A DNA stretch of 64,000 nucleotides from Thelephora terrestris (taxonomy: Eukaryota > Basidiomycota > Agaricomycetes > Thelephorales > Thelephoraceae), in contig WIUZ02000033.1 in the NCBI GenBank assembly GCA_015956445.1, forward strand, positions 1 through 64,000, in the 5' to 3' direction. Shown in pieces: positions 1 to 64,000 of the stretch. The notes beneath the pieces are model-generated. The model searched no databases. It was not told the origin of the DNA and saw nothing but the letters and a program-made list of their open reading frames with translations. A program made the translations under genes and the position numbers. Numbering within the stretch: position 1 is the first letter of the stretch; every line of letters starts with the position of its first letter.

Positions 1-689
1 TGCATACGCCCATCGGGGAAGAAGCTGTGTTTGACGTGATTGCGATCGTCACCTCCTGCCGCTTGCGCGCACCCCCCGGTTACCCGATGTAAGTGTGCAT
101 GGTCTTGTAGGAGTTAACGCTCACAATGTTACAAGGTTCGCGCTTCCTCATCTACGTCGCTGGATCAGAGTCTCCGGTGACAGCGAAGTCAACTTCTCCC
201 GGGCTATACAAGCAAGTTTCAGGCTGTACGAGTCCATGAGCAACCTTGTTGGAGAAGGAAGCATAAGCCCTGCGCTGTTGATGGAGGGGATGGACAGCTT
301 CTGTCCATCTGCGACAATGCTTTCGTCTTTCGAGGATATGCCAACCGCAATTCATGTGGAAATCCCTCCTTTAGACAACCACGCTCCCCTCCTGCAGGCC
401 ATCCGAGAGGGACAGGGACAGTTTTTGTTCTCTTCTGACAACGAGGTGTTGGTTTTCAGCGACGATGTCACCCCCAATGGGTAAATTTTACTTCTGAGTC
501 AAATCCCTTGACTAACAACGTAATAGACAGATAATCAGGCATGAAATACGTCCAACCTCTATCGAACCTGGTCAACTGGTTAGAGTCAGCATGTCGCTAC
601 GCCTCATGAAGCAATTTGACGGAACGTTCATGGCACGCGAACATTTGAAAGCGATCCACCTCTTGCGCGAGGGTTTCATGACCGGGTGA
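1..689 (+). CDS. 3' part of an unknown gene cut by the window edge
   Basis: Partial gene without a recognised family. An open frame runs from the window edge to about position 89, where a GTAAGT donor-like site follows. A second open stretch (about 120-480) reads through LRRWIRVSGDSEVNF to VLVFSDDVTPNG. A donor GTAAAT at about 481 and an acceptor TAG near 525 join it in phase to a last exon that ends at TGA 687-689 with LLREGFMTG. The third exon fits the second well. The first junction is less clear because no acceptor gives an intron of normal length. No domain, signal peptide or membrane segment is visible. The start lies outside the window. Confidence 0.4.
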
Positions 690-1402
690 TGACGAAAGAC
701 GAGGCAAGCGAGGGAAGGGTGAACCGGTAGCAGTTATGATATCTCGGAACGCACCCGGTCTGCCTTGTCTCGTCGCACGAGGCCCAAGACACAACGGGAC
801 CGGGTTCGGTGTGGTGTGGATTGAATTATCCCCAATGTATAGTTTTGCCTACCATCCACCCCTTGAGTTTTCTCGAGACTGGAGCGAGGAGTTTGACGGT
901 CTGGCACGTCTACTGGACAATGTTATCATCTCACGCGGTCTTAATGAACAAGTATAGTTTTCGAGTCGTCGTGAGGGCGATGATCTATGTGTCCGCGAAA
1001 AGAATCCTTCTGCAACGCGGCGTGCCAGAGGGTGAACGTGTGCGCGGAGAACCTGGCGCAGTAAGCACGGATGAGAATTCGATCACAATCACAGCAATCT
1101 CAATCAGGGTGGCGACGCCTCCCAAGCAACAGCGTACGAGGGCGAGAGTTTACTAGTGACTTCCGACCCTGTACAGATCTGGAGGTCTGTGTGGCAGAAT
1201 CCAAAACCCGTCATCGACCACACGGTGTCGACGGAGAAGTCCCAGTGATGTTCCGGGTTTTGATTTACCGCCAACAACGACGAAGGAGGCAACACGAGCC
1301 GACGTCTTGACGATGTAATTCGTTGACACGTACTCCAGCTCCTTCAGATCGTTGAAACTTGGAATCACAGAGGTACCATTATATCACGTGCGCAACTACA
1401 TT
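690..1402. other. Intergenic, no gene seen
   Basis: Only short overlapping open frames occur on both strands, with no splice pattern or recognisable protein. It probably holds the 3' flanks of the unknown gene on the left and of the F-box gene on the right, which converge here. Confidence 0.5.
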
Positions 1403-2986
1403 CTACGTATTTAAAGAACACACATTGCTATCAACCCAGTGCAAAGCGAAATCTTCTACAAGTCCTTTAATCTCTGTCAACACCGTGCGGGGAATGTGTT
1501 CGTGAGGAGCGACAATGACGAGGGTTATCTGTTCTCCACCGGTCATCTGATGGATGAGATAGTGCAGCAAGGGTTGCCAACTGCCATAATCCGAGTACAC
1601 CTCCTCCAAGCGAAGGTTCTTCAACGACGGAAAGAGCTTCGCCTCGATGGGCCCGTGAGCCGGAAGAAGAAAGCCTTTTTCCAAATGGACCTCGACAAGG
1701 CGCAAGGTCGTGATGTTGATTACCGCAGGAGCCAGCCTTTTAATGATGTCCATGCCCAATTGACCACTGAAATACACCACCTTCTCCGACGGTACGCGTG
1801 CCACAAAGTCGACCCAAAGTTGAACGTACGCTTCGTAGGGGGTTTGTTCTGTGATGCGAGATTTGAAGCTTGCAAAGACGCGCCGTCGTGGCTTCCCGGC
1901 GACCATTTCAACGGAGCTAGCTTGTATAGAAACAGACAGGTCGTCAAGGACCACGCCAATTCCTAGCTCAGAACGGAACGTCCGCTCACGACGAAGGTGG
2001 TCGCGTACTATGTCGCTCACTGTGTCCAGAATTTCGGGGGGTGCAGATCTGGCGGTGGTGAGAGACATGTTGCCAAGGGAATGAGGATAATGGAGCCGCT
2101 GAACCAACTTCGCAACGGACCGCGATCCGCCCTCGACGGTGAGTGTTCCCAGAGCACGCATGGGAACCATGACACCTGCAGGAACGCTTTCAGTGGCAGG
2201 TGTCCACAGCCTGCTAAACCTGATGTGTTGAAGACGTGGATTCAGGCCCAGCAAACAAAGCAGCTGGCAGAGAGTCGGCAGCGCGGGAACGCCATGGTTC
2301 TCGAACGTAACGGCGAGAGTCGTCAAGGCTGTCGTGCGCATTCCCAGGAGACGCCACTCCGTGACATGAGTGCCGGTCGACAGGTGAAGGTGGGTGAGAC
2401 GAGGAAAATAGGAACGGGCCATGAAGTCGGAGGCGTCCACTAAGCGTAAGCTGACCAGCTCCAAGCTAGAACAATGCCGTTCGTCACCGTCCGGGGTCAA
2501 AGCGTCCAGAACCTCGGCGAGAACCCGCTTCCGCTCACTCCAAAGCTGGAGAGAACGGACAGCATTCCGTGCCCCGTGGTCCTGAAGCGCAGTCCATATA
2601 GAAGGGTGGAGGGGCAAACCGGGTCCGCCAACTTGATAACCGTTCAATACCAGGTCCACAGGAATTGCGCCCGACCATCCAATACGAGGCAACCAGCCGG
2701 CGAGGGTGTGGCCCCAGAAACTCCATAACTCGGGAGTATGCCGCGCGATCTGATACCATCGACAACAGACAAGCAAGAAGTGATAGGACGTGGGTTGGAA
2801 TTTGCGCAAATAGATCCGCTCGTGTATGATCCAGAAGAAAACCATGCCAAGAAGTTCGGGAGGAATGCGAACAGTTATGTTCAGAAGTGCGTTTCGCGCG
2901 CGTTTGCGGTCGATGGTGCTGCCCACAGCTCCCTCGATTTCATCGTCCAACTGGCGGATGCGTGCCCCATTGACCTCGGAACCCAT
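1403..2986 (-). CDS. F-box/leucine-rich-repeat-like protein
   Basis: A single-exon 527-residue protein. The N-terminal region (about residues 35-80) has the F-box pattern of basidiomycetes: IPPELLGMVFFWIIHERI, then FLLVCCRWYQIARHTPELWSFW. The rest is a leucine-rich, irregular repeat region (SLELVSLRLVDAS, LTHLHLSTG, LKNLRLEEV). F-box proteins act as substrate adaptors in SCF ubiquitin ligases, binding Skp1 through the F-box and the target through the C-terminal repeats; the target cannot be inferred. Agaricomycetes carry very large families of such genes. The start is the first ATG of the frame and precedes a short coiled stretch (RQLDDEIEGAVGSTIDRKRARNAL) usual in this group. No intron is needed. 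Confidence 0.85.
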   Translation of the reverse strand: MGSEVNGARIRQLDDEIEGAVGSTIDRKRARNALLNITVRIPPELLGMVFFWIIHERIYLRKFQPTSYHFLLVCCRWYQIARHTPELWSFWGHTLAGWLPRIGWSGAIPVDLVLNGYQVGGPGLPLHPSIWTALQDHGARNAVRSLQLWSERKRVLAEVLDALTPDGDERHCSSLELVSLRLVDASDFMARSYFPRLTHLHLSTGTHVTEWRLLGMRTTALTTLAVTFENHGVPALPTLCQLLCLLGLNPRLQHIRFSRLWTPATESVPAGVMVPMRALGTLTVEGGSRSVAKLVQRLHYPHSLGNMSLTTARSAPPEILDTVSDIVRDHLRRERTFRSELGIGVVLDDLSVSIQASSVEMVAGKPRRRVFASFKSRITEQTPYEAYVQLWVDFVARVPSEKVVYFSGQLGMDIIKRLAPAVINITTLRLVEVHLEKGFLLPAHGPIEAKLFPSLKNLRLEEVYSDYGSWQPLLHYLIHQMTGGEQITLVIVAPHEHIPRTVLTEIKGLVEDFALHWVDSNVCSLNT

Positions 2987-3473
2987 GCTTTGAAATTATG
3001 AGTCGACATGTAGGAAATAAGGACGATTATCACTCACATTGACAACGCCATTGCTAACAAGAGAAGAATCGGCAACAAGAATAGTGACGGGAGAGGCAGA
3101 TGAGGATAAGAGAGAGGAGGTGGGGAGAAGAGTGTGCGTAGAGCACAGCGGACTTTATGTATGACCCGCTGTTAGGGGGAAGGCGCCAACGGAAGCGCAT
3201 GAGTCATTCCAAATCTTTGTAAAGCCGTACTGAACACCCCAGGCCTCGGGAAACCACGGACAACCGAGCTCCGAGAGAAACGCTAACCACAAATAGACCG
3301 TGGGTAAAAAACCATTTCAAATGACGACGAAAATTAGGCTGCAGAGCCAAAGTTGAATCGAACAAAAAACAAGACCCCCTCCCTTTCGGTCGTGGGGATG
3401 ATCATGAGTGATCACTAGTGAAGAACAACAAAAATCAGGTATACACATAATTCTGTCCAGGAAACCCCTTCAT
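2987..3473. other. Intergenic, no gene seen
   Basis: Upstream region of the F-box gene. A purine-rich stretch lies at about 3050-3130. No protein, RNA gene or repeat is recognised. Confidence 0.5.
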
Positions 3474-4310
3474 AGTTTGGGGAGGGAGGATAATTGATAG
3501 AGGTCTTCGGATGCGATGTAAAGTTATGTGGATCGCGGCTGTGAAATGGCTTTAGTCGGCTTGTCGGGTGGGAGACATGGGAGAATTCGGTACCTGGGAG
3601 GACGTACGTTTCAACTAAGATGTAAACCAGGGCTACATTGCTGAGAACATAGAAGAACTCAGGTGTCCCCACGGCCAAAATAAAAACGACAACAGCTGAT
3701 ACAAGGTATGAAATAAATGCATTTGTTACATGACGGGATCGGAACGGTAGGGGGATAGTCGGATGTTGACGAGGATCTGGGGTACCGTCAACATGAGGGT
3801 GGAAGCGTGTAGGACCGCTCGTAATGGTCGTGGGGATTTTTTGGCAGCATCCTGAGCGGGGAACTTGTTCTGTTGAATAAAGATGTTGGAGAATTGCGCG
3901 AGGGGACTTACTGTGGAGAACAGGGAAGAAGTGAAGAATGCCAATGGGAGGATCAGGGCGAGAGAAGTTATCCCTGACAAAATGAGGAGTGTCCTGAAGG
4001 ATTGGTAGGCTTTCGTCTTGTGCTTGTGATTCAAGTGTCCCGCCTTTAGCGAACTATAAAGGGAGACGGTTGACGAAGCAGTGAAAGTGAATGCGGCAGG
4101 GGCTAAAATCTGAATGAGCAAGCCATCCGTGTGCATACTGCGGATCGACTCACAAATGCCATCCCAAAGGAAACCCAGACTTGACCAGCTGGCACTTGCC
4201 TCTAGGCTACCTTGTGCATGAGAACGGGCGGTGCAAGCAAACCAAGCTACGTAAGTGATGATGGAGAGGATCGTTGGGACAACAGCACGCTTTGAGGCAA
4301 GGGTGGACAC
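3474..4310 (-). pseudogene. Truncated copy of the multispanning membrane protein gene at 18040-19765
   Basis: This segment is a close copy of 18230-19070, alike over nearly all of about 840 bp and including an intron. Similarity stops abruptly at both ends: at 4310 on the right, right after GGGTGGACAC, and near 3474 on the left. The copy lacks the first exon with the acidic N-terminus and the last exon (tryptophan-rich, basic) of the full gene. Its membrane segments (TILSIITYVAWFACTA, FRTLLILSGITSLALILP) remain open in one frame of 194 residues, but no upstream exon or promoter comes with it. It is best read as an unprocessed partial duplication, since the intron is retained, and is probably not functional. 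Confidence 0.8.
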
Positions 4311-5052
4311 TTATAAATGAGACCAAATGAGACGGATCGAGCGAGGAAGCGGTTGGTGCTTTGTCGAACATCCCCCCAAAACGATCGGGGCTCGGATTGA
4401 TTCGATGACGGCCCCAAAAGCCGAATCCAGAGCGACCTACTTGCCCTCGCCATGCACTCTCCCGTTAGTCCGCAGCCTGGTGGTATAGATGGGTCTGAGA
4501 GAATGCTTCCGCCGGGGTAGTCGGTCATCATTAAATCGTGGAAAATCTGCCAGCAGCGATTCAGTATGACTCCCCTACCACTTTGTTCAAGGATCGGTTT
4601 ATCGCATCACATGCACTCGGGCCCTAAGCATCGCCCAGGGGATTTACGGACGGGTTACATGTCAGGAAAAAAAATCCAGGATATCGCCTGGTACTACCCA
4701 GGCTGATCCCAAAGAGAAGGCGACGAACATCAAGAACTACGTTGCATTCTACAAGGTAACGTCCAAGCACCCGGTCTTCCAATCGCGGCCACTGATTCTT
4801 GCTTTCGCCGCCGGGTTTTGATAGAACAAGGTTCAGATCGTGACTTAGCGTGCCACGCACGACCGAGAATCGAAGATCCGATGCGAGAGTTTGCTTCACA
4901 GGAGATAGTCTTCATTTCCTTAATCTGTAACGATAACAATAAACGTCTGATTATAATCTGGACAGGTTCATGAGAAAGGTCGGAACTAAGTCACGGGTAA
5001 ATACACTCACAATTTACGTCGCAATGACCAACGGTATCGTACGTCACGAGAA
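4311..5052. other. Intergenic, no gene seen
   Basis: No convincing gene. The boundary at 4310/4311 is the breakpoint of the duplicated segment to its left. Short open frames on the minus strand lack family resemblance. Confidence 0.5.
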
Positions 5053-6733
5053 CTACCGCCCGTCCCCGTCATATACCAACCCAGCCAATCCGTATCTGAT
5101 CAAGAACGCAAACACACTCCCGGCCACCTGAGTCGCACCCAAAACCTTCACAAGCTGCTTCTCCGTCATCGGCCCAAGTGTTATCAGGAACAGATTCAGG
5201 ATGGTCTGATTCGTGGCTTCAAAGATCTGACCGCTCTTGGGGTGTTTTGTCCGACGTGTCAGTCCGAGGAGGGAAAGCAAGTGAAGGGTCGAAGATGTTC
5301 GCATGGATGGAGGACGCTCGAATGCGACGGTGGAAGGGTGGAGGAGGTTGGTTTCAGGGTCAAACCGTGGAAGGCGATGTCGGGGGCAAGGGGCCATCCC
5401 GGAAAGTTGGGGACACGATAGGAGGAAGTTGAGGATTTGAGGCAGGAAGAACAGAAGGAGAGTCTTGGAGAAGTGCGCTTGGATGCCGACGACGGCAAAC
5501 GCCATCCCGGTCAGGTAACAGAGAGTATCTCCTGGAAAAGCTCTCGCGGGGTACCTGCCCGCAACACCATGTCAACACAAAACTGCAGAACCCTAGAGGA
5601 TTCACGAGGCCCATACCAATTGTGATACAAAAACCCGGTGCAAACGCCCAACAACGGCAACATGAAGTAGAGGCTGAACAGATGTCTCTCCACAAGCACC
5701 CGACTACCGTGGGCCATTCCCGCGCTCCACACACCACCGATCCTGATCTCGCTGCCGATCTCGCTCTGGTTCCCTAGCAGGTGCAGCGGAATCCTCCAGT
5801 CGATCGGCCAGGGAAGGTACAACAGGTCGTTGACGATAACGGATATGGTGATGGTGATGGCCTGTAACACCTCGGAACCGTTGATCCCGGCTAAAATGTT
5901 GACGCTGTTCGTGGAAAATGTGGACAGGAGAGACATGTACAGATACTACTGCGGACCTAAATGTCGTCAAATTCAATGAGGGGGCTCTCACAACCTGAAC
6001 AACACACCGAGATTGATCAGGGAGCCTATGAGTGGACGAAGCGGTTTAGGAACCACCACGTTCGTGTTACCCCGCTCGGCAAAATAGACGATCAAGAGTG
6101 GGATCGAGGCGATGATTGGGACGGGTAACTTGTGCCTCCATCGAATGTCAAAGACGTCGTCGAGGAATCCGAGGAGGGTGGCCATCATCAACGAGATGAT
6201 GGAAGAGAGGTATACCGAGAGCTACGGGCAAGAGTTAGGCTTTCAATCAAGAGACGTTTATTGAGGAAACGGACTTGGTGATGGGGGAATTCGTCGATGG
6301 CGAGACCGTGCACGGATTTCTGCTGGTTGCTGAATCGATCGGCAAAGACATTGGAAAAGGCGAAGGGGATGAAAAGGATGAGAGATAGTAGGTATACCGA
6401 AGCGCACACGAGACCCTGGCTCTCTGGGCTCGGGAAGGGATTCCGTCAGGATCACAAAAAGGTGTTCGACAGTGGGACGTACATCGGGGTGGAATAGGTC
6501 TTGAGCAAATCTCTTCCTTTGAGATTCGCTTGAACGAACCGTGGACCCAGAGCGGGAACCAGATACAAGGTCGTGACGAAAGCGAGGATGGAGAATCCAG
6601 AGGAAGTGTAGAGCGCTGGGACGGAGGGCACTGGGTCGAGGAACGGTCTGAGGATGAACCAGAGCGCGATTGGGACCAAGATTCCCAGCAGGAGGAACCC
6701 AGAGAGCGGGCGAGGTTTTAGGCCGTCTACCAT
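5053..6733 (-). CDS. ALG7: UDP-GlcNAc:dolichyl-phosphate GlcNAc-1-phosphate transferase (Alg7)
   Basis: This enzyme makes dolichyl-PP-GlcNAc, the first step of N-glycan precursor synthesis at the ER membrane and the target of tunicamycin. At least five exons are visible. Exon 1 (from ATG 6733) holds two membrane spans and ends near LKGRDLLKTYSTP. Joining its AT|GT donor to an AG at about 6435 gives TPIPESQGLVCASVYLL, the expected family sequence. Later exons carry GFLDDVFDIRWRHKLPVP (the conserved catalytic aspartate motif), then FSTNSVNILAGINGSEVLQA (conserved NxxNxxxGxNG-type motif). The last exon contains MAFAVVGIQAHFSKTLLLFF and ends GLAGLVYDGDGR. Many hydrophobic spans fit the family. 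The gene starts 107 bp from the MRPL20 start on the other strand, so the two probably share a promoter. Confidence 0.93.
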
Positions 6734-6840
6734 CGTTTATTCGGTGAGGTGGGTGAGCATAATGTGGGGGTGAAACGTGTCCGTATCAGACGCGTGGGAG
6801 ACACAAGTGACGGCGCGCCTGGCTTTCTCTTCCGACGATC
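6734..6840. promoter_or_regulatory. Probable bidirectional promoter between ALG7 and MRPL20
   Basis: Only 107 bp separate the two divergent start codons. The interval must hold both 5' leaders and core promoters unless each gene uses a promoter inside the other. No clear TATA box is seen; a pyrimidine-rich stretch lies just before the MRPL20 start. Confidence 0.55.
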
Positions 6841-7389
6841 ATGTCCGCGCTGGCTCGAACACTTCGTCGATGTTATTCCACCCGTCTACCGACTAGACCT
6901 CCGTCCAGGGTCCCGGACCCTCTAGCTGACGTTCCGAAGGTTACGCTCGAGGACAATGTGACGTTCATCCACCGCCCTCCTCCAACGATGCCCTCGCCCG
7001 AATCATTCACCACCTCCCCTTCCTCCCCCCTCCTCCGTCCACCCGCCCAGCCACAGAGCACCACAAATCCGTTCACGGACCCTTCGTTACCACCCGTCTC
7101 CCGGCCTTCGCTCATCCCAAAGAAACGTTACCCCCAATTGACAGACCAAGCGATCCGGTCCATGAGGGACCTCCGTCATTCGAACCCCGCCAAGTGGACC
7201 TGTACAAAACTCGCAGCCAAATTCAACTGTGCTCCCGGCTTCGTTTCTCTCGTGGCGGGATTGAAGAGCGGGGTCTGGAAGCAGCGGATCAGGAACACTG
7301 CCGACCTGCATCAGCGCGAGAGGGACAAGTGGGGCGAGAAGAAGGCGTTGGCTCACAAAATTAGGGCCAAGAAGAGAGAGTTTTGGTAG
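6841..7389 (+). CDS. MRPL20: Mitochondrial large-subunit ribosomal protein L20 family (mL58)
   Basis: An intronless 182-residue protein. The N-terminus (MSALARTLRRCYSTRLPTRP) is basic, lacks acidic residues and has an RCYST-type cleavage context, as expected of a mitochondrial presequence. The C-terminal half has the family pattern: RYPQLTDQAIRSMRDLR, then KWTCTKLAAKFNCAPGFVS, then a basic tail ending RAKKREFW. Members of this fungal family are structural proteins of the mitoribosome large subunit. The middle (about residues 45-95) is proline- and serine-rich low-complexity linker. The start is the first ATG and the only one giving a presequence. Confidence 0.88.
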   Translation: MSALARTLRRCYSTRLPTRPPSRVPDPLADVPKVTLEDNVTFIHRPPPTMPSPESFTTSPSSPLLRPPAQPQSTTNPFTDPSLPPVSRPSLIPKKRYPQLTDQAIRSMRDLRHSNPAKWTCTKLAAKFNCAPGFVSLVAGLKSGVWKQRIRNTADLHQRERDKWGEKKALAHKIRAKKREFW

Positions 7390-8290
7390 ACGTGAGTCGA
7401 ATTCTTTGACCCGTGTTCTCGTGTTGACACGCTCTCTCTTTCAGTTTATTAATTGTTTGTGGTAATAATGCACTCTAATTCAACCCAGTCTCTCTCGTGT
7501 TACCCATCGTCCCCACCATTCTGCCATTTGAGCGTCAACAGAACACAAGAACCAGGTACCCGTGTAGCCCCTGACTTTCGACTTCGTTCAATGCTCCACC
7601 CTTGGTTAGAAACCCACATGACCCCTCTTCTTGCAGTAACCCCATGCTATAAACGACCTGTGGCTAAACAGACAGATGATATGTGAAGCACGGGAGCATC
7701 TCTCTTCGCAAGCGGTCGACGCGGGCAAGTACTGAATGAATACAGTAGACCGTCGGACAACAATATCGCTCTCGGATAGGGTGAGAGTAGAGCATCCCCA
7801 CGTCGAGAATGCCACCAGGACCCCAAATTGCGCTTGCCAGTACTCTTCGATCCTGCTCGTTCCATTTTGCAAGCACTTTTGTTGATTCCGTTTCATCCCC
7901 CAAATAACGGTGCCCTCCGAAAGGGAGACCATGGTCTCCACCAGGAGGGGGGATGCCGTAGACCCATCTCTCCAGTGCGCAACAGCCTAACACACCATGC
8001 AAGTTTTGAATCTCACGATTTCTGTTGTCGGGGCAGTTTTTGATTGTCAGTGGCGCACCCTGAACTTTTGCCCTTACTATCATCAATCCTCTCCCTTGGT
8101 CCCTTCTATCAAGGAACTGAGAGCGCACCGGAACTCACGCACTTGGGTTGTTCTCGACCCCCAGCTTCATCCACTGATCTGGATGGAATTGATGGTGATG
8201 ACTGGGTATGCGGGCACTTTTGTTCAATTCAAAGTATTGTACACAGTATAATGCAAAATTGAGATAAAGGCATAGAAGGGACAGAAACAC
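7390..8290. other. Intergenic, no gene seen
   Basis: Contains the 3' flank of MRPL20 and that of NLR-A, which converge here. Open frames on both strands overlap and show no family resemblance. Confidence 0.5.
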
Positions 8291-11200
8291 TCAAAGGTAC
8301 ACTTCTAGCTTCAACATGATAGGCTCTGGTGAGTAATCATTCCATACTACCAGAATATTTCTACCCCACCTCACTTGTGACTTTGCGTCTGGTCGCCAAT
8401 GATGGGGTAACCATAAGAGCTGCTTTCCACTGGAGGAGAGTATTCTTCCATCATCTGTGAGTTGATAGCCACAAGGAGAGTGCCAGGGGAAACCATCCTG
8501 TGGTGTTCTCCGGGTTCCAACTTTCTGTAGCTTAAGGCCATTGGATCCACCTTCTTCAACAATTGTCCACTGGTCCACTACACCATCGTATCTTGAAATC
8601 CAGACCCCACAGCTATCTGGAGTAAATCCTAGTATCCACCCTTCTGACCTGGCAACTGCAAGCTTTTCCCCATTGTGCATATTATAAACACATAGACCAA
8701 ATTCTAATCCGCCTAAAAATCCAATGGCAAGATAGTTGAGGTTGGGTGCCACAGATGCCTGTAGATTTTCAACATTTCCTGGGTTTTGGAAAGCAACTGT
8801 CTGAGCCCTATCAGCACTGAAATCATCATCCCTTCCAGGTAAGTTCCAAGTGACAATATTTCCATCACCAATGACAATGATTTTATCCTTTGTAATCTTC
8901 ACACCACAAATCACTGTATCTGCATCAATGACCAACCAAGGAGCACCAGACTTCATGGCAAAGACAGTAACTGTGTGGCTTTTCCTCTCTGCAACTGCAA
9001 TGAGTGATTCATCAGCAGATAAGTCTACAAGGAGATCATTATGGTCATGTGAAGCTTGTGTAGAGACACCAGAGAAGGAGGCAGAAGACCTTGCTATGTG
9101 CCATAGCTGAATAATTTTTGCACCAAATGAAGATGAGATCACTGACTCCCCATCTGGGGAAACAAGTGGATGGTTCCAGGGGCCCCTGGACATAAGCTTT
9201 TGATGAGGAAGATAACCACCAGGAGATTTCTTCCACAGGTACAACTCTGTCCCCTCAGTTCCACAAATGAAAAAAAGACCATCTGAGGAGAAGGAAATTC
9301 TTTGGGGCCTCTCAAGATCAACAGTATTTAGGAGGACCTTGTGGTTCTGAGCATCCCATACTACCACTCTGCCCTCAACAATAAATGCAAGCCAGGAGAG
9401 TGTGGGGAGCAGAACAAGACTGCTGGAAGAGATAACCTCTGGAGTGGACAAAGAGCCAACTCTTGTTGGTGTATCACCTGAGGTGAAGCTGACTTGCCAT
9501 ATGGAAATAGACCCTGAATTGACAGTGGCAAATAGAAGACATTCACCACAGGTCCAAATGGTATCAACAGCAGGTTCTTGAACTGGATGGGAGGATATGC
9601 AGGTATTGGAAAGAATATTGTAGGTCATGATGGTTTGGTGCAATAGAACCCCAAGCATTGTTCCACACTCAGAAAATGACATTGATTTGCAATAACCAAC
9701 TTCTTTTGTGCTGATGTCACCAATCACACAACCTGTCTGAAGGTCCCAAGTGACAATGCAGGCGAACCAAGAGTAACCCACTAACAAATGGCCATCTGGG
9801 GAGAAAACAATCTTACCCCAGTGACTTCCTCTGCTCTTGGGGTACACAGTGTAGAGTTGTTTGAGAGTCACTGCATCCAGAATCACTATTTTAGGGGAGG
9901 CAGCCCAAGTAACTGCAATGAACCTGCTGCAAGGTGACCACCCAACAGCAGAAATGCGTTCTGGAAACCTTGCATTGGCAATGCTTGGATCCCACAAGTC
10001 TGGGACTCCACAAATGACTTTTGCCAGTGGATCAGCTTGTGATCCATAGTATCTTTGCACAAGGGATTCCTTGGGGGATAGAGGAAGGGCAGAGTGGTAG
10101 ATGTGAGGAGCAGATGTGCTGATAACCTCAAAAAACCCCATGACAAATCTAAAGCAGTCATTGGCAAGGTCAAGAAGTGATGTGTCCTGGTTCAAGTCAG
10201 CAGATGTTTGCAATGTACTAAACATAAGAATTCAGCTCACCTCTGACCACTCTGCAACAAATTTTAGTGCATCAACTGCATTCCTCACAGCACCAAGGAC
10301 ACTCAGCACTTCCAACCAATACAAGAACTTCTTCTGAAGGAAGCAATAGAGAGCAGAAGTGATTTCATCCCTTTTTGTTGTAGGCTCATTGACAAGGTGC
10401 TTGTGCCAGAACCTGCATGCATATTGTAAACCCTGGCTGACGTACTTGTCTGCCCTCTCCTGCAAGTCTTCTACCTGAGAGTTGTTAACAGCCTCTGGGA
10501 GTTGACACATATTCTTTTCTAGTGTGTTGTTCATGAGGTTCAAGCAAAGGACCAAAAGGCCCAGGTGATGGGAGGGAGAGATGCAAAGCTTCTGGTTGGT
10601 ACAGCGGGTGGGATTGGTGATGAAGTCAGGAAAGGATTTATGGAATGGTCGGACAGGTTTACTGATATCTTCATGAAGGATAAGGAGGGAGTGGATTGAT
10701 GACAAAATGGGAGTCACATCCTCAGGATCAACTCCAAGGAGTGTAGCAATGGCAGATGGAGAGAGGGGATTGGCAGCAAGGACAATGGCAGCAAGTACAG
10801 AGTGGACTTTGGGATCATCTTCAGCACCATCACTCTTGAATGCTCCCTGAAGAATCAACCTATACAGTGAATCCAGGGATGTGTTTTCTTCAAACTCGGT
10901 TCCCCCTACATGAACACTGCCCCCTGGAGACTGCAAAAGGAGATCCAGCCGTTTTTTGGGGGGATAATTCTGGCTATCAATGAATTTGACTGTTGCCACA
11001 GCATAAACAAACAGCCCTGCTGCCCTCTCACAAAGGAGGTCCATCTGTTCCTTGGCAGGCCAGTGATCTAGCCCAGGATGATGATAGGCAAGTTCCAGGA
11101 GGCTCTCCTTGAAGAATTGTCTGATATCGCTGTTGACTTGATCTGGCTTGACCTCATGGAGAAGGAAGATATCTGTTGCTTTCGTCAAAAGGGGGAGGTG

Positions 11201-13116
11201 GAAGCCCTTCCAGATACGTGGTTCTGGGCGGCCAGTAAGGAAGAATTTGACCTTTGGCACCTGGAGTACAAATCGTGCAAGGACAGAAAGGATTGCTGAG
11301 GTGGACTCCTTGTCCTTACATTCATCCAGGGCATCAATGACAATGATGGTTGAGATGGAGGTCTCCTTGAGCAGCTGCACAATCAGCTTGTCCATCTGGT
11401 TGGAGAGAGAATCGTGGGCAACATCTGGATCTGAGTCTACGAGCGAGACAAAGATTGATCGGAATTCGGTGTACCTCTGGGCCAGCTGGACAGCGATGGT
11501 GGGAAAGATGAAGTGAAGGTTGCTCCGGTCCTCAAAGTCTCGTGAGCAGAAGAAGGAGGCACCAAGCTGTCCCTCTGCAAACATCCGCTCTGCAATTGTC
11601 TGTGCAATGGTGCTCTTTCCTGTCCCAGCCAAGCCGTTCAACCAATAGACAGGCAACTTGGTGAAGTCCCTTGCCCATAGCTCAATCTGGTCCAGCACCA
11701 TTCTGCGGGTTCCCTTCAAACATCCTTTGCGACCCTCCCGTCGGTACCCGGCCCCTGGTGCGCGGCGGAAGTTATTGAGGATCACCTTCTCAGCTGTAAA
11801 AGTCTCATGTCAGGGTCCTGCTGTTAGAGGTGGATCGTAGTCTGACCTGCATCCTGTTTAGGAAAGTCAGTTCTCTGCTCAGAGACAAGATTCAGCCATG
11901 TGGATACTCACAATCAACTTGCACCCTTGGTTGTAAATTGCCATTTGTTGCACCATCTGCAGTCATTGTCAACATTGAGATCAGTGCTGAGGTCGCAAAC
12001 AAACCTGGTAGTCATTGATAGCCTCCCGCAAATCTTCGAGGAGCCCAGAAACATCTTCATTGTCCTTGACATGATCGGCAACGCGCAAGATTAAAGACTT
12101 CTGGGGAAACAGTCGCAATGTTTCTTCGATGGACTTGAATTTTCTGAGAAGCTATGAGTGTTTGGGTTGTATGGAAATCGGTTCCATCCACACACGTTTG
12201 TAGTTCTTTGCGGCGGTTTTTTTCGGCATCATCATCAGTGGGCTTTTCGAAAACCTTCTCCAGCGCAGCGACGCGTGAACGGAGGGATTCAACTTTGTCC
12301 ATGACAGCAGCAGTGTCCTGGATATAGATCGGTCAGAATGATTTTTCGAAGGAGGGTGATGGACGAGCCTGGTATTGGGCATAGACGGCGGAGATGGTCG
12401 CTAGGGTGGCTTTGAGGGGGCTGAAAGCTTCGGCAGCGCCCATGGCAATGTCAGCTGCAATTCCAACAACCCCGATGGCCCTGTCCTTCCAGTCTCTTAT
12501 CGCGACTGGCAGACTTCAGTACACTTAGAAGACAGCGAGGGAATCGGCGCTCACCCCTAGATTCACCCGACTGAACAGTCTCCTGGGCGTTTCCGTCAGG
12601 GTGAACGCTTTGAGTCCCGACTGCAGCAGGTGGTGTCGCTCGATCTTGGTTCTTCCCCTCCTTTTGAATTCCTGGCTCCCTCTGACCGACGGGGGAGAGA
12701 TCGCGGGCGATCAGACCGGATCCTTCGTTCGGTGCGTCCAAGGGCACTTGTCTTTCGTGTTCTGGATCGTGTGTCGTGATCAGGATTGCAGGCGTCGGCC
12801 TTATCAGTCGCAGCAGGATGCACTCACGCGTAATAGTATCCTCAAATCCGGGAGTCGCAGGCGATACATCCGATGGTTCGGGCTGCCGATTCACGATGCC
12901 TCGATTTACAATTCTGTATCCTCTCCCACCGTTTGACCCTGGTGGGGTGATCAGATAGACATCATCGGGCTATGAACGGAACACACCTTTGGGCCCAACG
13001 TCCGGGCTTAGATCCGCACCAATGCCGAGAGGTCCTGCGGCGATGTGGGTGGGGATGAAGAAAGCAAGAGTTTGAGAAGGTTGGAAAGATTCTTTGGATT
13101 TCTTGTACCACGGCAT
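8291..13116 (-). CDS. NACHT-WD40 STAND protein, copy A (NLR-like)
   Basis: A fungal NOD-like receptor-type protein. Exon 1 (12987-13116) begins MPWYKKSKESFQ and carries AAGPLGIGADL, matching exon 1 of copies B and C. Several small helical exons follow, including ESLRSRVAALEKVFEKP near 12.3 kb. The NACHT ATPase part has Walker A GLAGTGKST, Walker B VIDALDEC and the sensor-like FLTGRPEPR. A 54-nt intron at 10187-10240 removes an in-frame TGA and joins NACHT to about 630 residues of degenerate WD40 repeats (FSPDGHLLVGYSW, VTWDLQTG). In known STAND proteins NACHT drives nucleotide-dependent oligomerisation and WD40 senses a ligand. Exons between 11.8 and 12.9 kb are only partly resolved. The 3' half is almost devoid of CpG. 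Confidence 0.85.
8711..9763. other. CpG-free tract inside NLR-A
   Basis: Reading every line, no CG dinucleotide occurs between the one at 8710-8711 and the one at 9763-9764, about 1.05 kb, although C and G are both common here. CpG is sparse from 8.3 to about 11.1 kb and becomes normal toward the 5' end of the gene. The reading frame stays open throughout. Confidence 0.9.
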
Positions 13117-14744
13117 CGTTGTGTAGACGTTCGGGATGAAGTGCCTGCAGCGCCCGACCACGTGCCTTGATGCGGTTGGCTGAGCGCGGGGATTCAGCCA
13201 GATTTGCTGGACGTCGTTTACGGAACGAACGATGCCAGATACATATTATAAAGTTGGCGACTCGGACTAGTTTCGCATTTATCTACACGACCGAGACGAT
13301 TGCAGCCCATGAAATTCGCCTTAGGTACACCAAAACCTGAGTCGATGAACGTTGGTCGGGATTACAGCAAGAATTTAACTGCATGGCGGGGCTCAGAAAT
13401 CATCCACGGTCAATGGTGCGGGACAAACTTCGGAAATGTTCTGAGGGAGCGCGAGTTGGTGCAATATTAGTCCATGACCATCACGCCCGAATAGCATTTG
13501 ATCGGATTGGCGTAGTTGATGAGATGAGAGCATGGAAGGCAAGTCTGTTGATGACGAACGGCATAGGTAGAAAGCTCGTACGTGAGAGCTGCCGGTGGTC
13601 AGCGGATATATCGCAGGGACAATCGCAAGTTCTGAAAACGTACATGCGGAAGATTCCTACTCCGAGTGGATCACGGCTCAGCTGCCCCAACCTCCGGATT
13701 GGTCCTACTATCGCATTGAGACGGCAGGCGCTGTCATCATCACGCAACGCGGTGTGACTAGCAGTATCAAACTCGCATGAGGATGGAAGAACGGAGCGTT
13801 AAGTGGGGCGCAGAAGAAGGTAGGCCGACGTTGTCTTCAATCCCTGACGAAAACTCGGGAGATGGTGGAAGAATCATCGCAGATTGATTTCGGCAGAGGG
13901 GGTGAGGGAAATCGCCCGAACGAAGCTGCTGGCATATATTCGGGGGGGATGGGACTGCTTGGTTTCAAAGACGGAGGTGTGCGAGCGAAGAAGGCGTTGT
14001 GCGTCCCCCTCATCATCACCCCGCAGCTTCGCAGCAGCCGATCGAGTTTTCCCTCAGCTCTTCGTACCACATCACATGGGGGAGACAGTGCTACATCCCT
14101 CAGCGGCGATCGTCAGTATTAGTACGTGGTCTGCTTGAGGAGACTAGGGAGACAGCCATCAACGTTTCAACGTGCGTGTAATCTTCAATTCGTCTCCGAA
14201 CCTTCCCAACCGCATCTCTGTCTCAGATTCAATCCTCGAGACATTGCCAACCTTCTTTCTACACCTCCTTGGACCGACTAATACCGCTCTCGTCTAGTAC
14301 TAATTCCAACGCGACTGTGACCGCGACTTCGCGAAGTAACACGGGGAGATTTGGATACCCTCATCTTTGCGCGTTCTTTCTCTCGCTATGCTCGTGATAT
14401 TGTTTTGAGTTTTCTGGGCAGACGGGCAGGTTTGTTCTTCGCCCGGGTCACATCCGCTCTCAATGTCAACGATGAGACCCAGCTCCACTTGCATTTCACC
14501 CAACCCAGCGACACCTTGTTTACGATTATCAGCAACATCTCTCGCGGGCACCCCCTAGCCCACCTCAATCCCGTCTTGCCTCAGTGAACTAGCTTCGATC
14601 CCACCATCGTCCGCGGTGAAGCTATCCTTCATTACAGTTTGGCCGTCTCCCTTCCTGCCGCGTTCATCGCTGTCCTGTGTGAGCGGGGGCTTACCGACAC
14701 CCGTAACTCCATGGTCGAGACACCCAAAGATGACGGAGAGTCTA
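13117..14744. other. Gene-poor stretch, no gene seen
   Basis: Upstream of NLR-A. Many short open frames occur on both strands with no splice logic or family resemblance. It borders two gene relics on the right and may hold further decayed sequence that cannot be recognised by eye. Confidence 0.45.
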
Positions 14745-14990
14745 TTCCAATAATCAAAGAATGCAAGGTGGTGCCCCGACCTCGCGGGTGATAGTTGCCA
14801 GCAGCACCTTCGAAACCCAAACCCCTACCCGTGCAGCTTCGCGCATCTTCGCTCTGCGGCGTTCCTTCGTACGCCCTCTTGCGAAAGCGCCTGCGACGAT
14901 ATCTTCGAGATGCACTTCGCGTAGATACACAAAATGTTCTCGGGTGTATCTGGCGAATGTTGAACGTTGAACGTTGACGGAGCGATGGGA
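14745..14990 (-). pseudogene. Relic of exon 1 of the multispanning membrane protein gene
   Basis: On the minus strand this reads YLREVHLEDIVAGAFARG, TKERRRAKMREAARVG and WVSKVLLATI. It aligns with YLRKIHLEDIVADAFAKG, TKERLRARLRTVVRVG and WISKVLLATI of the fuller gene at 19.2-19.5 kb. Nucleotide similarity is visible over about 245 bp but is much weaker than between the copies at 3.5 kb and 18.2 kb. Neither the N-terminal part nor later exons are found, so this is an old fragment. Confidence 0.7.
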
Positions 14991-15024
14991 ACTCATATGA
15001 CAGCAACCGGAGTCCGACTCGATG

Positions 15025-15260
15025 GGTGCTCGACGTGGGAAAACTCTAGCACGACGTGCTTGATCTCGTCTCCCAACCCACGCTAGGGATCTTCCCGCTG
15101 TGGAATTCCTGTAATCATGGGGCTTGACCAAAGCATGATCTACGCACGAATTTCCTGCGTTACTGATCTAGAGACGGATGGACTTTTGGCCAGAGATCTG
15201 GGACGCGAGCCATTCGGTGGAGCTCAAGGTACTTGTTTTTGCCGACAAAGGAGATCGTGT
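15025..15260 (-). pseudogene. Relic of a glutathione S-transferase gene
   Basis: On the minus strand a frame reads GKNKYLELHRMARVPDLW, matching [18 protein letters not shown] of the GST gene at 15.8-16.7 kb apart from a three-base insertion. Downstream, a TGCTTTGGTCAAGC stretch matches the ACTTTGGTCAAGC region of its next exon, and a GGGAAGATCCC stretch matches GAGAAGATCCC. No complete frame is left. The relic touches the membrane-protein relic on its left. Confidence 0.65.
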
Positions 15261-15780
15261 GCTGCCTCAGAATATAGACTTCTCCCTCCCATGCAATCCG
15301 CGCGCACGTACTGCGCTGTAGAGCATCTTTTATCCTTGGAGCCGCAGGACCTGCGTAATCCGAGGACCTCGCGTTCCTCCAGCTGGGTGCACAACTCTGC
15401 CGATAGGAAGTTCGCTCGGGGCAGCCGATATAAAGAATCGCGGTGTCGAGACGATTACGCGTCCATTCGGCTCGTGAGGAGCATCTGAGAGGCCAGGGTC
15501 TCAAAATGTGCGATTGAACATTGACGATGGTGTGTTGCTTGTCTCATGCAAATTTACGAGTTCCTTTCCTAGTCAACTAAAATTGCTCATCCCTCCTCCG
15601 CACTCAATGACGAGGAGCTAGGCTGCACAGTCCGAGTATGGATTAATGCAAGAGATCGGTCTTCCATCCTTGTAGCAGAAGGGTCACACGACATTCGACT
15701 GGTTCACGTGTATTGTTGACAAGTGCGTACAAATAATTCAGATACATAGCCCTAAGAGGGCACTTCGCGAAGGAGGGGGC
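15261..15780. other. Intergenic, no intact gene seen
   Basis: Lies between the GST relic and the GST gene. It may contain further decayed upstream exons of the relic, but similarity is too weak to place. Confidence 0.4.
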
Positions 15781-16665
15781 CTAATTCTTCTGAAGGCTGG
15801 TTCTGGTCGCATAGATCTTCTTAACCGACTCCCTCTCGGTCAGTTCTTTGTGCCACCTGTTCGACCGTCAGTTCCGATCTCATCCGCATCGAACTAGAAC
15901 CGCGTCACTCACCTCGCGAGAGCGGGGTAATCCTTCTCGAGGTCGAGATCGGGGACCAACGACGAGTTCACAACCCCAGAGTTCCAGGGAATAAAGGACA
16001 GGTCGGCGATGTTCACCTTATCCCCAACCAGATACTTCTGCTTCGAGAGCACGCTATCTAACACCCCGAACACTCGCTTGATCTCGTTGTTGTACCTCTC
16101 GATCGCACTGGGGATCTTCTCGGCGTGTAATCTCTGGAACCACGCTGCTTGACCAAAGTATGGGCTGTCTCGCTACATTAGAAGGGCATTCTACATGTCA
16201 AAGGCATGCATACCCTTGACCTGAGACCTGGAAGGCGAGCCATTGGAGCTCGATGTACTTGTCCTGACCAGTGCTGGAAACCTTGTGATTCTTATCGTAC
16301 TTGTCAACCAAGTATTCCAATATCGCGAGGGTCTCCCTGGATTTTGATGAGCCCTCGTCCAACGGCAATAACTGCGGCAGAAGCTTACCAAACGACGAAG
16401 TCGTTGTTGCGGTGGTCGATGATGGCGGGGATGCGACCGTTAGGGTTGACCTTCAAGTACTCTGGCGCCTTGTGCTCTTTTTTGCTGAAGTCGAGGTACA
16501 CAGATTCGTACGTCAACCCCAGTTCTTCAAGGACGATGGCGATTTTCCTGAGGATCAGATTGGCTGTCAGATGGTCGTTGAAGTTAGCGAGGAGCAGGTG
16601 AGAACTTGCCAGCCGTTGGGGCCACCAGTGTGGGTGTACAGGGTAAATTGTTTTCCGTGAGACAT
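15781..16665 (-). CDS. Ure2-like glutathione S-transferase, possibly defective at the first splice
   Basis: Exon 1 starts [19 protein letters not shown], the thioredoxin-fold opening of fungal Ure2-like GSTs. Then come [103 protein letters not shown] and the end [15 protein letters not shown], stop at 15781-15783. These enzymes conjugate or reduce with glutathione in the cytosol and act in detoxification. Most introns join in phase. The first does not: exon 1 runs TGG CAA before GTTCTC, but the next exon needs phase 2 (G|AAA ATC), so one extra base seems present. Either an unusual splice is used or the gene is recently broken. Confidence 0.8.
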
Positions 16666-18039
16666 TAAAAGCTCGCTAGGGATTTGACTTGAGAAGACTC
16701 GCCGAGGTGGTTGAGAGGATGGACTCGTTGGTTGCTTTCTCCTCCCCTCACCTCGCTCTGGTACTTATACCCTATGAGCGCTCGTGAGTTTGTCATTCCA
16801 TTTACGCACGTCGTTCTCACATGTATCACGCATTGGTCACCCGTGGTGTACGTAGATCCCAATCGCCTGATTAGGGTCGAAGTTTCCTCGGGTACTGTAT
16901 CACAGGCCCGCTCCTGGATTGGCGTGTGACCAGCATGACACGGTACATGCAACCATGAAGCAACGAACCCGCCAGGGGCAGAGGGAGAACTTTGCAGTCC
17001 CTACAGCCTGAGGGTGTGTAACGCTCGCTATGAGCCCGGAGATCACAGGACTGCCATCCTGACACATATTGACTACGTGTCTGCTATTGAAATGTTGATC
17101 TCCCATGTCCATTGCGTGCGATCGAATGTGGTTCTTTGACGTTCCTGATTACTCATTGAAATACCGAGAGCATGACTCAGGCGCAGTTTCTTACAAACAA
17201 ACGAGGAACGCAAATAAACGGGAACCAGTGGGTGAACGGTGCACCTTTGTCATATTTTGATGGCAATGTACACGAAATCCAATGTGCGCAGGTTGCTCCT
17301 TGGCGAAGAACACGCTCCGGCCGGGAGCTGAGACCAAATCTGGTGAGCTGACCCACTCTCGAGGAGTCTGCTGGCTGCATATACTCATGTTGCGTGGGGA
17401 AGGGTGACAAGATCTCGTAAAACTGTTTTGTCAACATATTTGACATTGGGGGGGATATTAAATTGCATCCTCGATGGATGTGTGAAACCTCAGGGCACCG
17501 TATGCAGGTAAACAGCGTCGCGAGGGGTTGCCTACACTGGTCACCCCGACGTTCTTGGTTGTTCCTGTCGCATGTTCACTGTCAGAGTGCGCCGGAACCG
17601 CAGACGCAATACGACTCTCCAAGCCGCTGAGTCCCAACAGAGACTCATTCTGTCCTACTACCGACTCCTCGTTAACGTTCTGCACCAAGTTGTTTCCTTC
17701 AGATATCTCGTTACCTGGCTCTGGCCATTCCAAAACACGTGCGAGGATACGAATTGTGTAGAGGTGCACAGGTTATCTGCGCTCGTTATAGGTCGTAGCT
17801 GGTAGGCGTACCTAGTGTCACAACGAATCGTGGCAAGGGTGTAGAAGAGAAGGGAACAACATACAACAGAGTCGGAAAACAAGAGCGGCAGTGAGTCAAC
17901 TATGTACTAAACAGAAAACTTCAACAAGAAATCAAGATCGTGTAGAGATTTGGGAACGGAGATGGGTCGATGGAAAGCCCTGCAACCACCCCCACCGTCC
18001 GTCCACACTGAGTGTCGGTGTTCCAAGTACTTCATAATT
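16666..18039. other. Intergenic, no gene seen
   Basis: Upstream of the GST gene and downstream of the membrane-protein gene. Open frames of up to about 103 codons (17458-17769, minus) show no family resemblance, and an opposite-strand frame covers the same bases. Confidence 0.45.
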
Positions 18040-19765
18040 TTACCATTTACCTGCGAGCCGTCCTCCAGCCCAAACTAGGCAACCACCACCAAAGGGGATG
18101 AGGAGTATCCAAGCACCGATGTCCCATACCAGCCTCCGGTATAGACGGCGCCTCTGTAAAAGGCGTTCTTTTCGTTGCAGTAAGGGATCATGCATGGCTG
18201 AATCGGGCTCCGTGAAGCTCCGCGTTGGTTGTGTTTGGGGAGGCAGTATAATTGTTAGAGGTCTCCGGATGTGATGTAAAGTTATGTGGATCGCGGCTGT
18301 GAAATGGCTTTAGTCGGCTTTTCGGGTGGGAGACATGGGAAAATTCGGTACCTGGAAGGACGTACGTTCCAGCTAAGATATAGACCAGGGCTACATTGCT
18401 GAGAACATGGAAGAACTCAGGTGTCCCCACGGCCAAAGTAAAAATGACAACAGCTGATACAAGGTGTGAAATAGATGCATTTGTTACATGACGGGATCGG
18501 AACGGGAGGGGGATAGTCGGAATGTTGACGAGGATCTGTGGTACCGTCAACATGAGGGTGGAAGCGTGTAGGACCGCTCGTAATGGTCGTGGGAACCTTT
18601 TGGCATCATCCTGAGCGGGGAACTTGCTCTGTTGAATAGAAATGTTTAAAGATTGCGCAAGGAGGACTTACTGTGGAGAACGGGGAAGAATTGAAGAATG
18701 CCAGTGGGAGGATCAGGGCGAGAGAAGTTATTCCTGACAAAATTAGGAGTGTCCTGAAAGATTGGTAGGCTTTCGTCTTGTGCTTGTGGTTCAAGTGTCC
18801 CGCCTTTAGCGAGCTGTAAAGGGAGACGGTCGACGAAGCGGTGAAAGTGAATGCGGCAGGGGCTAAAATCCAAATGAGCAAGGCGTATGTGCGCATACTG
18901 CAGATCGACCCACAAATGCCGTCCCAAAGGGAACCCAGGCTTGTCCAGCTGGCACTTGCCTCTAGGCTACCTTGTCCATGAGAATGGGCGGTGCAAGCAA
19001 ACCAAGCTACATAAGTGATGATGGAGAGGATCGTTGGGACAACAGCACGCTTTGAAGCAAGGGTGGACACGGTCGAGAGTGGAAGCACCCCCAGCAAGAG
19101 AACGGTGGTCCAAAAAAACCTAGAAGATACAAGGTCTCCTTCCGGCATTAATGGGAGAACGAGGCTGACGGAGACTGAGGGGAGTTAATATTGATAATCA
19201 AAGAAGGCGTGGTCGCGCACGAACCTCTCAAATAAATGGTTGCCAATAGCACTTTCGAAATCCAATCACCCACTCGTACCACTGTGCGAAGCCTGGCTCT
19301 AAGACGCTCCTTTGTATGCCCCTTTGCAAACGCGTCTGCGACGATGTCTTCGAGGTGTATTTTACGTAGATACCGAGCAAGAAGATACCATATGTATCTG
19401 GCGAATGTTGACAGAACAAGGAAAACGCATATAGCAGCAACCATCCGAGGACGTGGTACGTTTCCGTCCGGGATAAACATGGCACCCAACCCCAGGAAAG
19501 GGGAGACAAGATAGAGATAGACACGGCTCGTCAACAGCGGGGTTGCGGACGAGGCTAACCAGTCTAGCTGAGCAGGGTCGTATTCGCCCTCGTCGTCTCC
19601 GTCTGAGAAATAGAATGGAGTGTCGATGTCGTCCTCATCGTCCGGAACGAGAACGATCAAATTGTGGTGTGAATCGGGTTCAACGTTGCTGGTAGTTGTG
19701 AATGGCGTCCTCTCGTCGACCGAAAGGAGGGAATCTACTGAAGCATTTCTGCCTGCGTTGTCCAT
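18040..19765 (-). CDS. Multispanning membrane protein, possibly a distant amino-acid-transporter relative
   Basis: The fullest copy of a family with three traces in this window. The N-terminus (MDNAGRNASVDSLLSVDERT) and about 70 following residues are acidic and soluble. Membrane spans follow: YLYLVSPFLGLGAMFIP, MVAAICVFLVLSTFARYIWYL, FFWTTVLLLGVLPLSTV, TILSIITYVAWFACTA, FRTLLILSGITSLALILPLA and LSNVALVYILAGTYVLP. An intron at 18198-18351 joins YVLPA to the last exon, which reads MHDPLLQRKERLLQRRR, then WDIGAWILLIPFGGGCLVWA, and stops at 18040-18042. The overall plan recalls vacuolar amino acid transporters, but I see no diagnostic motif, so the role is uncertain. The junction between the first two exons near 19150 was not fixed exactly. 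Confidence 0.7.
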
Positions 19766-19895
19766 TTAGAAAAGAACTGGGGGGTTCAGTGGAGGATGAT
19801 CATGGAGCACGAGAAAGCTGGGGGCCGGGGCGGATTCGATTGGGGTTCCGTAAAGTCAATGACTAATCACAATTTTCCGTTTCCATCACCTCACG

Positions 19896-21626
19896 ATGGA
19901 CGACATTCTCGAGCTTCCCAATGCAGACGTCTCCAAGTTACAAGAACCAGGACAAGGCGAAGGATTTGATGACGGAAATTCTTCTGCAGATGAAGAGGAG
20001 GGTGGTCTCGACTGGACGAAGCTACCGTAAGTTCCCCAGTTGCTCTTATATCTCAGACCGATCGAACCTCTTGCAGGCTCGGGCCCACTGCCTCTCGGCC
20101 TGTCATTCCAAAACGTGGAGACAAGGAGTATGAGCCCACTTCAGGGTCGAACCTTCAAAAACATTACCTCGAAAGAGCCCGCGACGCGATGTTCGATACA
20201 TTGAGGGCCGAAAGAACGATCTCAAAGTATGAGTATATCTATTTCCCGTCGGAGATGTTTCATCTGACCGCGTCGAAATAGCAAGACGATAAGTTACGGC
20301 GTCTGGTACCCAAACATTGCCAGGGTTCACGTCACTCTTGCCCGTGGTGGTCATTTCACTTCCATGGGTCATTCCGTCCCCCGTCCGACTTCGGCTTCGG
20401 GAACCAATCAGCATGATGCCCCTCCTGAAAGAGTACACAAGAGGTTGGAACTTCTTCCGGAAGAGGCTCTCTACCTAGTGGAGAGAGGGGCAATGTTCTG
20501 TTGGAAGGAACACGACCTGTTCACAACAAATGCGCAACAGGGACTTTTCCCCGATGATATGGAAGGTGTCCCCATGTCCGTTCAACAAGCATACGCGGAG
20601 ATGATTGGAAAAGAGGATCTGACTCTCGAAAGGTACCAGGTACGATTCTTTCCTCCAGGCCCCACAGAACGAAGCCAGCTGAGTCGCCCTCGATAGGTAT
20701 ATGCGTACCTCAAACGCCTGGGCTACGTCGTGACCAGAGTCAAACAACCGACCCCATTATACCCATTGCCTCCACCATACCCCTCGCCGTTCTTTGCTGT
20801 TCAACGAAAATCTCTCCTGCAAATGGTTCTTTACCCAATACGGTTTATGATTACCCGCATCACCACCCTGTTTGCCCCTGCCTTTAATTGGTGGAAACCA
20901 ATCAGAATCAGTCCCTTGCTGGGGATCAACATGGGATACCGTTAGCCTAACGTGCCGTTGGATCGTGCAGCTCTGACAACCCCACGCAGGTTCCATCTTT
21001 CGGGCACTCCGTTTCATCCCACACGGCCATGGGATACCTCTGAAAGCCAATCCAAAGCATCCTCAAGCGGAAGAGTCGCCATACGTCCACTTCTTCAATC
21101 TATACAAGCCGAGCACACCATACAAGAAAACCAGCCCGCCAGTTCCAGATTTTGCCATCTCTGTCGTAAGGTAATAGGACTCTCCCAACAACCGATGTCA
21201 CCCTTGTACTCATTTAGTTACAGTGCGAGGACCACCTCCATGCCGACCTTGGTTGAGCTCACTGCGCTCTTCGACGTCTTGCCTGAGATTCCACCTCCCA
21301 TGCCTCGAGCACGGCAAAAAACTCCAACGAGTGGTGGTGAAAAACCCCAAATAAAGACAGCGGGAAACGACCTTCAATCCAAGACTCCCAACCCTGGGAA
21401 CGTCGCTTCCGCATCATCGACTTCTACCTCGTGGTTTCCACCGTGGCCGTTTCGCCAGCAAACCATTCGGCAGGCAGTAAAACCCAACCCAGAAAGGCGT
21501 CCTCATCCGATGGCAGCGCTCAAACAGGGAAAGAAGGTGGCCATAATCGCCGTGGTAGACGCAGGCTCTCCGAGTTTCTTTAGGTTTGGGCAAGGGGAGT
21601 TTTCAGAGTGGCCGATGGCCGGGTGA
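19896..21626 (+). CDS. SEN54: tRNA-splicing endonuclease subunit Sen54
   Basis: A structural subunit of the heterotetrameric Sen2-Sen15-Sen34-Sen54 complex that cuts introns from pre-tRNA. Exon 1 starts MDDILELPNADVSKLQ and ends LDWTKLP before GTAAGT. Later exons give NLQKHYLERARDAMFDTLRA, then ISYGVWYPNIARVHVTLARGG, LELLPEEALYLVERGAMFCW (the Sen54 N-terminal domain), VYAYLKRLGYVVTR and PSPFFAVQRKSLLQ. The C-terminus has LKQGKKVAIIAVVDAGSPSF followed by FRFGQGEFSEWPM, the family hallmark. A proline/serine-rich linker lies between. At least five introns are needed, several of which keep the frame open. The ATG at 19896 is chosen because the acidic start joins in phase to the conserved exon. 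Confidence 0.9.
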
Positions 21627-22864
21627 TGGGTAAATAAGGGGAGAAATCAAGGTTGCATCCTCACATCTCGCGTACTGTGGATTCAACAACATCACGCGAG
21701 GAAGAGCCAGCTCATCTTGGCAGGGTCGACACCCCAACGCCCGGGAATTTAGAATTCCGTTGGGACTGGGAGATTGGGGGGGGCAAGGTTCCTGATGCTT
21801 TGTGATCGCTTTTCGAAAGCGCCCGCGCCTCTGTACCTTCGCTCCGCCCCCGGAGCGCGCTGCGTCTTCTCAGGCAGACCTGTGATGCCACCAACAGCGA
21901 TGTGCGACGGATGGCGATATGATAGAACGCATAATAACTTCCTCCCAGACCATGCCTGAGTTTCAGCGCTAGCCATGTTGTCGAATAAGTAGCAAATAAT
22001 CTCCCATGGGATCAAATTCTGGCGGGGCCTCTTTCCAGAGCCCCTTTGTCGCTGCGAACTCCTCGAGGAGTTACATATAGAGAGAACCTCACGTACGTAC
22101 AATTGGCATCAGGATACAGCGATACGACCCACACCAAGGCCGACGAGTGGGTTACTGGGGATTCAGCCCAGCCCTTGCTTCACATCAGCGGCGAAGTCAC
22201 TCAAGCCCTAGCAAGTCTAACATAAGGCTCCGGAATACTCGAAGATCAATCCCAGTGCCTTGACGGTGTTGGTTTCTGATATCGACGTCGAAAAGAACAA
22301 CCCGTCTCTTGCGAGGTGAGCGATACGAGGTCGGCCAAGCGCGGGTGAATCGTTACTGATGGTTGTACAGGTGGCATAATGAACTGATCGAGAGTGAGGC
22401 GGTTAAGAGGGTCTACGCGGTCAAGAACAGCCTTTCGCACTAGGAGTCGGTCACAGAACCCCACTTGACTAAATATAAAAGAGTTTTTATGCGAATAGAA
22501 ACCCCCGTGTTATGTTCTCGTGCGCGATGCGTGGATTTACGCGTCAGCACGATGAAGTGGTATCAGAAAAAGCACCTAGTTCTCGGTGCCTGCAGCATTT
22601 CGCGACGCATGTGCTAATGCAAAGAGATGATCAAATTGGGACTATTACAGAGCCGTTTGTTTGTAAGGTGTATGAGAACGGCGGCAGGATCGAGATTCCG
22701 AGCTGATCGTTCGACGTAGACGCCTCTTTATGTAGGCGTAGCAGTCGTGAGAAAACTGATGTGAGAACTATACATCACCTTCCAAATCGGGCACCCACCA
22801 CCAAACTCAGTTTCATCGCTCCCGCCCGCAAGCCAACGAATCTCCCCCAAATAAGCCCGCCATC
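21627..22864. other. Intergenic, no gene seen
   Basis: About 1.2 kb between SEN54 and the eS19 gene. A minus-strand frame at 22246-22464 contains a kinase-tail-like phrase, but this is not enough for a call. A short hairpin (ACGCCT...AGGCGT) lies near 22718-22740. The promoter of the ribosomal protein gene must be here, though no specific element is clear. Confidence 0.45.
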
Positions 22865-23479
22865 ATGCCAGGTGTACGAGACATCAGGTGCGTGCTCGTC
22901 GATGTCCAGGTCGTGTTATTTGGGTTTAATCAAGATTTGGGGGTTCAGCGCGGAAGCATTCATTGAGGCGTACTCTTCACATCTTAAACGTTCGGGCAAG
23001 CTCGAGGTCCCAACTTGGGCCGACATCGTGAAAACTGGGGCTTACAAGGAACTGGCTCCTTATGACCCAGACTGGTACTACGTGCGAGCGGGTGCGTTCA
23101 ACCGATTCCAAAACTTTGGGCTCTAAAGTTGACCGGTCTACGGTCATCAGCTGCTATTGCCAGACACATTTACCTCAGGAAGGATGTTGGCGTCGGAGCC
23201 CTGAAAAAATTACACGGTGGTCGCAACCGACGAGGAAATAGGCCATCACACCACGCGAACGCCTCTGCCTCGGTCCAACGAAAAATCTGCCAATCACTGG
23301 AGAAGATTGGCGTGTTGGAGCAGACGGACAACGGCGGTAGACGGATCAGCCAGGACGGTCAGAGGGATTTGGACCGTATCGCCACGGCTGTAGTTGAGGC
23401 TATCAAGGAGGAGGAAGATGAGGACGAGGGCGAGGAGGGCGAGGGTGAGGAGGGTGAAGAAGAGGAAGAGGAGGAGTAG
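22865..23479 (+). CDS. RPS19: Small-subunit ribosomal protein eS19
   Basis: A cytosolic 40S protein needed for 18S rRNA maturation. Exon 1 is only MPGVRDIS, split after ATC AG. Exon 2 reads [20 protein letters not shown], then [20 protein letters not shown] and YYVRA. Exon 3 starts [19 protein letters not shown] and runs through [36 protein letters not shown] and [14 protein letters not shown]. All match the eS19 family in order. The unusual part is the end: after VVEAIK about 24 residues are almost only Glu, Asp and Gly, where eS19 of animals and yeast stops after a short basic or neutral tail. No frame change explains it, since the stop is reached in the same frame. Confidence 0.95.
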
Positions 23480-23732
23480 ATTCGTCTCCCTCACTTGCTC
23501 CCGTGTATGCTATGACGCTTTTCTCGCTGGTACTTTCATCGCAACACTGTATCACTGCCTTGCGAAGCGTGATTTCATCTCTGACAGTGGGGTTGCTTCA
23601 GCTAGCGCCCGTGGTGAGAAACGGTCGACACGTGATGTTGGGTTCTCCATCGCGTTCGCCTGCCTGGAGGGATAAACCAGAAACCACATTGAGATTTAGA
23701 CAGACAGTTTATGCTGTCGCGTCACATACCCC

Positions 23733-25639
23733 ATGTCTAACTTCAGCTATAGCAACAGTAACATCTCTCGTCAGCGTGTTGGCAATTGGTTGCTGCTCGA
23801 AAAGCTTGGAGCTGGTGTCTCCGGTGAGTGTGCACGTTGGAGATTCCTGATCGCCATTGGCGATTTCGGAGGATGAGCTGACTGTTTGAGACGCACAGGG
23901 GCCATTTATCGAGCCGTCAATGTGCACACCAAGCCGCAGCAGTTCGTCGCTCTAAAACTACAACGGAAAGACGAACCTTGTCCAACGAACCGATACGAAC
24001 GGTTTTTCTACCCGATCTTACAAGGCGGTCTTGGGATGCCGACGTTGTGGGGATCAGGCATACACGGGTCGTGGGATTACCTCGCGTTGGATCTACTGGG
24101 CTCGAGCCTTCATTCGCTGTATTGGAAATCAGGCCGGAGTACGATGGACCTGAGGAGCGTGCTGTGCATCGGGATGCAGATGGTGAGTCTGCCGGTGGCA
24201 TCCGCGTCGTGTTTTACAGCTAGCTAAAGGTCAGATCTCGCCCTACGCTCCGTTGGGCAGATAGCGAGATTGGAATACATGCACGGGCGTGGGATCCTCC
24301 ATCGAGATATCCAGTTGGGAAACTGCGCCATCGGGTTGCCGCCAAACGAAAAGACTGTGTACATGATCGACTTTGGGTTCTCGAAGCAGTACATCGACCC
24401 GAAAACGAATCGGCATATACCAGACAGCAAGGTGAAGAGAGACTTTATTGGAAACTACTGGTTTAGCTCTGTCAACGTGCACTGTCGGGGAAAAGGCGAG
24501 TTTGTGTGCAACCTGTGCGAGTTGGGTGCTAACGGAGAGAAACCAGTGCCGTCCCGCAGAGACGATCTGGAAGCGCTGGCTCTGATGCTCATTCATCTCC
24601 TCTCCCCTGGCGGAATATCGTGGACGAGGCATGGGGTGCCGAAGAACGAGGTTGAACACGGCCGTCTCAAACGGGAGAAACTGTTGGCGCGACCGGAAGA
24701 TATTTGCCGAGGGATGCCGGACGAGTTTGAAGAGTTTTTGGTGTACTGCAGGAAACTCAAGTTTGCGGACAAGCCGGACTACGGGCGTTGGATCGAGGAG
24801 TTTCGGGGAGTGGCCAAGTCGCGCGGGTACCCGGAGAGCGATGAGCTTATATGGCCGCCACCTCCTCCACCGGTCAGTCCCTGACGTTGAGTGCACTAGG
24901 CTGCTCGACTGACGCTATGGTGTCTTTTTTGCAGCCAAAATCACTTGCTGTGGTGCCGTCTCCAAGGAAGGAACCCGCCGCCAACAAGGATTCCGAGATC
25001 GAAAAGGTATTGAACGATCTGGGTCGACTACGTTTGGAGGAGGCGCCTCAGGTGCTTGGCGATCGTGCGCAAATTGCCAACGCAGTGCAACAGGCACGGG
25101 AAGCGGTCAAGAAACCATCGTCAGATAACGCCGATAAGGAGGTGATCGTCGTCAGCAGCGGGGACGAGGACGATTCAACGAAGCCGGTTCCGAAAGCGAG
25201 GAGGATATACCTTTTACGGACCAAGGCCTCGGACGCTACCGATAACGCCACGTTGTCGAAGCTTGTGCTCGAGTTTGCGGAGGTGCTGGAGAAGACTTAC
25301 TCGAAGAGTCTTACTGTGGAAGGGTTTTCGTTCCTGGACGCCTTATACAAACAGCTCGCCGATCCGTCGGTGTTCGTGCAGCCGATCCGGACTTCGAAAC
25401 GGAGTGGTAGCTCGACCACGGACTCTCAAGAGGGAGACGGGCTGGCGAAGGGGAGAGCGAGGCGAGAGAGATTGGCGACACTGAAGGGGGAGGTGGAGAA
25501 AGCTGATACGAACAAGGTGCTAGCTGGACTAGTGAAGGCGTTCGGGTCAGAGATCGATTCGACCAAGGGCAAGACGCTGCCCAAACCTGCGTTCGAGTTC
25601 TTGCACGCGTTGGGCAAGAGACTGAAGGATCTCGAGTAG
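23733..25639 (+). CDS. Atypical casein kinase 1 family protein
   Basis: CK1-type kinase. Exon 1 starts MSNFSYSNSNISRQRVGNWL and ends in the glycine loop (LLLEKLGAGVSG). Next come FVALKLQRKDE (ATP-binding Lys), YFLALDLLGSSL-like hinge sequence (seen as WDYLALDLLGSSLHSLYW), MEYMHGRGILHRDIQLGNC (catalytic loop), YMIDFGFSKQYIDPKTNRHI (DFG and the CK1 signature) and RRDDLEALALMLIHLL. In the catalytic loop the usual HRDxKxxN lysine is glutamine (HRDIQLGN). After the kinase domain an intron leads to a 230-residue tail with an acidic serine patch (VVSSGDEDD) and two similar blocks, LVLEFAEVLEKTYSKSLTVE and LVKAFGSEIDSTKGKTLPKP, each followed by a FxFLxAL motif. The tail function is unknown. Confidence 0.85.
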
Positions 25640-25962
25640 GAAGCAGACTGCATATTTTGTTTAGAGATGTATTCTTTAAGATTGTTGTAAAGTACACATA
25701 TCTACAGGGACTCAACGTGGCGCCTGGAAGTTCAATGGTGCCGTGATTTCCCCAGCCATCGGAGTTTCGTAATTAAGCCTGACCCCAAACTCGAAAAACA
25801 GGCAGAAATCCGATAGAAAACAATATTTGGAAATTAGGAATTGGGAGTTTCCGGTTGGTTGGGGAACACGTGTGAAAGTGAAGGCCGTTGGCCGGAATTG
25901 AACTCAAAATTCAGCTTGCCTTCATCTTATAACCTCACCTCGTCAGACAACACAGGCAGAGG
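25640..25962. other. Intergenic, no gene seen
   Basis: 3' flank of the CK1 gene and distal promoter of the desaturase gene. Nothing specific is recognised. Confidence 0.5.
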
Positions 25963-26002
25963 TCCCTTTCTCCTTTCTCTCTCCCTCTCCCTCTCCCCCT
26001 AG
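25963..26002 (+). promoter_or_regulatory. CT-rich tract just upstream of the desaturase start
   Basis: Forty bases that are almost purely pyrimidine end in CCCCCTAG, 15 bp before the ATG. Such tracts are common in leaders of highly expressed fungal genes and set transcription starts. The terminal CTAG also looks like a splice acceptor, so a 5' leader intron is possible. Confidence 0.5.
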
Positions 26003-26017
26003 ATTTAGACAGCAGCC

Positions 26018-27727
26018 ATGGCACTCGACGCCACTGACCGTATTGTTGTGGACCAGGAGCAGGTCATCATCCCAGACCTCACCATAAAAGATCTTCTGGG
26101 TGCAATCCCGTACGTCGACGTGTCATCTCTGTCCAGCAACCCGCTCATCTCATCGCTCTCGTCTTAGCTCCCACTGTTTCAAGCGAAACGGCTGGCGATC
26201 ATCCCTCTACGTGTAAGCCTATTTTTCTTTTATGCGCTGGCGCACGAGCTCTGACGCATACATCTCCTCAGCGTCGCGGATTTTGCTGCCTTGGCTGCTA
26301 TCTACAAGACCACCACTTTCCTCGATGCATGTATCCATCCTGAAGTTATCCAATTGCCCTACCCGATCCTTTACGGGGCTGCCAAGTTCGCACTCTGGTC
26401 TCTCTATACCTTCTGGACTGGTCTCGTTGCCACTGGCCTTTGGGTTATCGCCCATGAATGTGGCCATCAAGCTTTCGCCGAGTCCAAGCTGGCCAACAAT
26501 ACCGTCGGCTGGATTCTCCATTCCGGGTATGCGTTTTCACCGGTCAATTTCCGGCTCGGGTGTATTAACTTTGCGATCAGCCTCGGAGTTCCGTTCCATT
26601 CGTGGCGCATCACTCATGGCAAGCACCACGCCTCTACCGCCCACTTGACTCAAGATCAGGTCTTCGTCCCCAAGACCCGCTCTTACATTGGTCTTCCTCC
26701 TCTTGATCCTGCCCACGAGGATCCTCAGGGTGCTTCGATCAGCAAGAAGGTCATGGAGGAACTCTGGGAAGCTCTCGGAGACTCCCCCATCGGCGCTTGC
26801 CTTGGATCTGCGAGCTATTTGGCACGTCCCTTTGTTCGCCCACCCGATCAAGCCTGTCTAACGGTGTCTACTAGCTGGGAGGTTGGCCTGCATACTTGCT
26901 CTTCAACTCCTCTGGTCAGAAGCGTTATGCCCCCGGCACAAACCGTGCGTAATATTATCTTTCATGTTTCTTTCATCCATTAACCCGAGGTGTTCCTAGA
27001 TTTCAAGCCCAGCTCTCCGATGTTCTCTCCTAACCAATGGGGTCAGATCATCATCTCAGACGTTGGTGTCGTCATCTGGCTTGTGGCCTTGTACTTCTCG
27101 ATCGGCAAGTTTGGATTCTTCGAGGTCTTCCGAACCTATCTCGTTCCTTATCTCTGGTAAGTGGCATTTGCATCCCCCAACCAAGATTTTCGACCAACCC
27201 TTTCACAGGGTTAACCATTGGCTCGTATTGATCACCTTCTTGCAACACACCGACCCCCTCCTCCCCCATTATCGTGCGAGCGAGTTCACCTTCCCCCGTG
27301 GTGCCTTGTCGACCTATGACCGTGATCTCCTCGGTGATCTCGGATCCGTCATGGCCTGGATCGCTGCCACATGCACACATGGTATCTCTGAGACTCACGT
27401 TGCCCATCACGTCCACAGCAAGATTCCCCACTACAACGCCTGGGAGGCTACCTACGCTCTCAGGGCTCGTCTAGCTCGTGCCGGTATCAACCTTCAGGGA
27501 CGCAACGCCGGATGGGGCGAAGTTTACCGTGTCTACAAGCATTGCAAGGTTTGTCCGTTCTATAGCTTGATTCATTAACCCCCGTTGACATTACGGAACA
27601 GTTCGTTGAGGACGATGGTGACATCGTATTCTACAAGAATGCACACGGTCTCGCTGCTGCCAGGCCACTGGTTACCGATATCAATGCCAGCGACTCTGGT
27701 GTTGATGTCCAGGAGAAGAAAAAATAA
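26018..27727 (+). CDS. FAD2: Delta-12 (omega-6) fatty acid desaturase
   Basis: A membrane di-iron desaturase that inserts the second double bond into oleate on ER phospholipids. The start is MALDATDRIVVDQEQVIIPD. The three histidine boxes are present: HECGHQAF, HGKHHAS and HVAHHVHSKIP. Box 3 as HVAHH is the form usual in delta-12/15 enzymes. Membrane spans are seen at YTFWTGLVATGLWVIA, IISDVGVVIWLVALYFSIG and around LVLITFLQHTDP (the conserved FLQHTD loop). Several introns of about 50-60 nt are needed, for instance near 26870, 26945, 27155 and 27550. The protein ends DSGVDVQEKKK. Delta-12 is preferred over delta-15 by overall look, but regiochemistry cannot be read from sequence alone. Confidence 0.92.
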
Positions 27728-27982
27728 CCACCCTCACCTCATAAAGAGTCCTTTCGACACACCGGTCGACTGGAATCCGGGGAGAAGGTATCTCTGCACA
27801 TTCAGTGTACGAGAGATGTGTGTAAGGATAGAAGATGTTGCATTCGAAACACGGGGACCACAGTTTTGACAAGTCATGTTAACGTAACCTCAGTAATGGA
27901 AATCAATGACAAGAAATTTCTTGGTTCGATAATCTGCTCGCAATGTGTTCCGATTTGAACCAACTCCTATACGGCCTGAAAG

Positions 27983-30900
27983 ATGCGGGATCACTCTTGG
28001 TCAACCTCTTACCCAAACTTCCTCGACGAAGGCCTTGAGACGATGTCCTTCCGGTCGTTTGAGAGCTTGACGAGCTCCAAGGACTCAAGCGAGGACTATT
28101 TGAAGGTATGTTCTGGCAATGTCTGTTGTCTATCCATCTGATGGGCCAGCAGAACTACGACATCGTGGAAAAACCCGCAGGTAATGTTTCCCCGGATGTT
28201 CAACTTGCCATCTGCAAAAGAGGGCGTTTGAGACGCAGAACCGTGGTCCTGAAAAAAGTATCCCCCCGTTTTCCTCTGCCCAGACTAACACTGACGCCAC
28301 CACACCGCTACTAGGTTCCCGCAACCGAGAATATTCTAAGTCCTGTTGCGGCGCACCAGGCGTTATGTCACCCGGCCATCCTGTCGCTGTTCTCCACCTT
28401 TTCGGCTGTCGATTCGGATGCTGACAGTGAGGACGACCGACCCACGATGAGGTATCTCGTTTTGGAGCACTGTGGGCCGTATGGCACCTTGTATGATCAC
28501 CTTCCCCGGTTGAACCTGGCTCCAACCTCGCCTTTAGAAGAGAGCAGGATTCGAGGGGTGGTCAAGACCCTGGCTGACGCGTTGACTTATCTGGATAAGG
28601 AGAGCGTTGTGCACGGGAGGTTGATTCCGGAAAGTGTCTACGTCACGGAGGATTTTAGAGTGGTGAGCGTGGATCTGGAATTAGATGCGTGGATTGGCGG
28701 TGGGACTTACGTTACGTGGCTACAGAAACTTGGAGGATTCGATAGTGCCATTAGGATCTCTCCAGGAGACGACGGGGAGAGTGTAGTTCGGCTCCAAATC
28801 CCAAAGACTGGGATCGAAGACACTCAGTATCACTTAGCACCGTACGTTTGCCACACGACTGCCGTTGATCCCACCTCTGATTTCCTCATACTTCGAAAGG
28901 GAAATCAAGGCGGGGTTGCAGTACGATTGTTCTTCAGATTTGTGGTCTCTTGGTCTCTTGATCCTTTGGATGCTGGATTCTTCCAGGGTACGTTTCCCCC
29001 CAGGACTCCCTTCGCTCTGGTCAGCTAATGGCAACGTGCTCCAGGGATCAACGTCAGGTTTAGAGTCGATTCGAACTGACAGCGAACTGGGAACACTGGT
29101 GTCTCAACTGTTGGAGGAGGTGAGCCCTGCAAAACCGATTTCGGCTGACTTGGCTTGATATTTCTTTTAATGTAGATCCCTGAGAACCGGATAAAAGCAC
29201 GGGGCGTTTGTGGTCATCCGTTCTTAGATCCCAAACTTCCCGTTCAGAACCTCGATCCGAGCCCCCCACCTGGGGAACGACGGAGTGAGGCGGCGCGATC
29301 ATCTTTACGAAAGCTGCAAGATCTTGGTTTAGATCGAGGCGACCAGGAGGTGACGGTCCCGCGGAAACAATTTGGTGAGTTAACGAACCGCCGTCCTCCG
29401 CGCGGCGTCAAGGAGGAAAGTGTTCGCACGGGTTGTCACGGCCGTTTTCCTGATGTTGGTGCCATTGCGGGACCGTCCAAACAGAGGTTGCCTTCGCTCA
29501 ACGCCGCTCAGCCGGGCAGGAGGGTGGTTTCAGACCCTGTGCACGGTACGAAGGACCGGATGAAGTTTCTGGACCCCATTCAGGAAGTGGAGGATGAGGC
29601 TGGAAGCGACAGAAAACCGTCTGCCGGGCCTAGGGTTCGATTCAGGTCCAAGTCTGTCACCGCTGCCCTTCCGCAGTTTCTCAAAGCTAGCGGTCGTACT
29701 CCGATAGTCAAGGATAGTGACTCTAGCGATCAGGTCGAAGATCGCTCACTGGAGAGCTCCGTTAGTATCCTCAGCGTGCCAGAAGAAGGGGAGGTGGAAA
29801 AGGGAATGGACGTTGGGATGGATACGGAGGAACTACTCAAGGACTTTGAAGAGGCTTTCCATAGCCCCCCACCACCGTCGATCCTGGGGGCATCCAACGA
29901 ACGTACTCGCCGAGTTCAGAGCGTCATAGATACCCTCGTTCCAGAATCGCACTCTACCCCAGCAGCCGACAGGTTCAATGCCATTCCGAGGCATGTTTCT
30001 TCATCTCCGATTCGCGTCTCACCTTCGGAGCCAACTCGTCATCCGTTCGATGACCCGCCTTCGAATGGAACCGAAATGCCACGTCCAAGACCGTTTGACA
30101 CCTCGTTGCTTCCGCCCCAGACACATAAAATCGCCCGTGGTCAAATTGTCGTTCTGCCTTCGAGAAAGCTGCTCGTGGACTTTAGGGAGGGGGAGAGGAG
30201 ACATGGAAGGCAAGGGATCGAAGTGCTCACGATCAGTCCAGACGGCGAAGAGGTAAAGGTTCTCTAACGTTGTCTTGCGACTTGGGATCTCATCACCCGT
30301 TTAGATTAGTGTGTTCAGCGCTCCGCACCTGAGCAGCCCCTGTTGTCTCGTCGAGCCATTCGCCAGTTATAGGCTCGACGCCCTTCCAAAATCGTACTGG
30401 AAACTGTACACGGCCGCAGGCAAGCTGATAGAACAGATCAAACAGCATATTCCGAGGGTTAGTGGGTCATGTTCACTCAGGGTGTTGATAATCAGACTGA
30501 GCATCGCCTCACTCCGCTAGTTGGTGATGTGCGAGTCGGATTCCAAGTTCACAATGATGGCAAACTCTCCGGACGCAGACATCGAGGTGGTGTTTTACTC
30601 TTCGGAAGACGGTTCCAGATCTCAGCAAAGCGAAGGAGGGCGAGTATCTGACAGAACGAATGTTAGTTCCCCTCTTCGTGCACTTACTATGAGGATCAAG
30701 ATCATGAGGAGTCGACAGCTTGTTGAGATATCTCGTCAAGTCTTCGCCGCCACTAAGGTTCATGGCCGTGTTAACAAGTCGGGTTCGAAGGATTCGCCCT
30801 TGCGAGAGAAAGAGGGTGAATGGAAGAAAGTTGTCCTCGTCGCTCCCGGTGGAAGTATCGATGCCGCCGATCAGACTTCACTCGATGGATACGAGAAGGA

Positions 30901-31548
30901 AGGGTTAGAGAGGACGGAAGCATTCCTCGCAGTGTGCAGGATCGTGGAAAGTGGTCTCGTCGAGGATGGGGGGCAATTCCACGGCGAAACCTCTGGCAGC
31001 TCAGGCTCATCGTCGTCCGTCCTGGTCTGCAAGACACTTCCTGTAGAGCAGCACGACAACGGCATTCCAAGAGAATCAGGAAGCATCGGCCTGACACGGA
31101 AACTTGGGCACTCCTTGACCCCTACGACTTCCGTTCCTTCATTGGGGTGGAACAAGGACCGTCACGGGTTCCCCTTTGAACCACCCTCCCTGATCCGTCA
31201 ACCCGGGAAATTCGAAACGAGGTTCATACCGTCCGTCGGATGGTGTGTTCGATACACCGGTCCGTCCGGCGGTGCGGGGAGATACAGGATGATGTTCTTC
31301 GACGGCAAGACGCTGGAAGTGGACGTTGATGAGGAGTGCGTCGAGATGATGGATAGCGTCCGGGACGAGATCGTGAGGTTGGTTCACTGGTACCGCGTGT
31401 TTCTGAACCTGAAATTCACCTGGTCGCCTCTCTGTTTTTTAGGTATAAAATTAGGGAATGCAGTTCGAAGAGGGATATAATGGAGAAGATGCGGGCTTTC
31501 AAGGAGTTTGTATCGATGTTTGATGACGATGAGAGTGGCGCGGAATAG
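27983..31548 (+). CDS. Plk4-like protein with degenerate kinase domain and polo boxes
   Basis: The N-terminal third has a kinase fold by order of elements: VVLKKV (beta-3 Lys), YLVLEHCGPYGTLYDHL (hinge), VVKTLADALTYLDKESVVHG (helix E), YDCSSDLWSLGLLILWML (helix F) and GVCGHPFL (end). The catalytic loop reads HGRLIPESV instead of HRDxxxxN, and VDLELD stands where DFG should be. A long disordered linker follows. Then comes a Plk4-type region: PQTHKIARGQIVVLPSRKLL, LTISPDGEEVKV, LPKSYWKLYTAAGKLIEQIK, FTMMANSPDADIEVVF. The C-terminal polo-box-like end includes VGWCVRYTGPSGGAGRYRMM and CSSKRDIMEKMRAFKEFVSM. Plk4 controls centriole duplication in animals, but higher fungi have no centrioles. The start is the best open ATG upstream and is not certain. 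Confidence 0.7.
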
Positions 31549-31802
31549 AGATCCGTTTCAAGGAGGACCACTCATAGCGGAACGAGATGATTTGGGGAGG
31601 GGAAAGGCCCGAGAAGATTGTGGATTTGAAGTTGTACGATGTTACAGATATATTTGGAGAACATAATCATGAGGTAGACACCCGCAGAGTTCGGGGTACT
31701 AAATTTTTTGAAGTGCGGTGAAAAGTGTGATTCGGGGCTAAGATTGCCTGGAAAGACCGTAGCCCTGAGACGTTGATGACCACAAGTGTCACTGATGTCC
31801 AC

Positions 31803-32809
31803 TTACTCGTCGCCGGTCCTGGGACTGGGAGTGAGATAGTATTGAACCCTCCCATGGCCAAACCGGTATAGGACCTTCGAAACTGTCAGCTTGAACAAGA
31901 ACGAAAGAACGGGGAAGAGTGAGTTGGATCACCAGCAGGGGGACGTTGGCGTTCATCCCCATCAGAACTTGTGGGGAGAGACTCTCGCTCTTGGCGATGT
32001 TTACGAGATACTTCAAGCTGAAGTTCAGGGTAATATCTTGGTTGGTGACGATCGACACCCCGCCTTCATCCTCTGTATGTTTCAGCAGGATGTTGCCGTC
32101 TGCGGACGCTCCCTCGGTGGTGAATTTCACGTCATCTTTGGAGACATCTACCCTGACGGATTCTCCGAGAACTGAAAGCTCACGGACGATACGCAATAAT
32201 TCTTCTGAAGGCAGTTTTACACGAACGTCATAGTAGGTGTCTGGGATGTCGAAGGTATTCGTGTCCATGTCAATGAGCTTCAATCTATACTTCGAGATTC
32301 GGCCGGCATCTAGATATGGGGGGGCCGAGTTAGGTATTGAAGGTGACAGGGAGGGTAACGAAATAGACCCTTTGCTTTGTAGGTCAAGTGGAGCATGCCA
32401 TCGTCGGCGGCGGCGTTCAATATGCAAACGTCGTCGTCCTTTGCACACTTCAAAATCTTGGCGAAGGAATTTAGGTGGACGCCTATCGAGATGGGGCTGT
32501 CGCAACGGTAGTTGACGAACACAGCTTTCTCGAGCTGGACGAAGACGTGCGCGACGTGAGAGTTGTCCATCGCCTGTAAGCTCTGAAAATCGGGGTGCGT
32601 TGAGAAGCGTGTTGTGGAACGTGAAGTAAAAATGCGAGAGAAGCGTACGATACCCTGTTCGTTGCATTGGAAGTTTGCGTCCGTTATGAGTTCCTTGATA
32701 GCTGAAGTTGTAAATCAGGTGTGAAGCGGGTTTGATGGTGGCCCTAGTAACCCGTACCTTCGAGGAGCTTCTTTAGAGTTTGAGCCTCGGCAAGCTCAGC
32801 TTCCAACAT
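31803..32809 (-). CDS. PCNA sliding clamp, copy 1 (diverged, no insert)
   Basis: PCNA is the homotrimeric DNA clamp for replication and repair. Exon 1 is MLEAELAEAQTLKKLLE, followed by AIKELITDANFQC and AMDNSHVAHVFVQLEKAVF. Then come FAKILKCAKDDDV and the linker region IDMDTNTFDIPDTYYDV. The second domain has LRIVRELSVLGESVRVDV, DVKFTTEGASADGNILL and LNFSLKYLVNIAKSESLS. The last exon reads YRFGHGRVQYYLTPSPRTGD, where PCNA normally has YYLAPKIGDE. The loop after GNILLK is short (HTEDEGGVS), as in human PCNA. Divergence from the neighbouring copy at conserved positions and the altered C-terminus suggest relaxed or changed function. It shares exon layout with copy 2, so the pair arose by tandem duplication. 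Confidence 0.87.
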
Positions 32810-33573
32810 GTCGACCGGCGATGGAAGTCAAAGTGGGGGAGATGGGTGGGGTTGGGTGGCTACCTGGACTTGACCCATCTGAGGTTGCCGTATGTAACGG
32901 CCAACGTCATCAAATCGGTCTTAGCCACTTATACAGAAATACACTTGCCTTGGGGTCATTTTTAGTGCCATGGGTGTTGATGCCTAAATTCCCACAGTCC
33001 AGAATGACTACTGTCAGTGCTGCTGGGGGAAACGAGCAAGCACTGGCCTTTCCCAGAGTAACAGAAACCCGATCAAAAAGCTCCTGGAGCTCCTCTGCAC
33101 GATAGAACTCAGTTCACTCGTTTCGACCCTGTAAGCAGCAGAGCTGAGGGTGGCACGTTGGGGATGGTTCACGTTCAAGAACTTCGTGCAGATAAATGAT
33201 GTCATCATAGTGATCAGGCCCCGTGGAATGTTTTTTGAGCAGGCACGAGTATACTTTCGGTCCTAGTCGGTCGTAAGAAGTAGATACAACTTAATGGCTT
33301 TGCCAGGCTCAATCGCAAGGTGATATCGAAAATCATCACCAGCTGAGCTGGCTCAGGAAGGACGATGAACTCAACCTCCGACTTCCTCTCCTCGCTTGGA
33401 CGGTGGTGCCGATCGGTAGCTCATCGCACCTATTTGATGGACTTGTATGAGATTACAGATACTTTTGGAAAACCTAATGAGATAGACACGTGCAGAGATC
33501 GTGGTACTAAGAATGTTGGAGGAATGCGATTCGGATTAAGACCAGCATGACCACAGTTGTCATTTCCGTCGAA
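32810..33573. other. Spacer between the PCNA copies, with duplicated 3' flank
   Basis: The part at about 33430-33560 is similar to the flank just below copy 1 (about 31630-31800): GATGTTACAGATA versus GAGATTACAGATA, then GGTACTAA in both, then GATGACCACA versus CATGACCACA before the stop codons. This is the 3' flank of copy 2 and shows that the duplication unit included the flank. No gene is seen in the rest. Confidence 0.6.
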
Positions 33574-34965
33574 TCACTCGTCGCCGATCTTGGGAGCGAG
33601 GTAGTAGTGGATCTTCCCTTGGGCAAATTTGTACGCGACCTGTGGACGTGTAAGCACGAAAGGAAGAGGAAGCGGGGTACTGACTTACGAGTAATGGTAC
33701 ATCGGCGCTCATCATCAGTTGAACTCGTCGGGAGAGGCTCGTGCTCTTGGAGAAGTTCACGAGGTATTTCAAACTGAAAGTCAAATTGACAGCTTGGTTC
33801 ATGTCGATTGTCACCCCTGCTTCATGTTCGTCGTCATCGTCGTCGTCGTCAGACCTTTTGGCACGTTTGGAGGGCTTGGAAGACTGGAAACAAAGCCGAG
33901 TGGAATAAGTCGAGGAAAGAACCGTCATCCCAAGCGACGACAAACCTTGGAGGAGCCCTTCTTCCTCTTCTTGCTGGTCGTGTCCTCGTCTTCGTCGTCA
34001 TCCTCGTCATCGTCTGGCTTAGCCTCTTCATCGTCGTCATCCTCTACCATCTCGACATCGCCGTCAGAAGCACCCTCCTCCTTCTTGACCTTTGTTTTCT
34101 TCTTCTTCTTCTTTGAAGACTCTCCCTCCTCCTCCGACTCTGGCTCAGCGTCTTCCTCGTCTTCTCCATCATCTTCTTTCTTTACCTTGGACTTTTTGCC
34201 CTTCTCCTTTCCAGCCCGTTTGAACTTGCTCCGCGCGCCCTCGGCTTGTTTGAGGAGAACATTGCCGTTCGCCGACTCTCCCTCGGTCGTGAATCTCACG
34301 CCATCTTTCGAGACGTCGACCTTGACGGATTCGCCAAGAACTGAAAGATCACGGACGATACGCGCGAATTCCGCCGACTCCATAGTCACACAGCAGTCGT
34401 ATTCGGTGTCTGGGATGCCGAGGGTATCAGTGTCAATGTCCATGAGTTTTAATTCGTAATCCGAGATTCGGTCAGCATCTAGAAGTTAGGGCGAGTTAGA
34501 TATTGTAGTTGATGGGGAGGGGGAAGAACAAACTCTTTGCCTCGTAGGTCAAGCTAAGGGTATCGGCATCGTCTGCAGCCTTCAAGGTGCAAACATCGTC
34601 GTCCTTAGCACATTTCAGGATCTTCGTGAGGGAACCGAGGTTGACACCCAGAGGGATCGGCCTGTCGCAACGGTACTTGGCGAACCCTGCTCGTTCAAGC
34701 TCGACGGACACGAGCGCGACGTGGGAGTTGTCCATCGCCTGTAAGGTCTAACATCGCGATGACTGGTAAGTGTCCGAACGCGAGGACTAAGGTGTCGAGA
34801 AACACGTACGATACCCTCTTCACCACATTGGAAGTTCGCGTCCGTTACGAGCTCCTTGATGGCTGGGGTTGTAAATGAGTGGAATCGCGTTTGATAGCAG
34901 TCCATGAACGTACCTTCAAGAAGTTTCTTTAGAGTTTGAGCCTCAGCAAGCTTGGCTTCTAACAT
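33574..34965 (-). CDS. PCNA: PCNA sliding clamp, copy 2 (with long charged insert)
   Basis: The more canonical copy. It has MLEAKLAEAQTLKKLLEGT, AMDNSHVALVSVELERAGF, LTKILKCAKDDDVC, IDTDTLGIPDTEYDC, FARIVRDLSVLGESVKVDV, GVRFTTEGESANGNVLLKQ, LTFSLKYLVNFSKSTSLS and the classical end FAQGKIHYYLAPKIGDE. Between GNVLLKQ and AGVTIDMNQAVNLTFSL, where PCNA has a surface loop of about ten residues, sits an insert of roughly 120 residues made of Lys, Glu, Asp and Ser runs (for example KKSKVKKEDDGEDEEDAEPE, DEDEDTTSKKRKK, SKRAKRSDDDDDDD). An intron interrupts the insert. Basic clusters could serve nuclear import. The frame is open on both sides, so the insert is real coding sequence and not a frame artefact. 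Confidence 0.9.
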
Positions 34966-35775
34966 GTTGACACGCGATACAAGTGGGGGGAGACGAAGGG
35001 TGGTCGAAGGTGGAGGTGATTAAGAACTGGCGCGCCAGGTGACGCGTCACAGACGCGTTGACTTGATACATCGCGTGACCTCTCCATGGCCCAACGGCCT
35101 TGAGCGGGTCGACGATACGGGTCATTGATTCTGCAGAAGGCAGCGGGATACACAAGCAGAGGCAAGGTTTCTTGCCGTTGTTCTCAATCCATCATAACCC
35201 TTCGTCACCAACATAACGATCGAGAATCATGGGACGGATCTATAATTGCTTTCCTGGTCGATTCGAGGGGAAAAACGAGCGTGAGGCAGACAGAGCCCAT
35301 TGTAAATTCGGACGGACGAGTTGTAAATTAGAGGAAGGGAATTCTTGTAGATACTACATCAACTGCTCTCGCTGTATGCTAGGTCTAGCGGTATATAATG
35401 AGAGGCGGGGAGGACGACGCGCGGAAGATCCGTAATCGTCGTTGATCGCCATCGCTCCAGCTGGCTTCCACGTTCCACAACTCTCGCCTCTTAAACTTGC
35501 CCAGTTTCCAGAACTACATATCACTGACGGTGGTCATCTGTCTCGAGTCAAGGAAAGTCACGGAGGCCGTAGAAGCTGACTCGATCACAGCCACTTAGAT
35601 GGCTACTCAAGCACTCGCCACAGATCCACCCTCCAAGATCCCTACTATAAAGTCCAACGTCCCTTGTAGCTCTCACATCCTCGACGCTCGCGGATCCTGT
35701 CAGTCAAGGTGCGCTCAACGGTCGCTGCGAGTCTGACCGAGATTATCTCCTCTGATCGCCACCCCCGATAGCGGA
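34966..35775. other. Intergenic between divergent PCNA copy 2 and F-box-like gene
   Basis: About 0.8 kb that must hold both promoters. No protein is recognised; a CT-rich stretch precedes the plus-strand gene. Confidence 0.5.
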
Positions 35776-37191
35776 ATGGACCAGATTGCACAGGAACTCA
35801 TCGACAAGTTCATTGACGAATTGCACGACGACGTCCAAGCCCTACAGTCCTGTTCTTTGGTTTCCAAGCGTTGGGTTTACCGCTCACAGTTCCACATCTT
35901 CTCCAGAATCATCATTTCCTCCCAGCAATCCTTCCAACGATGGTGTAAGAACATCCCGCTCGACTCCTGCCCCGTTTCCACACACACACGCACTCTATCC
36001 ATACTCCAACCCACACACGCTCAGTGGCTCACCCCTCTCCTCTTGAGCCCCGCCACGGATCATTTCGATGCTTTCAACAACGTCAAGACCCTCGCTTTGT
36101 CTGGCATCACCACCCGTGGTTTGCAAGACGCTCAACTGCTTGCGGATTGCTTTCGGCGCCTCGGGTCTTCTGTCACTTCCCTCAAACTCCTCTACTGGCG
36201 AGCATCTCCTGCTTCATTGATCAACAGCATCTGTCTCTTTTCTCATGTCGACGACCTGGACGTCTATTGCCCAGATATCTTGGCAGGGTTGCCAATGCGA
36301 AAGGCTTACCCTTCCATCCCGCCTTTCCGTGGTCGTTTGGGTTTGCGCTTCGAACACGGTCGAGGGAGCATCGACCGCTTCTTGCGCCTTCTATCTCAAC
36401 TCCCCACACATTTCGTGGAGGTCCACGTTTCCATGAGTTTCGCCGGTGGTCAAACGCTTTTGCTCCCTTTCCTCGAATCTTGTTGTAAATCCGTCCAGAA
36501 GCTTTTTATTTCCTACGAAACCGAACAAGGTTCGTACCCTGTGTTTTATTTCTCGTCTTCTGTGCTGATTGTCACGTGGACAGCCAATTACACCCACCTC
36601 TTCAAGAGCATCAAGTTCACAAACCTCCGAGAATTAACTCTCATCCCTCACCACGCAAAGAGCGCAAACCTGGACGGCTTCCTTACTTCTCTGCTCCAAG
36701 CCATCTACTCTTCTAGCCTCGCGTTCATCAGACTCGATCTCAACGACTATGAATCATATGTGAACATGCAAGAGCACGCCGATCCTAACTTGTGGAGCGA
36801 GACCGACATCGCACTTGCCAGTTCAGCTCACCATTCCACCGGAAAATTGTGTTTACGACTCGGGTTGAGCAGGTTTAGATCTACGGATTGGCAGATTCCC
36901 CTCCCCCGTTTCAAGGAATGTGGTACCCTGGAGAGGGTTCATTCGCCCATCTATCCAAACTACCACCCCCTTTCTCCCCATTTTGAGCGCCCGGAGCCTT
37001 TCAAAGAGCAGTACGCCGCAGAGAACGCGTATTGGAAGATGGTGGATACCGTGCATCGTCATATAGAAGCAGACACGACTTTTCGGAAGCTGGATGGGTC
37101 GAAGAATCGGACAACTGATGGTTCTTCTCTGGCTGAGAAGATTCGACGGCGAAATGTGAGGAAGAGGAGAGACACCACACGACCGGTCTGA
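35776..37191 (+). CDS. F-box-like protein
   Basis: A protein of about 450-470 residues. The start MDQIAQELIDKFIDELHDDV followed by LQSCSLVSKRWVYRSQFHIF is the basidiomycete F-box pattern (helix, SLVSKxW, helix). The rest is leucine-rich without clear repeats (VKTLALSGITTRGL, VTSLKLLYW, NLRELTLIP). It is likely an adaptor of an SCF ubiquitin ligase. The stretch 36528-36581 has a donor (GTTCGT), a branch-like CTGAT and an acceptor (ACAG), is exactly 54 nt long and has no stop, so it is probably an intron that leaves the frame open whether or not it is removed. The C-terminus is basic (RRRNVRKRRDTTRPV). Confidence 0.8.
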   Translation: MDQIAQELIDKFIDELHDDVQALQSCSLVSKRWVYRSQFHIFSRIIISSQQSFQRWCKNIPLDSCPVSTHTRTLSILQPTHAQWLTPLLLSPATDHFDAFNNVKTLALSGITTRGLQDAQLLADCFRRLGSSVTSLKLLYWRASPASLINSICLFSHVDDLDVYCPDILAGLPMRKAYPSIPPFRGRLGLRFEHGRGSIDRFLRLLSQLPTHFVEVHVSMSFAGGQTLLLPFLESCCKSVQKLFISYETEQGSYPVFYFSSSVLIVTWTANYTHLFKSIKFTNLRELTLIPHHAKSANLDGFLTSLLQAIYSSSLAFIRLDLNDYESYVNMQEHADPNLWSETDIALASSAHHSTGKLCLRLGLSRFRSTDWQIPLPRFKECGTLERVHSPIYPNYHPLSPHFERPEPFKEQYAAENAYWKMVDTVHRHIEADTTFRKLDGSKNRTTDGSSLAEKIRRRNVRKRRDTTRPV

Positions 37192-37960
37192 GTTTATTGT
37201 ATGTACTCTAGGCCTGAAGGACCTTTTGCATATTGTATTAAATTTTAGTTTTACCGGGGTTTCCTTGATGGTAACTCTTTAGCCTGGACTGAAGCCTCCC
37301 TTACGGACGGAGGTGGTAGCGGTGTATGTAGGCGGTTCTGTATTTATGTTTACTCATCGTTCATCGGTCCTCACGAGGTGAATTAAAGAGCTGAAGTGAA
37401 ACACGACATGTCTGCCATAAGGACAGTGGCTTTCTCGGTTCATACATATCAAATCGGGAAAAACTTGATCGACAATCATTCCGATGAGAAGTCCGTTCGA
37501 CTCACCAGGAAATTCAAATCCATGGATATGCTGATCATGATAATGAGCACGTTAAGTGAGGTTTATGATGTAAAGCATGTAACGAATACAACACAAGCCA
37601 ACTCTGTCTGTCAAGCATGTCAGGCGCTTTATTCCTGTAGTGCCTTGGACTTAAAGCCAGGGGTATGTCGATTTTGAGCATGCTGACTACATGAAAACAA
37701 AGTGAGATCCTGGAATTGCCTCAAGGGATTTTACACAGGGGTATTTTTTGTTGGTGACCAACACTATGTCTGCTTGAAACCAATGTTTGATTTGCACACT
37801 GGACACCCAAATGATTGGAACAACTCATTGATACTTACACTGAGCAAAAGAAGGGATCGCAAAGAACTATCTCAATGTTACTGAAACATAAACAAGAGAA
37901 AATGAAGTAGTAGGGAACTGGAAGTGGATTTAGCAGAAAGGTGAAAAAGCTAGCTCTAGG
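37192..37960. other. CpG-poor flank of NLR-B, no gene called
   Basis: An open frame of 93 codons at 37396-37677 is the longest and has no family resemblance. From about 37.7 kb CpG becomes very rare and the poor tract continues into NLR-B. Confidence 0.45.
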
Positions 37961-40900
37961 TCAATCAAAAAATTCTAGGATAACAGCTGCTTGTAGCCCA
38001 CTGTGCCCCAGCCCAAGAAACTGACCACTCCACACTCTGGTCTTCTCGTTTGACCTCCAATGATGTGGCAGCCACATGAGCCGCTTCTGGGTGGGGCCCA
38101 ATACCCACCCATCATGAGTGACTTTGTAACCACAGTGTGACTGCCAGGGAAAGGCTTGTGGCAGGCATGTGGTTGTCTCCAGAGGCTCCAGCTTAGTGAT
38201 GCTGGATTGGTTGTCTCTGATGATGTTCCATCCTTTCAAAGAACCATTTGCAGCCATGTGCCAGACCTCACAATCAGTCAAAGCGATCCATCCCACACTA
38301 TTAGATACATCTGCATATGCAAGCTGCCTCCCAGTAGGCAGGTCACCAATTATTATATGGTTAAATGTTGTGAAGGCAACATAGCTGAGATCAGGGGATA
38401 TTGATTTGCTATATGAAAGGGTATGGCTGGTTATTGTAGTATGGACACTGTCATCAATGCCTGCCCTGGCAGTAACACAGTTCCTTGCAGGTAGGTTCCA
38501 GGTAACAACCCCCCTCCAACCAGCAACAGCAATGGAGCTTCTTGTTATCCTTAGGCAACGGATCCTCATACCCGTATCAATGGTCAAATGTGGGTTACCA
38601 GACTGGAGATCAAGAATTGTGACTGTTTTTTCATTATAATGTGCAAATGCTGCCAGCTCTTCATCTGGGGAGAATTCTAGAATGAATCCCTTACGGTCTC
38701 CATGGCCTGGAACATTAGGAAGGGGAAGAATCCTATCCTCTGTGTGCCAGAGGTAGATTGAGGAGTTGTTAACAGTGATGATTGATTCTCCATTTGGGGA
38801 GAAATGCAATCTCATTGAGAAAGGGGAGAAGTCAAGCCTTTGATGAAGAATGTAGCCATCAAGTGACCTCTTCCAAATAAAAACCTCTCTATCATGTACT
38901 GCATATGAAAAAAAGCAGCCATCAGAGGAGAATGCCATCCCAAGGGGCCCAGTACAATAGAGGATCAAACTGGGCCCATATCTCAGAAGGAACCTGGAAT
39001 CTTGTGCATCCCAGACTAGAATTCTGTCTGAAACAGCAAAGGCAAGGTAGGAGAGAGCAGGAAGGAATAGAGATCTTTTGTACTTCACATCAAGAATCTC
39101 ATCTGGTGCAGCAAAGCATTCAAGCATTACTGGTGTGTGTACTGAGGCAAATGCAGCTTCCCATACAGTAATTGCTCCTGGTTTGACAGTGACAAAACGA
39201 AGACATTCACCATGGGTCCAGATTGGGGGCACAATGTCTCCTTCTGGAGGATGATAAGGATGTGTGTGAGTCCCAGCAAGGAGATTGTAGGTAGTAATAC
39301 AGGTGGGGCCATAGTATGAAGTATTTGAGACTGCAAGTATATTTCCATCTATGGAATATGTAACTGAGAAGGCATCCCCAGAATACAGATGATTGCTTTC
39401 AGCCAAGAATGCAGGCACAACTTGACCACCTGTTTGGAGGTCCCAGCTGGTGAGCTTCTCTGAGCCAAATTGGGTTAAAGTGCAACCATCTGGGGAGAAG
39501 CTGAGCAGTTCACATTTTTGAAGAGTCTTGAAAGATTTAAGTTTCTCAAGAGTTGCTGCATCAAGGATTTCTATTGTTGTAGATTTGGCCACAGCAATGA
39601 ACCTGCTGCATGGTGACCATGTAGCAATCTCCTGAAAATCTTCATCATACATGGTGGCAAGAACTGGATCCCATGAAATAGGTAACCCTTGTACAATCCT
39701 TACTGGGGGGGAGGCATATTGCTTGTACAGCTTGCACACAATTGATGTTTGGGGGGATAAGGGGAGTGCAGAGATGTAGATGTGTGATGCAGATGTGCTG
39801 ATTACATCAAAGAATTTGAGTATGAAATGAATATAATCTGTGGTAAGCTCAAGAGTCTCTGACACCTAGATCCATCCAAATAAACTTTTGAAGTAAAATC
39901 AGACAATGAAATACAACATACATTCAGCCATTTTTCTGTTGCCTTCAATGCATCAACTGCTTCCCTTGTGGCACCAAGGACACTGAGTACCTCCAGCCAG
40001 AACAAAAACTTTTCCTCCAGGAACTGGTGTAGGATAGGTGTGATTTTGAGCATTTGGGTTGATGTCACATTACTGAGGTGCTTGTACCAGGATCTGCAGG
40101 CATATTCCAGAGATTTGTCTATGTGTTGCTCAGTCCTCTGCTTTAGGTCCTTGACTTCCATGTTGGTGACCCCATTTGGGAGCTTACACATATTCTGCTC
40201 CAGCTTCTGGTTCATTAGCCCAAGACAGCCAACCAAGAGTTCTGTGTGTTGATCAGGAGGGCAGATGTGAAATCTCGAATCTGTGCACCGGGCCATATCA
40301 ATGAGGAAGTCAGGAAAGGACTTGTGGAAGGGCTGAACAGGGAGAGTGATATCCTCTGGGAGAACAAGGAGTGAGTGAACAGATGACAGGACAGGAGATA
40401 CATCTCCAGGATCAAGGCCCAGGAGAGCTGCAATAGCGGACGGAGAAAGAGGATTTGTGGCAAGGATAACAGCACCCAGAACTGACTGGACCTTGGGGTC
40501 ATGCCTTGGATCATTGTCACCAAAGGCTTCATGAAGAATCGACATGTAGAGTGAATCAAGTGTCATGTTTGCCCTGAGTTTGATCTTACCCTCAGAAACA
40601 CTCTCCTGTGACCTTATGAGCAAGTCCAGCTGTTTCTTGGGGTTCTGATTTTTTTGATCGATGAACCTGAGTGTGGCCATAGCATAGATAAACAGCCCTG
40701 CTGCACGATCACAAAGCAGGTCCAATTGTTCTTCAGTCGGCCAGCCATCCAATCCCTGCCGACGGCGCTGGATTTCTGAGCAGTTGTGTCTGTAGAACAG
40801 CCGTATATCATTGTTGACTTGACCCGAGTTGACCTCATGGAGGACGAAAATATCGGCTTCTTTGGCCAACAGTGGGAGACGGAAACCGTTTCGAATGCGT

Positions 40901-42661
40901 GGCTCTGGACGACCGGTGACAAAGAACTTGACCTTGGGGATCTCGTTCACGAATTGGCCAAGGACAGACAGGATCGCCGAAGCGGGTTCGTCGTCTTCAC
41001 ATTCGTCCAACGCGTCGATCACAATCACCGTCGAGATGGCAGACTCCACGAGGGGTTGGACTACCAACTTATCCATCTGGCCATACAGAGACTCATGGAC
41101 AACTTCTGGATCCGACTGTACCAGAGGGACGAGGATTGCTCGGAATTCGGTGTACCTCCGTGCGAGTTGGGCAGCTATGGTGGGGAATATGAATTGGAGG
41201 TTCCTTAGGTCCTCGAAGTCTCGCGAACAGAAGAAGGAAGCTCCGAGCTTTCCGTCTGCGAACGCCCTCTCCGCGACTGTCCGAGCGATGGTGCTCTTCC
41301 CTGTCCCTGCGAGCCCATTCAACCAGTAGACAGGGGGCTTGTGAAAGTCGCGTGTCCAGAGTTCGATTTCGTCTAGAACGGTCCGACGGGTTCCCTTCAA
41401 ACAACGGTCATGACTACCGTGTCGGAACTCGGCCTTTTGTGCATAACGAAGGTTGTTGAGGATAACAGATTCAGCTGTCAGAGGAATTTTGTTAGGCAAC
41501 CGTCGTCGAAAGCACGGAAGCAGGAAGTATACCGACCAGGGTCCTGACGGGAAGAGTTATTTCTCTGACCCAACACATAGTGGTAATCACTCACTATCGG
41601 TCTAAATCCTTCGTCGCCGATTCTCGTTCGTCGTACCATCTGCGGTCCCCGTTAACAATGCAAGTAGTTTCGGATGTCACGAACTGACCTGGTAGTGAAA
41701 TATTGCCTCTCGCAGATCCTCAAGAAGCCCCAAAACGTCTTCATCATGTTGAGCGTGATTGATAAGCCACTGCGGCCCCGACTCCTCCGACAACAACCGC
41801 AATTGTCCCTCGACATCCTTGAGTTCTCTATGGGGAGTCAGCGCTGAGCGTAAAGAGGAGGATCAATTCATACCGTATCACTCCAGACCGGCGCCTCTGC
41901 TCTGCTATGTCACCTGGGCGTGTCGCGAAGAGTGCGTCCAGTGAGGCCACACGCGAGAGGAGCGATCCGATTTTGTCCTTAATGACAACGGATTCCTACA
42001 GAGTGGTCAGCCGACACGGGATTCCAAGTGGGGAGTTGTGGACTTACTTCACGGTTCGCATAGACAACATATATTGCCTCGAGGAGAGATTTGAGAGTAC
42101 CGAATCCGCTCGAGGCCGCCTCTTCAACGTCATTGCGAACGATGGGGGCTTCAAACGTTGTCTTTCCTCGCTCTTGTTCCGGAACTGATAGACACTGTGA
42201 GAATACGAACGACACAACGACATTTGCGAGTACCCTTCGGTTCCATCGCGGGCTCATCTTCCTGTCTTATCTGACCGATGTTGCCTCCTGATGGGTAAAG
42301 ACGCAGGCATAATCATGAACATCAATGGCGATGGCGAATATTAGTAGGACTCACTCGTAGTGCGATCGTCTTGCTCGATATCGCGCATCGCAACTGCACT
42401 TGAGGGTCCCGGCGCGAGAGTTTCTTGGGCTCTGCTTTCGATTTCGCCAAATACGACCCGTGAGGGCTCAGGATTGTCTTCATCTAGTTTCACAGTCAAA
42501 TTAGGCCAACCTGGCTAATCACAAGGACGATTTGGCTCACCTTTGGGGTTGATGTCCAGTGCGGCTCGAAAGCCGAGCGGACCCACGGCGAGGTTGGTTG
42601 AGATTCCCACCCAGAGGTTTGCGTCGGGCTTGGATGGTTTTTTGGACTTTTTCGCGGGCAT
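37961..42661 (-). CDS. NACHT-WD40 STAND protein, copy B (NLR-like)
   Basis: Exon 1 (42541-42661, 121 nt) reads MPAKKSKKPSK, then GISTNLAVGPLGFRAALD. Exon 2 (42355-42483) is acidic. Further small exons give VEEAASSGFGTLKSLLEAIY, then LLSRVASLDALFATRPGD, then a helical exon ending near WLINHAQHDEDVLGLLEDLR. The NACHT part has Walker A GLAGTGKST, Walker B VIDALDEC and FVTGRPEPR. A 56-nt intron (39866-39921) joins it in phase to about 630 residues of degenerate WD40 repeats (WSPCSRFIAVAKS, FSPDGCTLTQF, LTSWDLQTGG). Nearest relative is copy C, next door in the same direction, so this is a tandem pair. The 3' half (about 37.7-40.7 kb) is nearly CpG-free while the 5' part is CpG-rich. Confidence 0.87.
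39200..40275. other. CpG-free tract inside NLR-B
   Basis: No CG dinucleotide is found between the one at 39198-39199 and the one at 40276-40277, about 1.08 kb spanning the end of NACHT, the intron and the start of the WD40 part. The equivalent part of copy C has CG on nearly every line. Example: copy C reads TGCGTCAACCGCCTCCC near 45035 where copy B has TGCATCAACTGCTTCCC near 39950. Confidence 0.9.
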
Positions 42662-42959
42662 TGGGTTAGCAAGGGCGGAAGTTGATAATAGGGGACCAGA
42701 CAATTCCTAGCGATTCGCAGCCTTCTGATTCGTCACCACGATTGGCGCCAGCGCCAATACTAAGCGACCCACGGTTCGCCATCGCAGCCATCAGAACAAC
42801 TTTCATGATGCGTATGTGGAAATGTGCTTCGCCGACACTCGGGCTAAATACCAGTAGAGATTTTGGAGAATACATGAATGCCACAAAACTTTCAATGAGA
42901 TAAAGTGTCGCGGAGAACTGAAAGTAGGTGCACGTCGCGGTAAGCCTCTGCCCGCTATG

Positions 42960-45900
42960 TTACTCGAAAAACTCCAGGATGACAGCCTCTGGTAGACCGT
43001 GGTGCCTCAACCCAAGGAATCTACCGCTCCATGCCCTGGTCTTTTCCAATGACCTCCAATGATGCGGCAACCACGTAAGTCGCTTCTGGGTGGGACTCAA
43101 GACCCACCCATCACGAGTGACTTCGTAACCACAGCGCGACTGCCAAGGGAACACTCGCGATGGGTGAGCGGCATTCTCCAGGAGCTCCAGCTCAGTGGTG
43201 TCGGATTCATTGTTTTCGACGAGTTTCCACCCTGTCGCGGAACCGTTACCAAGCATGCACCAGACCTCGCATTCATCCAGGGTGAAATCTGTCGCTTCCT
43301 CGGGTACAGTGATACCTGCGATACGCCTCCCGGTAGAAATATCGTGAATTTGTAGATGCACATCAAATGAATAGCTGTACCCCGTTACGACAATGCGGCT
43401 TAGTTCAATTGATATTGATTCTTCGGTCGGAGTGGATAGATCTGAAGAGTCAAGCATCGTGGTATGAACACTATCATCAACGCTCGCCCTGGCGTTGACG
43501 TTGTTCCCGGCAGGTAGGTTCCAGGTCATAATCTTGCCCTCGCCGGCAACAGCGAAGGTGCCCTCCGTCACCCCCAGGCACCAAATATCCACCCCTGTGT
43601 CAACAGTCAACCGCAGGTCACCGGACCGGAGGTCGAAGATTGTGACTGTTTTCCCCCTGTGGCGTGCGGATGCTGCGAATACATCATTCGGGGAAAATCC
43701 CAGCAGGAAACTCGAGTCACCCTCGTGAATCGGAACACTGGGGAGGGAGAGTTCATCTCTCGTGTGCCAGAGGTAAACCATCAGGCGGTCAATGGTTATG
43801 ATTGATTTTCCGTTTGGGGAGAGAAGCGGTTTCGGCCAAGGGAATGCGAGCTTTTGATGAAGGATGTAGCTGGTGGGGAACCTCTTCCAAACAAACAACT
43901 CTCCACCACTGGTCCCGCACGTAAAGAAGGAACCATCGGAGGAGAACGACATCGAGTGGGAGGGGCCGTCGTTGTGCTGGGTTGAAATGGGTCCGTGTTT
44001 CAAAAGGAACCGGGAATTCTGAGCATCCCAGATCAAGATCATATCTTGAACAGTGATGGTGAGTTCAGATAAGATGTCAGAGGACCAGGGGTCCGGGGTA
44101 TCCTGGACTGAAACTGTGTCTTTGGCGGTGAAGGCGAGTTGGGAGAGGGCGGGAAGGAACACGGGATTTGTTCGGGTTAAATTAGCGACCTCGTCCGGTG
44201 CAGGAAAAGATTCGATCATTGCTGGTGTGTGTACTGAGGTGAAGCCGGCTTCCCAGATCGTGATGGATCCTGGTTTCACAGTTACGAAACGAAGACAATC
44301 ACCATGAGTCCAGATCGGGGTTGCAATGCGTCCTTCCGGCGGCCAGTAATTCTGTCTGTGCGTCCCGGAGAGGAGGTCGTAAGTGGCGATGTGGGGGTTC
44401 CCTCGTGGAGCAATTGCAACCGCAAGGATCTTTCCATCCGTAGAGTACACGGATGAGGAAGTGGCAAAGCGCATATCCGGTCCTTCAGAGAAATCAGTAC
44501 CAACTGGAACTCCTGTCTGGAGGTCCCAGCTGATGAGCTTCTCTTGATTAAATTGGGTCAAAGTCCGTCCGTCTGGGGAGAAACTGAGTTGGTCGTGTGC
44601 ACTGCCTTGGAGGGACTTGAAAGAATTGAGTGGCTCAAGAGTGGCTGCGTCTAGAATTTCTACCGTTGCAGATCTAACGACGGCAATGAACCTGCTACAC
44701 GGTGACCATGCGGCTACCCCCTTGATATCTTCACGAAACGCAGTCGCAAGGACCGGATCCCATGAGACCGATAATCCTCGCACAACCCTTGCTAAAGGAC
44801 GGGCGTATTTTTCGTACAGCTTGCGTACAATTGACGTTTGGGGGGACAGGGGGAGCGCAGAGATGTAGATGTGTGGCGTGGATGTGCTGATGATATCAAA
44901 GAATGCGAGTACAAACCGGGAGTAATCCCTTGCTAGGTCGAGAGGCCGCGACGCCTAGATCCGTCTCAAAAACCTTTTGGGAAACACAGACAATGAAATG
45001 CAACATACATCCAACCATTGTTCTGTCGTTTCCAATGCGTCAACCGCCTCCCTTGTGGCACTGAGGACGCTGAGAGCTTCCAGCCAGAACAAAAACCTTT
45101 CCTCCAGGAACTGGCGCAGGACGGGGGTGATTTTGAGCTTCTGGGTTGATGTCACGTCGTGGAGATGTTTGTGCCACGATTTACAGGCATATTCTAAAGT
45201 TCTGTCGATGTGTTGTTCGGTTCTCCGCTTCAGGTCCTTGACCTCAGCGTTGGTGACTCCATCCGGGAGCTTGCACACGTTCCGCTCCAGCTTTCGGTTC
45301 ATGACCCTGAGACAGCCTACCAGAAGTTCTGTATGTTGATCGGGAGGGCGGACGCAAAACCTCGGATTCGCACACCGGGCTGGATCAACGATGAAGTCAG
45401 GAAAGGACTTGTGGAATGTCTGGACAGGGTGATCGAAGTCCTCCGGTAGGATAAGGAGCGAGTGGACCGATGACAGGAGGGGGAATACATCTCCGGGATC
45501 AAGGCCCAGGAGGGCAGCAATTGTAGATGAAGAAAGGGGATTTGTGGCAAGGACAACGGCTCCGAGAACCGACCGGACCATGGGATCATTCTCTGGGTCG
45601 TCATCACCGAATGCCTCGTAAAGGATCGTCATATAGAGTGAATCGAGTGTCGTGTTCGCCCTGAGTTTTGCCTTCCCCTCGGATCCACTCTCCTGCGACT
45701 GTATGAGCCTATCCATTTGTTTCTCGGGGTTCTTGTTCTTTTGGTCAATGAACCTGATGGTGGCCATGGCATAGACAAACAGTCCCGCCGCGCGTTCACA
45801 AAGCAACTCCAGTTGCTCTTCAGTCGGCCAGCTGTCCAATCCCCCTCGACGGCTCCTGATTTCCGAGCAGTTGTGTTTGTAGAACAACTGTATGTCACTC

Positions 45901-47752
45901 TTGATCTGGCTCGGCTCGACCTCATGAAGGATAAACACGTCTGTCGCTTTGGCCAACAGCGGGAGACGGAAACCGTGTCGAATGCGTGGCTCTGGACGAC
46001 CGGTGACGAAGAATTTGACCTTGGGAATCTCGTTCACGAATTGGCCAAGGACAGACAGGATCGCCGAAGCGGGTTCGTCGTCTTCACATTCGTCCAACGC
46101 GTCGATCACGATCACCGTCGAGATGGAAAATTTCACGAGGGGTTGAACTATCAGCTTGTTCATCTGGCCATACAGGGACTCGTGGACAACTTCTGGATCC
46201 CATTGGACTAGAGGGACGAGGATCGATCGAAATTCGGCGTACTTCCGTGCGAGTTGGGCGGCTATGGTGGGGAAGATGAACTGGAGGTTCCTTCGGTCTT
46301 CGTAGTCCCGCGAACAGAAGAACGAGGCGCCAAGCCACCCCTCCGCGAACGTCCTCTCCGCGATTGTCCGAGCGATCGTACTCTTCCCCGTCCCTGCGAG
46401 CCCATTCAGCCAGTAGACGGGTGGCTTATGAAAGTCGCGTGTCCAGAGCTCGATCTCGTCCAGAATGGTCCGACGGGTTCCCTTCAGACAACGGTCATGG
46501 CTACTGTGTCGATACTCGGCCTTTTGTGCATATCGAAGGTTATTGAGGATAACAGATTCAGCTGTCAGGGTAATTCTTGTCAGGCAGCCGTCATCGATAT
46601 CACGAAAGCGGGTTGTATCCTGACCTGGATCCTGATGAGAGAGGTCATTTCCCTGACCAAAACGCAGTGGGGGACACTCACTATCGCTTTGAATTCTTGT
46701 TCGTCAATTCTCGTCCGTCGCACCATCTGCTGTCCTCGTTAAAATCGGAGGAAGGGATACTTCATGATCAAACCTGATAGCCGAAAATCGTCTCTCGCAG
46801 ATCCTCAAGAAGGCTGAAGACGCCTTCATCGTGCTGAGCATGATCGATAAGCCACTGCGGCCCTGGCCCCTCAGACAACGACCGCAGTTTTCCCTCGATG
46901 ATCTTGATCTCACTAGGAAAGAGTCAGCAATGAAACGGAAAGGGGAGGTCACATCATACCGTTTTGCTTCATCCCGGCGCCTCCGCTCTGCCGCCTCACC
47001 CGGGGATGTCGCAAAAAGTGCGTCCAGCGAGGCTGCACACGAGAGGAGCACTTCGACCTTGTTCTCAACGGCGATGGCTTCCTACAGAGTGGTCAGCAGA
47101 AGCGAAATTTCAAGTAATGGAATCGTGGGCTAACTTCACGATTTGCGTAGGCAGCAGATATAGCCCCAAGAAGGGATCTGAGGGGACCGAATCCGCTCAC
47201 GGCCTCCTCTTTGATAGTAGCGTGAACGACGGGAGCCCCGAAGGCAGTATTCCCGCGGTCTTGTTCCGGAACTGATACATGCTATGTATAAGATCACGAA
47301 CGGCACGACGATACCGACGCGTACCTTTCCGCCCCATCGCCGGCTCAACTTCCCGTCTTGAATTGGCAATGTTTCCTGCTAATGGGAAAAAGCGCAGCGA
47401 TTCTGGTAAACATCGGGTAAGGCGACAGAGGTTAATGACACCCACGCTCAGGGCGATCTACTTCTTCGATGTCGTGGATCGCAACAGTAGCTGAGGTCCC
47501 CGCCACGGGAGGTTCTCGACCTCCGCTCTCTCCTTCGCAAAATACGATCCGTGAAGGCTCAGGGTTATTCTCATCTAGGATCGTGGGTCAAATCAAGTTG
47601 ATCCCAGCCCGTGGCGAACGATCTCATTCACCTTTGGGGTTGGTGTCCAGCGCGGCTCGAAAGCCGAGTGGGCCGACGGCGACGTTAGTCGCGATTCCCA
47701 ACAAAAGGTTTTTGGGGAGTTTGGATGGTTTCTTGGACTTTTTTGCGGGCAT
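42960..47752 (-). CDS. NACHT-WD40 STAND protein, copy C (NLR-like, CpG-rich)
   Basis: Exon 1 (47632-47752, 121 nt, same length as in copy B) reads MPAKKSKKPSKLPKN, then GIATNVAVGPLGFRAALD. A later exon has SLDALFATSPGEAAERRRRD. The NACHT part begins LTAESVILNNLRYAQKAEYR and carries GLAGTGKST, VIDALDEC and FVTGRPEPR. It contains no methionine before MNKLIVQPL, but the frame is open upstream to the exon edge. A 54-nt intron (44955-45008) joins it to the WD40 region, which runs from ASRPLDLARDYSRF to the stop at 42960-42962. The gene lies 298 bp from the start of copy B. Unlike A and B, CpG content is normal all through, so this may be the copy that escaped mutation or the youngest active one. 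Confidence 0.87.
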
Positions 47753-48191
47753 TGGTTTGTAAGTCCGCTGGCGGGACGAAGGATGAAAGGATCAGATGGT
47801 TTGTGTCTCCAAGCCCTCCCGTTTGAGCTCGGACACGACATGAGTTGATCGATCGGCGCTGGGGACCACGACTCGGCCCGGATATCCGTACATGAGCTCC
47901 ATCCCGACGTTTGATAATCACCGCAAAAAACGCATGGGTCTTATGAGGCCACCATAGGGGATAGTCGAGGGTCTCGAGAGCATTATAAAGTCCCATAAGG
48001 CCAAGATACGGACAACACCTGTGGTCGATTTCCCTCTAATGATCCTCCACCCAAAGGCAACGGATTGGGTCACAAAAGCCATTCGATATTCAAATAAACT
48101 CAGCGTACAGAGTGTTCTTACAGGCAATTCTTTAATTTCATACTCCTAAGCAAGATGCGCTACGATTTTTCCAAACTTCAATGCAGAAAAC
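47753..48191. other. Intergenic between NLR-C and EGT1, no gene seen
   Basis: Contains the promoter of NLR-C and the 3' flank of EGT1. No further coding sequence is recognised. Confidence 0.5.
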
Positions 48192-51100
48192 TTAAACGTC
48201 ATAGGCCACCCGTGCACCAATCCAAGCGTACGGGTAGTTGTGCTGATAGTAGTTGCGCAACGACCTTCTATTCGCTTGACGAGGGACGGTCGCGAATGAG
48301 CCACCGATCTGTTAGGCGTAGATCGGTTTCAAAGTTTTAAGTGGTTAACACGGGGAGGAACTTACCACGACTTGGTGCTGTTGGTCGAAAAAGTCCTGGC
48401 TAAATCTGTTACCCAACATTAGCGTCTCCCAGTTGTTTTAGTGAGAAGAGGGCTCACCCAGGGTAGAGCTTAGAAGGCTCAAAACCTTCGTAATTATCGA
48501 ACACGGTACTCGTCCATTCCCACACACCCCCGTTGTGTCCCTTGCCACCTTCGCCAGCAGTTCCCGTGGTGGCACTGCGTCGCGTCAGATCAACAAGCGA
48601 AGACCACATGAATGCAAAGCGCTTACGGGACAGGGTGCCAGTTGCGGAAACCGATATTCGCTCCGCCTTCGTAACCGCACTCGAACTTATCCATGAACAG
48701 CCTGAGCTCCGGTTCGGTAGGCAGTCGACCCCCCTTGACGATCGCATACGTCGAGAGATCATCGTAGGTGGTCATAACAGGCCACAAGTGGGCAATTTTC
48801 ATCGGAACGGGTCCGTACATGGTGAGCACCTGTTGATGAGTTCAGGGGCACATCCACCCGTGACACAAGAAACACACGCACGCAGACTTCGTTATCAACC
48901 ACACACCAGCTCTTCGGGAGCGCCACCTTCTCGCTGCCTCCGGCCTTATAGTACTCATAAAAGTCCCCATTAGAAACCGGTCGCCATTCAATCCTAAATT
49001 CGCCAACATCAACCTGTCGTCGAGGGTGCTCGTTGTCCCAACCAAATTCGTGATTTTCTGCCAGCGTAGAAGCATCTTCGCTCTCCAAATCGTCGTGGCC
49101 CAAGGTAATGGTCTCCGGACCCAACTTGAATGTAGGCGAAGGAGGCAGAGGGGCATTGTCCCAACCGTCAGCGAGGCTGCTCCACGGAGGCGGGGTGAAG
49201 CCAGATGGATGCAGCGTTCCCTGTCCAACAGTGCGAAGGAGCATATACAACAAGGTCTAGGATAAAATTCAGGATACAGTTGACATGATCCTAGTGTCTC
49301 ATGGCGTACCTCGGTATGGAACGCTTCATGTTCCCAGGTCATGAACAACACGCGTCCAACTTTCCTGGTCATCTTGAGCTTTCCGGAGGCGATGTTACAG
49401 TATACTTCGAGGAGGCGCTGACGGACGCGAGACTTGAAATCAAGGAGAGATGAGAGCGTCGGCCAATCTTCCTTGTTCTGCGGGACTTCGGAGTGCGCCT
49501 GTGATCAAATATGAGAAAACTCGCCGCCCTAGACGCGCACGGAACGCTCACATGGCATTGGGTCGGATTGTCGACGTTGGGGTCGATACCTCTCTCGAAG
49601 ATGATCTGTCACGAATTTAGTATCGAGCAAGCGGTCGCAGCTGGCTCTCGCTTACCTTGAAGTGCTCGGGCTCGGTATGTGGCTCGTCCAACAGCCTCGA
49701 CAAGTGGATGTCCAAAAAAGTCGGAATGTGACCGAGGTAGAACAAACAGATATGACGGAGGTCGATCGGTTTCTCATACAGCATATCTGGAGAAATCATC
49801 CCCATGGTGATCATGTCCCACGTCGACCACATGGTTTCCCACTCGGGGATAGAGGGGACAGAGAAAGTGCTCGAGAGAGCGTTCTCGTCGCGGGAAGTGA
49901 GGAGAGGGAAAGTAAACGGGGGCCTCTCCAGAAGCCACAACGAGTAACGAGAGGTGGGGTCCATCCAACGTTGGATCGGGCGAAGGTTCGCGTTCGTGAA
50001 CAAGGTGAAGGCGTCCCGATCGTTGAACTGTTCAAGTCGTGAGTCTGTGGCGCCGCGTGCGTCACGAAGTGAGGGACAAACCTTGTACGAATACTCTACA
50101 TTGATCAATTCGTCCGCAGAAAACTCGACCTGCTCTCCAGACGGAAGACGGATGGTTTGGTCCACCTTGGAAACGTAGTAGCCCTCATGACGACCTGAGG
50201 AAATCTTCAGCATCGTTTCGCCCAATGTGGCAACAACACCAACGCTGCTCCTTGTTGTACTTCCCAACATAATCCCACTTATCTTCCTCGAACAAGTTCT
50301 CGTCTCCCAAAGCGGCGCCGGCTGCCTTCAATCCTATCCAAAATTGAGGGTCACGCGGTTCAACGTAATCGAGACGTTTACCTTGCAAGATGAACTTCCT
50401 CGTGATGCCCAACGAGTCATTATACGCCAGCTCGATCTCTTCCGAATCGTTGTCATGATCGAGCCCCAATAAGAGGGTGTCACCGGACCCGGGCCGCAAC
50501 GGCAAACCACGAAGGAAATTATCCCCGTCAGCCCGCACGAAGTTCCCGAGCGAAGAGCCCAAAAACATAATATGGAGCGGCGTCTGCGGCATATCTGGGG
50601 TGGAAGGAGACGTCATTGCGTCAGAGTCTTGGTCGTTCTCGGAGGATTGAGTTCCGGCAGACTCGGAACCCCTGTAGGATACGGGAGACATGTCCCTGTG
50701 ACTCTTGGAAGCGAGCTCTTCCGACGTAAAGATCTGAGAAACCGCCACCTCCCGGCCGTGAAGCCCGCCTTCTTGGATAAAGTTGAGGCCTCCATCATAG
50801 GTGCCCCACATGCCTTTGGTCGTGACCTTGCCTTGGAGTTCGCGTCCTACGTCAGACGCGGCTAATTCGGAGAGGGTGCGCTCAAGCTCCGGTTTCTCGA
50901 GATCGAGGGCGTAGTACGTGATAGGTGGGGTGAGATGTTTCTCATTGACCAATTTGGACAAGGCGAGGAGGATGTGTGAAGTTTTCCTGAGAGATCTAGG
51001 TAATTTAGAGGGTTAGGACATAACCGTGACACCTCCACTCAATGAAAATGCATCTGGGGTGGTACCCCAATATAGAAAGCCCGGTAGGCGCACAATTCGA

Positions 51101-51470
51101 CCGCGATGTCCGCAAAACTGAAGGGGAGGGGGAATGATGGGGGAATGACTTGCCCTGCACCGAGCTCGACGACCGATTCGCCTGCAACACATCCTCGAGA
51201 ATGCATGGCTTGTATGATCTCATCTCCATGCTTCATCAAGATCGCCTCCTCCGCACCAAAGAGATAGTACTCTGTCGCCTTGGTCGTCAGCTCATCGTAA
51301 ATCCTGAGCCCAGTTTCCGTGTACAAGAGGAGCGTCGGGAGGGTGCGCTGGTGTGCGGGTTTAGATAAACCAGAAATGATGGCGGCGGTCACGCCGTTAT
51401 CGGCATCGCCTGAACTTGCACCCGGTGGGTTTTGAGTGCGAACGTCGATTATCTCCGTCTCTAAGGACAT
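48192..51470 (-). CDS. EGT1: Ergothioneine biosynthesis protein Egt1 (histidine methyltransferase plus sulfoxide synthase)
   Basis: The fungal fusion that trimethylates histidine to hercynine and then adds cysteine to give the sulfoxide precursor of ergothioneine. The start MSLETEIIDVRTQNPPG is followed by the SAM methyltransferase domain: YDELTTKATEYYLFGAEEAI, VVELGAG, and LHIMFLGSSLGNFVRADGD. The DinB-like part has YLGHIPTFLDIHLSR and WEHEAFHTE, the three histidines expected as iron ligands of EgtB-type enzymes (first H, then HxxxH). The FGE-like C-terminus has FGWDNEHPRRQVDVGEFRI, PVSNGDFYEYYKAGG, GGRLPTEPELRLFM, GGVWEWTSTVFDNYEGF and a last exon GGSFATVPRQANRRSLRNYY ending VAYDV. Length and order match complete Egt1 proteins. 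Confidence 0.93.
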
Positions 51471-51736
51471 CTTCAGAGGGGGGAGATGGGGGGTTAAATG
51501 AAACAAAGAATGACCGGCCTTATATACCGCCCACGCCGCTTCACCGGTAAAGGCAAGATGGACAGGAGCGATCACTCCGCAGAATGTAACGGGCGCGCAC
51601 CTGATCGTTCGTATCAACCCTTCCCGTCTGCCTCACAAACGTGCAGCTCCTCTGTCCAGCCCAATACAAATAATATACCGTACCGTGCAAAACGTGCGAC
51701 AGCTACATAAGAATAATGGAATAACAATTAATCACA

Positions 51737-53305
51737 TTACAAGTCCTTGTCCACATTATGAAGCTCATCGACCAGCTTCGCAAGCATCTCGTCCGCACGG
51801 CGATTCCTCGGAAAAGAACGGCCATCACCTTTTCTGCAGTTTTCATAAATGGTGAGTCGACACGACGTCAAAAACTGGTGACATACCCAGCGCCTCCCAA
51901 TAGAAGCCGATACACCCAACCGCGCCGTCGCTCCCACCCGAAGACCTGACCCCAATTCTTTCTCCACCCCACATTGTACAATTGTATTTGCCTGTGAGCG
52001 CGCTTGATGACCCGGCGCTGATTGTAGTTCAGCCGATGTTCCGGGGTTGGTAACGGGTCGTGGGGGTTCGTTAAATTTGGAATTAGACGTAACAGTAGAA
52101 ACGGTGACAGGTCCTCGAGTGTCGTCCTATTGATCCTGCAAGAAAAAAAATTATTCCACCATTGAAGAAGTCGAAGACGAGGGACACGTACGAAATAAGA
52201 TACAAGTGGTAGCCCAGGAACGCGCCGACGACCGCTGTGATAACCAATCCACCGAAACTAACTCCCAGCTCGTGCAACGGCGTGGTTTCGTCCTATCATT
52301 CATGGAGTTGGTGAAAAAAAAGCTCGCCCTGAGGTCATCCCGACGTACGATATTCATAGGATTGGTAATGGCGTAGTAGAACCCCGAGATGGCCACAGCG
52401 CTCATGTACATAGCCATGAGAACGACGCAAGTCAAAAAGTGAATGAAGGCAGGGTATGTGCGATGACCCTGCGGGGCAAGGTTGAGCGCTTGGGGTATAC
52501 TGCATGGAGTTAACTTACGATGCATTTGTTCGCCATCCACTGGCAATGGTGGTCTATCCGGCCAGGGTCGGTTAGCGCGAGAAACGTGAGAAGCCACTGC
52601 GGAAGGTCATACCCATCTTCAACACACATCTTCTGCAAATGGAACAGTGGTGAGACCTTTCAGGTTTAGCGGCCCAACACTTTTTGCACCACTTTTCGGG
52701 GCTATTGAAGTCGTCCGCGACGGGTGCCATCAGAGCCTCGGCGAAACTGGTCTCTTCGTCATCCAGGGCGTCTTTCGGAGAGGTGACTGGACCGGGATCG
52801 CGGGCGAGGCACACGATGAGGGATGTACAAGCGAGAAACATTAGGGTATAACTGATTAGTAGGTGAGTAGCGAACCACCCGTAGGATCTTAGCGTGAGTA
52901 GGTGATGATGGATAAGGATAATCAACCATGACGGATGGGGCGCGAGCAGCATCAGAACCATCACTGTAGAAGGTGGTAAGGTGACGTGAGTTCTGAAGGC
53001 CTGGAGGTCTGACGTCCCGAGCGTCCGAAGCGAAGCTTACCACAGACAGGGAAATAGTGAAACCACCTCTTTGGTGGTGAATCCTCGTCATCCTCCTCAA
53101 AAGACGGATTGGAGTGCCATGGGTTCTCCCCTATAGAAAGCTGAACGAGCGGACTGGCAGTTTCCATCTCGTGCCACGAACGAAAGTGTCCCTGTGGGAA
53201 CGATAGAGAGCGAAGCGGCGATGCGAGCTGCGCGGGGTAACGAAGGAAGGTACCCTCACGATCACTGTGCGTCGCCAACGCGTGGGATAGCGAGCGCTTG
53301 AGCAT
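51737..53305 (-). CDS. DHHC-type protein S-palmitoyltransferase
   Basis: A membrane enzyme that attaches palmitate to cysteines. Exon 1 starts MLKRSLSHALATHSDREG and ends RWFHYFPVC; the next joins in phase as VMVLMLLAPHPSWLIILI, giving the first span. The second span is LLISYTLMFLACTSLIVCLA, followed by the typical ARDPGPV. The zinc-binding domain reads WCKKCWAAKPERSHHCSICR, CVLKM, and after an intron DHHCQWMANKCIGHRTYPAF. Two further spans follow (LTCVVLMAMYMSAVAISGFY and GLVITAVVGAFLGYHLYL). After another intron NRTTLEDLS gives the TTxE motif. The end is LAKLVDELHNVDKDL. The HRTYPAF form is common in basidiomycetes, but the exact yeast counterpart is not clear. Confidence 0.9.
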
Positions 53306-53562
53306 TTACATGACCCCCCATCGAAGAAACCTGTGGCTGGCCCCAGCGATAAATTTCTCCAAACTTTTTTGAAGGGTGTCAGTTGCCAAATCTGTGTACT
53401 GACACAATAGAGCGGTCGGGGTCCCAGAGCCTCAGGTATTCGTTTATGCCCATGTGTGCACACAGGGTAGCGATGGCCACCCTCGAATTGTCCGTGATCA
53501 AGGGAGCTGGAGAAACGTTGCATACACCAGCCAATGCTCTCTAATGCTCTCTACAGGTGCAA

Positions 53563-54385
53563 CTAAACGTCTCCATCCCCGCACTGACTATACATCACCC
53601 AGGCGCCAGCAATAACGCATCGGTCGCCGCTTTCCACAACCTGGACCTCCGCGCATTCCTCCAAGCTAATATCAGGACAGGCACTCTCCTCAACACGTCC
53701 CAAGCCCACCCCACCACACCGCGATCGCACGCATCTCCAAACAATCACCACCACCCAAAACACGACAGAAGCTAGCTCCATAAAACAAAACAGCGGTCCC
53801 CCCAACCTCATTCGCCACACCCAACATTCGTAAGGGAACGAACCAGGGAGGACGTAGCACACCGTCGACCCAATCGCCATAACGGGGCTGCTACCGAGGA
53901 GGATCCTGCGGGCGGTCAGCACACTCCCCCCGGAGGCATTCCGGACCTGATGATCGATGGACGACGCGGCTGATTGGCGAACGCGTCGGTAATAAGATTC
54001 GGACGTGAGGTAGGTGGCGAGAGAGAGGAGCGTAATCGACCAGACGACTGCGAACGGTAGGGGGGTGTGAAGGTTAGGCGGGAAGTTCGCGCAGGGATGG
54101 ACGATGAAGACCAAAAACCTGTGGGCAATTGGAGAACGTAGGTGGTTGACAGACCATATCAGCGTGACCTCGAACGCGGTCAAGGTCCAGAAAAAAGCCT
54201 TGAACGCCTCCAACGTTAATTTTAGTGTCCCGGACAAGGGCGCGGGAAAGACACACCTTGGAGGCGAAGACGAACCACCCGACGAACGACCACCGCGATC
54301 GAAGTCTGGCTATTCTCTGGTCGGATAGAGAGAGTTGGTTGGCGGTTGCGACGACGAGTAGAACAGGTATTTTCCACCACCACAT
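53563..54385 (-). CDS. Unknown multispanning membrane protein
   Basis: Exon 1 probably starts MWWWKIPVLLVVATANQLSL and ends FVGWFVFASK before a GTGTGT donor; the next exon begins AFKAFFWTLTAFEVTLIW. Further hydrophobic segments are FAVVWSITLLSLATYL, VMAIGSTVCYVLPG and FMELASVVFWVVVIVW. The C-terminal 50 residues are soluble and contain several acidic residues. No catalytic motif is recognised; the number of spans and short length loosely recall small methyltransferase-like membrane proteins, but the substrate motifs of that family are absent. Function is not assigned. Some of the 3' end may be untranslated if a further intron exists. Confidence 0.55.
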
Positions 54386-54577
54386 TCAACGTTGCAGAAC
54401 ATTCTGAGAGGACAGCACCACTCACGTACGTATACGTACTGCGCTGCTGCGGTGCGTGGATCGGCTTAATTCTACTGACTTACATACAGCACCAAAACGG
54501 AAATAGATTACAAAAGGCGGCAGCATATTTATACCAAAGAAGTATATAAGAATGAGATGCGAAGCGTAGGAGAAGAA

Positions 54578-55868
54578 TCAAAAGTCATCCGTGAAATGAT
54601 CAGCAAGGTTCTCCCTGACCTCTATAACCTTTGCCGAGGTCGCAGCCAACGCGTTCTCCTTGCAACAGGGAACGTCATCGAACGCGATTCCCGCAGACAA
54701 GAACTCTCCCTCCACAATCGCCTTCATACAACTCTCAGCCAACATCAGCTTCCCCAGCACGTCGCCCGTCTGAAGTGGCAAAATCCCCGTCCCTTTCTCG
54801 AGGATCAGTCGCCACAGCTGCGCCCACGAACGATTACACCGCTGTTGAGACGTGCACCTCACAGAATGCACCAAGGATGGAGTCTGGCTCGGCATCGATT
54901 CCCACAACTTGCTCAACGAGTAATACCCCGCGAACAGTCGCACCTTCTGGTTCCTCGCCAGCAGCGGTTCGGAGTCCCAATGCGCTTTCCCGTTGAGCAT
55001 CATCGAGTGATAAGCCAACCCGAGTAACGGCCGGATGTTCAGCCTCTCCGCGAGACCTATCGCAAGGGCAACGTCCTTTCCCTCCGACACCAGTCTCTTC
55101 CACTTGTCGACCGCGGCCTCGAGGAGCTCACGGTTCTCGCATAGCCCGGCGAGTTCGGTTATTTGCGTTAATGAAGGGGTGTTCGCGTCATCGTTGTCGT
55201 TCGTGAGCGTAGATAGACCTTCGAACGCGCCAATACGGGCGTAATAACGCGAAAGAGCGGTCGAAGCCCAGGTCTCGATTGATTTGAATTGGTACTTGTG
55301 GGCTATGCGGGCGATATGGAGGAGTTGGATACAGTTGGCATCATCCGTCATCGCAACCATCAACTCGTTCGGCCTGCAAAAGAGAATTAAACAGTGATCC
55401 AAAGCGCAGGGAAAACCAACTCACAAAGCGTAAAGCGCCCACAACAACGCTCGAAATTCCTCCGCCGTATCCCCTTGGAGGCGTATTGGGTTATCATCAC
55501 TCTCTCCTTCTGGTCCGACGGACATGCTCGAATCCGAAGACGAGTCGGAAGGCAAAGAAAACATCGTGTCGAAGGTGGACTTGTCCTTGGTCAATGTAGA
55601 TCTATGGACCTGGTCACCAGCGCCAGGTCAGAAGTCGTCGCCGAAGGGGAAGGGCGGATTTCGGGGCTCGCACCTTGAACAGAATATTCTCAACCAGTAG
55701 CACCGTATTCCCATCCGAAATGTAGTATTCGCTGTCTCTGGTCGGGATGGAGAGCGAAAGCATGCTGTCCCTCAAGAACCTGGAATTGCTCATCGCGGCC
55801 AAAGCCCGGTTTAAGGGAGCCGTCCCTGCAGTGGCGGGGGGACCGCCGTTCGCGTTGCCTTGTTGCAT
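54578..55868 (-). CDS. BTB/POZ domain protein
   Basis: The N-terminal exon carries RDSEYYISDGNTVLLVENIL followed by a short FKV, the opening of the BTB fold in the large Agaricomycete family. The middle exon, read through an intron near 55690, gives DKSTFDTMFSLPSDSSSDSS, then DDNPIRLQGDTAEEFRALLW and ALYA. The last exon reads PNELMVAMTDDANCIQLLHI, then ARIAHKYQFKSIETWASTAL, and is helical to the end (LADHFTDDF). BTB domains mediate dimerisation and can recruit Cul3 ubiquitin ligase; in this fungal family the role is unknown. The start is placed at the first ATG upstream of the BTB fold; an upstream exon cannot be excluded. Confidence 0.85.
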
Positions 55869-56090
55869 ATGTATGCCTGCCGAGGAGGGGGTCTTCGTAT
55901 GGGGTCTTCGCCCTCTTCACTGGCAAGGCCGGTGACCGAGAGCGGGGAGAGTCATTCAAATGATTCGAGCCCTTGTTATTGAGTTCGGCGGCACTAGCCA
56001 ACTGAGGTGCCCGAATAAGCCGAGCGCGGTGATCCCCTTCATTGGCAATCGATTTGGGACGCCGAGTATTAGATACACAAGACATCCTAC

Positions 56091-57678
56091 TCAGAACAAT
56101 CCCAAGCCGTCTTTTAACTCCTTCTCTAGATCCGTTGGGGGCTCCGCCTCTCCAGTTTCACCTCCCGTGGCCGCTTCTTCCTCCTTGCACTTCTCACATC
56201 CGCACCTGAAACTCCACTCCCGAAGCTTGTGTTGCCTAGCCGAGACGGGCAAACCAGGATCAACATAACTCACAAAGAGTTCTTCCCCTAAAATAAGGGT
56301 CAGACGGAGCAGCCAGAACTCTGCGACAAAGAAACCAACCGGCTGCGATATCTCGTTTCGTGACGACTGAAATCCTGGAGAGGTTCGTGCTCCGGTGTAA
56401 ATGACGGACCGAAACGTTCGGTGTACACGAATGGTTCAGATGAGAATGCAGGATATAAAGGCCCCCGTGGCCCTCGAGATCTGAACCATGGTCAGCAGAT
56501 CGAATTCAATTCGCGAGGAATAAACGCACTGAGACTCATCCTTCCTAAATTCCGGAGAAACGCGTCATAGCTGAAGAACTCCTCGTTCAGTTTTTTCCTC
56601 ACCGCCTCCGTCTCCGCGGATTGAAACGTTCTTTTTGACAATTTTGCCAGCCGTTTCTTATCAGTGTCTGTAGGAGGATCCCAGAGCGCTTGTCGGTATA
56701 GTTGGAATGCTTCCTTCCATGTCAAGTGCATGTGTTGGTGGCTGCCAAGCCTAAGACATCGGATGAGAAGGAGCAAAGACATAGTTGCGCGAAATCTCTT
56801 ACCATGCTTCGCGATCTTCGAGGCTCAACGAGGCAAAACTGTTAAAGATCGCCCATTCCTCATCCAGGGAAGGCTCAGGTTGCTTCTGGTTGGGAGTGGT
56901 GGCCGAAAGCAACAACCTTGTGGTACACTGCACCAGCGCATGTAGGGCCATCCAATGGTTCACCCTTATAAACTGGAATAACTCCTTGGCTTTTGGATTC
57001 CGCGCAGGACACAACAGTGCGTGAGAGACCTTTGCGCCCCGCGTAGAACACAGCCTATTGCAAAATCTCGCGGGACAATAGGCCGAGGAGGGGTTGTCGG
57101 AGCATTTCACGATAAGCGGGGATGAAGGATCGCTGAACGGTGTCGAGCAGAAGGTACACGCGACGGAATTGGTGGTCAAGTCGTAGATATCCCTGGCGAT
57201 CACGGGTCTTTTTCAATACATCGAACTCAGTGTCCCCCAACAGACACGGGGCGCACCACAAGGAAACGAGAGCTCACCACTCTGGAGCAAGGGCGAACGG
57301 ATCCTCCTTCCAGATAATCGTCCCTTCTGAGATGTTTGTCGTGGCGATCAAGCCTTTTCCTTTCTTCTCGTCGAAGTATTCTACGCGGAGGGCGGGGCCT
57401 TTTTGTGTGAATTTGAAAGGATCGAGGCCGTCGAGAAGTTTACTGGCTGGAGATTTAAGTCCTCCGGTAGAGTTTGTGGACGAGGTTTTGACCGTATTGG
57501 TCAAGCCGAGGCTTTGGAGGACTTTCCGTGTCCGTTTTTCGCTAACGAGCCATCCTGGGTTTTCGGACAGCAACAACGCGTGGAGTTTCGGGATACCCAA
57601 AGCAGGCTTCTCCCTGCGTAGTGCGGCGAGAGCAGAAGTGAGATCAGGATCCGAAGGTGAGGTCCGATTATCTGACAT
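56091..57678 (-). CDS. SET-domain (SMYD/Set5-like) methyltransferase
   Basis: A lysine methyltransferase-type protein. The N-terminus (from MSDNRTSPSDPDLTSALAAL) has a helical segment, GIPKLHALLLSENPGWLVSE. The SET start reads RVEYFDEKKGKGLIATTNIS and EGTIIWKEDPFALAPEW. The inserted zinc-binding part has ACTFCSTPF, CPARFCNRLC and HALLCP. Next come FFSYDAFLRNLGRMSL, HGGLYILHSHLNHSCTPNVS (the NHSC motif of the SAM site), VVTKRDIAAG, GEELFVSYVDP and the post-SET RQHKLREWSFRCGCEKCKEE, with the stop at 56091-56093. This order is that of the Set5/SMYD group; yeast Set5 methylates histone H4. The start at 57678 is preferred because residues upstream in the same frame look non-coding. Confidence 0.87.
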
Positions 57679-59089
57679 CCCAGGCGGGAAGCCCAGATCA
57701 GATTTTTGGGCTTTAGTGGTTGGTTCAGAGGGCGGGCAAAGTGTGGGAATTCGTTGATCCGTCTCTTCCAATCCGACTTTTTCGTTCAAAAAAACCGTGT
57801 CACCGCATTCAACGCTCTCGAGTCCGAGATTGATACATTGACCGTGGAACCCCTCGAGTTCACTTGCATCTTGATGAACACTCGCGTGATTAACCAAGTT
57901 GCGAGTTGCTCATAGGAGGGGAGAATGACACGTTCAAAACGAGGCATTTTTTCGGTCCCTTTTCGCTTTTTTACGAGGAGGGCCTTTACGAGGTGCCTAA
58001 CATAGAACATAGCCCCTGTCTACTGTTTCACGACGCGTCCATGAGATGCATACCTAGTTCATGTTACCTTCCATTTAGATGCTCTCGAAAATATCGATCG
58101 TGGAACCCTTCGTCTTCACTTGTACTGGTCTGAGCCAGGTTTCGAAGCCCCTCTGCACCATCCTCTAAAAGTGGATCTTCTCCGGCGAATTATATGATCA
58201 CTGTCATGTCCGTGGACCCGGAGCTGGCGCATTATCAGTATATTCACCCCAAAGCTATCAGAGGTCAAACCTCGACGGATATTAATTGGCTTTCCTAGCA
58301 TCCTGAGGGATTTGGATGAGGGATCTTCGGAGAGCGATACAAGATCTGGGCTGTGAAAATCAATTACAAAAAGAAATGCCACCATCGTCTTCAGGCGAGG
58401 TATTTGGAGCAAAGGTCAGTATGCTGTTCTATTCGTCGTCTGCTTGTTGCGCTAATAATTGGGAACACCGTAGACACTCTCGACTGGAAAGGCTTGAACT
58501 TCATAAAATATGGTTGTGGTGACTTAAATTGGGTTACCACGCATCACAGATTGACCACGACGAAAGGAGGTGCCATGCATCTGGGTATCGGACACCTGTT
58601 TCAACGGCTCTAGTTGCGCATATTTCAAACCTCAATAATGCAAAATTCTCGGGTTAGAGAAATCCACCGACGCAGCTTACGAGATCGCGAGTCAAAGGCT
58701 CTTTGGCGTCTTTGATAAATTCAAGCTGCTTGGACATGGGGATGTTGCGCACACGCTCATGGATGCTCTTGCGTGAGCCCTTCCCTCTAATTCCTGCTAC
58801 GAACTGAGAAAATGCTTCCTCAGTCCGAACCTATCCCTCCCAGCGAACATGATCCATCGACACAATCTCACCGCCACAGGAATATCCTCATAGCGAAATT
58901 TGGCGTGTCGTTGAAAGTGAAGTTGACCCTCCTGTCAACACGGTTTTCGATGACGAATTATCTAGACATCAACTCTCCTCTGGAAGATAGGCAGGGTTAT
59001 TCTGGGTGCCGATGAACTGCGCTAAGACTTTGTCCTGATGCTAGGTCCAACTCTGAGTGGCTCAGGTTTGTGATGGGCACATTGGAAAG
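57679..59089. other. Gene-free stretch, no gene seen
   Basis: About 1.4 kb with short open frames only. It marks the passage from the gene-dense part to the repeat-rich end of the window. Confidence 0.45.
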
Positions 59090-59290
59090 TGAATTGTGAA
59101 AGAAACCAGGGGTTTTGCTCAAAAGATACCCACTGGGTTCCTGAGTGGGCACTTTTACAAAGTACCCACCGGGCAAAATGTGGGCGAATTGATGGGTATC
59201 TTTTAAAAAGTACCCAGAAAGTGCCTAGTGGGTAACGACTGGGCAAATAGTTTCAAAACCCACAATGAACTCACAATGTACCCACTGAGT
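59090..59290. repeat. Cluster of short inverted and direct repeats
   Basis: GTACCCAC-like and GTGGGTA-like words recur in both orientations. AAAAGATACCCAC near 59120 faces ATGGGTATCTTTT near 59193, and several GTACCCA words lie near 59165, 59211 and 59277. The arrangement could form hairpins and resembles a small non-autonomous element; its ends are not clear. Confidence 0.55.
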
Positions 59291-59696
59291 AAGTACCTCC
59301 TTGCCCCCAGTGACTGCTCCCGATCTCCTGCTAGATTACAATCTTCTGATCTCGGGCTCGTAGACTTCCCCTTTTATTCCTGTTTTGCACACTTGCTCCG
59401 TCCTCTCGGTAATACCTATCACAGCATCATTCCAACTTCCCGATGCCCCGTCTGTTCCCCTACCTCGCATTTGACTCTTGTTTATCCCCTTCTATTTACT
59501 TGTTCTTGTTCTCCCACTGTTTCTCCATTTGTTCACAACTTTTCCCATCTCTTTCGCGTAGATTGTGCTATCGTTACCTATAAATACCCTGTACTAGCTA
59601 GCTGAATGAGGAGAAACCCCCAGGCCTCTTCACACCTCTTTTCCCTTCTGCCTGAATGACCTGATCATTGCTAAGTGCTCGCCCCTCGCTTTGCCA

Positions 59697-59765
59697 TCAA
59701 TCCCAATAGCCCCATAGTCCCAATAGTCCCCTAGCCCCCCTAGCCCACTAAACCCCCTAGCTCAT
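59697..59765. repeat. Low-complexity C-rich simple repeat
   Basis: A run of imperfect CCCATAG/CCCAATAG/CCCCTAG words. Flanking bases (59291-59696 and 59766-59960) are CT-rich but contain no recognised gene. Confidence 0.7.
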
Positions 59766-59960
59766 TGCCATCGTCTAACAAGGAGTTCGCTAGTACAGAG
59801 TTCTCTCCCTTGTCCTGATGTCTTCTCGACCTACTGTGTTTCCCTCTGCCTTACTGAGCTTCTCCCCTCTTCCCAACCTCTGCACAACCAGTGACCCCTC
59901 ACCTTCACTCCTGCTATTCTGGTTGTGTCCTGACTCCACCTGGATAGTAGCAGTTCACTG

Positions 59961-60219
59961 GAAGTGTACCAGTGTGGTATATTCTGAAATTACTAAGGCC
60001 TTCAACCATGATGTACCAAAATTTGGCAAACCATCAGGAAACTGTGGGAACACTGAAAGGAAACTGGGGAAACTGGGAACATCATAAACTCATTCAAAAT
60101 GTTCCCAATTTCTCTGTTTCCTTTCAGTGTTCCCACAGTTTCCTGATGGTTTGCTAAATTTTGGTACATCCTGGTCGAAGGCCTTAGTACTTTCAGGATA
60201 TACCACACTGGTACACTTC
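59961..60219. repeat. Long near-perfect inverted repeat (possible MITE)
   Basis: The left arm starts GAAGTGTACCAGTGTGGTAT and the right arm ends ATACCACACTGGTACACTTC. The two arms of about 120 bp each pair along their length (AAATTTGGCAAACCATCAGG against CCTGATGGTTTGCTAAATTT, GGGAACACTGAAAGGAAAC against TTTCCTTTCAGTGTTCCC), around a loop near 60090. Translation of both strands gives nearly the same peptide, which comes from the symmetry and is not a gene. A foldback element or hairpin small-RNA source is possible. Confidence 0.85.
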
Positions 60220-60244
60220 TGGCACACCGTTAAGGCTCAATTTG

Positions 60245-60560
60245 AATTTTACTGACTCAGAACACCATGATCACACCACTGGGAACACTGAAAAGAACAC
60301 TGTGAATGAGCCCCTCAGGAACACCATGGTTAATTTCTTTGGGAAAATTCATGGTTTACCCTCAAATTACTTAATCAGGACATCAAGGTCACATGACCTG
60401 GGAAACTGTGGGTTCACTCAGGGTTTTCTTTCAATGAGCCACTCAGGGACATCATGGGTATTTCTTTGGGAAAATTCATGATGTTCCCATGTGTAACCTA
60501 ATGGGAACACTGAGATCACATGACCAGGAACACCATGAATGTACTGAGCATTTCCTGTGC
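60245..60560. repeat. Tandem repeat, period about 128 bp, about 2.5 copies
   Basis: A block beginning AATGAGCC at 60305 and ending GGGAAAATTCATG at 60353 recurs at 60433-60480 with few changes. TCACATGACC words recur at the same 128-bp spacing near 60389 and 60516, and the flanking halves also align. The repeat shares the GGGAACACTG word with the inverted repeat to its left. Confidence 0.75.
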
Positions 60561-60856
60561 TGGCAACACTCTAAGGAAATCGGCCTGGACATTTTGAATG
60601 TACTGTACGCACACAACCACTCCAGCGGTCATCCGTCATCACTGCAGCTGCTGCCGCTGCCTAATTACTGGTCATCGATCATCACTGGGACTGCCAGCAC
60701 CTCAAAACAGCTGTCAGCAGTCATCAAGGGTGGGCGCTTAAACTTTTTTCTTGAATTTTTCGCCCTCCACTGTTCGGAATATGATGAAATATGGATACAA
60801 TGGGCACATATATAGTTTTATTTCTTGAATACAAGACATATACTACAGTTGTACAT

Positions 60857-63304
60857 TTATTCACCATCCCAGTTCATCCACAGTGTAGTAGCATCCTTAA
60901 TCAAAAAGTCCTTCCTGATACATATATCCAGCTTAACCCCTGGACCCCTGTTTTCAGCATCTGATTCATTTGGCTCATCGTCCTGATCTGCATAGATGTC
61001 ACCAAGGCAATCTGCTGGAGCACTCCCAATGACCTCCTGAATTGCCTCATTGATTGACTTTGATGAGTCAATTTCATCATAGCAGACCTCACCACCATTG
61101 ACATTGACATCCTCCTGATTCTTCTCCTCTTCACCATCATCCTTCCTTTTAAGACTCTTGTAAAATTCCTGGTCTGTGCCAATCCGATCCAAGAGTAGTG
61201 TTCAAGCTTCTTTACTTGTAAGACTCTCATATGATAGATTGAGATTGCTTTTCCCAGTGGAACAGAGTTGGAATGCCTATAGTTACATCAGATATGAGAA
61301 GGGGTTCAATTACTATTGGAAAATACCTTTTGACAAGATCAGGGACATTGATTGCCTCATGTCCATTTACTAACCAACTGACAGACTGGTTCCAGACCAC
61401 AGGTAGACCCTTTTCAAAGGTCACCATGTCTGGCTCAATCCCCTGGCTCAATTGTTCCATAATACTTTTGACAATGTCCTGGAGGGCAGAATGTCTGATC
61501 GCAAGCTTGAGAACTCGCTGGATTCCAACATTACATGGCTGGAAAAGTCCTGTGCAATTGCTGGAAAATAATGAATCCAGATCCATGGATAGGTGATATA
61601 CCTCCAATCACGAAATTCTGCTGATTGATGAACAGACCAGCTATCGATCTGCCAGATACAGGTCTGATTTCCATCTTTCCTGTGGAGTTCAAAATATGGT
61701 ACAAGGATGTTTTGAACATAGTTCTGCATAGTGGACAAGGTTGACCAGTGGTTGGAACCTCCAGACTCAAAGCAGAACTTCAGCACCTGGGTTGCCTTCT
61801 GGTATTCAGGAGTGTCTGATGTTGATAATGAATGAAAGGTGGACCCAGCGTAGATGGCTTGGAATGGTAGGACATCTCCGTTCATTGAGATTCCTACCAC
61901 AACTGTGAACCCCCGTTTCTCATCCTTCCCAACAATTTCAACCTGCTTTGACCCCTTGGGAGCATATGTTTCTGTGGCACCAGCAGCATAGATGACCAAA
62001 GTCTGGTCAGTGTTGAAAATGACTTCAATGACCACACTGTCCTCAGAGATTGTGTGCACAAAGCGCAAAAAAGTGTCGGTGAGGATATATGTGACTCCAT
62101 CAGGAATTTTTTTTCCAGGGCAGGTAGATTGCCTGAGTGACCACTTCATCTCATCTCCTTGGAGGAATTTCTGAACAAAAGATTCGCAACACCGAAAGTA
62201 ATCCCGAGTGTAGTGTTTGTGAACCTTGCGAACAAGTGAGATCTCAAAGATTTGAGGAGCCCTGGTAGTGATGATCCTGATCATAATACCATGAATTGAG
62301 GTGAGGTCAAGGCGAACGGAGGTTGCACGCAGTGAGGTCAAGGTAATTTTTGATCTCAGAGAGTAGATTGGGATGCTTGGACTATTTTTAGTGTTGATTG
62401 TGGCTTTGTAAGTTATAGATAAAATGAACTTACAAATACATCAAATCGTATTTGGTTACCACCTGGAAGAAATCCCTTTCGAACATCCGCAAGAGTTTTT
62501 TCTGACCAAACAATCTTATCTTTCTGAGTCTTGTTGCGCCAGTCACTGAGCCGCTGATAAGTGAGATGCTCAAACCTCCTGTCCCAATGTCGAAGCACTC
62601 GAATGATCTCATTAAGATTTGGCTTTCCTTTTTGCTCCTGGACTGCTCGGTTGATCATTGGCCAGAAAGTTGCAGACTTCCAGTTGATATTCCGACTCTC
62701 TGTAGTATCACATTTTGAGGCCTTATATGGCTGACCAGCTTTTTTCTTCTCCTTCTGTTTTAGTGCTGAGACAAATAGCTTCTTGGGGCAAGTAGAAGCA
62801 GCAACCTCTGATCGGGTTGGAACATCAAAGTCAGAAACAGATTCTTCCTAGAAAGTCATAAGTATATGACTAAAAACTGTTGAGATAAACAAAACCTACA
62901 GAAGTAGCTTCCCCAATATCAGCTCTTGATTCAATCTGAGCCTTTTCCTTGAGCTTTGTTCGATGTTTCCTCTGTGAAAGTCAGTTTTGTTCACATCTAC
63001 GAGCCTTTTTAGAGAGTCGTTCTGCTTCCTCCTTCCATTGCAGTTCTGCATACTCCCGTCCATCTCTCTGTTCATTTTCTCGCTTCCTTTTTTGCCAGCT
63101 TGCATAAACCTCTCCAGGTGGTACTTTTGAGAAGAAGTTATGTAAGTCGGATTGCTTTGTTGCCTTTGTGGAAGATGGAGGGGGTAGTTCTGAATCAGAG
63201 ACCTGTGCAGAGCTGTTTTCTGATGGGAAGGCAGATGGAGGTGGGTATTCCGAATCTGAGACATGTACAGATCTGTTTCCTGAAGAGAAGCCAGATGAGT
63301 ACAT
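60857..63304 (-). mobile_element. Decayed DDE_1 (pogo/Tigger-like) transposase gene
   Basis: The N-terminal part reads SDLHNFFSKVPPGEVYASWQ and KRKRENEQRDGREYAELQ, then RRCEQN followed by an in-frame TGA at 62981-62983. Further exons give LNEIIRVLRHWDRRFEHLTY, LTSLRATSVRLDLTSIHGI and the catalytic core: NTDQTLVIYAAGATETYAP (first Asp), FTVVVGISMNGDVLPFQAIY, WQIDSWSVHQSAEF (second Asp), NCTGLFQPCNVGIQRVLK (third position Asn instead of Asp). The tail is acidic. This is the DDE_1 family common in basidiomycete genomes. The stop replaces an expected Arg (CGA to TGA), and the third acid is changed, so the copy is dead. The region is poor in CpG. Terminal repeats of the whole element were not found. 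Confidence 0.8.
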
Positions 63305-63306
63305 TA

Positions 63307-63898
63307 GTTAATGGTTCCTATTAACACCGAAATTGATTTTTGGCCACCCCGATTCGAATACCCTTGCAATCCCCTCAAAATCAAGTGGGATGTCTAGCTA
63401 CATAGCCAATCTATAAACTGAGAAAAATTTCAGAGCAAAAACATACAAATTGCCCATAATACAGCATTCAGAGCGGTCCCACACTGAAATCGTGACACAT
63501 CAGTCCTGTTAACAGCATCACACATCACTGTCACACGTGTCACACGATCTCCCCTCAGGCAGTAAAATAGCACTACTGCCTGCTGAGAGGGATAAATTGC
63601 CTTGGGAAGGTGCCACATATGAGCCAACATGATAGTAAGATGCTTTTGATACAAAATATTACTGTGGTTTGTTGTTTTGGGTAACAATTTGCTTGTAAAA
63701 ACTTTCATCAATTTTGTGCTTTTGACGCAACTTTAAGATATCTCACATTAACCTTTGTAAAAAATAACAAAATACCATAAGCATGTAGAATAAGCCATAG
63801 GCTATATACCAGTACCAATTTTGTAGTTATAACTCATGTGTGGTGAGCAAAAAACCCGTTTGTTAAGAGGAATGATGGTTTTAATAGGAACCATTAAC
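63307..63898. mobile_element. Short element with 18-bp terminal inverted repeats and TA duplication
   Basis: GTTAATGGTTCCTATTAA at 63307-63324 is exactly inverted at 63881-63898, and each end is flanked by TA (63305-63306 and 63899-63900). This gives a 592-bp unit with the TA target duplication usual for the Tc1/mariner/pogo superfamily. It lies directly at the start codon of the transposase gene. It may be a MITE inserted next to it, or the left copy may be an inner repeat of the larger element. The inside is AT-rich and a 93-codon frame (63430-63711) shows no known domain. Confidence 0.65.
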
Positions 63899-64000
63899 TA
63901 CTGTAACTGTTGAGGGAGTCCAGAACAAGGGGGTTAAGAATGGGTGAAGGGTGGCCAGGGGAATCAGTATAATTACTGATGAAGACATCATAAGGAGTGG

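What the first reader, a model, noticed from the sequence alone, without database searches (positions are those of the whole stretch)
8711..40275. CpG-free tracts over 1 kb inside two of three paralogous NLR-like genes, frames kept open
NLR-A has no CpG from 8711 to 9763 and NLR-B none from 39200 to 40275; the matching part of NLR-C is CpG-rich. Differences at aligned sites are of the CG to TG or CA kind. Both genes keep long open frames. Depletion is strongest in the 3' half and fades toward the 5' end in A and B alike. This suggests cytosine methylation and deamination aimed at duplicated genes, with selection keeping the protein. It could be a diversification route for fungal immune-receptor-like genes, or silencing in progress.
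Basis: partly seen in the sequence, partly recalled or inferred. Interest (0 to 1): 0.75.

Follow-up and report, generated by a model that had tools for sequence, protein, structure and literature searches.

The report
Mutation-worn tracts in intact fungal receptor genes
In a mushroom-type fungus, many immune-receptor-like genes have lost nearly all CG letter pairs in their rear two thirds while mostly staying intact, as expected if that part of each gene was chemically marked (methylated) for a very long time, which fungi are generally thought seldom to do.

Summary
In detail: the two tracts are the longest CpG gaps of the window (1,078 and 1,053 bp), in A and B of three NACHT/WD-propeller genes. 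It is family-wide: of 31 WD exons examined, 18 have CpG o/e 0.03-0.22, one 0.51, 12 have 0.76-1.06. In the 18, CpG falls inside the NACHT exon, stays near zero to about 250 bp past the stop, then recovers. At 63 CpGs shared by most undepleted paralogues B keeps 4; 46 became TG or CA, 35:4 in the protein-sparing direction where there is a choice. The state follows the gene tree (4 changes, 10.3 shuffled), not nearness of the closest copy (p=0.53); B and C are neighbours with opposite states. CpG methylation, deamination and protein selection are well supported; aiming at duplicates is not. Best reading: old, inherited, gene-body-like CpG methylation of a subset of receptor genes. [quoted passage not shown] No methylation or expression data could be tested. 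Three of 18 depleted exons have internal stops. Two DNMT1-like genes are depleted too.

The parts
8294..10231 (-). Gene A, C-terminal exon: about 60 residues of helices then a WD-type double beta-propeller (646 codons open)
   Evidence: (profile hits below their cut-offs); CpG o/e 0.07
10235..11809 (-). Gene A, NACHT exon (NPHP3_N E 2e-28, NACHT E 2e-7); graded CpG loss, o/e 0.29
8711..9763 (.). CpG-free tract in gene A
8150..11800 (.). CpG-depleted domain of gene A (approximate edges)
37964..39865 (-). Gene B, WD-propeller exon (634 codons open), CpG o/e 0.08
39805..41556 (-). Gene B, NACHT exon; mostly CpG-normal in the first third, depleted in the last
39200..40275 (.). CpG-free tract in gene B
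37530..40440 (.). CpG-depleted domain of gene B; ends about 430 bp past the stop (approximate edges)
42963..44954 (-). Gene C, WD-propeller exon, CpG-normal (o/e 0.88): undepleted neighbour, 3.1 kb from B's WD exon
44958..46703 (-). Gene C, NACHT exon, CpG-normal (o/e 0.99)

Best explanation
A and B belong to a set of NACHT/WD-propeller (NLR-like) genes whose transcribed body, from about 0.8 kb into the NACHT exon to a few hundred bp past the stop, has carried CpG methylation in the inherited nuclei for a long evolutionary time. Spontaneous deamination of 5-methylcytosine turned CpG into TpG or CpA on either strand until almost none was left; selection removed the changes that hurt the protein. 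The mark is set or maintained gene by gene and is inherited with the gene through duplication and relocation, as gene-body methylation is in animals and plants, presumably by the DNMT1-like and DNMT5-like enzymes of this genome. Shown here: CpG-specific two-strand loss, gene-shaped profile, clade inheritance, independence from neighbours and from nearest-copy identity, protein selection. Inferred: that the cause is 5mC, that the genes are transcribed, and which enzyme maintains it.
For: CpG specificity: transitions at 23 of 56 conserved CpG bases in B against 35 of 283 other conserved C/G (odds ratio 4.9, p=2e-6); gene C 8 of 66 against 23 of 335 (p=0.20). Both strands: 25 CA, 21 TG of 63. No TCG bias, CpA raised (1.52), TpA/ApT 0.54 against 0.56. 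Shape: medians over 18 loci 0.64, 0.49, 0.49, 0.21, 0.16, 0.04 before the WD exon, 0.06-0.12 in it, then 0.10, 0.35, 0.76, 0.87 after the stop; 12 other loci run 0.67-1.18. Inheritance: A clade 11 of 11 depleted; 4 changes on the tree, shuffled mean 10.3, 0 of 500 as low. Gene-autonomy: B beside C in this window; L026 (0.07) and L031 (1.06) about 4 kb apart. Controls: 8 of 8 kinase and 8 of 8 P450 regions 0.87-1.10; 1 of 20 random 400-bp pieces strongly depleted. Selection: 63:12 silent direction, p=1.7e-9. The methylase complement resembles the one listed for agaricomycetes in PMC7862722 (passages).
Against: No methylation or expression data; CpG loss is a proxy. The 31 exons are the 30 most like A's plus C, so the share of depleted genes in the whole family is not known. 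Published fungal methylomes mostly put 5mC on transposons rather than gene bodies (PMC7862722, PMC13297926, passages). Clustering on the tree could come from as few as four events. 7 of 8 integrase regions of retroelements are CpG-normal, so a general methylation of repeats has left no mark there; they may be young. Three of 18 depleted exons have internal stops (L025, L029, L041; one of 13 others, L042) and the rest of L025's exon continues in another frame, so not every marked copy is intact.
Confidence: 0.62

Rival explanations
1. Duplication-triggered methylation (MIP) or a CpG-type RIP: copies are sensed by homology, methylated and mutated.
For: The genes are members of a large family (91 NACHT places, a lower bound). 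CpG-type change of repeats is reported in basidiomycetes (PMC4352252, PMC4457147, passages). A once-triggered mark could later be maintained and inherited, which would look like the tree.
Against: Nearest-copy identity equal in both classes; four undepleted pairs at 84-97% identity; most similar part (NACHT) least depleted; B and C, 79% alike over 2.46 kb, differ; no TGA stops; the depleted domain ends some 250-625 bp past the stop in six depleted genes outside the A clade (L027, L029, L038, B, L040/L044, L041) whose 3' flanks mostly share no sequence. Seven of 8 multi-copy integrase regions are CpG-normal. Copies outside the 31 were not compared.
Confidence: 0.17
2. Heterochromatic silencing and slow decay: the copies are shut off and on the way to pseudogenes.
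For: Depleted pairs have higher dN/dS (0.60-1.07, 6 pairs) than the others (0.22-0.60, 5 pairs, one with the intermediate L035). Internal stops in 3 of 18 depleted and 1 of 13 other exons. A decayed relative with many stops exists at C32:22.4-24.4 kb. In other basidiomycetes marked genes or alleles are the weakly expressed ones (PMC12129025, PMC8889193, passages).
Against: Silent direction favoured 63:12; mean CGA codons 4.5 in 13 other and 1.5 in 18 depleted exons without one in-frame TGA (counts); higher dN/dS is partly an effect of losing the most mutable silent sites; open frames in 10 of the 11 copies of the A clade.
Confidence: 0.1
3. Methylation-driven hypermutation is itself the function: it speeds change of the sensor domain, with selection picking useful variants, as RIP was proposed to do in Podospora NACHT/WD genes.
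For: The depleted part is the sensor half; Arg falls from 5.64% to 3.05% and 2 of 13 aligned CGN Arg codons (one a gap) stay Arg in B. A and its closest copy differ at 7.5% in the WD exon but 2.0% in NACHT, omega 1.07 against 0.31.
Against: Only 6 of the 146 WD differences between A and its copy are CpG changes, and 60 are transversions; CpG fuel is spent, so it cannot drive current change; losses go mainly in the silent direction; the 3' flank is depleted too.
Confidence: 0.08
4. A non-methylation cause: transcription-linked deamination, codon preference, or a foreign CpG-poor origin.
For: The tract follows the gene body.
Against: Losses are about equal on both strands; the 3' flank is depleted; only part of each gene is affected; conserved GpC sites in B mostly remain (38 of at least 58).
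Confidence: 0.03

Closest known systems
Gene-body CpG methylation of animals and plants
   Same: 5' end spared, body depleted of CpG, stable inheritance with the gene, proteins kept under selection
   Different: Found here in a basidiomycete, where reviews say gene bodies are mostly unmethylated (PMC7862722, PMC13297926; passages); only a subset of one receptor family plus two methylase genes among the loci sampled; 5mC itself not measured
Allele-specific gene-body CpG methylation in the rust Puccinia striiformis (PMC12129025, passages)
   Same: A basidiomycete with CpG methylation in gene bodies, so the phenomenon is not unheard of in this phylum
   Different: There it is measured 5mC on alleles of secreted-protein genes, clearest around the start codon; here it is a sequence scar in NACHT/WD genes that spares the start and is shared by whole clades
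RIP in ascomycetes, including the RIPped NWD pseudogenes of Podospora (PMC1805685, passages)
   Same: C-to-T change in NACHT/WD genes of a fungus; proposed link to receptor diversity
   Different: Podospora: CpA context, NACHT and flanks mutated, WD spared, stop codons. Here: CpG only, WD and 3' flank mutated, front of NACHT spared, no TGA stops
CpG-biased 'RIP-like' change in basidiomycetes (Rhizoctonia solani AG8, PMC4014442; Ganoderma sinense, PMC4457147; passages)
   Same: CpG to TpG, in AG8 also inside coding genes
   Different: Those are spread over the genome or found in transposons; here it is confined to certain genes with gene-shaped edges while neighbours are untouched
Lower gene-body methylation of highly variable NLRs in Arabidopsis (PMC11093987, passages)
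   Same: NLR paralogues differ in body methylation
   Different: There the variable NLRs are less methylated; here a CpG-depleted gene (A) has a fast-changing sensor domain
Long-lived CpG methylation maintained by DNMT5 in Cryptococcus (cited in review PMC13297926, passage)
   Same: A mark kept over long times by a maintenance enzyme
   Different: The review ties the Cryptococcus mark to centromeres and transposon remnants, not receptor genes

Membership tests
Fungal NLR (NACHT plus beta-propeller) | NACHT or related STAND NTPase domain | tested here: met
   NACHT over the curated cut-off in A, B and C (31.4, 35.6, 32.1 against 26.7 bits); NPHP3_N E 1e-26 to 2e-28
Fungal NLR (NACHT plus beta-propeller) | C-terminal superstructure-forming repeats | tested here: met
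   WD-type profile hits, all below their curated cut-offs; model of A's exon, mean pLDDT 64, matched to propeller proteins including Apaf-1 at Foldseek E 3e-22 to 6e-19 with TM 0.2-0.5
Fungal NLR (NACHT plus beta-propeller) | N-terminal effector domain | not tested
   Upstream exons of A, B and C were not modelled
Ascomycete-type RIP | CpA preference, lower CpA/TpA and TpG/TpA ratios | tested here: not met
   CpA o/e 1.52 against 1.22, TpA/ApT 0.54 against 0.56
Ascomycete-type RIP | Nonsense mutations and loss of function | tested here: not met
   No in-frame TGA in 18 depleted exons; TAA or TAG inside the exon in 3 of 18 (L025, L029, L041), otherwise at the ends of the match or none
MIP or CpG RIP of duplicated DNA | CpG context | tested here: met
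MIP or CpG RIP of duplicated DNA | Targets close duplicates | tested here: not met
   Mann-Whitney p=0.53 over 31 exons, copies beyond these not compared
Gene-body methylation | 5' end spared, signal bounded by the transcription unit | tested here: met
   CpG profile of 18 loci and orthologous-site gradient in B and L038; transcript ends themselves not known; in A, L040 and L044 most of the NACHT exon is depleted as well
Gene-body methylation | 5-methylcytosine at CpG in the body | not testable with these tools
   no methylome held
Gene-body methylation | Gene is transcribed | not testable with these tools
   no expression data; protein selection only indirect
Gene-body methylation | Stable inheritance among gene copies | tested here: met
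   4 changes against 10.3 shuffled, read from the CpG scar, not from the mark itself

The most novel reading that the evidence does not exclude
This fungus has a gene-body methylation system that marks part of its NLR repertoire, and its own DNMT1-like genes, gene by gene, and has kept the mark with each gene lineage through duplication, moves and large protein change; the mark may hold receptor genes in a low or conditional state while the protein stays functional.
Probability: 0.33. Interest if true: 0.82.

Novelty: new variant of a known kind. Interest (0 to 1): 0.6.

Why it matters
If 5mC is confirmed, it gives a fungal case of old, gene-specific body methylation in mostly intact immune-receptor-like genes, against the prevailing view that fungi largely gave this up because of its mutational cost. 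It would let one ask directly what the mark does, since marked and unmarked neighbours of one family (B and C) lie side by side. It also offers a cheap sequence test, CpG o/e per exon, that can be run on any basidiomycete genome.

Tried and rejected
Convergent neighbours as the trigger: open frames in the 1.5 kb downstream of 30 loci (3 kb for A, B, C) showed opposite-strand frames behind depleted and undepleted genes alike; dropped. Regional chromatin: rejected because B/C and L026/L031 are neighbours with opposite states. TCG-type context: TCG share 0.314 in depleted, 0.291 in others. Loop against strand enrichment of the 95 replacements between A and its copy: 48 of 264 loop and 43 of 296 strand residues, p=0.25. 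Solved structures of A's NACHT exon: no hit at E 0.01. Rfam: no hit in the window. Papers on NACHT with mushroom methylation: 2 hits, neither on fungi by title. No report of this pattern was seen in the listings of the ten searches made nor in the passages opened of 13 papers; the library lacks most subscription papers, among them the 2010 and 2019 comparative methylome studies, known here only through reviews. A few listed papers (for example PMC12470499, a mushroom methylome) were not opened.

L035 (0.51) was counted as not depleted in the groups (composition), 44 and 65 and left out of the undepleted group. Gene C is not in the profile. L025's match is cut by a frame change, so its row takes part of its exon as flank. 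Of the 8 best NACHT loci (L001-L008), L001, L003, L005 and L008 fall to low CpG in their second half and L002, L004, L006 and L007 do not (L003 is the gene of L041). L052, a further depleted gene, is but not in the tree. The 20 random pieces come from 18 contigs of known length (32.7 of 40.6 Mb).
Full report
What is there. The window is bases 1-64,000 of a 68,930-bp contig of a 40.6-Mb genome in 60 contigs. With at least 91 NACHT places and its methylase set it looks like an agaricomycete; the species is not known. Genes A, B and C lie on the minus strand, each with a NACHT exon and a long WD-type exon (the WD-type profile hits are below their curated cut-offs). An AlphaFold model of A's second exon (three sequences, mean pLDDT 64) shows about 60 helical residues, a gap, and then strands that Foldseek matches to propeller proteins, among them a two-propeller structure and Apaf-1.

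The tracts. CpG gaps of 1,053 bp in A and 1,078 bp in B are the longest in the window. Their own base composition predicts 52 and 51 CpGs. TpG and CpA are raised. C is CpG-normal (o/e 0.88).

It is a family trait with two states. Among 31 WD exons (A, B, C and 28 others; the 30 best of 74 matches to A's exon plus C), 18 have CpG o/e 0.03-0.22, L035 has 0.51 and 12 have 0.76-1.06. Controls: 8 of 8 kinase and 8 of 8 P450 regions are at 0.87-1.10; 7 of 8 integrase regions at 0.84-1.16 and one at 0.49. Of 20 random 400-bp pieces 17 are at 0.83-1.16, two near 0.5 and one at 0.11.

The shape follows the gene. In the 18 depleted loci median o/e is 0.64-0.49 in the first half of the 1.5 kb before the WD exon, 0.21-0.04 in the last 750 bp, 0.06-0.12 through the exon, 0.10 in the first 250 bp past the stop, 0.35 in the next and 0.76 or more after that; 12 other loci run at 0.67-1.18, lowest around the stop. 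At CpGs shared by undepleted paralogues, B keeps 29 of 36 in the first third of the NACHT alignment, 10 of 34 in the middle, 1 of 10 in the last and 4 of 63 in the WD exon; L038 keeps 25 of 36, 14 of 34, 1 of 10 and 4 of 63. A and its closest copy share only about 70 bp of 3' flank with the rest of their clade and CpG recovers early there, while seven of their kin share some 400 bp with one another and are depleted across most of it: the history seems to travel with the DNA, and newly joined flank is only partly worn.

The chemistry. Transitions hit 23 of 56 conserved CpG bases in B against 35 of 283 other conserved C or G (p=2e-6); in L038 26 of 56 against 45 of 291 (p=2e-6); in C 8 of 66 against 23 of 335 (p=0.20). 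B's losses are 25 CA and 21 TG, both strands alike. There is no TCG preference and CpA is not lost, which speaks against the ascomycete kind of RIP.

Selection. A methylated CpG can change on either strand; when the C is at codon position 2 or 3 one choice is silent. B and L038 took the silent one 63 times and the other 12 times (p=1.7e-9; B alone 35:4); six undepleted genes, which lost fewer, pooled 40:22 (difference p=0.01). The 13 other exons carry 4.5 CGA codons on average and the 18 depleted ones 1.5, yet none of the 18 has an in-frame TGA (my averages). Against this: L025, L029 and L041 (3 of 18) have TAA or TAG inside the exon, as has L042 (1 of 13 others), and the rest of L025's exon lies in another frame; whether these are introns or breaks was not settled. 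The protein also pays: Arg falls from 5.64% to 3.05%.

Inheritance and targeting. On a maximum-likelihood tree the depleted label needs 4 changes, against a shuffled mean of 10.3 (0 of 500 as low); all 11 of the A clade are depleted, down to 53% protein identity with A. State does not depend on the nearest copy, and neighbours differ: B and C, L026 and L031. The more conserved NACHT DNA is the less depleted. So I reject aiming at duplicates as the main rule, with the caution that copies beyond the 31 were not compared and that an ancient trigger followed by faithful maintenance cannot be excluded.

A's fast sensor. A 6.86-kb block around A matches C11:509,300-516,155 at 95.2%, part of a shared segment that runs from about 4.66 to 18.24 kb of the window; allele or segmental copy cannot be told apart. 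Divergence is 7.5% in the WD exon, 7.0% in the 300 bp behind it, 2.0% in NACHT, 4.5% further upstream and 2.7% downstream; omega is 1.07 in WD against 0.31 in NACHT (p=0.004 for the ratio of replacement to silent changes). Only 6 of 146 WD differences are CpG changes, so what drives the sensor's change today is not mainly CpG decay. Omega near 1 may mean diversifying selection or weak constraint; this was not resolved.

Enzymes. PF00145 matches fall in four places. Two, at C1:985-988 kb and C15:291-294 kb, resemble DNMT1 (one with a BAH hit below cut-off); this naming, and that of the C58 and C56 genes as DNMT5-like and DNMT2-like, rests on motifs recalled by me. Two DNMT1, one DNMT5 and one DNMT2 is the set listed for Coprinopsis, Laccaria and Agaricus in PMC7862722 (passage). 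Both DNMT1-like genes are themselves CpG-poor (0.0-0.27 in most 500-bp bins of the held part), the C58 and C56 loci are not (1.04 and 0.91).

Against the literature (passages only). [quoted passage not shown] Evidence the other way exists: PMC12129025 reports gene-body CpG methylation linked to the lower-expressed allele in the rust Puccinia striiformis, and PMC8889193 describes genes with high 5mCG fractions and weak expression in Coprinopsis cinerea. PMC4014442 reports CpG change inside genes of Rhizoctonia solani AG8, spread over the whole genome; PMC1805685 reports RIP in Podospora NACHT/WD pseudogenes with the reverse layout and proposes RIP as a mutation source for receptors. None of the passages seen describes what is found here. 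Having put the rust report in its place on re-reading, I lowered interest from 0.62 to 0.60; no other score changed.

Verdict. Observation confirmed and widened; methylation and deamination with protein selection supported; duplicate targeting not supported. The most likely reading is old, inherited, gene-body-like CpG methylation on a subset of NLR-like genes. It stays an inference from sequence until 5mC is measured.

Noticed in passing
L010, L014, L015 (C1:984,111-988,313) and L011, L013 (C15:289,413-293,677): Two DNMT1-like methylase genes are CpG-poor over most of their held length, while the DNMT5-like (L009) and DNMT2-like (L012) loci are normal: possible self-marking of methylase genes.
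   Followed up: partly
window 59000-64000: A third CpG-poor block (o/e 0.05-0.57 per 500 bp) with an open frame at 61451-62440 that weakly matches a DDE transposase (E 0.014, below cut-off), perhaps an old DNA transposon.
   Followed up: partly
window 3475-4310 and 18233-19070: Direct repeats of about 0.84 kb, 93% alike, bracket the segment holding gene A that is shared with C11; no other copy of the repeat appeared in the two searches.
   Followed up: no
window 8294-10231 against L017: The WD exon of A diverges 7.5% from its closest copy against 2.0% in NACHT and 2.7% downstream, omega 1.07 against 0.31: a fast-changing sensor domain.
   Followed up: partly
L040 and L044: NACHT and WD parts lie in one uninterrupted frame of over 1,150 codons, without the usual break between them, and are CpG-poor over nearly all of it.
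   Followed up: no
G000:C32:22445-24390: A decayed relative of gene A with many in-frame stops of all three kinds; not read.
   Followed up: no
L035: CpG o/e 0.51, between the two classes, with a near relative (L037) at 0.76: perhaps a gene on its way from one state to the other.
   Followed up: no
window about 14090-14147 and 3296-3402: Short dispersed repeats of about 57 and 107 bp on many contigs, roughly 72-100% alike.
   Followed up: no
G000:C22-type integrase list: Many retroelement integrase matches sit in open frames of over 1,500 codons and the sampled ones are mostly CpG-normal, so this genome seems to hold young, intact-looking retroelements.
   Followed up: no
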